Below are positions 1 through 35,583 of a DNA stretch of 35,583 nt, one piece after another. The position numbers and the translations under genes are program-made. Source of the stretch: Calothrix sp. HK-06 (GTDB taxonomy: Bacteria > Cyanobacteriota > Cyanobacteriia > Cyanobacteriales > Nostocaceae). The notes beneath the pieces were generated by a model, which saw nothing but the letters and a program-made list of their open reading frames with translations, searched no databases and was not told the DNA's origin. The DNA is taken from NCBI RefSeq assembly GCF_001904745.1, contig NZ_MRCD01000090.1, positions 1-35,583 on the forward strand. The letters run 5' to 3'. Position 1 is the first letter of the stretch; every line of letters starts with the position of its first letter.

Positions 1-1
1 A

Positions 2-868
2 TTTCGCGAATCGCATGTGCAAGAAATCTTAGACCGACTTGACCAAGAGTTAGTTGGGTTGCAAGCTGTCAAAAACAAAATCAAAGAAATGGCTGCTTTA
101 TTGTTGGTTGACCGCGTTCGCAAAAGTCTAGGTTTAACCGCAGGCGCCCCAACTTTACATATGACGTTTTTGGGGAATCCGGGTATGGGTAAAACCACAG
201 TCGCAATGCGGATGGCAGAAATTTTGCATCGTCTTGGCTATATCCGTAAGGAAAATGTCATGTTGGTGACGCGCGATGATTTAGTCGGACAGGGAATTGG
301 ACAAACAGGCCCGAAAACACGCGAAGTTTTAAATAACGCAATGGGTGGGGTATTACTCGTAGATGAAGCCTATACTTTATTCCGTCCAGATAATCCTGGT
401 GACTTCGGTTTAGAAGCAATCGAAATTTTGATGCAGGTAATGGAAAATCAACGAGATGATTTAGTTGTAATTCTCGCTGGTTACAAGCAACAAATGGAGC
501 ATTTCTTCCATAGTAATCCTGGAATGAATTCGCGTATTGGTTTACACATCGAATTTAATGATTATTCGGTAGATAACTTGATGATTATTGCCAATTCAAT
601 ATTGCGAAATCAGCATTACCACTTTAGCCCCGATGCTGAGAAAGCTTTTCGTGAGTATTTAATTAGACGTAAAGCAATGCCACATTTTGCCAACGCGCGT
701 AGTGTACGCAATGCTATTGATAGAGCGCGTTTGCGTCAAGCAAATCGTTTATTGAATATACGCGATAGACAGGTGACAAGAGATGATTTGATGACTATCG
801 AAGCAGCTGATATTTTAGCAAGCCGTGTGTTTAAAGATGGTGTACCTGATTGTGAGAGTGAAAGTTAG
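2..868 (+). CDS. cbbX: CbbX-like AAA+ ATPase (5' end outside window)
   Basis: An AAA+ ATPase of the CbbX/CfxQ/SpoVK group. CbbX is the activase that remodels inhibited red-type Rubisco. Numbering from the GTG at 17, I see Walker A GNPGMGKT (53-60), Walker B VDEAY (115-119), an arginine in NSRIG near 173 and the sensor-2 region FANARSVRNAIDRARLRQANR. The likeness to proteobacterial CbbX is close along the whole length. The frame stays open through the left edge (codons for FRESH precede the GTG) and that segment also resembles the CbbX N-terminus, so the true start is outside the window and the GTG at 17 is probably internal. Oddity: pore loop 1 reads GQGIG, where CbbX has GQYIG, so the substrate-gripping tyrosine is a glycine (residue 93). 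Cyanobacteria use green-type Rubisco, so the client is unclear. Confidence 0.85.
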   Translation, partial: FRESHVQEILDRLDQELVGLQAVKNKIKEMAALLLVDRVRKSLGLTAGAPTLHMTFLGNPGMGKTTVAMRMAEILHRLGYIRKENVMLVTRDDLVGQGIGQTGPKTREVLNNAMGGVLLVDEAYTLFRPDNPGDFGLEAIEILMQVMENQRDDLVVILAGYKQQMEHFFHSNPGMNSRIGLHIEFNDYSVDNLMIIANSILRNQHYHFSPDAEKAFREYLIRRKAMPHFANARSVRNAIDRARLRQANRLLNIRDRQVTRDDLMTIEAADILASRVFKDGVPDCESES

Positions 869-947
869 CAACGGATAAAACGGGTGTAACGGATTATTTA
901 TTTGGACGCATTACCCATCCGTTACATCCGTTCATAATCCGTTGCTA
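866..947. repeat. Imperfect long inverted repeat, ACGGAT family, between convergent genes
   Basis: The left arm starts inside the cbbX stop codon (TAGCAACGGAT) and the right arm ends ATCCGTTGCTA, overlapping the stop of the gene on the other strand. Each arm also holds further ACGGAT or ATCCGT units. It can act as a bidirectional terminator. A related single arm lies at 24184-24210, also just after a stop codon, so this is a dispersed family. Confidence 0.7.
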
Positions 948-1181
948 ATTCTTACTTTGCAATCGTAAGCATTCAACTGTATAAAAAATAGCGCTTACTG
1001 TTAATAAAATTAGCGCTAATTGTGTTAATTCCTTGATATAGTTACCTTTTGACCATAATAAGCCACCAGAAATTAGGAAGGCTAGAATTAGTAATATATA
1101 TTGTTGTTGGAATAGCTGGGGACGGACAATTGAGATTAAAGATAGCAAAATAGCTGTGATAATTAGTACTGTAACTAGCAT
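945..1181 (-). CDS. Small Ycf66-like membrane protein
   Basis: A 78-aa hydrophobic protein with two or three probable membrane helices: residues 1-20, an IVRPQLFQQQ turn, 28-44, then 50-68 before a basic end. The pattern from RPQLF through a second helix to a final TQLALILLTVSAIFYTVECLRLQ-like segment recalls the Ycf66 family of cyanobacteria and plastids (final segment of the form FGQ-LL-FFA-ESIRLR). That assignment is from memory of the family and is tentative. The ATG follows the stop of the upstream broken kinase gene by one base (TAA-A-ATG), so it was probably translated by coupling to that gene. Its function is unknown. Confidence 0.55.
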   Translation of the reverse strand: MLVTVLIITAILLSLISIVRPQLFQQQYILLILAFLISGGLLWSKGNYIKELTQLALILLTVSAIFYTVECLRLQSKN

Positions 1182-1182
1182 T

Positions 1183-2459
1183 TTATTTTAATTTTAGTCT
1201 TAATAATATAGAGTTACTCGCTGAAAATATAGCTGCTCCTGAAAGTAAATATTCTACACTCTGTATTTCTTGAGTTGTATATTTATCTTGAAACATAAAT
1301 AAAATGCCGCATAAGCAAAAAACTACCGCGAATACTGCATCATAATCACGTGCTAGTCGTGAGTAAATAGAACGTAATAAAAATAAACCTACTCCGGCGC
1401 TAATTAATGCTACACCCAATAAAATAACCAAGGTGTCAGCAGCATCTTTAAATAAAAATACTACTACGGCACCTGCGAATGGTACATATCTAAGTGTTGA
1501 TAAAGTTGGAGTTAACCAACTTGGAGGTGTTGATGCGCGTTGAATATCCTCCATATTAGTACCAACTAATATTTGTTGAACTGTTGCTCCTGGTATCTTA
1601 GAATTATTATTTGGAATTACTGGTTGTGTTGGTGCCACTGGTACAGTTAGCTGTTCTATGTCTCGTAAAACTTCGCTTGCTGTTTAGTAGCGTCTTGTAA
1701 AGTGATAACGCACCATCTTTTCTAAGATTGCTTGTAATCGCGGTGATATCTGAACTTTGTCTTGCTAAATTACTTCGCCAGTTTCAGGATTTTCAGTAAG
1801 TTGGGTGGGAAGTAGTCCTGTTAGTGCTTGAATTGCTACTATAGCGATTGCGTAAATATCACTATTTTGCCTAGGTCTACCTTGTGCTTGTTCGGCACTC
1901 ATATAGCCAGGTGTGCCGATTGCTACTGTTGCTGGCATTTGACTGTCAACAGCCACTTGAGTACGCATTTGTTTTACGGCGCCAAAGTCAATTAGTACTA
2001 ACTTTGCATCGGCATCACGTTTAATTAAATTATCGGGTTTTATGTCGCGATGAATGACTCCAAAACTATGTACAAAGTAAAGTACTTGCAAAATATCTCG
2101 CAGCATTTGGATGACTTGACTTTCGCTCCAAGGTTCATTCGGACGTATATAATGACTCAATGGGCGCCCAACAATTAATTCTTGCACGAAAAAAACTGTT
2201 GTTCTTCCTCAAAATATGCTAGGAGACGGGGTATTTGGTCGTGATTGCCTAATTGCTCTAAAATTTCGGCTTCACTATTAAATAAACGCCGCGCTATTTG
2301 CAAATACTGCGTGTCCGAACTAGCGGGTTTAAGCAGCTTGAGGACGCACTGAGGGTTACCTGGGCGCCGAGTATCTTGGGAAATGTAAGTTTCACCAAAC
2401 CCTCCAGAACTCAGGATTTGCACGACTTGGTAACGTCCATCTAATAGCTTTCCTAACAT
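1183..2459 (-). pseudogene. Broken Ser/Thr protein kinase with C-terminal membrane (Ycf66-like) domain
   Basis: One ancestral gene of about 425 codons, now in pieces. The N-terminal piece (2459 to about 2190) has the glycine loop SSGGFGETY and the VAIK-type lysine in VLKLLK. The next piece has the catalytic loop HRDIKPDNL, IDFGAVK and TPGYMSAEQA. The reading frame breaks at the run of seven A (2189-2195, T on the coding strand), where one base is missing. Two in-frame stops follow: TAG at 1765-1767 (where related kinases usually have Trp or a similar residue after GEVI) and TAA at 1684-1686 (probably from CAA, in the RRY-Q-TA segment). The frame then runs open to 1183 through a Pro-rich linker, a hydrophobic hairpin and an ARDYD...LCGILFMFQ stretch resembling Ycf66. 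Three separate lesions make real decay more likely than base-calling error. The gene starts 12 bp after the helicase stop, so they probably shared an operon. Confidence 0.85.
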
Positions 2460-2471
2460 ATAAAGTACTGC

Positions 2472-5159
2472 TTACTCTACGACTTCGTTAACAGGGAACC
2501 TGTCTATTAACTGTACGGCACGACGGGCATTACTATATAACGCTTGCGATAAGTAGGGCACATGAGGAATTTGTGAGAGTAAATCAAGCGTTCGGCGCAA
2601 AATTCTGACTACATCACCTTCATCCAAAGTTGTGTTTTCGCACAATGAAACCCATTCGGCGCCTAGTGCCCATTGTTCAACTAAAGCAATAATATTGATA
2701 TAGCGGTTTTCTAGACCAACAGGTAAGGCAACACCATGACGATACTGTACTTTAAGCAGCGAACGCCGGATATTTCGCAACCGCGACCAAGCATCATCAA
2801 TTTCTTGTGAGAGGTCGTAGCGCACAAAGCTATCGGGACGAGGGGTTTCTGTTACTAATGCTGCAACTGTTGCCGCTAAAAAGTGAGGGTCGAGGTTGTC
2901 GAGTTCTCCACTATGAAGCGCTAAACCTAACCATAATTCGTTTTCACCGCGAATTGCTGCTGCGATTTGGCCTAGCTGGGTAGGAAGCAAATTATCAAGA
3001 CATTGGAAATGCTGCAAAATATCAATTAAATTAACAAACTCTTCCCAGTGTCGCTGCGATTGCTGTTCAACAGCTGCTTCCAACTCTTCAAGTTCCGTAA
3101 CTATTTCTGTTAAACGGTTTTTGCGTTTAAATATAGCAGAAACGTTACCCGACTGATGCAAAGGATGTGCTTCGATTTGCGATTGAACTGCTGCAACACG
3201 AGCAAGCTGTTCTCTAACTTCTGGTGCTATATGTAAAGACGGGTCTGGTTCTGGTATTTGTGAAGTTAAAACTACTGTACTACCATCTCCTCGCCAGGTT
3301 TGTCCAGGTTTAATCGCTAATTCAGGGGGTGGAATTAAATCGGGTGGAATATCAATACGTGGCAGTTCGCCATATAAATCAACCACATCTCCCGTTGTTG
3401 CTACATACCAACGATTATCGCGTCCTAAACAAACCAAATAAGGCGACGCTCCAGACGCACCTGCTGATTTAGCTACAATTGTTGCGATAACTGGCGTTGA
3501 AACAACTATATTTTTACCTTTTAAACTAACTAAAGTACCCGACATGGCAAAACCAAGCATCATTCCGATTTCTTCTTGTCGGGTTATAACTGCTTGTTCT
3601 TGTAAGGTTTTCAATAGTTGCTTTTCTGCTTTCAACCGTTGCCGCAATTTTTCATATACAGCAATTTCATTTTCACCTACAGCATCGATTTGCGCTTGAG
3701 TTTCTTCAAGTTGGCGCCGTAATTCGTCGATATACTCGTACTGAGGTCGCAGATGCAGGTTCGCTAAATATTGCCCAAAGCTTCGCTCGATAAGTTCTTT
3801 TGCTTGATCAAGGGTATGGGTCTGTAACAAATTTAGAACCATGCCATAGCTAGGAGAAAACTGGCTAACTAATGGGTCGGGTTGCGATGTTCCTAAATAT
3901 GCTGCTTCCTTGGCGCCTTCAAATGGTGTTTGTAATGTTACCACGTGACCTTGCTCATCCATACCTCGGCGCCCAGCACGTCCTGCCATTTGCAGAAATT
4001 CCGAAGCATTCAACAAACGGTGCCCAGTATCGGTACGTTTCGAGAGGCTAGAAATGACTGTTGTACGTGCTGGCATATTTATACCAGCAGCTAAGGTTTC
4101 TGTAGCAAAGACCACTTTGATTAAGCCTTGCTGGAAAAGCTCTTCAACTAATACTTTCCATGCTGGAAGAATACCCGCATGGTGCGCTGCGATACCTCGG
4201 TAAAGTGGAGCAATTTGTCCAGAACGACCTGCATCGGGGTTACGGTTTAAGAAATCGTCGATTTGTACTCGCAGTTGATATGCTTCATCAGGGTTAACAA
4301 GCCAAATATCTCCAACTTCTGCGACAGCTTTATCACAACCGCGACGGCTGAAAATAAAATAAATTGCTGGCAACATGTCGCGAGAAGAAAGTTGACTGAG
4401 AGTAAAAGCAATACTTGGCGCCTCGGGTCTACCGTTTCTACCCTTGTCACCGTCGCTTCTACGCTTTTTCTTTTGCATCAACCTAGGATTTATTTTATTT
4501 CCGCTGTCGTTAAGAAGGGGAAATAAACCTTTTGTATTGCCGAAATGAAATTGTAGAGGAACGGGACGGAAATCAGAGTAAATTAAGTCAGTAGGCCCAT
4601 GAACTTGGTTTAGCCAGTCGGTAAGCTGGTCGCTATTGGCTACAGTTGCTGACAAAGCAACTAACTGAACTTCTCTCGGACAATAAATAATAGATTCTTC
4701 CCATACTGTACCTCGCTGGCGGTCGTTCATGTAATGGCACTCGTCGAGTACTACCGCATCTACGTCTACCAATGAAATACCAACTTGCCCAATCGGAGTC
4801 CCGTATAGCATGTTGCGGAAAATTTCTGTGGTCATCACCAAAATAGGCGCCTCACGATTTATTGAGGCATCACCTGTTAAAAGCCCTACTTGGTCGTGAC
4901 CAAACTTCTCACGAAAATCACGTAGTTTTTGATTTGATAGCGCTTTAAGAGGTGTAGTATAAAATACTCGTTTACCTCGTGCGAGCGCCCGATAAATAGC
5001 ATACTCTCCAATTAGGGTTTTGCCAGACCCTGTAGGAGCGCAGACAACGACAGAACTTCCAGCATTGAGAGAAGCGATGGCATCAAGCTGGAACGTGTCT
5101 AGTTCAAAAGGAAATATGACTTTTGGGTCAACTTCTTGGGAAGGCGCAGTATAATTCAC
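2472..5159 (-). CDS. Ski2/Mtr4-like DExH-box RNA helicase
   Basis: An 895-aa ATP-dependent RNA helicase of superfamily 2. The motifs are in order: the Q-type segment FELDTFQLDAI (18-28), Walker A APTGSGKT (41-48), Ia TPLKALSNQK, DECH (139-142), SAT (170-172), the second RecA domain with YFIFSRRGCD and FATETLAAGINMPARTTV, and motif VI QMAGRAGRRGMDEQG. A long beta-rich and coiled insertion follows, and the end resembles the DSHCT domain of Ski2/Mtr4 (AALVTETPRPD, later WALGAEWVSLCENTTLDEGDVVRILRR). This family is universal in cyanobacteria and related to plastid ISE2. The role is probably RNA turnover or rRNA processing in the cytoplasm, which is inference. It is followed by the broken kinase after 12 bp. 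Confidence 0.9.
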   Translation of the reverse strand: MNYTAPSQEVDPKVIFPFELDTFQLDAIASLNAGSSVVVCAPTGSGKTLIGEYAIYRALARGKRVFYTTPLKALSNQKLRDFREKFGHDQVGLLTGDASINREAPILVMTTEIFRNMLYGTPIGQVGISLVDVDAVVLDECHYMNDRQRGTVWEESIIYCPREVQLVALSATVANSDQLTDWLNQVHGPTDLIYSDFRPVPLQFHFGNTKGLFPLLNDSGNKINPRLMQKKKRRSDGDKGRNGRPEAPSIAFTLSQLSSRDMLPAIYFIFSRRGCDKAVAEVGDIWLVNPDEAYQLRVQIDDFLNRNPDAGRSGQIAPLYRGIAAHHAGILPAWKVLVEELFQQGLIKVVFATETLAAGINMPARTTVISSLSKRTDTGHRLLNASEFLQMAGRAGRRGMDEQGHVVTLQTPFEGAKEAAYLGTSQPDPLVSQFSPSYGMVLNLLQTHTLDQAKELIERSFGQYLANLHLRPQYEYIDELRRQLEETQAQIDAVGENEIAVYEKLRQRLKAEKQLLKTLQEQAVITRQEEIGMMLGFAMSGTLVSLKGKNIVVSTPVIATIVAKSAGASGASPYLVCLGRDNRWYVATTGDVVDLYGELPRIDIPPDLIPPPELAIKPGQTWRGDGSTVVLTSQIPEPDPSLHIAPEVREQLARVAAVQSQIEAHPLHQSGNVSAIFKRKNRLTEIVTELEELEAAVEQQSQRHWEEFVNLIDILQHFQCLDNLLPTQLGQIAAAIRGENELWLGLALHSGELDNLDPHFLAATVAALVTETPRPDSFVRYDLSQEIDDAWSRLRNIRRSLLKVQYRHGVALPVGLENRYINIIALVEQWALGAEWVSLCENTTLDEGDVVRILRRTLDLLSQIPHVPYLSQALYSNARRAVQLIDRFPVNEVVE

Positions 5160-5375
5160 GAATGAAAATTACAACCAGATTTATATATATAGTATTTCAA
5201 CAATCACCGTAAGAGGCATACACACCAACCTAGCCGCAACAGTTCAACCTTTTCACGGATGACTTTTGTATTTTTTCAGATACAGACTGCAATTATATCT
5301 AATTATTATATTATTTGCTATTAAATCATCACGCTTACGAAATAATTTTTAACTCAGAGGGGAAAGGTGAAAAAG

Positions 5376-5758
5376 TTATATCGCTTGTATTTTGGCTTGC
5401 TTGACGGGAATTTCAATTCTAAATTCAGTTCCTTTTCCTACCTGACTGTAGCAATATATATTACCACAATGTTGCTCAACTACTATTTGATAACAAGTAC
5501 TCAAACCTAGCCCTTTGCCTTTACCAACGAGTTTAGTGGTAAAAAATGGGTCAAAATTTGTCTTAAGCTACTTCTTCACTCATCGCTGTTGCATTATCTT
5601 TTATACAAATTGCTACTCGCTCTTGGTAAGTGAGGTTGAGTACAAATATGGATTTGGGGATTACGTCAAAAATACTTGGTTAAGCTCTCCTGGATAGAAT
5701 CCTATAGAGGGAAGGTTATCATAGCTCTTAACTATTTCGATTTCAGCACGTTTGGGTT
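5376..5758 (-). pseudogene. Remnant of a hybrid/sensor histidine kinase (ATPase domain)
   Basis: Read on the minus strand, short stretches of three frames rebuild the end of a cyanobacterial sensor histidine kinase: QPKRAEIEIVKSYDNLP, then PGELNQVF (N box), VLNLTYQERVAICIKDNAT (G1 region), then [18 protein letters not shown] (F and G2 boxes) and [11 protein letters not shown] before the stop at 5376. The frames are separated by in-frame stops and indels: one after LNQVFLT, with a deletion of the next segment, and one between MSEEV and the F box. The phosphoacceptor domain and everything upstream are gone, so it cannot make a working kinase. The clean plus-strand ORF at 5515-5697 is only its shadow. 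Confidence 0.85.
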
Positions 5759-5803
5759 GCGTTTAATTAAAGTAAGCTTTTAGGAGGCGCTGAGGTTAAA
5801 TCA

Positions 5804-6571
5804 ATGAGTCAATCTCTTACAGGACAAGAAGTTCGGCACCTTTGTCGAACTGGTAAATTAACGGCGCCTACTCCAGGTTTAGCTTCGGGATACACTCAAG
5901 CCAATTTAGTGATTTTGCCAGTTTCAGTCGCGTTTGACTTTTTACTATTTTGCCACCGTAACCCAAAACCCTGTCCGTTATTGGATGTTACCGAAGTTGG
6001 AGACCCAGAAGCGCGGTATGTGGCACCAACTTCAGATTTGCGAACAGATTTACCACGCTACCGAGTTTGGCGCCACGGTGAAATGGTCGAAGAAGTTACC
6101 GACGTTAAGCATTTATGGCGTGATGATTTTGTTGGGTTTTTGATTGGCTGTTCGTTTTCGTTTGAAGCAGCAATGCTAAATGCCAATATTCCTGTGCGTC
6201 ATATTCAAGAAGGTAAAAATGTACCCATGTATAAAACTAATATTGCTTGTACACGTGCGGGAGTATTTTCTGGTAACTTAGTTGTTTCAATGCGTCCTTT
6301 ATCACCAGCAGACGCAATTAAAAGCGTACAAATCACTAGTCGTTTTCCTTTATCGCATGGGGCGCCCATACATTGGGGAGATGCAGCAAAAATTGGTATA
6401 AATGATATTGACAAACCTGACTTTGGTGATGCAGTTACAATTTATGATTCGGAGGCGCCTGTATTTTGGGCATGTGGTGTCACTCCTCAAGTTGCATTAC
6501 TGCAAGCAAAACCTGAGATAGCTATTACCCATGCACCTGGGCATATGTTTATAACTGATATTAAAGAATAA
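5804..6571 (+). CDS. DUF1445 (UPF0317) hydro-lyase; N-terminal half of D-glutamate cyclase
   Basis: A 255-aa soluble protein, the usual size for the UPF0317/DUF1445 family (Bacillus YcsI type). Recognisable segments are TPGLASGYTQANLVILP near the N-terminus, DLRTDLPRYRVWRHGE, DFVGFLIGCSFSFE (113-126), HIQEGKNVPMYKTNI and the C-terminal ACGVTPQ...APGHMFITD. In animals this domain is the N-terminal half of mitochondrial DGLUCY, which turns D-glutamate into 5-oxo-D-proline. The gene for the other half follows 108 bp downstream, so the same reaction is the best guess here. The start is ATG 5804 with GAGG 8 bases upstream and a stronger AGGAGG 16 bases upstream. Whether the bacterial protein alone is a cyclase or a hydro-lyase cannot be read from sequence. 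Confidence 0.88.
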   Translation: MSQSLTGQEVRHLCRTGKLTAPTPGLASGYTQANLVILPVSVAFDFLLFCHRNPKPCPLLDVTEVGDPEARYVAPTSDLRTDLPRYRVWRHGEMVEEVTDVKHLWRDDFVGFLIGCSFSFEAAMLNANIPVRHIQEGKNVPMYKTNIACTRAGVFSGNLVVSMRPLSPADAIKSVQITSRFPLSHGAPIHWGDAAKIGINDIDKPDFGDAVTIYDSEAPVFWACGVTPQVALLQAKPEIAITHAPGHMFITDIKE

Positions 6572-6597
6572 AATATAGTACACGTATATTCATAGAA

Positions 6598-6658
6598 TTT
6601 GACAACTAATGGTTGTCAAATCTCCACATATCATTTTTGACAACGGTTCGTTGTCAAA
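6598..6658. promoter_or_regulatory. Twin hairpins with identical 9-bp stems and different loops
   Basis: Two perfect inverted repeats, TTTGACAAC-N5-GTTGTCAAA, at 6598-6620 (loop TAATG) and 6636-6658 (loop GGTTC), 38 bp apart centre to centre. They lie between the two halves of the D-glutamate-cyclase pair, 22-82 bp before the second ATG. The stem is kept and the loop is not. This fits a duplicated operator for a dimeric repressor, paired RNA hairpins controlling the downstream gene, or two copies of a small palindromic repeat. Confidence 0.6.
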
Positions 6659-6679
6659 TTTTAGTTTTGATTATTAAAA

Positions 6680-7621
6680 ATGCCAACTCACTTAGCACAC
6701 ACGCAAGAAATTCTAGAAAAAATCGCTCAATTACAAGCTATCTGCGCGCGAGATGTAGGTAGAGGTATACAGGCACTTGTGAAGGTAACACAAGGAGAAC
6801 TTTTAGGCGCCGCTAGTTCTATAGTTAATCACTCATCGCCACATGTAGTAATTATTACTGGGTTTTTCTTGCCTCACACTAATCCACCTGTAGCTGAAAC
6901 TGATGGTTTAATAGGGAGCGTACAGTTGGCTGCAAGCTTGATTCGTAATGGTGTAAGTGTAAGAATAGTTACAGATTCGTATTGTTTCCCAGCGGTGAAA
7001 AGTGCTGCTTCTGCTGCTGGTGTGCCAAGCAGTGTTGAATTTGATATTGCGCCTGTAGTACCAAGTACGCATTATGAAGTAATAACTCCAATATTGGAAA
7101 CTTGGAAATGTCTTGCAACTCCTATAACGCACGTTATTTCGATTGAGCGTCCGGGGCCTGGTTATGATGGAATTATTCGTAATATGCGCGGGCAAGATAT
7201 TACTGCTCACACGGCGCCGTTACATTTATTATTTAATTTACCAAACGTCACTTTTATTGGTATTGGTGATGGTGGTAATGAATTAGGGATGGGTAAGATT
7301 CCCAGAGAAATTATTTCTAACAGTATTCGATATGGAGAGAGAATTGCTTGTGTGGTAGCTTGCGATTATTTACTTGTTTGTGGTGTTTCTAATTGGGGTG
7401 CTTCGGCTTTGTTGTGCGCTTGTGCTTTATTAAAACCAGAGTGGAAAAGTATTATTAAAGAACAATTAAACCCAGAGATTGAATTTAAGATTTTACAAAC
7501 TGTGGTTAATAATAATTTGGCAGCAGATGGAGTTACAGGGAAAGCAGCTTTGACGGTAGATAATTTACCTTGGGAGTTTCATGCTGAAGTTTTGAACCAA
7601 ATTAATGAATTTCTCTTGTAG
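6680..7621 (+). CDS. DUF4392 protein; C-terminal half of D-glutamate cyclase
   Basis: A 313-aa protein matching DUF4392, the C-terminal half of DGLUCY. Visible segments are IITGFFLPHTNPPVAETDGLIGSVQLA (SAM- or nucleotide-domain-like Rossmann start), ISIERPGPGYDGIIRNMRGQDI, and the glycine-rich IGIGDGGNELGMGKIP, which is the most typical signature of the family. The start is ATG 6680, with no clear Shine-Dalgarno sequence. It follows the DUF1445 gene on the same strand with twin hairpins between them. The two proteins probably act together in D-glutamate breakdown, feeding 5-oxo-D-proline to further metabolism. This is inferred from the eukaryotic fusion. No D-glutamate racemase or oxoprolinase gene is in the window. 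Confidence 0.85.
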   Translation: MPTHLAHTQEILEKIAQLQAICARDVGRGIQALVKVTQGELLGAASSIVNHSSPHVVIITGFFLPHTNPPVAETDGLIGSVQLAASLIRNGVSVRIVTDSYCFPAVKSAASAAGVPSSVEFDIAPVVPSTHYEVITPILETWKCLATPITHVISIERPGPGYDGIIRNMRGQDITAHTAPLHLLFNLPNVTFIGIGDGGNELGMGKIPREIISNSIRYGERIACVVACDYLLVCGVSNWGASALLCACALLKPEWKSIIKEQLNPEIEFKILQTVVNNNLAADGVTGKAALTVDNLPWEFHAEVLNQINEFLL

Positions 7622-7649
7622 GATAGCTAACTACCTGTCTTATTGAAAT

Positions 7650-7678
7650 GGGCGGGCAAGGATGCCCGCTCCACAAGA
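7650..7678. repeat. Dispersed repeat GGGCGGGCAAGGATGCCCGC...CCACAAGA
   Basis: A copy of a short repeat with a 7-bp stem (GCGGGCA / TGCCCGC, loop AGGA) followed by TCCACAAGA, sitting between two convergent genes, where it could end transcription from either side. Related copies are at 14739-14768 and 25218-25248. Confidence 0.7.
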
Positions 7679-7679
7679 T

Positions 7680-8543
7680 TTATTTGTTTAGATTTTCAAA
7701 TTCTGCTAAATGTTTTGTAACTTCTTGGCATAGTAAATCATGATATTCACCGTTAGAAGCTAGCAAGCCGCCCCATTGATTAATTTCTTGTGTGTTATAT
7801 AGCAATGTGGAATTATCGTATCGAGTATATTTACCACCTGCTTCGGATAATATCAATTCGGGCGCCGCGATATCCCAGTCTTTAGGCGCCGATTTTCCGG
7901 AGAGGGAAATATAAACGTCTGCTTGTTGTTCGACGATAGAGGCAATTTTACAACCAATACTACCTACGTTTTTATGAGTTTGACAGGGTAATTTGCTCAA
8001 GACGTAATCTAATGGTTTGCTACGATGCGAACGACTAACTAAGACTGTCAAAGTTTCAATGGGTTTTTGTCTTGAGACTTGCAAACGTTGAATATTCCCG
8101 TCGCGTGTTTCAACGAAGGCGCCATTACCAACGGTAGCATAATATATTTTATCCTGTTCAGGTACGGCAACTAATGCTAGTACAGGGCGATGATTTTGGA
8201 CTAAACCAATATGGATAGCATATTCTCCTGTTTTGTCAATAAAATCGCGCGTTCCGTCTAAGGGGTCAATTATCCATACAAGATATGAGTCTACTTGCTC
8301 ACCTTGGTAAGTTTCTTCACTAATATAACCAAAGTCTTCCTTTCCTAATTTTGCTTGCAGGTTTTCAATGAGATAATTACTTACTGCAATATCTGCTGCT
8401 GTTACGGGGTCATCAGTCGAGCTATCTTTATACTGTATATCCAAATCTTGGCGCCTGTTTCCGTGATAATAGTCGCGCAAAATATCGGCGGCACTCCAAG
8501 TAATAGGACGTGCAATTTCTAAAATTTCTTGCAGATTTTTCAT
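7680..8543 (-). CDS. cysQ: 3'(2'),5'-bisphosphate nucleotidase, CysQ type (IMPase family)
   Basis: A 287-aa member of the Mg-dependent inositol-monophosphatase superfamily. The metal-binding set is present: SEET (75-78), DPLDGTRDF (93-101) and the late WDIAAPELILSEAGG, in which the WD aspartate binds metal. CysQ removes the 3'-phosphate of PAP, a by-product of sulfate assimilation. Cyanobacterial members with this length and the FIDKTGEYAIHIGLV segment are usually called CysQ, but substrate cannot be proved from sequence and inositol or fructose phosphates are possible. The gene starts 14 bp after the PfkB kinase stop, so the two are probably one minus-strand operon. Confidence 0.78.
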   Translation of the reverse strand: MKNLQEILEIARPITWSAADILRDYYHGNRRQDLDIQYKDSSTDDPVTAADIAVSNYLIENLQAKLGKEDFGYISEETYQGEQVDSYLVWIIDPLDGTRDFIDKTGEYAIHIGLVQNHRPVLALVAVPEQDKIYYATVGNGAFVETRDGNIQRLQVSRQKPIETLTVLVSRSHRSKPLDYVLSKLPCQTHKNVGSIGCKIASIVEQQADVYISLSGKSAPKDWDIAAPELILSEAGGKYTRYDNSTLLYNTQEINQWGGLLASNGEYHDLLCQEVTKHLAEFENLNK

Positions 8544-8557
8544 TTATTTGAATATTC

Positions 8558-9430
8558 CTATTCTAGCCAACGACGTGTGCCGAAATATTGACACGAACGA
8601 GCCGCAACTTTTGCACTACAACGTATAGCCTCAGCAAAATTATGCTGAAGAATATAGTAACAAAAAGCACCGTGAAAAATATCTCCCGCTCCTAGAGTAT
8701 CAGTTGGTTGAATACTTGGAACATTTATAGTCAAAATTTTTTGGTCGCTCATGCAGCTAATAGGCTGTTCACCGTATGTAATGGCAATATTAGGTATCCC
8801 CATTTGGTCTAAATAAGCAAAAGTGTCTTGTTCGGTGCGACAATTAGGAGGATGAAAGTTCGCAGAGCAGATGGCGAAGTCAACGAAGGGTAAAATTTTT
8901 TCAAAGCCGGGTTTCCAACTTCCACCGTCGATAACTACTGGAATATTTCTGGCTTTGGCAAGTTGGGCAATGTGGTAGCTGACTTCTATCTGATGCCCGT
9001 CGATAAGAATTATATCTATATATTCGAGATATTCAAGAAGATTTTTTGAGATTGCTTGAGGACTAACCTGAGTTTTGACGGCATTTATAGATATTACTGC
9101 TCTTTCACCCGTGGTTTGGGTGACAATAATTGATGATACTGGGGGGGGACTTTGGAATGATGCTTCTAAGTCGGTAATAGTAACTTTGTATTTTTCTAAG
9201 TCAGTACGAATTAATTGCGTCATTGGATGCGAACCAAGTACACCTAATAATTCCGCTTTACCTCCAAGATGATTAAATGCCACTGCTGCGTTAGTCGCTG
9301 GACCACCTGCTGCCACCGTATAATCTGAAGCTACAAGTTTTTGGTTGTTTTGGGGTGGTGATGAGGCAAGGTAAATTAAGTCTAGAGTGATTAAACCAAC
9401 GAATAATCCGTAATATTGGTTATTGTCCAT
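8558..9430 (-). CDS. PfkB-family carbohydrate kinase
   Basis: A 290-aa sugar or nucleoside kinase of the ribokinase/PfkB fold. PfkB signature 1 is at 41-60 (AAGGPATNAAVAFNHLGG) and signature 2 at 244-256, with GAGD and catalytic base Asp250. The early segment LDLIYLASSPPQNNQKLVA is the usual substrate-side strand. The exact sugar is not evident. It is probably co-transcribed with the cysQ-like gene 14 bp downstream. The start lies 32 bp from the divergent rsmI start, so both promoters must fit in a very small space or overlap the genes. Confidence 0.85.
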   Translation of the reverse strand: MDNNQYYGLFVGLITLDLIYLASSPPQNNQKLVASDYTVAAGGPATNAAVAFNHLGGKAELLGVLGSHPMTQLIRTDLEKYKVTITDLEASFQSPPPVSSIIVTQTTGERAVISINAVKTQVSPQAISKNLLEYLEYIDIILIDGHQIEVSYHIAQLAKARNIPVVIDGGSWKPGFEKILPFVDFAICSANFHPPNCRTEQDTFAYLDQMGIPNIAITYGEQPISCMSDQKILTINVPSIQPTDTLGAGDIFHGAFCYYILQHNFAEAIRCSAKVAARSCQYFGTRRWLE

Positions 9431-9462
9431 TACCTAATTCCTTATTTTCTAATCCTTAATTC

Positions 9463-10296
9463 ATGACATCAGGAACACTTTACGTTGTTGGTACACCGAT
9501 TGGTAATCTAGAAGATATGACTTTTCGCGCGGTACAAACTTTACAAAATGCTGATTTAATAGCAGCAGAAGATACACGTCATACAGGCAACCTACTTCAG
9601 CATTTTCAAATTAATACTCCACAAGTTAGTTACCATGAGCATAATCGCAGTACTCGAATTCCCGAATTATTACAAAAGCTAATTGACGGTAGTACTATTG
9701 CATTGGTTAGTGATGCGGGGATGCCAGGTATTTCTGACCCTGGATATGAATTAGTAAAAGCTTGTATTGATTCTGATATAAAAGTAGTGCCAATTCCAGG
9801 CGCCAGTGCGGTAATTACAGCATTGAGTGCAGGTGGTTTGCCTACTGATAAATTTGTATTCGAGGGATTTTTACCACCGAAAACGAATCAAAGGCGCCAA
9901 CGCTTGGAATTTCTTCTTAAAGAATCTCGAACTATTATTTTCTATGAATCGCCACATCGTTTGCGTGCGAGTTTACAAGACTTAGCAGAAGTAATGGGAC
10001 AAGGGCGCCAAATCGTTCTTGCACGGGAGTTAACTAAATATTATGAGGAATTTTGGCGTGGAACAGTTGAAGAAGCTTGTCGTCACTACAAGTCACGCGA
10101 ACCACAAGGAGAATATACGATCCTGGTGGGAGGTGTAACGAATGAAACCCAGCTTTCTGAAAGTCAAATTAAGGCAGAACTAGAAAAAATGATTAGTCAA
10201 GGAATTGCCCGCTCGCAAGCAAGTCGCGAAATCGCACTTTTAACTTCGCTTCCTCGTCGCTATATATACCAACTAGCCTTAGAAATCGAAGATTAG
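9463..10296 (+). CDS. rsmI: 16S rRNA (cytidine(1402)-2'-O)-methyltransferase RsmI
   Basis: A 277-aa SAM-dependent methyltransferase of the tetrapyrrole-methylase fold. It begins MTSGTLYVVGTPIGNLEDMT, which is diagnostic of RsmI, and continues with AAEDTRHTGNLL, the SAM-binding VSDAGMPGISDPGYELV and VPIPGASAVITALSAGGLPTDKFVFEGFLP. RsmI 2'-O-methylates C1402 in the decoding centre of 16S rRNA. The length is normal for the family and no lesion is visible. It is divergent from the PfkB gene and transcribed alone as far as can be seen. Confidence 0.95.
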   Translation: MTSGTLYVVGTPIGNLEDMTFRAVQTLQNADLIAAEDTRHTGNLLQHFQINTPQVSYHEHNRSTRIPELLQKLIDGSTIALVSDAGMPGISDPGYELVKACIDSDIKVVPIPGASAVITALSAGGLPTDKFVFEGFLPPKTNQRRQRLEFLLKESRTIIFYESPHRLRASLQDLAEVMGQGRQIVLARELTKYYEEFWRGTVEEACRHYKSREPQGEYTILVGGVTNETQLSESQIKAELEKMISQGIARSQASREIALLTSLPRRYIYQLALEIED

Positions 10297-10426
10297 ATTA
10301 ATCATAGTAACTTCTAATAGCACAAATTATAAAGAAAATCTTAAATGTTACGGGATATTATTATTTTGATGCCAGTCTAATAACAATAAAAATTTGATAC
10401 AAGCTAGGGCTTACACATAAAATCCT

Positions 10427-10492
10427 AGAAACCGTGTTTCTTCGTTGAAATCTTTTATAAAAATGAAAATTTTGCGTAGAAACCCGGTTTCT
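10427..10492. repeat. Pair of AGAAACC(C/G)GGTTTCT-type palindromes
   Basis: Two short palindromes, AGAAACCGTGTTTCT (10427-10441) and AGAAACCCGGTTTCT (10478-10492), lie in the 369-bp gap after rsmI. The same motif recurs at 16854-16886. It is a dispersed repeat; the arms could pair with each other. Confidence 0.6.
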
Positions 10493-10551
10493 TAGTGTAA
10501 ATGATTCTGGCTGTATACCCTATAAATAAGTTTTGTGGGACGTTTGTCCTA

Positions 10552-10590
10552 TAGCGTCAGTCTTTTATAAAGACTTTGGCGCTAATTTTT
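10552..10590 (+). promoter_or_regulatory. Long hairpin plus T-run ahead of a small unknown gene
   Basis: TAGCG...AGTCTTT (10552-10565) can pair with AAAGACT...CGCTA (10569-10584), with a short bulge and a 3-4 nt loop, and is followed by ATTTTT. The 3' arm ends about 85 bases before the ATG at 10669. It reads like a terminator or attenuator on the plus strand. Because rsmI ends about 255 bases earlier, it may serve as an rsmI terminator or as part of a leader for the next gene. I see no other signal in the rest of the 10297-10668 gap. Confidence 0.45.
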
Positions 10591-10668
10591 AGGGAAGACA
10601 AGGGTATCAGTGGTGCAAGCTGTCCAAAATATGTTCATTCAAGTTAATTATTTACAGTTTAAGAGTTG

Positions 10669-10917
10669 ATGAGTGTCATTCAAGTAGTTTCTCAGTATCT
10701 AGCATACAAATTTCCTTGGTGGGGAGTTTGTCACTTAAAATTTGACCTTATACAAAAAAACATTTCTATTCACTGCCAAACTCCTGAATGTCGAGCAGCA
10801 ATACTTAGAGACGCTGAAGGACTAGCTTACTTAGACATAGGCGTAGAAAAGTTTGTAATTGTTTATCCTGGGTATAGCGATATTACTATTCCGCACATAC
10901 CACGTAAAACTGCCTAG
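10669..10917 (+). CDS. Small conserved-looking protein, function unknown
   Basis: An 82-aa protein starting at ATG 10669 (a TTG one codon earlier is also open). I do not recognise the family. It is soluble, has an aromatic patch YKFPWWGVCH near residues 13-22 and two cysteines spaced HCQTPEC (about 36-42), and ends in a basic PRKTA. The gene is followed at once by a textbook terminator, which supports real transcription. It stands alone between rsmI and dps. Confidence 0.55.
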   Translation: MSVIQVVSQYLAYKFPWWGVCHLKFDLIQKNISIHCQTPECRAAILRDAEGLAYLDIGVEKFVIVYPGYSDITIPHIPRKTA

Positions 10918-10923
10918 TAAGAT

Positions 10924-10946
10924 AAAAGGGGAAAACCCCTTTTTTT
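10924..10946 (+). terminator. Rho-independent terminator
   Basis: AAAAGGGG, loop AAAA, CCCCTTTTTTT: a perfect 8-bp stem running into a T-tract, 7 bp after the stop of the 82-aa gene. Confidence 0.85.
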
Positions 10947-11062
10947 CTTTCGGCAAAATTATAAATCATCTAACGGATTAACCCCATCTATCGCGAGGGA
11001 GTTTTGAAATGCGATAGAAAATTAGTAGACTTGTCTCGTCGATCCGAAAACGAGAGAAACTA

Positions 11063-11626
11063 ATGAGTGGCAACTTAGCATCAAGACTTTATCCTACCCG
11101 CATCGATATTCCAACAGATGCTCGTAAACAAATAGTAGTAATACTCAATCAGACTCTAGCAGCTACATCCGATTTAAAGAGTCAAACAAAGCAAGCACAT
11201 TGGAACGTAAAAGGAAGTGACTTCTACCAGTTACATGAATTATTCGATGAAATTGCTGGTGAACTTGAAGAGTATGTTGATATGTTTGCCGAGCGTATTA
11301 CCGCTTTAGGTGGTTATGCAATGGGAACAGTTCGCATGGCTGCTGAAAATTCAATTTTGCCAGAATATCCCACCGAAATTTTAACAGGCATGGAGCATGT
11401 AACATCTTTAGCAGAACGTTTTGGGCCCTACGCGAAACACTTGCGTGAAGCTATTGACAGCACAGATGAACTAGGCGATGCTGACACCGCTGATCTGTAC
11501 ACTGAAGTTTCACGCACTATTGACAAGCGTTTATGGTTCCTCGAAGCACACCTACAAGCTTCTAGCGTTACCAGTAACGGGGCGCCTGCAACTGCCAAAA
11601 ATCTAGACACCGTTGGTGTTAATTAA
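11063..11626 (+). CDS. dps: Dps-family ferritin-like protein
   Basis: A 187-aa Dps mini-ferritin, which oxidises and stores iron and protects DNA during oxidative stress or starvation. The inter-subunit ferroxidase set is complete: His46 in QAHWNVKG, His58 and Asp62 in LHELFDE, and Asp73 and Glu77 in VDMFAERITALGG. The N-terminal stretch has several basic residues and the C-terminal tail (about 167-187) is low-complexity and probably disordered. GAGAG lies about 5-9 bases before the ATG. The leader has two small inverted repeats (TATCGC/GCGATA near 10988-11015 and TCTCGT/ACGAGA near 11034-11056), perhaps regulatory. The gene is followed by a hairpin terminator. Confidence 0.92.
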   Translation: MSGNLASRLYPTRIDIPTDARKQIVVILNQTLAATSDLKSQTKQAHWNVKGSDFYQLHELFDEIAGELEEYVDMFAERITALGGYAMGTVRMAAENSILPEYPTEILTGMEHVTSLAERFGPYAKHLREAIDSTDELGDADTADLYTEVSRTIDKRLWFLEAHLQASSVTSNGAPATAKNLDTVGVN

Positions 11627-11635
11627 ATAGTTAGG

Positions 11636-11670
11636 AGTTATGAGTTAATAAGTCATAACTCATAACTTTT
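11636..11670 (+). terminator. Hairpin after dps
   Basis: AGTTATGAGT (11636-11645) pairs with ACTCATAACT (11658-11667) across a 12-base loop, then TTTT. It is a 10-bp perfect stem, 10 bases after the dps stop. Confidence 0.65.
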
Positions 11671-11691
11671 CTTGAATAGTATCCTTTTGGT

Positions 11692-11724
11692 AAGTACGTT
11701 ACTTTTAAGTGCGTACTTTTTATT
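11692..11724 (+). terminator. Second weak hairpin with T-run
   Basis: AAGTACG and CGTACTT are separated by 13 bases and followed by TTTATTT. It may back up the dps terminator or belong to the pirin leader. Confidence 0.35.
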
Positions 11725-11726
11725 TG

Positions 11727-11756
11727 TTGTCAAGTTATCTAATATATAAATATACA
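11727..11756 (+). promoter_or_regulatory. Possible sigma-70 promoter for the pirin gene
   Basis: TTGTCA at 11727, an 18-base spacer, then TATACA at 11751, about 88 bases before the pirin ATG. It is a consensus-like match only; AT-rich flanks make chance matches easy. Confidence 0.3.
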
Positions 11757-11843
11757 AAAATTGACTTGATTCTCTTTACCACTGACACTATTAGGACACA
11801 GAAAAGAGGTTAGAGAGATTTTTACTTAATATTAGGGGGAATT

Positions 11844-12557
11844 ATGTCTCAAACAGTAACACATTTAATTCATGACAGAAACGCACGCGGAACTACACAA
11901 ATAGGTTGGCTAGACAGTCGTCATACGTTTTCTTTTGGTAACTTTTACGACCCAAACCGAATGGGTTTCCGCAGTTTAAGAGTTATAAATGATGACCGCG
12001 TGGCGCCTGGGGCAGGGTTTGCAACTCATGGTCATAAAGACATGGAAATTCTTACTTATGTTCTAGAAGGAGCATTAGAACATAAAGATAGTTTAGGTAC
12101 TGGTTCAGTAATACTTCCAGGAGAAGCACAAATTATGAGTGCAGGAACTGGAATTAGGCACAGCGAATATAATCATTCTAAAACTGAACCAGTTCACCTA
12201 TTGCAAATCTGGATTTTACCTAACCAACAAAACTTAGAACCCAGATACGAGCAAAAAGCATTTTCTGTTGAAGAACGTAGTGGTAAGCTGCGTTTGATAG
12301 GCGCCAAAGATGGACGTGATGGTGCTGTTAAAATTTACCAAGATGTAGATTTATATACATCGGTTTTAAATGCTGGTGACGTTGTAAATTATCACGTCCA
12401 ACCACATCGGTATGCTTGGCTACAAATTGCAAAAGGTGTAGTTAACCTAAACGGTGAGGAACTACGCGCAGGTGATGGAGTACAAATTAATGGCGCCGAA
12501 CAGCTAGAAATTAGTACTACTGTAGGCGGAGAAATTTTGTTATTCGATTTAGGGTAA
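11844..12557 (+). CDS. Pirin-family cupin (YhhW-like)
   Basis: A 237-aa bicupin. The N-terminal cupin keeps the four metal ligands of pirins: His62 and His64 in [10 protein letters not shown], and His106 and Glu108 in GIRHSEYN. The preceding stretch [14 protein letters not shown] is the typical pirin N-terminus. Bacterial homologues such as YhhW have quercetin 2,3-dioxygenase activity in vitro, but the physiological role is usually stress- or metabolism-related and unknown. AGGGGGA lies just before the ATG, a strong ribosome site with short spacing. It is followed by a strong hairpin and then an SDR gene on the same strand. Confidence 0.88.
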
Positions 12558-12558
12558 A

Positions 12559-12583
12559 GTAGGGTGGGCAGTGCCCACCCTAC
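12559..12583. terminator. Perfect GTAGGGTGGGC hairpin
   Basis: GTAGGGTGGGC (12559-12569) and GCCCACCCTAC (12573-12583) form an 11-bp stem with a 3-base loop, one base after the pirin stop. There is no T-tract. A diverged copy lies at 24228-24247, so it is a dispersed palindrome used at gene ends. Confidence 0.65.
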
Positions 12584-12604
12584 ATTTGTTTACTATCAAA
12601 CATT

Positions 12605-13345
12605 ATGTCTCAACTAACAGGAAAAGTAGCAATCGTCACAGGCGCCTCACGAGGAATTGGCAGAGCTATAGCTTTAAAACTAGCTCAACAGGGCGCCTCA
12701 ATTATTGTTAACTATGCTGGAAATAGCGCCAAAGCACAAGAAACCGTTGAAGATATTAAAAAAATAGGTGTCACAGCACACGCAGTTCAAGCTGATGTCA
12801 GTAAAATTTCAGAAATAAATAAACTTTTTGACCAAACTATCGAGCAATTTGGCAAAATAGATATTCTCGTCAATAATGCTGGCATAAATATATATAAGCC
12901 TATTACAGAAGTCACTGAAAAAGACTTTGACGAAATCTTTGATATCAACGTTAAGGGTACATATTTTGCCTGTCAACAAGCAGCGCTTCGTATGGCAGAG
13001 TCTGGACGTATAATTAATTTTTCTTCAACTACAACTGCAATGATGTTGCCTACTTATAGTGCTTATGTAGGAACTAAAGGCGCCGTTGAACAAATAACGC
13101 GGGTGTTAGCTAAAGAACTTGGAAGTAAAGGTATCACTGTAAATGTTGTTTCTCCTGGACCTACCGATACTGAATTATTTCGTGAAGGTAAAAGCGAAGA
13201 AGCAATTAACCGCTTTGCCCAAATGGCTGCACTTGGGCGCCTGGGTCAAGTTCAAGATATAGCTGATGTAGTCGCTTTTCTAGCTAGCGATGAAGCGCGC
13301 TGGATAACCGGACAAAACATTCGTGTTAACGGAGGTATAACTTAG
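12605..13345 (+). CDS. SDR-family oxidoreductase (FabG-like)
   Basis: A 246-aa classical short-chain dehydrogenase/reductase. It has the NAD(P) loop TGASRGIG (12-19), DV at 64-65, NNAG (90-93), catalytic Ser in FSST (139-142), Tyr154 and Lys158 in YVGTK, and the PG motif in VSPGPTDTELF. The N-terminal basic Arg16 after Ser suggests NADPH. It resembles 3-oxoacyl-ACP reductase FabG and glucose dehydrogenase-like SDRs, and the substrate cannot be fixed. There is no clear ribosome site. It lies 47 bp after the pirin gene with a hairpin between them, so it is probably transcribed separately or weakly coupled. Confidence 0.88.
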   Translation: MSQLTGKVAIVTGASRGIGRAIALKLAQQGASIIVNYAGNSAKAQETVEDIKKIGVTAHAVQADVSKISEINKLFDQTIEQFGKIDILVNNAGINIYKPITEVTEKDFDEIFDINVKGTYFACQQAALRMAESGRIINFSSTTTAMMLPTYSAYVGTKGAVEQITRVLAKELGSKGITVNVVSPGPTDTELFREGKSEEAINRFAQMAALGRLGQVQDIADVVAFLASDEARWITGQNIRVNGGIT

Positions 13346-13391
13346 ATAGAGATAGAATATACCTACTCATAGCAATTAAGAAATAAAGTTT

Positions 13392-14039
13392 ATGTTTGCC
13401 GTTGTAACATCGGAAAAAATTCAATTATCTCCAGGTACAGTAATGAGCTTTCCAGGCAGTTGGCAAGACTATCAAAAGTTGTGCCAGCAGTTAGCAGATA
13501 GACCTTCACCACGCATTAAATATCGACCAGGGGAAATTTTGTTGATGTCACCGTTACCAAAACATGGACGTGATGTTCATATTATATCGATGGTTGTAAT
13601 TGCTTTATTAGACAACTTAGAGCAAAATTATGAAGCATTTACGCCAATCACGATGGAAATTGCTGAAGTCAGTGGCGTAGAACCAGGCTACTGCTTTTAT
13701 ATTGATAATTGGGCTGCTGTAGCAGGTAAAGATAGGATTAATTGGGGTGTTGACCCATCACCTGATTTGGCTATAGAGATAGATGTCACCAGCTTTACAG
13801 ATATTAATGACTATTTACCTTATAAAGTACCTGAAGTTTGGATATTCAAAAGAAACTAGGTATTTATTCATCAGTTAGAAGATAAAGAGTACATTCTTAA
13901 GCCTATTAGTAAGTATTTTCTAAATATCAATATTTTAGATATTGTTCATAATACTTTGCAAAAAGCCCGTGAATCTAACGCCAGTATAGCGATTAGAGAA
14001 CTAAGACAATTAGATAAAAAATGGATGCACCCTAAATAA
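13392..14039 (+). pseudogene. Uma2-family (DUF820) nuclease gene with an in-frame stop
   Basis: A Uma2/DUF820 protein of the PD-(D/E)XK nuclease fold, a family greatly expanded in cyanobacteria. The first 155 codons have the family hallmarks IKYRPGEILLMSPLP, HGRDVHIIS and VDPSPDLAIEIDVTS, then PEVWIFKRN. A TAG at 13857-13859 stops it. The same frame then runs on for 59 codons to TAA 14037, and that part is clearly the missing C-terminus (IHQLEDKEYIL...LQKARESNASIAIRELRQ). The stop most likely came from CAG by one change. The truncated product lacks only the last quarter, so residual function is possible. Confidence 0.82.
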
Positions 14040-14557
14040 CAAAAATTGGAGATTCTAAAAAGTGTTTTAATTAAACTTGCTATATTTGACTGCAAAAATA
14101 TAGCATTAATTGGTAGATATAGAGACTGATAACTGGAGAAGTTGATGCAGTCCCTAATAACTGGAGAGTTGGAGTATAGATTCTGTTTACCTAGTTGGAT
14201 TCACTTAAGTAAATTTACCAACCATGTTTAGATAATAAGCGTAGAAAAATTAAAAAGGTGTAAACAAACAGTTATTTTGTATAAACTTATGTTGTTTTTT
14301 ACGAGTATTTACGAGTATTTTGTCAATCATTTTTTGTCTTCTAATGCATCATTTTTAACTAATCATCAACGTAGTGTATGCCGGATTTTTATTTGGCACA
14401 ATCGTATTTAAGTAAATACCGTCAATAGCAAACATGACAGATTTGTTAGTGTCATATATAGCTACCAAATTTTGCTTAGATAAGCGAATAAATAGCACAT
14501 TAATGTTAGAAACCCTTGAAAAGTATTATTTCTAAACAATTTTGTTGATTTATAGCA
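14040..14557. other. AT-rich intergenic region without a convincing gene
   Basis: Seen here: a direct repeat of ACGAGTATTT (14299-14318), a partial repeat of ATAACTGGAGA near 14128-14165, and a 47-codon minus-strand frame (14355-14498, GTG start, no ribosome site) reading LSKQNLVAIYDTNKSVMFAIDG-like sequence. That frame has natural-looking codon use but no recognisable family, so it is either a tiny gene or a relic. Confidence 0.4.
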
Positions 14558-14585
14558 GTAGAGACGTTACATGTAACGTCTCTAC
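14558..14585. repeat. Perfect 28-bp palindrome, GTAGAGACG family
   Basis: GTAGAGACGTTACA followed directly by its exact reverse complement, then GGGGTTTT. Relatives are at 20193-20216 and 34103-34153. It is a dispersed cyanobacterial-type palindrome and a likely transcription terminator. Confidence 0.75.
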
Positions 14586-14631
14586 GGGGTTTTAAATATT
14601 ACGTGTATTTCCCTAACCTAAAATCTTTAAA

Positions 14632-14773
14632 ATTCTTTCTCTCTTGTGGGTGTCCTCGCCCGTCCCACTAGCTCTTTTATTCAGAGGCGCCCTATTGGCT
14701 CTTTTCTTCACAGGTGCCCTATTGGCTTTTTTATTCACAGGCGGGCAGGGATGCCCGCTCCACAAGAAAGAAT
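14632..14773. mobile_element. MITE-like compound repeat with three 27-bp tandem units
   Basis: The ends are an imperfect inverted repeat: ATTCTTTCTCTTGTGG on the left, CCACAAGAAAGAAT on the right. Inside lie three tandem units of 27 bases (14672-14698, 14699-14725, 14726-14752). The first two end GG(C/T)GCCCTATTGG and the third merges into the GGCGGGCAGGGATGCCCGC repeat. No gene is inside. The short open frames on both strands here are a by-product of the repeat. It looks like a non-autonomous mobile element, or an aggregate of the CCACAAGA repeat family. Confidence 0.6.
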
Positions 14774-14868
14774 GAATGATTTTAATTCTATAAGGCAAAA
14801 AAAAACAGAGGCACTATTACATGTCTCTGGAATTTCCTATGCAATTAAACCATCCTCAAACGCCGTTT

Positions 14869-15261
14869 TTAGACGGGTTCAAGCTTTTGAATTCTGTTTT
14901 CTAATCCTGCTGCCATCAGCCCTATCATCTCTAGTATGGCTGTTCTGTCGCCTGCCTGACACTGCTCGAACAATGACCGCACATCTACTAGTCCGGCATT
15001 GACTGCTGATACCTCGAGGGTGTTGGCTTTCGCGTTCAGGTTATTATTCGCGCAAGCAGAGTATAAGATTAGACCTGCCATCGTGTACACATCCATCATT
15101 GGCTCATCACTACCATAATGGTTTGTCACGTTGGGGAAATTTGATAACGGATGGATAAATTCGCTAAAAGTTAGTTGCATCATGCCTTTCGCCGATTTAA
15201 TACCGTAAAGTTTACACACTATATCATTCCAGTCCTTACTTGGACTTAGGCGCCATAACAA
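14869..15261 (-). CDS. Unrecognised 130-aa protein
   Basis: I do not recognise this family. The protein is soluble and mixed in composition. It has a central segment MMDVYTMAGLILYSACANNNLNAKANTLEV and a helical, weakly coiled C-terminus SLFEQCQAGDRTAILEMIGLMAAGLENRIQKLE. The only ATG is at 15261, with a stop shortly upstream, so the frame is complete. It is divergent from the RHH/HTH-PAS gene pair across 337 bp. It overlaps nothing else, except that the repeat-derived ORF at 14646-15002 on the other strand is its shadow. It may be an accessory gene inserted next to the repeat cluster. Confidence 0.5.
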   Translation of the reverse strand: MLWRLSPSKDWNDIVCKLYGIKSAKGMMQLTFSEFIHPLSNFPNVTNHYGSDEPMMDVYTMAGLILYSACANNNLNAKANTLEVSAVNAGLVDVRSLFEQCQAGDRTAILEMIGLMAAGLENRIQKLEPV

Positions 15262-15598
15262 GTACGTCTATTTATATGGCAAAAAATAAATGAGGTACTT
15301 AAGTTAACAGGTATTGCGTAAGTAGGTGGCAGCATATATACTAGATACATAGACAAAAAACCTCGGATTCCTTGTTTCGGTTGTAAGCTAGCAGCCACTT
15401 GGGGAGCTAGCAGTTAGGGTGTCCTACCATTCTTTTTCTTCAGCCACTTATTACTCTACACTTTTATACTAACTCTTGTCATTTTTTTATGTCAATATGT
15501 CATTTAAAAAATTTGGCACAAAATGTCTTGATTTTTAGCTGTCATGAGAGAAAATAGAAACAAGCGTTGGATAAAACACTAGGAGGACAGTCGAAATC
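15262..15598. other. Divergent intergenic region between two accessory genes
   Basis: There is no gene here. It contains a direct repeat of AGCTAGCAG (near 15387-15413) around CCACTTGGGG, and the TGTCA-rich stretch described separately. The strong AGGAGGA at 15581-15587 serves the downstream gene. Confidence 0.5.
15477..15544. promoter_or_regulatory. TGTCA-iterated region, possible operator
   Basis: TGTCA occurs at 15477, 15490, 15498 and 15540, with near matches TGGCA (15514) and TGTCT (15524), all within 68 bp upstream of a gene whose product looks like a RHH DNA-binding protein. Short iterated same-strand pentamers are what RHH repressors commonly bind, so autoregulation is plausible. Confidence 0.45.
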
Positions 15599-16048
15599 AT
15601 GACTGACAGAAGACGTTCTGACGAATATAAGCAAGTCAGCGGTTATGTACCAAGCACTCTAGCACGGACTTTCAAGAGTATTTGCGCTCGTGAGGGTTTG
15701 TCGCAAAGTGATGTTCTTGAGGAAATTTTGTACGAGTGGGTAGCATCTAAGGGTGTGTCGCATGACTTGGAGTCTTGCGCTCCAAGAACAGTAGCGGATT
15801 TAGTAAAGGTGAATATGCCCAAACTTAAGCGTTGTGGCGTTAAAAATCTGCAAGCAATAGCAAAAGGGGAAGTGCTACCAACACCAGGGGACTTTGCCAT
15901 TATCACGTCTGCTCTCGCTCTAAAAGAGGAAGAAAGAAAAATGATTTGGCAAGAAACCTATAAAGTTTCCGTGGAAAGCAGTTTATCTGGTGTAAAACTA
16001 TATAAATATACTGGAGGTATAAAAGAAGGTGAGTGCGAGTATTCTTAA
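15599..16048 (+). CDS. Putative RHH plus HTH-like DNA-binding protein
   Basis: A 149-aa protein with two apparent DNA-binding parts. Residues 10-50 (QVSGYVPSTLARTFKSICAREGLSQSDVLEEILYEWV) have the strand-helix-helix layout of ribbon-helix-helix proteins. Residues 66-118 (LVKVNMPKLKRCGVKNLQAIAKGEVLPTPGDFAIITSALALKEEER) resemble an Xre/Cro-type helix-turn-helix. Both calls are by pattern only. A strong AGGAGGA lies 11 bases before the ATG. The downstream PAS-like gene overlaps by 20 bp, so the two are translationally coupled. It is probably a local transcription regulator or plasmid-type copy/partition protein. Confidence 0.6.
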   Translation: MTDRRRSDEYKQVSGYVPSTLARTFKSICAREGLSQSDVLEEILYEWVASKGVSHDLESCAPRTVADLVKVNMPKLKRCGVKNLQAIAKGEVLPTPGDFAIITSALALKEEERKMIWQETYKVSVESSLSGVKLYKYTGGIKEGECEYS

Positions 16049-16706
16049 GATTCTGAATTTACCTGGTTGGGACTATAAAATCTCTTACGAAGGAGTTTCA
16101 ATTGTTGCTCCCACAAAGCGAGATGCAACTCAGCTGGCTCAAAGTTATGGAGAAGCTTTGAGCGAGACGGCAGCTAAGTTTAATGGCAAGGTTCGGATTG
16201 GTTGGAGGCGCTGTAAGCATCCCATTGAGTTTTACTCTTGGATGTCCTCTGAGACTACTCCTACACCATCTGAAACTGCCGAACGTATTTTACGTACAGA
16301 AGGCGCCGTTTTTTGCAGCCAATTGGAAATGCCAGTTGGACTACTGCGTCGGATGATTGTAGCTGCCGAGTGCGAGCGACCAATTAGCATTGTTAGACAG
16401 GATACCCGTAAGCAAATTATTGTAAATCAGCCGATGGCTGATATGTTACAAACCTCCCCTGAGATAGCCACCCAGCGAGTCATGACTCGCTTTTGGCTAC
16501 CAGAGGATTTGGCGGAACTTGAGAAACGACTGCATCAAGATAGGCAATTTACTTGGACTTATTCGGCTGGGTTAAATGAGCAAGCTTGGGCAGTTTTAAC
16601 AACTCAATTTGAGGCTTTTGAAGCTGAGGGGGTTTGGTACAGGCAGGGTACTTGTTTGTCTACCCCTCAACTTGTACCTATTCCATCAGGCGCCTTTGTT
16701 GCTTAA
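16029..16706 (+). CDS. PAS-like sensor protein, coupled to the upstream regulator
   Basis: A 225-aa soluble protein starting at a GTG inside the end of the previous gene (20-bp overlap, GAAGG just upstream). Residues 1-75 are an unknown alpha/beta region ending KVRIGWRRCKHPIEFYSWM. Residues about 115-215 have the look of a PAS fold: PISIVRQDTRKQIIVNQPMADML as the first strands and helix, then WLPEDLAELEKRL, then three strands with TWTYSAGLNEQAWAVLTTQFEAF and VWYRQGTCLS. No kinase, cyclase or other output domain follows, so its output probably passes through the coupled DNA-binding protein. The ligand cannot be guessed. Confidence 0.55.
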   Translation: MSASILKILNLPGWDYKISYEGVSIVAPTKRDATQLAQSYGEALSETAAKFNGKVRIGWRRCKHPIEFYSWMSSETTPTPSETAERILRTEGAVFCSQLEMPVGLLRRMIVAAECERPISIVRQDTRKQIIVNQPMADMLQTSPEIATQRVMTRFWLPEDLAELEKRLHQDRQFTWTYSAGLNEQAWAVLTTQFEAFEAEGVWYRQGTCLSTPQLVPIPSGAFVA

Positions 16707-16817
16707 GGTTACTAAGCCGATGAATTGTTTATCAAAATTATTATAATTTTGTCGAATTAACGACAAGTAAAATTTTATATCTGGGTAAATCTGCTTATTA
16801 ACGTTGAATAATTAAAA

Positions 16818-16886
16818 ACCCGGTCAATTAGAACCGGGTATTTCCATGCACCAAGAAACCGGGTTTCTTTAAAAAACCCGGTTTCT
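16818..16886. terminator. Two hairpins of the ACCGGGT family between convergent genes
   Basis: ACCCGGT/ACCGGGT (16818-16839) is followed by a 13-bp stem AGAAACCGGGTTT / AAACCCGGTTTCT (16854-16886) with a 7-base loop. The second stem overlaps the stop codon of the minus-strand gene. It is the same repeat family as at 10427-10492 and a likely bidirectional terminator. Confidence 0.7.
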
Positions 16887-17103
16887 ATTGTGCAGCTTTT
16901 TCGACTATTGCCTTGAGTCGCATGTACGCTTGTTCGGGTGTAAGAGGTTCTGAGTCAGTTTCATTAGGAATATAATACTGTCGAGAGTCAGCGAAATAGC
17001 GGACTACAAAACTAGGGATTAAGCCCAGCTTTAAAGCTTGTTTACCTAACTCATCTGCGACTTCAGCTAATGTATATTCATTATGGAATTTATACTGGGA
17101 CAT
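16885..17103 (-). CDS. Small cyanobacterial-type protein, function unknown
   Basis: A 72-aa protein beginning MSQYKFHNEYTLAEVADELGKQA. I prefer ATG 17103 because AAGAGA lies just upstream; the frame is open to another ATG at 17190 that lacks a ribosome site and would add 29 lysine-rich residues of different character. The family is not recognised. It has SFVVRYFADSRQYYIPNE in the middle and a helical LTPEQAYMRLKAIVEKA end. It lies downstream of the DUF3181 gene on the same strand and is probably co-transcribed. Confidence 0.6.
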   Translation of the reverse strand: MSQYKFHNEYTLAEVADELGKQALKLGLIPSFVVRYFADSRQYYIPNETDSEPLTPEQAYMRLKAIVEKAAQ

Positions 17104-17193
17104 AGAATTGTCTCTTTTTAACTTTTTACTGCTTTTAACCAAGTAATTATCTGAAATATCCCAGTATAATTCAATCTGTCTATAGTACATTTT

Positions 17194-17502
17194 TTACATA
17201 TTGTACTGAAACTTTTCGAGTATATCTACTAAGTTGACTTGGCATTGAAGTGGGAGCAAATCGGCTAAAGGTAATTCGCGTCTGCCACCACCAATCTTGA
17301 CGGAGATTGATTGTAGAACTTGGGTAACTCGGTCTTCGCTTATAGACTTTGACGTTAGTAGCGGATACATTTTCTCAGCTACCACTGTATGCAATTTTGC
17401 ATTCGATAAGAAAAGATGCCACTTGGCGATATCAATATATATATTTTCGCCAATTTCAGCAGCTAAGGCTTCGAGGAGTTCTGTGGTGTTTGTGTTTGCC
17501 AT
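17194..17502 (-). CDS. DUF3181 family protein
   Basis: A 102-aa protein that fits the cyanobacterial DUF3181 family by its opening TELLEALAAEIGENIYIDIAKWHLFLSNAKLHTVVAEKMYPLL. The middle VLQSISVKIGGGRRELPLADLLP is also typical. The family has no known function and is nearly confined to oxygenic phototrophs. No signal peptide or membrane helix is present. It is likely co-transcribed with the 72-aa gene that follows. Confidence 0.75.
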   Translation of the reverse strand: MANTNTTELLEALAAEIGENIYIDIAKWHLFLSNAKLHTVVAEKMYPLLTSKSISEDRVTQVLQSISVKIGGGRRELPLADLLPLQCQVNLVDILEKFQYNM

Positions 17503-17626
17503 AAAAAATAAACCTCTGTAAGATATTCTATTCAGACTCCGAGCTATTTATTCATTATGGCGCCCTTACCTAAATTGGCTCCACTACCTCAAGTTACAAT
17601 TGAGAAGCGGCGCCAGTATTATTCGA

Positions 17627-17884
17627 TTATGTAGATTTTGTGGGTGTGTCAGAATAATCTGCTAGTACGGCAATATATATAAGATGTGCTAGCAATACAC
17701 CAAACCAACTGAGAGTCACCCAAGGCAACCACTGCCAAGTTGTTTTTAAAAAGTTATGAAAGAACCACATTCCAGAATTGGTAGCAGCAAAAATCGCCAC
17801 ATGCATCGCAAAATTCATGCGGTCATCCAATTTACGGTATTCGGGGTCTTGACGAGTGGGAATACGAGGCCAACGCGGAGGCAT
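17627..17884 (-). CDS. Small 2TM-domain membrane protein
   Basis: An 85-aa protein starting at ATG 17884 (MPPRWPR...). A TTG eight codons upstream is also open, but the methionine before PPRWPR is where cyanobacterial relatives begin, as far as I recall. After a charged DPEYRKLDDRMNF segment come two membrane helices (about 28-48 and 56-76) joined by a Trp-rich turn TTWQWLPW, then an acidic short tail. This is the 2TM-domain layout. The function is unknown. Confidence 0.65.
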   Translation of the reverse strand: MPPRWPRIPTRQDPEYRKLDDRMNFAMHVAIFAATNSGMWFFHNFLKTTWQWLPWVTLSWFGVLLAHLIYIAVLADYSDTPTKST

Positions 17885-17998
17885 ATATATACTTAAGAAT
17901 CTTACCAATAGGATTGTATCCTATTCTACGATTCAAAGCTGGTTTTGAGCGCTTACTAATATATCGGATGGGCACCAGCTCATCCGATTATTATCTAA

Positions 17999-18564
17999 CT
18001 ATGATGCATTCGCGCTTTGCATGTAATTATTTTGTTGGGTTTGTTGATTTTGCTGTATAGTTTGTTGCCCGTTTATCGCTTGCTGATTTGTTTGTCCTTG
18101 AAGACTAACGGTGACAACTTTATTACGTTCTTCCTCAGCTTTTGGTAATGTTAGACACAACACACCATTTTGAAATTCTGCTTGCACCTTATCGTTTTGA
18201 ATACGAGTAGGTAGAGGAATGACTCTTTGGAAGCGACCATAACGGAATTCTGAGCGTCGCATACCTTTATCTTCGTGCTGACTTTCTTGTTTCCGTTCAC
18301 CAGTAATAGCTACTGCGTGACTATGTAACTTTTACATCTAAATCTTTTGCGTCAATACCAGGTACTTCAATGCGGAGCTTAATTTGGTCAGGTAAGTCAA
18401 TGAATTTCTGCCGCAGGAATGAACGAATACCCACCAATATCTGACTCGTTACTGTCGTCATTGGTTATCATGCGGTCGAATAAACGGTTCATTTCGCGCT
18501 GCAACATTTACATTACGCGGAATGGGTCTCCACCCCGAAACGGGTCGAAACGCATTAATGCCAT
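17999..18564 (-). pseudogene. hspA: Broken small heat-shock protein gene (hsp20/hspA)
   Basis: The frames rebuild a cyanobacterial HspA: MALMRFDPFRGG from ATG 18564 with GGAGGT before it, then REMNRLFDRM, SFIPAAEI, LPDQIKLRIEVPGIDAKDLDVKVT, AVAITGERKQESQHEDKGM and RRSEFRYGRFQRVIPLPTRI...GVLCLTLPKAEEE. The lesions are a TAA at 18508-18510, an indel near 18398, and another near 18320. The last 88 codons stay open and end in an unusual Gln/Asn-rich tail (about 35 residues) that ordinary HspA lacks. Three lesions make a working chaperone unlikely. Confidence 0.88.
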
Positions 18565-18637
18565 ATAGATTTACCTCCGATGTTGACTCAAAGAAAGTAC
18601 ATTTCTATAGATTCACACTAACAAAGCCGAAAATACG

Positions 18638-18669
18638 GCTCATCAGTCAAGTGGATGAGCTTTTTTTTT
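18638..18669 (+). terminator. Strong terminator with no plus-strand gene before it
   Basis: GCTCATC (18638-18644), a 9-base loop, GATGAGC (18654-18660), then nine T. A second small stem AGCCG/CGGCT lies just before it. The nearest plus-strand gene upstream ends at 16706, so this may end a small RNA or attenuate the leader of the DUF2795 gene 92 bp downstream. Confidence 0.6.
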
Positions 18670-18761
18670 ATTTAATTTTGATTTGCTTTATCTTTTGATA
18701 GAGGTAGTTAATTTTTTAGCTTGTAAATATATGAATGTTGCTTGAATAGAGAAAAGCTTTT

Positions 18762-18956
18762 ATGGCTAAGATTAATCCAATTCAATTACAAAAGCATTTA
18801 AAAGGCATGGATTATCCAGCAAGTAGAGAGAAGTTGGTCAAACAAGCTCAAAAAAATGGTGCCGATGACAATGCAATCTCAGTTTTAGAACAGTTACCCG
18901 ATAATGAATATAGTAGCCCTACTGCTGTTAGCCAAGCTGTGAGTGGCATGAAATAA
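18762..18956 (+). CDS. DUF2795 domain protein
   Basis: A 64-aa protein that is a single DUF2795 domain: INPIQLQKHLKGMDYPASREKLVKQAQKNGADDNAISVLEQLPDNEYSSPTAVSQAV. This is the standard length for the family. It is a small helical domain found in many bacteria, with no established role. The upstream terminator-like hairpin and a weak GAGAAAAG ribosome site are the only visible control signals. It is followed by a GGGCTAT/ATAGCCC hairpin. Confidence 0.85.
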   Translation: MAKINPIQLQKHLKGMDYPASREKLVKQAQKNGADDNAISVLEQLPDNEYSSPTAVSQAVSGMK

Positions 18957-19009
18957 GTACAATTTTTTTGAGATTTTGTGTAATTAAAATAATAGTTGGT
19001 AAGGTTATA

Positions 19010-19031
19010 GGGGCTATTTAATAGCCCTTTA
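19010..19031 (+). terminator. Hairpin after the DUF2795 gene
   Basis: GGGCTAT (19011-19017), loop TTA, ATAGCCC (19021-19027), then TTTATTTTT. Confidence 0.65.
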
Positions 19032-19258
19032 TTTTTGATAGAGCCAGCTTTTACACAACTAAAAAAATTCTAACTATTGAAATTGAACGCGCCTCTGATC
19101 TGACTCGATTTACTCCTGAAAATCCGGAAGTCCGATGTACTGAGCGCCTACTTAACGGTGCGCGCGCTTACTTTAAGAACAAAAATGGAAATATTGCAAC
19201 GCTTAACAATGCGTTATCAAATGCATTTGCGACACTTATGGGGACTGCGGAAGTGTAA
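19025..19258 (+). pseudogene. Start-less ORF fragment upstream of a coupled small gene
   Basis: The frame is open from 19025 to TAA 19256, with coding-like sequence from about 19058: TKKILTIEIERASDLTRF, then ERLLNGARAYFKN and LNNALSNAFATLMGTAEV. There is no ATG, GTG or TTG start near its beginning, and a terminator hairpin sits where the start should be, so the 5' end was probably lost. It abuts the next gene as TAA-ATG, so the two were once a coupled pair. The family is not recognised. Confidence 0.5.
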
Positions 19259-19540
19259 ATGGCATTGATTGAAACCATTTACACTTCTGAAAGTCCTGTA
19301 ATTATTGCTGCCAAAGAAAATTTTCACCTCTTGAAGCAGCGTTATGCTCAATTCCAGCGACGTAATAAGCAAGCCACATTAAACGCAGCAGTATCAAAGG
19401 CTTTACAAGAGAAAATTAAAGAGCGGTTATCTACAAAAGCAAAACTGAAGCAACGTTACTCAATAAAAAGTAAGGAAATTACATATATTGATTCACAGAT
19501 TCGTAATTTATCCAAGCGGCTAGCAATGTATCGTGCATAA
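19259..19540 (+). CDS. Small coiled-coil protein, function unknown
   Basis: A 93-aa basic protein. The ATG follows directly on the stop of the fragment upstream. After a short IETIYTSESPVIIAAKENFHLL start it is almost all helix and rich in Lys, Arg and Gln (QRYAQFQRRNKQATLNAAVSKALQEKIKERLSTKAKLKQRY), as expected for a coiled coil or nucleic-acid-binding helix. I do not recognise it. If its translation depended on the broken upstream ORF, expression may now be poor. Confidence 0.5.
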   Translation: MALIETIYTSESPVIIAAKENFHLLKQRYAQFQRRNKQATLNAAVSKALQEKIKERLSTKAKLKQRYSIKSKEITYIDSQIRNLSKRLAMYRA

Positions 19541-19570
19541 GGTATAAGAAACTATTAAATAGTTATATAC

Positions 19571-20059
19571 TTAGACACTGTAGTCTCCTGATTTACCACC
19601 TGTTTTGCTTATTAAATGAATACACTCGATTTGAATCGATTTCTCTAATGCTTTTGCCATATCGTATAAAGTCAGTGCAGCAACGGATACTGCTGTTAAA
19701 GCTTCCATCTCTACCCCTGTTTCGGCTTTAGTTTTAACGGTCGCTCGAATTTCGTAACCTGGTAATTGCGGTTGCGGTATTATTTGAACTTCGACTTTCT
19801 GTATCGGAAGAGGATGACACAGTGGTATTAGGTTCGCGGTTTGTTTAGCTGCCATTATTCCCGCAAGTCTCGCAGTTCCAAGTACATCACCCTTTGGTGT
19901 GTTACCCACTTCAATCGCAGCAAAGGTTTCGTTTAACATTCTTACTCGTCCAACTGCTACAGCAGTTCGTACAGTAGATGCTTTTTCCGAGACATCCACC
20001 ATCTGTGCTTGCCCTTTTTGATCTAGGTGACTGAGGTTGGTAGAAAAATTTTCGTTCAT
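19571..20059 (-). CDS. moaC: Cyclic pyranopterin monophosphate synthase MoaC
   Basis: A 162-aa MoaC of normal length, which makes cyclic pyranopterin monophosphate in molybdenum-cofactor biosynthesis. All hallmarks are present: [70 protein letters not shown] and the C-terminal [11 protein letters not shown]. It lies alone, divergent from a tRNA gene. No other mo-genes are in the window. Confidence 0.95.
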
Positions 20060-20111
20060 TGGCTTGTGTTTTTCGTAATGACTATGCTAATATCAATTCT
20101 TGTGAGCGCAA

Positions 20112-20185
20112 GGGCGTGTAGCTCAGTGGACTAGAGCACGTGGCTACGGACCACGGTGTCAGGGGTTCGAATCCCTTCCCGCCCG
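20112..20185 (+). tRNA. tRNA-Arg(ACG)
   Basis: A 74-nt cloverleaf. The acceptor is GGGCGTG with CCCGCCC (one T-C mismatch), the D arm is GCTC...GAGC, and the anticodon stem CGTGG/CCACG frames loop CTACGGA (anticodon ACG, read as ICG). The T arm is AGGGG-TTCGAAT-CCCTT. G is the discriminator base and CCA is not encoded. Confidence 0.92.
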
Positions 20186-20192
20186 TATTGAT

Positions 20193-20220
20193 GTAGAGAC
20201 CGTACATGTACGGTCTTTAT
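20193..20220 (+). terminator. Palindrome after the tRNA, GTAGAGAC family
   Basis: AGACCGTACA followed at once by TGTACGGTCT (20197-20216), then TTATT. It shares the GTAGAGAC start with the palindrome at 14558-14585. Likely terminator of the tRNA transcript. Confidence 0.7.
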
Positions 20221-20236
20221 TATTATTTATATTATT

Positions 20237-21472
20237 TTATTCATTCAATGTATACGCATCCCGACCTCTACCCAAAGCAAACAGCATAGAGGCACGCAAA
20301 TCTTTACTTGACTGAGTAAAGAAAATTATAATGGCTATCACAGTCAGTACAGCAACGAAACCAAACATATTGCGATAACCAACTTGTTCAGCAACAGAAC
20401 CTAATACTGGACCTGCTATCGCAATACCAACATCAAACCCCGAAATACAAAGCGCAAAAATTCTTCCACGTTCAGTAGGTAGTGAACGGTCTGCCATCAT
20501 TGCCACTATCATTGGAATTAATGTACCACCCCCGGCGCCTTGAATTAAAGCTGCTAGCAAAAAGTCAACTGCGGTGTTTGCTTGCCATAGTAAAAACATT
20601 GCTACGCTATAACAGGCAATACCAATGGTAATAAATAAACCTCTGCCAATACGGTCGCTAGTTTTGCCTGTAACTAACCGGATACTAAAACTTGTAATTG
20701 CTGCTGCGGTATAGAATAACCCCGGATTCAAATCTACTTGAGTCGATTTGAGAAATAAAGGTACAAAAGTGCTGATGGTTCCAAACGCTAGTCCCACAAG
20801 AAGCATGACGATAGTAGGAACTCTAACTCTGGGACTTAAGAGAATTTGCCAAAATTTATTTTTACCATTATTTGTTTCTTGCTGCGTTGGCGCCATCAAT
20901 AGAGGAGCTACAACTTGTAATGTACATACTAGTGAAGCAGTTGCCAACCCAGTTGCAAGTAAAAACAAAGGTACATATCCACTAACTTCTTGTAAATAAC
21001 CACCTATGGCAGGGCCTATTGCCATACCAAGAGGGTTAACCAAACTCATATAACCAAGAATTTCACCGCGTTTTGTGCTTGGGGCAATATCTGTTACTAA
21101 TGCGCTAAATGCAGTTGTAAACGCTGCAATACTAATACCGTGAAACGCACGCAATGCCATTAATACGGGTACTGATGTTGCAACTGCATAACCAAGTGGC
21201 GCCAAAGCAGCAGAAGTAACACCAATAATTAGTACAATTTTACGACCACGTTCGTCAGCTAATCTACCTAAATAAGGACGAAATAATAATAAACCGATAG
21301 CAAAACTGCCCATCGTCACGCCAATTTGCTGTTTAGTTGCCCCGATATGTTGTATGTACAAAGGCAGTGTTGGCAACTGTGAAGCCATACTCGACCAGAA
21401 TAATAAACCTGCTGCAAATAATACCAGCAGGTCACGACGTAATTTTGAATCAAATGTTTGTAAAGCGTCCAC
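20237..21472 (-). CDS. MFS transporter
   Basis: A 411-aa inner-membrane transporter of the major facilitator superfamily with about 12 membrane helices. The A-like motif GRLADERGRK is between helices 2 and 3, its repeat GKTSDRIGRG lies in the second half, and motif-C-like GPAIGGYLQ is near helix 5. The ordering is that of drug/multi-solute exporters (DHA1-like), but the substrate is unknown. It has a normal length and no lesion. It lies 58 bp downstream of the glycosyltransferase gene on the same strand and may share its transcript. Confidence 0.88.
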   Translation of the reverse strand: MDALQTFDSKLRRDLLVLFAAGLLFWSSMASQLPTLPLYIQHIGATKQQIGVTMGSFAIGLLLFRPYLGRLADERGRKIVLIIGVTSAALAPLGYAVATSVPVLMALRAFHGISIAAFTTAFSALVTDIAPSTKRGEILGYMSLVNPLGMAIGPAIGGYLQEVSGYVPLFLLATGLATASLVCTLQVVAPLLMAPTQQETNNGKNKFWQILLSPRVRVPTIVMLLVGLAFGTISTFVPLFLKSTQVDLNPGLFYTAAAITSFSIRLVTGKTSDRIGRGLFITIGIACYSVAMFLLWQANTAVDFLLAALIQGAGGGTLIPMIVAMMADRSLPTERGRIFALCISGFDVGIAIAGPVLGSVAEQVGYRNMFGFVAVLTVIAIIIFFTQSSKDLRASMLFALGRGRDAYTLNE

Positions 21473-21530
21473 GGCAGATGCGATTTGGAAGAATTAAGAC
21501 CAGGAATTATCCCTAGTCCTTATTGTTACA

Positions 21531-22541
21531 TTACTTTACATCTTTTGTTACAACTTCCCTTACGCGGTATATTGGTCGTCCTTGTGACTCGTGGTAGGTA
21601 CGCATTAGTAGTTCTGCGAGTAAACCAAAGGAAAATAACTGTACACCTGTAACAAGAAGCAGTACGGCTAAAATTAATAATGGGCGATTTCCAATATCCT
21701 CGTTAAATACTAATTTGACAAAAGTTAAATAAATACTAATGGCGCCACCCGATACTATCGAACCAAGTCCTAATAGTCCAAACACGTGCATGGGACGGGT
21801 AAGAAACTTTTTCATAAAGGCTATAGTAAGTAAATCCATCATGACTCTGAAAGTTCTTGACAGTCCATACTTACTACTGCCAAAACGCCGAGCATGATGT
21901 CTAACGGGCATTTCCGCAATACGGGCGCCTTCGATATACGCTAAAGCTGGTAAAAAACGATGTAATTCGCCGTATAAATTCATATCCGCTACAAGTTCTG
22001 TGCGGTATGCTTTGAGCGAACAGCCATAATCATGAATTCGTACTCCAGTAATGCGACGAATTATCCAGTTGGCAATTTTGGAAGGCAGCAATCTTGTTAA
22101 AGCTTTATCTTGACGTTTTTGGCGCCAACCACTGACCATATCATAGCCTTCGTCAAGCTTCGCTAACAGTAACGGTATATCGGCTGGATCATTTTGCAAA
22201 TCGGCATCTAATGTTACAATTGATTTACCTAGTGCATGATTAAAACCAGCAGCCATTGCCGCAGTTTGCCCGTAGTTACGGCGCAAAATTACTGCTCTTA
22301 AGTCATTGCGAGTTTGTGCTTGTTGCTTAAGTAACTGCGCTGATCCATCAGTAGAACCATCGTCTACCAAAATAATTTCATAACTTAATTCACTGTGTAT
22401 AAAAACAGACGCAATAGCATCGAGTAAATGGGGTATGCTTTCGACTTCATTGTATACTGGCGCCACTATTGACACATCAGGAACAATTGGCGAAACCCCA
22501 TTTTGCCCAATCATTAATTCCGAAATAAACCCACTCCTCAT
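21531..22541 (-). CDS. Family 2 glycosyltransferase (polyprenyl-phosphate sugar synthase type)
   Basis: A 336-aa membrane GT2. The catalytic domain has VSIVAPVYNE, LVDDGSTDGS, TLDADLQNDP (DXD-like) and the GVRIHDYGCSLKAYR segment of the DPM1/GtrB/ArnC group. Two C-terminal helices follow (about 252-275 and 288-312). Such enzymes charge a lipid carrier (undecaprenyl phosphate) with one sugar on the cytoplasmic face. Its ATG overlaps the stop of the NlpC/P60 gene as ATGA, so the two are translationally coupled. A link to wall or surface glycan modification is likely. Confidence 0.85.
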   Translation of the reverse strand: MRSGFISELMIGQNGVSPIVPDVSIVAPVYNEVESIPHLLDAIASVFIHSELSYEIILVDDGSTDGSAQLLKQQAQTRNDLRAVILRRNYGQTAAMAAGFNHALGKSIVTLDADLQNDPADIPLLLAKLDEGYDMVSGWRQKRQDKALTRLLPSKIANWIIRRITGVRIHDYGCSLKAYRTELVADMNLYGELHRFLPALAYIEGARIAEMPVRHHARRFGSSKYGLSRTFRVMMDLLTIAFMKKFLTRPMHVFGLLGLGSIVSGGAISIYLTFVKLVFNEDIGNRPLLILAVLLLVTGVQLFSFGLLAELLMRTYHESQGRPIYRVREVVTKDVK

Positions 22542-23227
22542 ACCAATCCCTCATAACTCTGGATAACTCTACCGGCGCCGCGCAGCTGTTTATAATATGA
22601 CTGGCTAACAGCATCCCCTTGTTCCGAGAGGATATCAATACCAATGCCGTTACGTCCTTGCTCTTTTCCAGAACTATGGATATAGCGACCACCACCTAAA
22701 TACAGTCCCACATGTGTTGCTTTTTGGGGAGTTCCAAAAAATACTAAATCTCCTGGTTCTAATTGTGAAACACTAATAGGTAATAAAAAAGCTTCCTGTT
22801 GATAGGCGTCGCGAGGAAGCCGAACCCCTACCGATGCAAAAGCAGCTTGCATCAAACCCGAACAATCATAATTTGGCGCCACTGTACCACCCCATAAGTA
22901 GTAATTAGGTTGGCTCATAGCATGGTGGGTAAAGTCAATTACCTGTGGCAACAATTTTTTAATATCTTCTTCTGCAAATGTTTGGGGTTGGTAAGGTATA
23001 TTGGCTGGTTGGAGTAAATTTAAATCTGAAACTGCTAACCAGCCAGGGTAATTATCTTCACACAAAAGTACCTCAATAGCTGTATCCTGATTTGATGTAA
23101 ATTTTAGATGTCGTCCTGCTGCTGCTTGCGTTGCAAGTCGAGAGCATTCAGGGGAATCATATACATTTAAGTCAGCTAGACATTTGTACTCATCCTGATA
23201 CAACTGATTTTGGGTTTTAGATTCCAT
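22538..23227 (-). CDS. NlpC/P60 cell-wall endopeptidase (AvPCP type)
   Basis: A 229-aa cysteine peptidase. An N-terminal SH3-like domain (about 10-75, with LNVYDSPECSRLATQA) precedes the NlpC/P60 domain with catalytic Cys122 in NYDCSGLMQ, His172 in THVGLYLG and a third polar residue His184 in YIHSSG. The layout is that of the Anabaena/Nostoc AvPCP enzymes, gamma-D-glutamyl-diamino-acid endopeptidases that cut peptidoglycan stem peptides. ATG 23227 is preferred; an upstream TTG (23269) would overlap the divergent gene. There is no signal peptide, so it may act in recycling. It is coupled to the glycosyltransferase downstream. Confidence 0.88.
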   Translation of the reverse strand: MESKTQNQLYQDEYKCLADLNVYDSPECSRLATQAAAGRHLKFTSNQDTAIEVLLCEDNYPGWLAVSDLNLLQPANIPYQPQTFAEEDIKKLLPQVIDFTHHAMSQPNYYLWGGTVAPNYDCSGLMQAAFASVGVRLPRDAYQQEAFLLPISVSQLEPGDLVFFGTPQKATHVGLYLGGGRYIHSSGKEQGRNGIGIDILSEQGDAVSQSYYKQLRGAGRVIQSYEGLV

Positions 23228-23242
23228 ATTGAAAACAAAAAA

Positions 23243-24190
23243 ATGAACTTTTTCAGTACAGACGAACAATTAGAACAACTTGGGCAAAGTGTGTTAGAGA
23301 CTACTTTGTCACAATTTTCAACACTTGCCCGTGAACAAATTGCACTGACTTGGATTGTCTACGACCCGCCCGTACTTGTAAATACTGGTGGGGCACTAAC
23401 ACCAGATGCTTTTTGGAATCATCCTGTGCGTGGATTTGCTTATCGCGGAAGAGAACGTGTGTATCCTGCCAGTGTCGTGAAGTTATTTTATCTAGTAGCT
23501 GCACACGAATGGTTAGAAAAAGGCATGACAGGAGAGTCTATTGAGTTAGAACGGGCAATGCGCGACATGATTGTTGATTCTAGCAACGATGCAACCAGCT
23601 TGGTAATGGATATACTTAGCGGCACAACTTCCGGCCCAGAACTTCCACCCGGGCCATTTGACACTTGGAAATATCAACGTTTAATAGTTAATAGATATTA
23701 TCAGTCTTTGGGTTGGGATGAATTAGGCGATATAAATGTTTGCCAAAAAACTTGGTGCGATGGGCCATATGGACGTGAGCGCGCGTTCTATGGGCAAATG
23801 CTTGAAAATCGCAATATGTTAACAACTAACGCAACAGCTAGGTTATTACACAGTATTGTTGGTGGGGTAGCTGTTTCAAGCACGCGCGGAACTGCCATGA
23901 TGAAGTTAATGAAGCGCGATATTAAGCCAGAATTATTACCCCAAGAAGTCGAAGAAGACCAAATTACTGGTTTTTTAGGCGCCGGGCTTCCTGAAAATGC
24001 ACAAATTTGGTCGAAAGCAGGATGGACGAGTCAGGTACGTCATGATGCAGCTTATATAGAAATTCCAGATTTACGCCCTTATTTGTTGATTGTATTTAGC
24101 GAAGGAAAACCCCAAGCCCAAAGTCGCGATATTTTACCCTTTGTTTCACAGCAAGTTGTACAAGCTATTAGCAGTCTGGGCAACGGATGA
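23243..24190 (+). CDS. Serine hydrolase (class A beta-lactamase-related)
   Basis: A 316-aa enzyme of the beta-lactamase/penicillin-binding fold. The SxxK nucleophile motif is SVVK (77-80), and SSND (113-116) stands where SDN is expected. IWSKAGWTSQVRHDAAYIE carries the KxG-type third motif. The N-terminus has no clear signal peptide. ATG 23243 is preferred over the upstream in-frame GTG/ATG-like codons because those would overlap the NlpC start. The divergent neighbour is a peptidoglycan peptidase, which favours a role as D-Ala carboxypeptidase-like or wall hydrolase rather than a true lactamase. Confidence 0.82.
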   Translation: MNFFSTDEQLEQLGQSVLETTLSQFSTLAREQIALTWIVYDPPVLVNTGGALTPDAFWNHPVRGFAYRGRERVYPASVVKLFYLVAAHEWLEKGMTGESIELERAMRDMIVDSSNDATSLVMDILSGTTSGPELPPGPFDTWKYQRLIVNRYYQSLGWDELGDINVCQKTWCDGPYGRERAFYGQMLENRNMLTTNATARLLHSIVGGVAVSSTRGTAMMKLMKRDIKPELLPQEVEEDQITGFLGAGLPENAQIWSKAGWTSQVRHDAAYIEIPDLRPYLLIVFSEGKPQAQSRDILPFVSQQVVQAISSLGNG

Positions 24191-24247
24191 TAAACGGATG
24201 TAACGGATAATTTATTTTATTCAATTGTAGGGTGGGCATCGCCCACC
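24184..24247. repeat. Two dispersed repeats after the hydrolase gene
   Basis: Just past the stop comes ACGGATGATAAACGGATG plus TAACGGATAA (24184-24210), the same units as in the inverted repeat at 866-947. Then GTAGGGTGGGCATCGCCCACC (24228-24247) appears, a diverged copy of the hairpin at 12559-12583. Confidence 0.6.
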
Positions 24248-24284
24248 ATCATTAAGATTGTAAGCGGGGCATCGAAGCCCAGGT

Positions 24285-24503
24285 AACAATATTAGCAACA
24301 ACCTATTTGGATTGGAAGGTAATGACACCTTAATTGGTAACGTTGGTGATGATTTACAAAGATGGTGGTACTGGCGATGATACCTTAATACCTTAACTAG
24401 TGGTTCGGGTAACGATACGCTCATTGGCAATTTCGGTAATGACATACTCACAGGAAATGCAGGCACCGATATGTTTGTTCTCAACAAACCTAACCTTTAC
24501 GTC
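24285..24503 (+). pseudogene. Remnant of an RTX (haemolysin-type Ca-binding) protein
   Basis: The frames together give NLFGLEGNDTLIGNVGDDL, then GGTGDDTL, then SGSGNDTLIGNFGNDILTGNAGTDMFVL, the GGxGxDxLx nonapeptides that bind calcium in RTX proteins, ending in the usual TDxFVL cap. They are broken by at least two indels and stops (one near 24355, one near 24395). Both the upstream part and an intact end are missing, so only a fossil of the C-terminal repeats remains. Confidence 0.82.
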
Positions 24504-24648
24504 TATGCATTTCAAGACGCTTGTAGAAGTAATTAGAGCGCCATCATTAATAAAAACGAGAAGTAGGATAAATCAAATCTTGAGCCTGTCTACCGTATCA
24601 ACCTACCAACCCAAGAATAACATAATATGGGAAGCGGGGATTGATGTA

Positions 24649-24990
24649 GGTGCCAATTCTATTAATCTAAAAGCTACGAGTGGTACTACCTGTTTACTTA
24701 GTAGTACCAGTAAGGGCGCCAATTGATCTAAAAGTTAAAAGCAGTACTACCTGTAGACTTAACCAGTAGTACCAATAATGGCGCCAATTTATCTAAAAGC
24801 TAAGAACAGTACTAGCTGTTTTCTTAAGCCTTTATTCAAATCGTTGTTTATTTGAATTACTGGGGCTGTTTTTACTGGTGATTATGATTTTTATCTTCTT
24901 TTTACTAGGGGATAACATTACTAGGGCTGGTCTTTATAGCAATAAGTGGCGCCAGAATTAGTACTACTGGTTGAGCTAACCAGTAGTACT
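24649..24990. repeat. Degenerate tandem array of GGYGCC-headed hairpin repeats
   Basis: Three adjacent units of about 65 bp start at 24649 (GGTGCCAATT), 24715 and 24780 (both GGCGCCAATT). Each has (G/T)ATCTAAAAG, then an arm with (A/G)GTACTA. Units A and B close with GTAGTACC. A fourth relative at 24948-24990 has GGCGCCAGAATT followed by a perfect 13-bp stem (AGTACTACTGGTT / AACCAGTAGTACT, loop GAGCT). Spacing, stems and head sequence are kept while loops vary. No cas genes or unique equal-length spacers are present, so it is not a CRISPR. Confidence 0.65.
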
Positions 24991-25217
24991 AAGTTGTCCC
25001 AAAGACCCGCGTATCATACTAAAACCCATATTCTAGACTTTTTGTTATAAGTGGTTTAATCTTTGAATTCGTATCATTTAGTGAGCAAATTATTTTAATT
25101 CAGATTTATATATGTAAAAATTGTCTTTTTATTTTTTGTAAAAGTATATATTTTAACTAGTGTAACTGTTATCCAAGAGTACTACTGGTGAACTTAAATT
25201 TTAGCTTAAGTACTAAT

Positions 25218-25248
25218 GAACGGGCAAGGATGCCCATTCCACAAGAGA
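25218..25248. repeat. Dispersed GGGCAAGGATGCCC...CCACAAGA repeat
   Basis: A third clear copy of the repeat seen at 7650-7678 and 14739-14768. It lies just past the stop of the flippase gene on the other strand. Confidence 0.65.
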
Positions 25249-25253
25249 ATTAA

Positions 25254-26516
25254 TTATTTTTTTCCGAAAACATACTGTGTTACCCAAAGGGAAAATAATG
25301 GTAAACAGGTGACATGTGCCCACAAAACAGCTATTGCGACTCCAATTATTGAAAATTTGGCGCCAACCAGCAACGTGACTCCAAATATTGAGGTAAATAT
25401 AACGTTCCAGCGCAAGTCTATATTTGGTTTCCCGACTGCAACAAGTAACTGGGAAGCTGCATCCGCAAAAGGTCGTGGAAGTGCTGATAAGCACACTATA
25501 ATAATAATGGGAATCGCATTCACTCGGTTTTGCCCGAATATTATTGGCACATAAAACGGCGCCAGAGTTGATTGTAGTAATACGAAAGGGAAAATAATTA
25601 ACGCAATTATTTTAAGGCTATTAAAGTAAGTTTTTTTAAGTTCATTAATTTCAGAGCGTACTGCACATAAATGTGGTAAAATCGCAGAATTTACGGCATT
25701 AATAATACTTAAACTAATTCCTAAACCAGCGTTAAAACCAAAAAAGTATATTCCTAGTTCTTTTACTCCTAAAAAATTAAATATTATTAAGTAATCTAAG
25801 TTATTCCGTAGCGTTTTGAATAAACCTATGGCTAAAATATTTCTACCAAAGTTCCAAATTGAGCGCCAATACTTGGTTGTAAAACCTGTTCTGATTCGCC
25901 ATTTATGGTATCTGTTATAAATAATAACTTCCATTGGAGCAATTATGACAGGGGGTAAAGCAAACGCCCATACTCCTAAATGCATAATAGCGAATAAACC
26001 AGATACAATACTTGCTAAAGAAAATTGTAGACTATCGGTAAATGCAATTATTTTGAAGCGGTTTTCTCTTTGAATTAAAGTTTTTTGAATGCTAGTAATA
26101 GGCCAAATTAAATAAGCAATTCCTGATACGCAAATAGGTAAAATAACTTCGGGAGTATTTTTTACCCAGGCAATTGGAAATGCAACAAGGCATTGAATTA
26201 CAAACAAGCTACTAAAAATTACCCAGTTTAACCAGTACGCTGAGTCACATAGTTCCTTTAACTCTTTTTCTTCGGCTTGAATTATTTTGGCACCAATGCC
26301 TAAGTTACTAAAATTAATCGCAAATTCTCGTACCATTAAGACTATGGCGCCTAAGCCATAGTCATAGTCACTTAAGAACCTAGCCATGATGGCAACGAGT
26401 AATAAGCGGAAAATACGATAGATAATTTCCGCCATTCCCAACCAGCTTAGGTTACGCAGGAACTGGTTCGATAGCTTGTTTTGAATTTGTGCAATTAGAT
26501 TTTGAATGACACTCAC
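25254..26516 (-). CDS. Polysaccharide flippase (Wzx/WzxC-like, MOP superfamily)
   Basis: A 420-aa integral membrane protein with about 12 helices, of the polysaccharide-transport part of the MOP superfamily. The N-terminal amphipathic stretch is followed by RNLSWLGMAEIIYRIFRLLLVAIMARFLSDYDYGLGAIV, where ARFLS-xx-DYG is the typical Wzx opening. It is likely to flip lipid-linked repeat units across the inner membrane. It starts with GTG one base after the TAA of the Wzc-like gene (TAA-A-GTG), so the two are coupled. Confidence 0.85.
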   Translation of the reverse strand: MSVIQNLIAQIQNKLSNQFLRNLSWLGMAEIIYRIFRLLLVAIMARFLSDYDYGLGAIVLMVREFAINFSNLGIGAKIIQAEEKELKELCDSAYWLNWVIFSSLFVIQCLVAFPIAWVKNTPEVILPICVSGIAYLIWPITSIQKTLIQRENRFKIIAFTDSLQFSLASIVSGLFAIMHLGVWAFALPPVIIAPMEVIIYNRYHKWRIRTGFTTKYWRSIWNFGRNILAIGLFKTLRNNLDYLIIFNFLGVKELGIYFFGFNAGLGISLSIINAVNSAILPHLCAVRSEINELKKTYFNSLKIIALIIFPFVLLQSTLAPFYVPIIFGQNRVNAIPIIIIVCLSALPRPFADAASQLLVAVGKPNIDLRWNVIFTSIFGVTLLVGAKFSIIGVAIAVLWAHVTCLPLFSLWVTQYVFGKK

Positions 26517-26517
26517 T

Positions 26518-28836
26518 TTAATTTTCCAAACTATTTGTCACCATTCCTAAAATTCCTATTCGTCCGGATTTTAACTCCTCTATTACTTGTTTGAAGCTAG
26601 GACGTCTTGTTTTACCTAGTCCAACGACAAGTAGTATACTATCAGAGTGGTTTATCAAGGCGTTTGTATCTAATCGCCCTAACAAATTAGGTGTGTCATA
26701 AATAACTAAGTCGAAATGCGTGCGTGATAGTTCAACAAAATTATCCATTTGGCTAGAGGTGAATAATTTGTTTGGGTTGGCTTTTGCTTTACCCGCAGTC
26801 AACACATACAAGTTTTCTTCTCTTGGTAATTGCTGAACAGAGTCCTTTATGTCTAATCCTTGTGAAAGTACTTCGCTTAATCCTTCAGTATTTGGTATGC
26901 CTAATTGAGTATGAAGTTGTGGATGTCGTAAATCAGCATCAACCAGTAAAACTCTTTGCCCTGCTTCTGCTGCTATTTGCGCTAGGTTGACTGCAACAGT
27001 AGTTCTACCTTCACCTGATGTTGTAGATGTTACAGATATTGAGCGAATTGGCATTTCTTGGCTCAAGGATTGTACGCGGTTATAAAGGGAACAGAATGCT
27101 TGCGTGAAAACCGCGTTTTTATCGTTTTGCTTCAAAGCAAGGTTTGATTCTGTCTGTTCTTTATCTCTAACGTTATCTCTAATGTTAAATTTTACGACAT
27201 TGCTAATTGCGGGAATAGAAACGTTTCGACAAAAAGGTATGGCGCCAATAATAGGTAATTTTGCTGTGCGCTTTATTTCTTCTGGGTCATGGAAAACATT
27301 TTTGAAATTTTCTAGTACAAATGCGGCGCCTGTACCAAGAAGTAAACCAGCAATTCCACCCAGTAAAATGTTTTGCGAGGAAGCGGGTGAAACAGGAACT
27401 AAGCGACCTTGCTTGTCACGCGGCAAGGTTGGAGGCATTATTATCTCCCAAGGAACTTCTTGTTGCGCGACATCAACCCGCAAAGCTTCTTGTCTTGCAA
27501 GGAGTTGATTTTGGGTATCGGTAGCTATTTGTAAATCGCGCTGTAAATTTGCGTACTGACGTGCGACTTGCGGATATTGATTGATTTGTTGATTAAGTTG
27601 ATACTCAGCTTGGGTCAATGCGCGCAAACTCGCATCTAATGACTGCATTTGATTGGTGCTGTCAGCAAGTTGCTTGGTTAAATCACGCCGTACTGTGTTT
27701 TGATAGGTGGCAACAGATGATGGAAATCTTGCACCTGTACGGTTGCCTAATGCTAATTGTTCTTCTTGCTGTAACAACGGCAGCAGTTTTTCGCGCTGTT
27801 CTCGTAAACTTCGCATCACGGGACTTGCTTCTTGATATCGCACTGACTGGGCAGCTATTTGAGCATCAAGTTCTCGAAGACGAGTTAGTAGTTGTTGATA
27901 TTGGGGGGACTCACTTAAAGCACTAGCAGCGATTGCATCACTTTGTGACATTCCTAATTGCCCTTGCAGTGATATGTATAGTGACCGTGCTTCTAAAAAT
28001 TTCCGCTCGGTTTCCAAACGTTGTACTTTAATATCATCTAGTCGCTTTAACAACTGCTCACCTTGTAGCTGTGGGTTGTAAAAATTGTAACGCTGTTGAA
28101 ATGCTTGAAGTTGTCCTTGGAGTGTGCTAACGCGCATTTGCAACTTTGGTACTTGCTGCTCGACAAATTTCATGCCTTGTCGCAAACTAGATTGCTGCTG
28201 TTCGATACTATACTTGCGATAAGCTTGAGATACTTCTTGTAGTACAGACTCAATTTTCTGTGGATTCTTATCACGGAAGCGGACTTCAATTACACGCGAT
28301 TCATCTTTTCCTTTTGCAAGCCGCGTCATTAATAGCGTACCTTCACGGTTAGCGGGTGTCTTTCCTACTACATCAGAACCAACTAATTGGTCATAGTTGA
28401 TATCTGGAAACTCAGTTCTTAATTCTTTAACAACTGGGCCAATTAACTTGGGACTCTTAAGTACCTCCATTAAAGCGTTATAGTCTAACGCTGTTGTGTT
28501 TTGCTTGGTAATCTCATTTACGTTCTGTTGAAGTGTTTTAGATAATAACTTCAATAGTTCGCTATCAGTAGTTTTCAATGGTTCCACCATTATTTGAAAC
28601 CGACCTTCATACTTAGGTGTCCGCGTTGCTGACCACACAGTTGAAGTTGCTGCTACTGCCACTGTTACTCCTGCGATTAACCAGGCTTGACGACGCAGAA
28701 CTCCCAAAGCTGGGATAAATACTGAATTTTCTTCTTCTTCTGGCTTTTTAATTGCCCAAAAAGCTTCGCGTGCTGTAGAGTAAGGATTTTTCACCCTTGA
28801 GGCGCCATTTTGCTTTGTCGGTATTTGTGTTCCCAT
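26518..28836 (-). CDS. Wzc/GumC-like exopolysaccharide chain-length and export protein with an altered P-loop
   Basis: A 772-aa inner-membrane protein. The layout is a cytoplasmic N-terminus, TM1 (about 52-72), Wzz domain with EGRFQIMVEPL, a long periplasmic coiled coil (about 195-460), TM2 (about 490-512) and a C-terminal BY-kinase-like ATPase domain. Walker A reads TSGEGRTTVAVN, with Arg611 where BY-kinases have the catalytic Lys. Walker A' VLLVDADLR (629-637) and Walker B VIYDTP are intact. The usual Tyr cluster at the very C-terminus is missing, since the protein ends GMVTNSLEN. It may control chain length and export without autophosphorylating. It is divergent from the polymerase operon and coupled to the flippase gene. 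Confidence 0.88.
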   Translation of the reverse strand: MGTQIPTKQNGASRVKNPYSTAREAFWAIKKPEEEENSVFIPALGVLRRQAWLIAGVTVAVAATSTVWSATRTPKYEGRFQIMVEPLKTTDSELLKLLSKTLQQNVNEITKQNTTALDYNALMEVLKSPKLIGPVVKELRTEFPDINYDQLVGSDVVGKTPANREGTLLMTRLAKGKDESRVIEVRFRDKNPQKIESVLQEVSQAYRKYSIEQQQSSLRQGMKFVEQQVPKLQMRVSTLQGQLQAFQQRYNFYNPQLQGEQLLKRLDDIKVQRLETERKFLEARSLYISLQGQLGMSQSDAIAASALSESPQYQQLLTRLRELDAQIAAQSVRYQEASPVMRSLREQREKLLPLLQQEEQLALGNRTGARFPSSVATYQNTVRRDLTKQLADSTNQMQSLDASLRALTQAEYQLNQQINQYPQVARQYANLQRDLQIATDTQNQLLARQEALRVDVAQQEVPWEIIMPPTLPRDKQGRLVPVSPASSQNILLGGIAGLLLGTGAAFVLENFKNVFHDPEEIKRTAKLPIIGAIPFCRNVSIPAISNVVKFNIRDNVRDKEQTESNLALKQNDKNAVFTQAFCSLYNRVQSLSQEMPIRSISVTSTTSGEGRTTVAVNLAQIAAEAGQRVLLVDADLRHPQLHTQLGIPNTEGLSEVLSQGLDIKDSVQQLPREENLYVLTAGKAKANPNKLFTSSQMDNFVELSRTHFDLVIYDTPNLLGRLDTNALINHSDSILLVVGLGKTRRPSFKQVIEELKSGRIGILGMVTNSLEN

Positions 28837-29454
28837 GAAAACCCGTGATTGATTGTGGATTATTAAATGGTTGAGTTTATGTTCTAGATGTTTTTTACTT
28901 AGAATATATTACATATTACAGTTAAACACTTGCTTTAATATCACTGCAAAGCTCAACTTTAAGTTAACATGTAGGCGCCTTAAGTCGGGTAAACCTATTT
29001 TATATACGTCTTATCTTAGTTATTCCATGAGTTCATGCTCTCAAAGCCTCATTGCACCAAAAATTGTTCATATCTTTACCCATTCTTAATACTATGATGC
29101 TTTTATCAGCGTGGAAACGCTCAAACTTTACTTTTCTTAACATATCTCGTAAATAGTTCGACTTATTCGACTTTACGAAAAATTTGTAAGCGAAGCTCTC
29201 GAATGAAGATTAAATGAAGTCAACTCAATATGACTACACTAATAATGATTCTTCTGAGAATATCATTACATATAAGGTTACGCTTACGCTTGTCAACTTG
29301 AATGTTACTAAGCGTATTTCCACTGAAACAAGATTTATAAATTCTTCATACAAGTACCTAAACAGGTTTATGATGTTCATGAGCAACAAAACGAGTTTTG
29401 TAAACTACGTATTTTTTCTCTTTAAGAAGTAAAATACTGAAACTAATATCAACG
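28837..29454. other. 618-bp divergent promoter region of the polysaccharide locus
   Basis: It lies between the two divergent polysaccharide operons and should hold both promoters. It is AT-rich, with one GGCGCC at 28974. The short plus-strand frames here (28853-29089, 29214-29432) have no ribosome site, no family likeness and a poor composition. No clear hairpin or operator is seen. Confidence 0.5.
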
Positions 29455-30777
29455 ATGCTTAAAACTCCAACGATTATTGAAAAAGTATTTGCGGTGCTTT
29501 CGCTATTCTTTTCCACGACTGCGGTAGTGCCTGTTCTTTTGGACAGTGAAGATGCTGCTGTTAACACACCAGACCCGTATAGTCCTTTGATTTTTATGGG
29601 CATTTATGCGGTTACGTTGGTGTTAATTGGGTTTCAATGGAAAAGTTTTCAGCGTGTTGTGAGTTATGATATTTGGGTTTGGCTGCTCGTTGGAATTGCC
29701 ATTGCGTCGATGTTGTGGACAGTGGCGCCTGATATTACAACTCGAAGAAGTATTTTACTGTTAGGCACAAGTTTATTTGGCACGTATTTGGCTATACGGT
29801 TTAGTCTAAGCGAACAACTACAACTGCTTGCTTATGCTTGTGGACTAGTAGTGGTACTAAGTTTTGTGTTTGCGATAGCACTTCCATTCTATGGCGTCAT
29901 GAGCATTCAAGAAGGAGGTGTTCATGCAGGTGCATGGCGAGGAGTAATGACGCATAAAAATATTTTGGGTCGAGTTTCAGTGTTAAGTAACCTAGTATTT
30001 CTGTTCACTGCACTTGGCACGACAACAAAATACAATTATCAGTGGCTATGTTGGGTTGGTTATAGTTTATCGGTAGCATTGATAATACTTTGCACGTCAA
30101 AAACAGCAATCATTGCATGTATTGTGCTAACTGTAACGTTCTTACTTTACAGGTCATGGCGATGGAACTACTCTTATGTCATTCCTTTTACAATTGGCAT
30201 CGTACTTGTTGTTGGGAGTGCAGGGATATTGATAATCGATAATCTTGATGTTATTGCGGGTGCAGTTGGACGTGACCTAACATTAACAGGACGCACTGAT
30301 ATATGGTCGGTGATGCTTGAAAAAATTGCCGAACGTCCTATGATTGGTTATGGATTTAATGCGTTTTGGCGTGATTGGGATAGTGAAGTGACCGCTTCGG
30401 TTTGGCGAGAGTTGGCATGGGAGTGTCCTTATGGTCACAACGGTATGATGGACTTGCTAGCAGAATTGGGAATTCCCGCATTAATCGCATTTGCATGTAG
30501 TTACTTGATAGCTGTTTTCAAAAGTATTAAGCTTTTGCGAATGACGCAGAATGTTGAAGGAATATGGCATTTGATCTATCTAACTTTCCTATTGATTTAT
30601 AACGTTAGTGAAAGTACATTGTTAGCAACTAACAGTATTTTTTGGATAATTTACGTTTCAACGGCGTTTAGTGTGTCAATCAACTTACAGCAGTCGCAAG
30701 TCTATAAATACGCAACTGCAATTAGTGATGATGAATGGTTTGAATTAACAGCATCGAATACTGATGGGGAGTTTTAA
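29455..30777 (+). CDS. O-antigen ligase / polysaccharide polymerase (WaaL/Wzy/ExoQ-like)
   Basis: A 440-aa membrane protein with about 10-12 helices. The long periplasmic loop carries the family signature GRDLTLTGRTDIWSVMLEKIAERPMIGYGFNAFW, then CPYGHNGMMDLLAELGIPALIAF, where the TGR, RP-IGYGF and HN motifs mark the Wzy_C/O-antigen-ligase family. This size and pattern are closest to ExoQ-type polymerases of bacterial exopolysaccharide. It is the first gene of a plus-strand operon (3 bp to the next start). It very probably polymerises or ligates the units flipped by the flippase encoded at 25254-26516. Confidence 0.85.
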   Translation: MLKTPTIIEKVFAVLSLFFSTTAVVPVLLDSEDAAVNTPDPYSPLIFMGIYAVTLVLIGFQWKSFQRVVSYDIWVWLLVGIAIASMLWTVAPDITTRRSILLLGTSLFGTYLAIRFSLSEQLQLLAYACGLVVVLSFVFAIALPFYGVMSIQEGGVHAGAWRGVMTHKNILGRVSVLSNLVFLFTALGTTTKYNYQWLCWVGYSLSVALIILCTSKTAIIACIVLTVTFLLYRSWRWNYSYVIPFTIGIVLVVGSAGILIIDNLDVIAGAVGRDLTLTGRTDIWSVMLEKIAERPMIGYGFNAFWRDWDSEVTASVWRELAWECPYGHNGMMDLLAELGIPALIAFACSYLIAVFKSIKLLRMTQNVEGIWHLIYLTFLLIYNVSESTLLATNSIFWIIYVSTAFSVSINLQQSQVYKYATAISDDEWFELTASNTDGEF

Positions 30778-30780
30778 TGA

Positions 30781-31707
30781 ATGTTAGTTACTATATGCAT
30801 TGCTTCTTATAAGCGTCCCGAAGGACTGAAACGTTTGCTATTAGGCTTAAAGGAGCTTACCTTCAAAAAATGTGACACACCTAATATTGAAGTTATTGTA
30901 GTTGATAACGACATTACAGGTTCGGCGCATGAAGTCTGTGCGAACATCGAAGCTGATTTTCCGTGGTCGCTAAAATATTGTCTTGAAGAACGACGAGGTA
31001 TTTCCTACGCGCGTAATCGTGCAGTCGCATCGAGGAGCGAAAATACAAATTTTCTAGCATTTATTGATGATGATGAGGTTCCTGATAAGTTTTGGTTAGA
31101 TGAATTACTGTTTGTCCAGCAAACTTACAATGCGGATGTGGTGACCGGACCAGTCATACCTCACTTTATGAAGTCGGATGTTCCGCAATGGGTCACGAAG
31201 GGTAAATTTTTTGAGCCACGTCGCTATCCTACTGGTCATGAACTCGAAGTTGCAGCTACTAACAATGTCTTGATTTGCAGTCATGCTTTAAAGCAAATCG
31301 ATAAATTTGATGAACGCTTTGCATTAACAGGTGGAGAAGATTCACACTTTTTCATGCGTCTTAAGCTTGCTGGAAATAAGTTTATTTGGGCACAGGAGGC
31401 ATTAGTTCATGAATGGATACCTGAAACTCGTACTACAATTCAATGGGTTTTGCAGCGTGGCTACTTTGGTTGGAGTATTCATAGTTGCTGTGAACGCGAA
31501 CTTTATCCTTCGATTTTAGTAATTAGTATACGTGTTCTGAAAGGTTTAGCACTAATTGCCAAAGGATTTTGTATGATTTTTCCCTCTGTTGTATTAGGGC
31601 AACATGCGCTAATTACAGCGTTGCTCAATGTTTACAGGGGTATTGGCACTATTGCTGGATTAATTGGAGTTCGATATCAAGCTTATAAAACTACACATGG
31701 AGTTTGA
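30781..31707 (+). CDS. Family 2 glycosyltransferase
   Basis: A 308-aa GT-A-fold transferase. It has VTICIASYKRPEGLKRLL, VIVVDND, RRGISYARNRAV, DDDEVPD (the DXD motif, about 97-103) and TGGEDSHFFMRL before a HEW motif. A C-terminal hydrophobic segment (about 236-285) may anchor it to the membrane. It adds a sugar to the lipid-linked repeat unit; donor and linkage are unknown. It starts 3 bp after the polymerase stop, so it is in the same operon. Confidence 0.87.
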   Translation: MLVTICIASYKRPEGLKRLLLGLKELTFKKCDTPNIEVIVVDNDITGSAHEVCANIEADFPWSLKYCLEERRGISYARNRAVASRSENTNFLAFIDDDEVPDKFWLDELLFVQQTYNADVVTGPVIPHFMKSDVPQWVTKGKFFEPRRYPTGHELEVAATNNVLICSHALKQIDKFDERFALTGGEDSHFFMRLKLAGNKFIWAQEALVHEWIPETRTTIQWVLQRGYFGWSIHSCCERELYPSILVISIRVLKGLALIAKGFCMIFPSVVLGQHALITALLNVYRGIGTIAGLIGVRYQAYKTTHGV

Positions 31708-31716
31708 TATAAAACC

Positions 31717-32898
31717 ATGAAAATTTTATATTTAACAACGGTTCTTCCCAGTTCTAAAAAAACAGGAGGTGAAATTGCTTCACAAAGCTTCATTGATGTA
31801 CTAGAACAAAATGGACATGAAGTAGTTATTGTTGGTTATCATCGACTTGGTGATACTGATGTCAAAAAACCGAACGAAGTTCTTGTAGGCGCCCGTTGTA
31901 TAGAAACCCATAAATCTTCTCTATCTCCATTATTATGGATGGGCAGCAGCTTGTTAAGAAACTTGCCTTACTCTTCTACAAAATATTACTCTTCAGAATA
32001 TATTGGAATTGTCAATCTACTTTTAGATGGAGATGAATATGAGATTGTAATTATCGACCATGCTCAAATTGGATGGATAACTCATTTACTAACGCAAAAT
32101 CAAATCCATAAAAAAAGCAAAATTATATTTATAGCTCACAATGTTGAGCATGAAGTTTATTTAGCTCAATATCGCAGTGCGCGGAACCTGTTATCCAAGC
32201 AAATTTATTCACGCGAAGCGTATCTAATTAAAAAGAGCGAAGATACATTAGCAAGTATAGCCCACCAAGTTTGGACGTTTACTCAGCATGATTCAAAGTA
32301 CTTTCATGCACTCAATCCGCATTCTACAGTTTTTGATTTACCTTCTAGCTTAACTCCAAGCTACAAACGCTCACATTACCAGAATCAGAAGAAATTTGAC
32401 ATTGGTATTATTGGTAGCTGGACTTGGAAAGCTAATTTATTGGGTTTGAAGTGGTTTTTTGAAACTGTTTACCCATGCTTACCCAAACATATATCAATAC
32501 GTGTTGCCGGAAAAGGCGCCGAATGGTTACGTGATGAGTACACGAATGTTGAATATTGTGGTTTTGTACCAGACGCTCAAGCATTCATGGCACAGTCTAA
32601 AGTCATCGCTATTCCCTCAGTGGCAGGTGGTGGTGTTCAGATTAAAACACTTGATGCTATTGCATCTGGTTTGCCAATAGTTGCCACTCCTAGCGCTCTG
32701 CGAGGCATTCTTGGCTATCCATCTTTTGTTAAAGTCGCTTTTACACCTAATGAATTTGCCTATACTTTGGTTGATTTGTTAGAAGTTAGCAACTTTAGTG
32801 AAGACACTTCTCACAAGCTTTTTGACGAACGTCTTCAATGGCTACAGTCAAGACAGCAAAAATTTGTTACAAAAGTTACAAATGCTATCAATAACTAG
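31717..32898 (+). CDS. Family 4 (GT-B) glycosyltransferase
   Basis: A 393-aa retaining GT-B enzyme. The N-terminal LYLTTVLPSSKKTGGEIASQSFIDVL has the group-1 acceptor-side glycine loop. The C-terminal half has FDIGIIGSWTWKANLLGLKWF, IRVAGKGAEWL, VEYCGFVPDAQAFMAQSKVIAIPSVAGGGVQIKTLDAIASGLPIVAT, the donor-binding E-X7-E region, here with Asp (LDAIASG) for the second Glu. It lies 9 bp after the GT2 gene. It is a repeat-unit or polymer glycosyltransferase. The substitution is seen in other family members as far as I recall, so activity is expected. Confidence 0.85.
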   Translation: MKILYLTTVLPSSKKTGGEIASQSFIDVLEQNGHEVVIVGYHRLGDTDVKKPNEVLVGARCIETHKSSLSPLLWMGSSLLRNLPYSSTKYYSSEYIGIVNLLLDGDEYEIVIIDHAQIGWITHLLTQNQIHKKSKIIFIAHNVEHEVYLAQYRSARNLLSKQIYSREAYLIKKSEDTLASIAHQVWTFTQHDSKYFHALNPHSTVFDLPSSLTPSYKRSHYQNQKKFDIGIIGSWTWKANLLGLKWFFETVYPCLPKHISIRVAGKGAEWLRDEYTNVEYCGFVPDAQAFMAQSKVIAIPSVAGGGVQIKTLDAIASGLPIVATPSALRGILGYPSFVKVAFTPNEFAYTLVDLLEVSNFSEDTSHKLFDERLQWLQSRQQKFVTKVTNAINN

Positions 32899-32917
32899 CA
32901 ATAAATCACTATTTGAT

Positions 32918-34099
32918 ATGTTATCTAATAATCATAATCATAATCATCTAACCAGCAGCTATTTTGATAGTACATCAGAATATAATCCTAACGGCACAGC
33001 ACGCATTCTAATTGCATCAATGCGCGGTTTTCATGCTGAAGCATATCGTTCAGCAGAATTTGAGTTTGAAGATGCGATTTGTGAATTTGATAGTGCTGAT
33101 GTATTGGCGCCAGTACTTAATTATAATTTCACCAACAAAGTATATAAACCTTTGGCAAACTATCTTGCCGTAAAAACAGCCAGAAAAGAATGGCTTCAAT
33201 CTGGCTGTATGACATCACGTGTTGAACAAGAGTATGACTTGTTTTTTTTCATCTGTCAGCACTATTGGGATATTACGTGCATCAACTCGATTAAGGGATG
33301 GCGAGAAAAATGTCGTCAAGCTGTATTATGGATTGATGAAATATGGGTTAAAGAACTGAGCAATCCGAAAACAAGAGTATGTTTAGAACTTTTGAAAAAA
33401 TTTGATTATATTTTCACAACTCAAAAAGCTAGCGCTAAAGCAATTTCTGATTTAATTCATCGTCCTTGCTATTCAATTCCTTACGCTGTTGATGCACTTC
33501 AATTTTGCCCTGTGACTACTGAGGTACAAAGGAGTATCGATATTTACAGCATTGGGCGCCGTTCTCCGATAGTGCATCAGTCATTGCTTGAGTTTTCTAA
33601 ACAGCAAAATTTACTATATTTACATGACACACTTAAAGGTCTACAAATGAATCACTATAAAGAACACCGAAAGCTTTATAGTGATTTGATTAAGCGCAGT
33701 CGTTACTTCATCGCGAATAAAGCAAAATTTGATACACCAGAACAAACTGGTGGACAAGAAGAATTAGGTTCACGCTTCTTTGAGGGTGCAGCAGGAGGTG
33801 CAGTCATGATTGGCATACCTCCAAACTGCGAAGCTTTTAGTGAATACTTTGATTGGGAGGACGTTGTGATTCCGATTGCTTATGACACAAATAACTTAGG
33901 TGATATTATTTGTGAATTGAATACACAACCTGAACGCTTGCATAAAATTCGACAAAATAATATAGTCAATACACTTTTACGAAACGACTGGGTGTATCGT
34001 TGGGAGAAAATATTAGAAAAAGTCGGGCTTGATGTTACGCCTAAAATGGTATCAAGAAAAGCATATTTATATAACTTAGCCCAATTGCGTAAAAATTGA
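32918..34099 (+). CDS. Glycosyltransferase (Glyco_trans_1_2/CgeB-like)
   Basis: A 393-aa GT-B-like enzyme. ARILIASMRGFHAEAYRSAEFEFEDA opens the N-terminal domain. The second domain has YSIGRRS, YFIANKAKFDTPEQTGGQEELGSRFFEGAAGGAVMIG and NCEAFSEYFDWEDVVIPI, the R-FFE-AA-G pattern of group-1 transferases with the CgeB/Glyco_trans_1_2 C-terminus. I prefer ATG 32918, 19 bp after the stop of the previous gene. ATG 32882 would overlap by 17 bp, and the frame is open back to 32798. The first residues are a low-complexity Asn/His stretch from an AATCAT microsatellite. Last gene of the plus-strand operon. Confidence 0.78.
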   Translation: MLSNNHNHNHLTSSYFDSTSEYNPNGTARILIASMRGFHAEAYRSAEFEFEDAICEFDSADVLAPVLNYNFTNKVYKPLANYLAVKTARKEWLQSGCMTSRVEQEYDLFFFICQHYWDITCINSIKGWREKCRQAVLWIDEIWVKELSNPKTRVCLELLKKFDYIFTTQKASAKAISDLIHRPCYSIPYAVDALQFCPVTTEVQRSIDIYSIGRRSPIVHQSLLEFSKQQNLLYLHDTLKGLQMNHYKEHRKLYSDLIKRSRYFIANKAKFDTPEQTGGQEELGSRFFEGAAGGAVMIGIPPNCEAFSEYFDWEDVVIPIAYDTNNLGDIICELNTQPERLHKIRQNNIVNTLLRNDWVYRWEKILEKVGLDVTPKMVSRKAYLYNLAQLRKN

Positions 34100-34102
34100 A
34101 AA

Positions 34103-34153
34103 TGTAAAGACGTGATTATTCCCTGCGGGACACTACGTGAACACGTCTCTACA
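34103..34153. terminator. Imperfect hairpin between convergent genes, GTAGAGACG family
   Basis: TGTAAAGACGTG (34103-34114) and CACGTCTCTACA (34142-34153) pair with one mismatch around a 27-base loop. It shares the GTAGAGACG core with the palindrome at 14558-14585. Confidence 0.6.
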
Positions 34154-34161
34154 TGTTCTTG

Positions 34162-34965
34162 TTAATATTTACCTGCGGTGTGCCAAGAATGACGGCTATC
34201 TTTAGAATTTTTCTTAAGATAGTCTTTTTTAAGGTACAAATTTAGCTTTTGTTTTAAAATTAACAGTAAAAATGGGATATCTTCAATTAAATAACGTTTC
34301 CATAGTCTTTTAGGCTCACACAGCAATCTAAACAGCCATTCAAACCCAGTCTGACTAATCCATTTTGGTGCCCGTTTCATATTTCCTGCTTCAAAATCAA
34401 TTGTTGCGCCAAGTGCCATGAAAATTTTGATGTTTTGCAATTGCTCCTTATATTTACATATCCATTTCTCTTGTTTTGGAGCGCCAACTCCTATGACTAA
34501 AACAGTGGCGCCAGAATTATTTATGATTTCAACAATTTTTTGACATTCTAAATCGTTGTTTTCAAATCCAAAGCTTGGTGAATAAGAGCCAACGACAATA
34601 TTTCTACCAATCTTAAGGTTGATATTCTGCTGTGCTTGAGCAGCAACTCCTTCTCTCGCGCCTAAAAGAAATATTTTAATGCTTTCATTTTGCTGATGGT
34701 GAGTATAGAAAGCTGGCAATAAGTCAGAGCCAGAAATTTTTTCGCGTATAGGAGTACCCAATAGCCTAGCCGCTAAGAGCAGTATCTGACTATCACAAAC
34801 TTTATAGTTACTAACACTATAAGCTTGGACGAATTCTGGGTCTTTTTGCAGCTTCATCAAATGGTCTACATTAGGTGTAAATACAATACCTGATTGTAGG
34901 GTATCTAAAAATTCTACCTTTGATAAATTGTCAATTTCTAAGTTCAGTATTTTAACTTTATTCAT
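34162..34965 (-). CDS. WecG/TagA/CpsF-family glycosyltransferase
   Basis: A 267-aa GT26 enzyme, which adds N-acetylmannosamine(uronate) or glucose to undecaprenyl-linked intermediates. It shows the TPNVDHLM start (30-37), the conserved Asp58 in VCDSQILLLAARLLGTPIREKISGSDLLP (family DG is DS here), VLVIGVGAPKQEKW (155-168) and ATIDFEAGNMKRAPKWISQTGFEWLFRLLCEPKRLWKRY. The C-terminal 35 residues are basic and amphipathic, and could tether it to the membrane. It is convergent with the plus-strand operon and probably part of the same pathway. Confidence 0.88.
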   Translation of the reverse strand: MNKVKILNLEIDNLSKVEFLDTLQSGIVFTPNVDHLMKLQKDPEFVQAYSVSNYKVCDSQILLLAARLLGTPIREKISGSDLLPAFYTHHQQNESIKIFLLGAREGVAAQAQQNINLKIGRNIVVGSYSPSFGFENNDLECQKIVEIINNSGATVLVIGVGAPKQEKWICKYKEQLQNIKIFMALGATIDFEAGNMKRAPKWISQTGFEWLFRLLCEPKRLWKRYLIEDIPFLLLILKQKLNLYLKKDYLKKNSKDSRHSWHTAGKY

Positions 34966-35583
34966 GGTAGAACGCTGTTCATGTGATAATTAAGGTTAAA
35001 GGTTTAGTGCAAAGAGTCAAATAGTTTTAAGCAAACGTAAATTGTTTTGAGGAGATATTTGCTTGACGCGGATATCATTTGTTATCCTTTCTATTAATGA
35101 ATTGTAAAAAGTCAGCTAATAGGCATTGATAATTTTCTAATATCTCAATGTTAAATTACCATATTTATTTAGGTAATCATATATATTTTTTCTGCTTTTT
35201 ACAAAAAATACATAATTAAATACTGGTTATTATCGAATAAAATGCTGTTATTACGTCGTTTCAGGATTTTTTGTCAATAAATCTACTGATGTCTTCATGA
35301 AATTTTCGTAAAGCCTTATTCCTAAAGATAGATAAACTTATCCTGATAAAGAACAGACAAGATTTCTGGTTAATAAAAATTAAAATTTACAACTTATATA
35401 CATAGAATATCTAAAATATAATCATTACACTATTCATTACCTATGTTATGTAAGATGTATTTTAAATATATTTATAAAATCAACAATAATATCAAAGATG
35501 GAATAGAAGTTATTTTTGTTACAAAATAAACTTAATGCAAGCTTTGATTAATCAACAAAAAATACTATTCGATTGATTATAAA
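34966..35583. other. AT-rich 618-bp end of window without a gene
   Basis: Upstream region of the GT26 gene, with no ORF of note, no RNA gene and no clear repeat. It is very AT-rich and lacks GGCGCC. It may contain the promoter of the GT26 gene and of a gene beyond the right edge. Confidence 0.5.

Follow-up and report, generated by a model that had tools for sequence, protein, structure and literature searches.

The window analysed here, the whole stretch of 35,583 bases from Calothrix sp. HK-06 (39.0% GC), raises the question of why a single hexamer, GGCGCC, recurs along it and of what has become of HIP1 (GCGATCGC), the highly iterated palindrome of other cyanobacteria. An earlier note had put GGCGCC at about 60 copies, far over expectation, and had not seen HIP1; exact search bore out both observations, retrieving 63 GGCGCC (against 1.9 predicted by base composition and a mean of 3.13, maximum 7, in 100 dinucleotide shuffles) and neither HIP1 nor CGATCG, with GATC occurring 10 times vs 126 expected from composition. 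A maximal-order Markov model predicts 36.8 GGCGCC for the window, a figure as high as this because the sub-words GGCGC and GCGCC mostly belong to GGCGCC itself. The word is the top 6-mer palindrome of the window, the top 8-mer palindrome being TGGCGCCA (n=13). It is dispersed through genes and intergenic DNA, as also claimed, with Poisson-like spacing (mean 554, CV 1.01); 54 of the 63 sites fall inside 29 ORFs chosen from 36, corresponding to 2.05 per kb within these ORFs and 0.97 outside. The accompanying remark that the sites lie on both strands carries no information because GGCGCC is a palindrome. The sites, and the gene used as anchor, are as follows:

1..35583, no strand: dispersed GGCGCC, 63 sites by exact search, first bases in the next four lines
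First part: 143, 1978, 2163, 2363, 2658, 3713, 3912, 3968, 4417, 4846, 5863, 6069, 6361, 6454, 6806, 7213
Second part: 7861, 7885, 8118, 8450, 9799, 9893, 10004, 11581, 12002, 12300, 12492, 12641, 12692, 13079, 13236, 14686
Third part: 15249, 16302, 16689, 17559, 17609, 20534, 20889, 21198, 21741, 21924, 22121, 22459, 22574, 22875, 23978, 24715
Fourth part: 24780, 24948, 25359, 25558, 26346, 27241, 27325, 28801, 28974, 29724, 31888, 32515, 33106, 33555, 34507
26518..28836, minus strand: 772-aa protein with Wzz and ParA/AAA domains (Pfam), serving solely as anchor for orthologous stretches in other genomes

Within the genus the best matches of the anchor protein reach 82-98% identity in the six other genomes, and in the three genomes of the sister genus g9 they reach 72-73%. 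The Calothrix sp. HK-06 genome contains 15,449 GGCGCC vs 6 copies of the reversed word, and 88 HIP1 vs 66 of its reversed word, i.e. no HIP1 enrichment, which excludes the two outcomes damaging to the earlier note, a genome-wide GGCGCC count near expectation and frequent HIP1 elsewhere. All seven genus genomes share the word, with 7,475-20,380 copies each (1,150-1,711 per Mb, that is 1.15-1.71 per kb) and only 1-8 copies of the reversed word CCGCGG; the other 210 genomes of the family contain at most 1,053 GGCGCC each, or at most 111 per Mb. HIP1 numbers 31-163 in the seven genomes vs 5,938-6,966 in the three of g9. GGCGCC thus shows the sequence properties of a HIP: a palindrome far over expectation, dispersed genome-wide at about 1 per kb through genic and intergenic DNA. 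HIP1 of other cyanobacteria is likewise dispersed at about one palindrome per kb, but the word differs and conversion of its sites was not seen, 0 of 17 aligned sister-genus HIP1 sites reading GGCGCC in the genus genome G065. The proposal that one iterated palindrome was swapped for another stands as an exchange at the genome level but, judging by these 17 sites, not as a swap in place.

The basic phenomenon was already published in 2015, when Elhai (PMC4390886) applied the term "alternate HIP" to GGCGCC in Calothrix PCC 7103 and D253, the former being of the same genus as the window, and the PCC 7103 case agrees with ours in the word, the loss of HIP1 and the association with a GRCGYC-type methyltransferase. 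Among open-licence PMC papers, this was the only one on the subject that a search for GGCGCC with HIP1, Calothrix or methyltransferase returned. HIP1, too, has been linked to solitary methyltransferases in published work. What is new here is that GGCGCC is common to all seven genomes of the genus and has therefore persisted through speciation, contrary to the published inference. Beyond PMC4390886, the present analysis extends to seven genus genomes, a core gene with its neighbours, site-level evolution, a prophage and one unrelated genome.

The earlier note had also suspected a tie to a different methyltransferase, and a candidate gene was indeed found, whose link to the word is suggested by genome comparison and by the pattern of mutation. 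This gene (cluster 0) encodes a GRCGYC-type m5C methyltransferase homolog (PF00145) present in 7/7 genus genomes, 61-72% identical to homologs in other genomes over nearly full length; its identity to the sister-genus homologs beside HindVP-like genes is 70-72%. In the six genomes with the place assembled it lies 84-243 bp after the same gene family, RuBisCO-like by Pfam in the two members tested. In Calothrix sp. HK-06 two contig ends carry all that is seen of the core gene, residues 1-87 and 209-313; the copy that is intact, an 83% relative, lies on a small contig. The sister-genus homolog adjoins a HindVP-type endonuclease in two of three genomes, and the HindVP model PF09519 matches this neighbour at 2e-154; the same model matched nothing in the seven genus genomes, and the 14 genomes that served as controls gave no match either. 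With PADLOC models, none of the eight genus neighbour proteins tested was matched, the sister-genus endonuclease alone being recognised. The genus methyltransferase looks like the remnant of a restriction system, and its specificity is predicted, from homology and from the footprints described below, to be GRCGYC, which we take to be that of HindVP. The genus differs from HindVP-type GRCGYC systems, with which it shares a homologous methyltransferase, in having no PF09519 match and in having GGCGCC enriched rather than nearly absent. A second m5C enzyme of 370 aa (cluster 1) is also present in 7/7 genus genomes. Enzymes of the PF02086 type were rejected as a discriminator, being present in all 12 genomes asked and leaving the genus inseparable from its HIP1-rich relatives.

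Outside the genus, the homolog accompanies a footprint of the opposite sign. In 258 kb around 13 loci of 12 non-genus genomes with the homolog, GGCGCC was found 0 times vs 20 expected, GACGTC 0 vs 19, and GACGCC plus GGCGTC 0 vs 27; within the genus the three GRCGYC words other than GGCGCC are still depleted (0.08 and 0.35 of expectation). Across the family the median density of GGCGCC is 1.1 per Mb in 53 genomes with the homolog and 4.9 in 157 without (Mann-Whitney p 0.0017, kinship ignored). The sister-genus genome G028 has no homolog at the cut-off, yet only 4 GGCGCC and, given also the rarity of the word in homolog-free family genomes, the depletion is therefore not unique to carriers. Among 74 retrieved non-genus loci, drawn from the best 80 of 278 relatives, 20 had a homolog and no HindVP-like match in the locus, which is no proof of absence since some loci end at contig ends; a few of the HindVP-like matches at relatives' loci were short (27 and 52 residues). 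These 20 loci contain 4 GGCGCC vs 30 expected, so that homologs lacking the endonuclease show no enrichment and the enzyme alone appears insufficient. A second case of enzyme and word together is provided by one unrelated genome, G281, with 9,489 GGCGCC and HIP1 near expectation (2 in 41 kb vs 0.9), which is the only one of the five genomes of its genus to hold a full-length homolog. The outlier G417 was rejected as a further case, two 13-kb pieces of it containing 4 GGCGCC vs 9.4 expected and HIP1 in plenty.

The fate of individual sites was followed in gene groups around the window and the methyltransferase genes (106 for retention and HIP1 alignment; 149 for losses, the fate of GGTGCC, neighbourhood, shuffling and C/T differences), defined by reciprocal best hits with 50% identity and 75% coverage in at least two further genus genomes. 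Counting ordered, non-independent pairs, GGCGCC was retained in 2000 of 2300 comparisons between close genomes, where codons predict 57%, and in 1512 of 2147 between far ones, where they predict 21%; AAGCTT and CGCGCG too exceed their expected retention in far pairs (0.61 vs 0.38 and 0.43 vs 0.24). On end branches, assessed in 85 groups with at least four of five close genomes and with gapped sites left out, 48 of 506 sites were lost vs 111 expected, and a single gain was recorded. With a ratio of 0.43, GGCGCC ranks lowest among 34 words (the next being 0.46 and 0.50), the median of the comparison words, 0.74, being the fair baseline. Central transitions account for 36 losses (35.9 expected) and all other changes for 12 (75 expected), i.e. 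0.16 of expectation. The losses are mostly unshared, 41:5 compared with 768:349 for other C/T differences (p 0.003), a pattern such as selection would give.

The central cytosine would be hypermutable only relative to the constraint at the other positions. GGC changed C to T in 7.9% of cases before GCC (23/292), 1.9% before other G-codons (3/155; Fisher p 0.01 against GCC) and 10.5% before non-G (40/380), so that an absolute elevation within GGCGCC does not follow. General CpG hypermutability was rejected, third-position C having changed to T in 182/3372 cases before G vs 418/6995 before other bases. Repair of the very-short-patch type, turning GGTGCC into GGCGCC, was set aside, since it would deplete GGTGCC, and GGTGCC/GGCACC stand overall at 1.48 times expectation. 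GGTGCC is nonetheless short-lived, being retained in 22 of 218 comparisons with the partner reading GGCGCC in 160 (ordered pairs again, 4 of 42 of which, at divergence 0.073-0.078, fall outside every bin); this leaves room for a possible word-specific restoring process.

On balance we lean towards the view that GGCGCC is the genus-wide HIP of the Calothrix PCC 7103/Dulcicalothrix group, upheld by a domesticated methyltransferase together with a force that maintains the word, a reading we hold to be probable though by no means secure. An ancestor would have carried a GRCGYC restriction-modification system with a HindVP-type endonuclease and an m5C methyltransferase; the endonuclease would then have been lost, the methyltransferase staying at its fixed chromosomal place beside the RuBisCO-like gene. 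The inner cytosine is the most likely target of the core enzyme, giving GG(m5C)GCC, and the methylated word may have turned useful or self-favouring, climbing to about 1.5 per kb as HIP1 vanished. The holding force would act on the six bases themselves and purge young losses, its simplest form being purifying selection for a methylated mark with a role perhaps in DNA maintenance or self-recognition.

The alternative that survives best, unlikely as we judge it, is that GGCGCC is a methylation-dependent self-recognition tag for uptake, defence or phage tolerance, tagged DNA being accepted or spared and recombination restoring lost sites. A methylated uptake word exists in Campylobacter. A provirus of Calothrix PCC 7103 carries 135 GGCGCC in 32.6 kb, 4.15 per kb vs 1.53 in its host, and the random spacing of the sites and their mostly unshared losses would fit as well. 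Nevertheless, this is a single prophage, the 15 IMG/VR loci found through the methyltransferase alignment contain GGCGCC at no more than about twice expectation, and the word was linked to no gene for uptake or defence. The DNA uptake sequences of Pasteurellaceae and Neisseriaceae, whose over-representation has been explained by mutation and uptake bias as molecular drive (PMC1939737), are also short over-represented words; GGCGCC differs in being palindromic and in its putative link to a methyltransferase.

It is rather unlikely that another methyltransferase matters, such as cluster 1 or an enzyme specific for GGCGCC, and that the GRCGYC-type gene is incidental. The presence of cluster 1 throughout the genus, the enrichment of GGCGCC alone among the GRCGYC words and the few GGCGCC that accompany cluster 0 homologs elsewhere speak for it, as does the report in PMC4390886 of GRCGYC enzymes only and of none specific for GGCGCC. 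Against it, cluster 1 occurs as well in G076, a genome with normal HIP1 and 277 GGCGCC (the objection touches cluster 0 equally, since G076 has it too), and the homolog that sets G281 apart from the four other genomes of its genus is of the GRCGYC type.

The ratchet of Elhai (PMC4390886), a published model made for this very case, would have mismatch repair guided by G-m5C keep the mutations that create marks, leaving GGCGCC as a functionless by-product at about 1 per kb. It connects the iterated word with a GRCGYC methyltransferase and accounts for GGCGCC over the other GRCGYC forms, and codons at a distance of over 1 kb from any site, or in genes that lack sites, do change slightly more (1308 changes vs 1187 expected, ratio 1.10), which differences between genes could cause. 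However, no protection of the neighbourhood was seen, codons 1-1000 nt from a site changing at 0.94-1.00 of expectation, whereas losses within the word outside its centre are strongly reduced; the ceiling of about 1 per kb is exceeded throughout the genus and in the prophage stretch, and unshared losses resemble selection. Judged by the fate of individual sites, the word itself is more likely to be maintained than to arise purely as a by-product of repair, and we regard the ratchet as improbable.

Codon bias or base composition with no link to methylation, for which the share of window sites in ORFs and the GGC-GCC frame being commonest might be adduced, can be dismissed as most improbable, refuted as it is by the dinucleotide shuffles and by synonymous shuffling (10.1 GGCGCC expected vs 150 observed in 77 genes of the own genome; 8.4-14.9 vs 118-291 in the six others, ranges that hold for all seven), and also by the occurrence of the word in all three frames and intergenic DNA and by the scarcity of CCGCGG.

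Returning to the preferred reading of a domesticated methyltransferase and a maintained word, it is tempting to speculate, with little confidence, that cyanobacterial iterated palindromes are the grown footprints of methyltransferases domesticated from restriction-modification systems, the word becoming after loss of the endonuclease a self-recognition mark of host and resident phage, selection on the word countering m5C deamination, and HIP1 being replaceable in independent lineages by any of several words. What HIP1 does has long been an open question, and the genus now offers a word with its candidate enzyme, to be set against the reverse case in the sister genus, where the homolog stands with the endonuclease and almost no sites. 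Its persistence across the genus weakens the published argument against lasting alternate HIPs and, if the core enzyme methylates GGCGCC, deleting its single gene from a strain that can be cultured would put the role of iterated palindromes to the test.

The window holds 63 GGCGCC sites in 35,583 bases (39.0% GC), against 1.9 predicted from base composition and 3.1 (maximum 7) in 100 dinucleotide shuffles, which bears out the earlier note's reading of about 60 sites as far above chance; HIP1, the octamer palindrome usual in cyanobacteria, had gone unseen there and is indeed absent from the window by exact count (0 sites). Genome-wide counts in strain HK-06 (9.99 Mb, 243 contigs) gave 15,449 GGCGCC and 6 copies of the reversed word, and 88 HIP1 versus 66 for its own reversed word. 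Spacing of GGCGCC in the window is random (CV 1.01), with 2.05 sites per kb within 29 picked ORFs and 0.97 elsewhere, and 77 genes of this genome carry 150 sites, as compared with 10.1 under synonymous-codon shuffling that keeps proteins and codon usage. CGCGCG (372 versus 60 expected) and GCGCGC (246 versus 82) are likewise over-represented in 832 kb of genus loci. The window strongly avoids GATC (10 versus 126 by composition) and GGCC (12 versus 51), and in genus loci several 6-mer palindromes hardly occur (GCATGC 0, GTGCAC 0, TTCGAA 1); these avoided palindromes suggest the trace of many past restriction systems.

The GGCGCC enrichment is genuine, and its essentials are already published. 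The relevant passages of Elhai (2015, PMC4390886) describe GGCGCC as the alternate highly iterated palindrome (HIP) of Calothrix PCC 7103 and D253 fragments, report two GRCGYC-type methyltransferases and none specific for GGCGCC, propose a repair ratchet guided by G-m5C, and regard exceptional HIPs as sporadic, not in clades and without persistence. The genome studied here is another one of the same genus. Our survey of the family covered 217 genomes, 7 of the genus (this one, Dulcicalothrix desertica PCC 7102, Calothrix PCC 7103, PCC 7716, NIES-4105 and two MAGs) and 210 others. GGCGCC occurs 7,475-20,380 times (1,150-1,711 per Mb) in all seven, and at most 1,053 times (at most 111 per Mb) in the others. 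HIP1 counts in the genus are 31-163, versus 37-75 for the reversed word; the excess in PCC 7103 (163 versus 58) and in G063 (147 versus 37) indicates a small HIP1 residue left in some genus genomes. The three genomes of the sister genus have 5,938-6,966 HIP1; the lowest counts elsewhere in the family are 30 (G182), 535 (G194), 574 (G191) and 990 (G184). Alignment gave 126 GGCGCC sites at which both deep relatives (NIES-4105, G062, and G063) and three or more close genomes are present; 50 of these are common to both deep relatives and to half or more of the close genomes, so GGCGCC was already abundant in the ancestor that the genus members share. On a 366-kb NIES-4105 contig, one stretch (G062:C3:325000-342000) reaches 3.59 GGCGCC per kb, over double the average of that genome, and also contains a GRCGYC-type methyltransferase paralog.

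Codon alignments showed 2000 of 2300 GGCGCC sites preserved in close pairs, versus 57% predicted by the same codons elsewhere, and 1512 of 2147 in distant pairs, versus 21%. None of 16 other words rose as far above expectation, the next in distant pairs being AAGCTT (0.61 versus 0.38) and CGCGCG (0.43 versus 0.24), and GGTGCC fell far below it in close pairs (0.11 versus 0.67). Of 506 ancestral GGCGCC, 48 were lost along end branches, versus 111 expected, and one gain was seen there, from few opportunities. The loss ratio of 0.43 is the lowest of 34 words (median 0.74; next 0.46 and 0.50), but it is the loss spectrum, not this overall ratio, that sets GGCGCC apart: central transitions (positions 3 and 4) numbered 36 versus 35.9 expected, outer transitions 5 versus 42.4 and all other losses 7 versus 32.7, with bootstrap ranges over genes of 0.72-1.31 for central and 0.07-0.26 for non-central loss ratios. 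Such a spectrum would follow from strong constraint together with an m5C prone to mutation at position 3 on each strand. Alternatively, positions 3 and 4 could be merely less constrained; the central loss rate does not exceed the one seen in GGC codons generally, so this alternative has to be met by other evidence. At 5-7, 12-13 and 17-18% divergence central differences stay flat, affecting 7.6, 5.5 and 5.8% of sites, respectively, whereas multiple differences rise from 3.5 to 26.9%; in 160 of 218 comparisons of close genomes, a GGTGCC in one is matched by GGCGCC in its partner; and central losses are more often unshared than other C/T differences (41:5 versus 768:349, p 0.003). Codons 1-1000 nt from GGCGCC change at 0.94-1.00 of expectation, and those farther away or in genes without the word at 1.10. 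Therefore, a restoring force appears to act on the word itself and not on its neighbourhood.

The PF00145 search of the seven genus genomes, with the matched places read, identified two methyltransferase families in all seven, one of about 313 aa (the candidate GRCGYC-type m5C enzyme, which also has diverged paralogs) and one of 370 aa. The core ortholog of the former is 81-99% identical to the PCC 7103 copy in five other genomes and lies, in six genomes, 84-243 bp behind one gene family, RuBisCO-like by Pfam (two members submitted). In HK-06 residues 1-87 and 209-313 of the core gene were found at two contig ends (C29 and C207) and its catalytic middle was not; an insertion, a deletion or an assembly gap would all fit. 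An intact relative (83%) resides on a 16.8-kb contig of this genome and forms one clade with the core copies in a tree of 50 sequences (100/99), nested in a 17-row group (100/96) with Calothrix, Rivularia and Richelia homologs and paralogs. The PF09519 search for the cognate-type endonuclease HindVP matched none of the seven genomes, 14 control genomes being equally silent. One m5C group, possibly the CGATCG enzyme, is common to four of five HIP1-rich relatives (G027, G028, G029 and G076) and missing from the genus.

A homolog at E 1e-70 occurs in 53 genomes outside the genus. The closest homologs (70-72% identical) belong to the sister-genus genomes Calothrix CSU_2_0 and C. elsteri, and both adjoin a HindVP-like gene; in the third genome of that genus (G028) this cut-off gave no homolog, yet it too has only 4 GGCGCC. 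A total of 258 kb from 12 further genomes with a homolog lacks all four GRCGYC words, and the genome-wide GGCGCC count of these 12 is 0-71. Of 278 relatives across all bacteria, the best 80 comprised 6 in the genus and 74 outside. A HindVP-like match lies in 54 of the 74 outside loci; these contain 12 GGCGCC versus 51.5 expected and 20 other GRCGYC words versus 266, and the 20 loci without a match 4 versus 30.4 and 53 versus 145, respectively.

A draw of 386 genomes from the phylum retrieved G281, of another family (3.8 Mb), with 9,489 GGCGCC versus 2,450 for the control word; three congeners have 304-343. In 41 kb of G281 (53% GC) GGCGCC occurs 91 times versus 23 expected, CGGCGCCG 55 versus 1.8 and HIP1 2 versus 0.9. 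In its loci (L332-L334) an iterated palindrome of the CGGCGCCG type accompanies HIP1 loss, and all four GRCGYC words are above expectation. Other genomes with a high ratio of GGCGCC to control exist, e.g. G255. A full-length methyltransferase homolog (53%) is present in G281 alone of nine non-genus genomes picked for high GGCGCC or low HIP1, and in G281 only among five of its own genus. In the tree its long branch lies apart from the core clade, and the only HindVP-like match in the surrounding 11 kb, a stretch that a contig end cuts short, spans 32 residues (E 0.015). This single genome with its distant homolog points to a putative independent joint gain of enzyme and word.

GGCGCC is also dense in a provirus. 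A 16-kb PCC 7103 locus (G061:C7:2450000-2466000) has 4.37 sites per kb; three of its seven tested proteins are a tail protein, a Rha-type regulator and a phage-type helicase, and two are 100% identical to proteins of a 92-kb IMG/VR provirus. The 32.6 kb seen of this provirus, made up of two overlapping loci (L342 and L343) in which GATC is absent, contain 135 GGCGCC, 4.15 per kb versus 1.53 in the host (2.7x). This density is not what a function of the word confined to the chromosome would predict, but it would be expected if phage DNA evolved faster under the same DNA-level force or if tagging of phage DNA brought a benefit.

Relative to the literature searched, the clade-wide, methyltransferase-linked and word-maintained state and its probable second origin are new. 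We lean, by a modest margin of confidence, towards a domesticated methyltransferase, predicted to methylate GGCGCC, with word-level maintenance. The GGCGCC mark may serve repair or self-recognition in these cyanobacteria.
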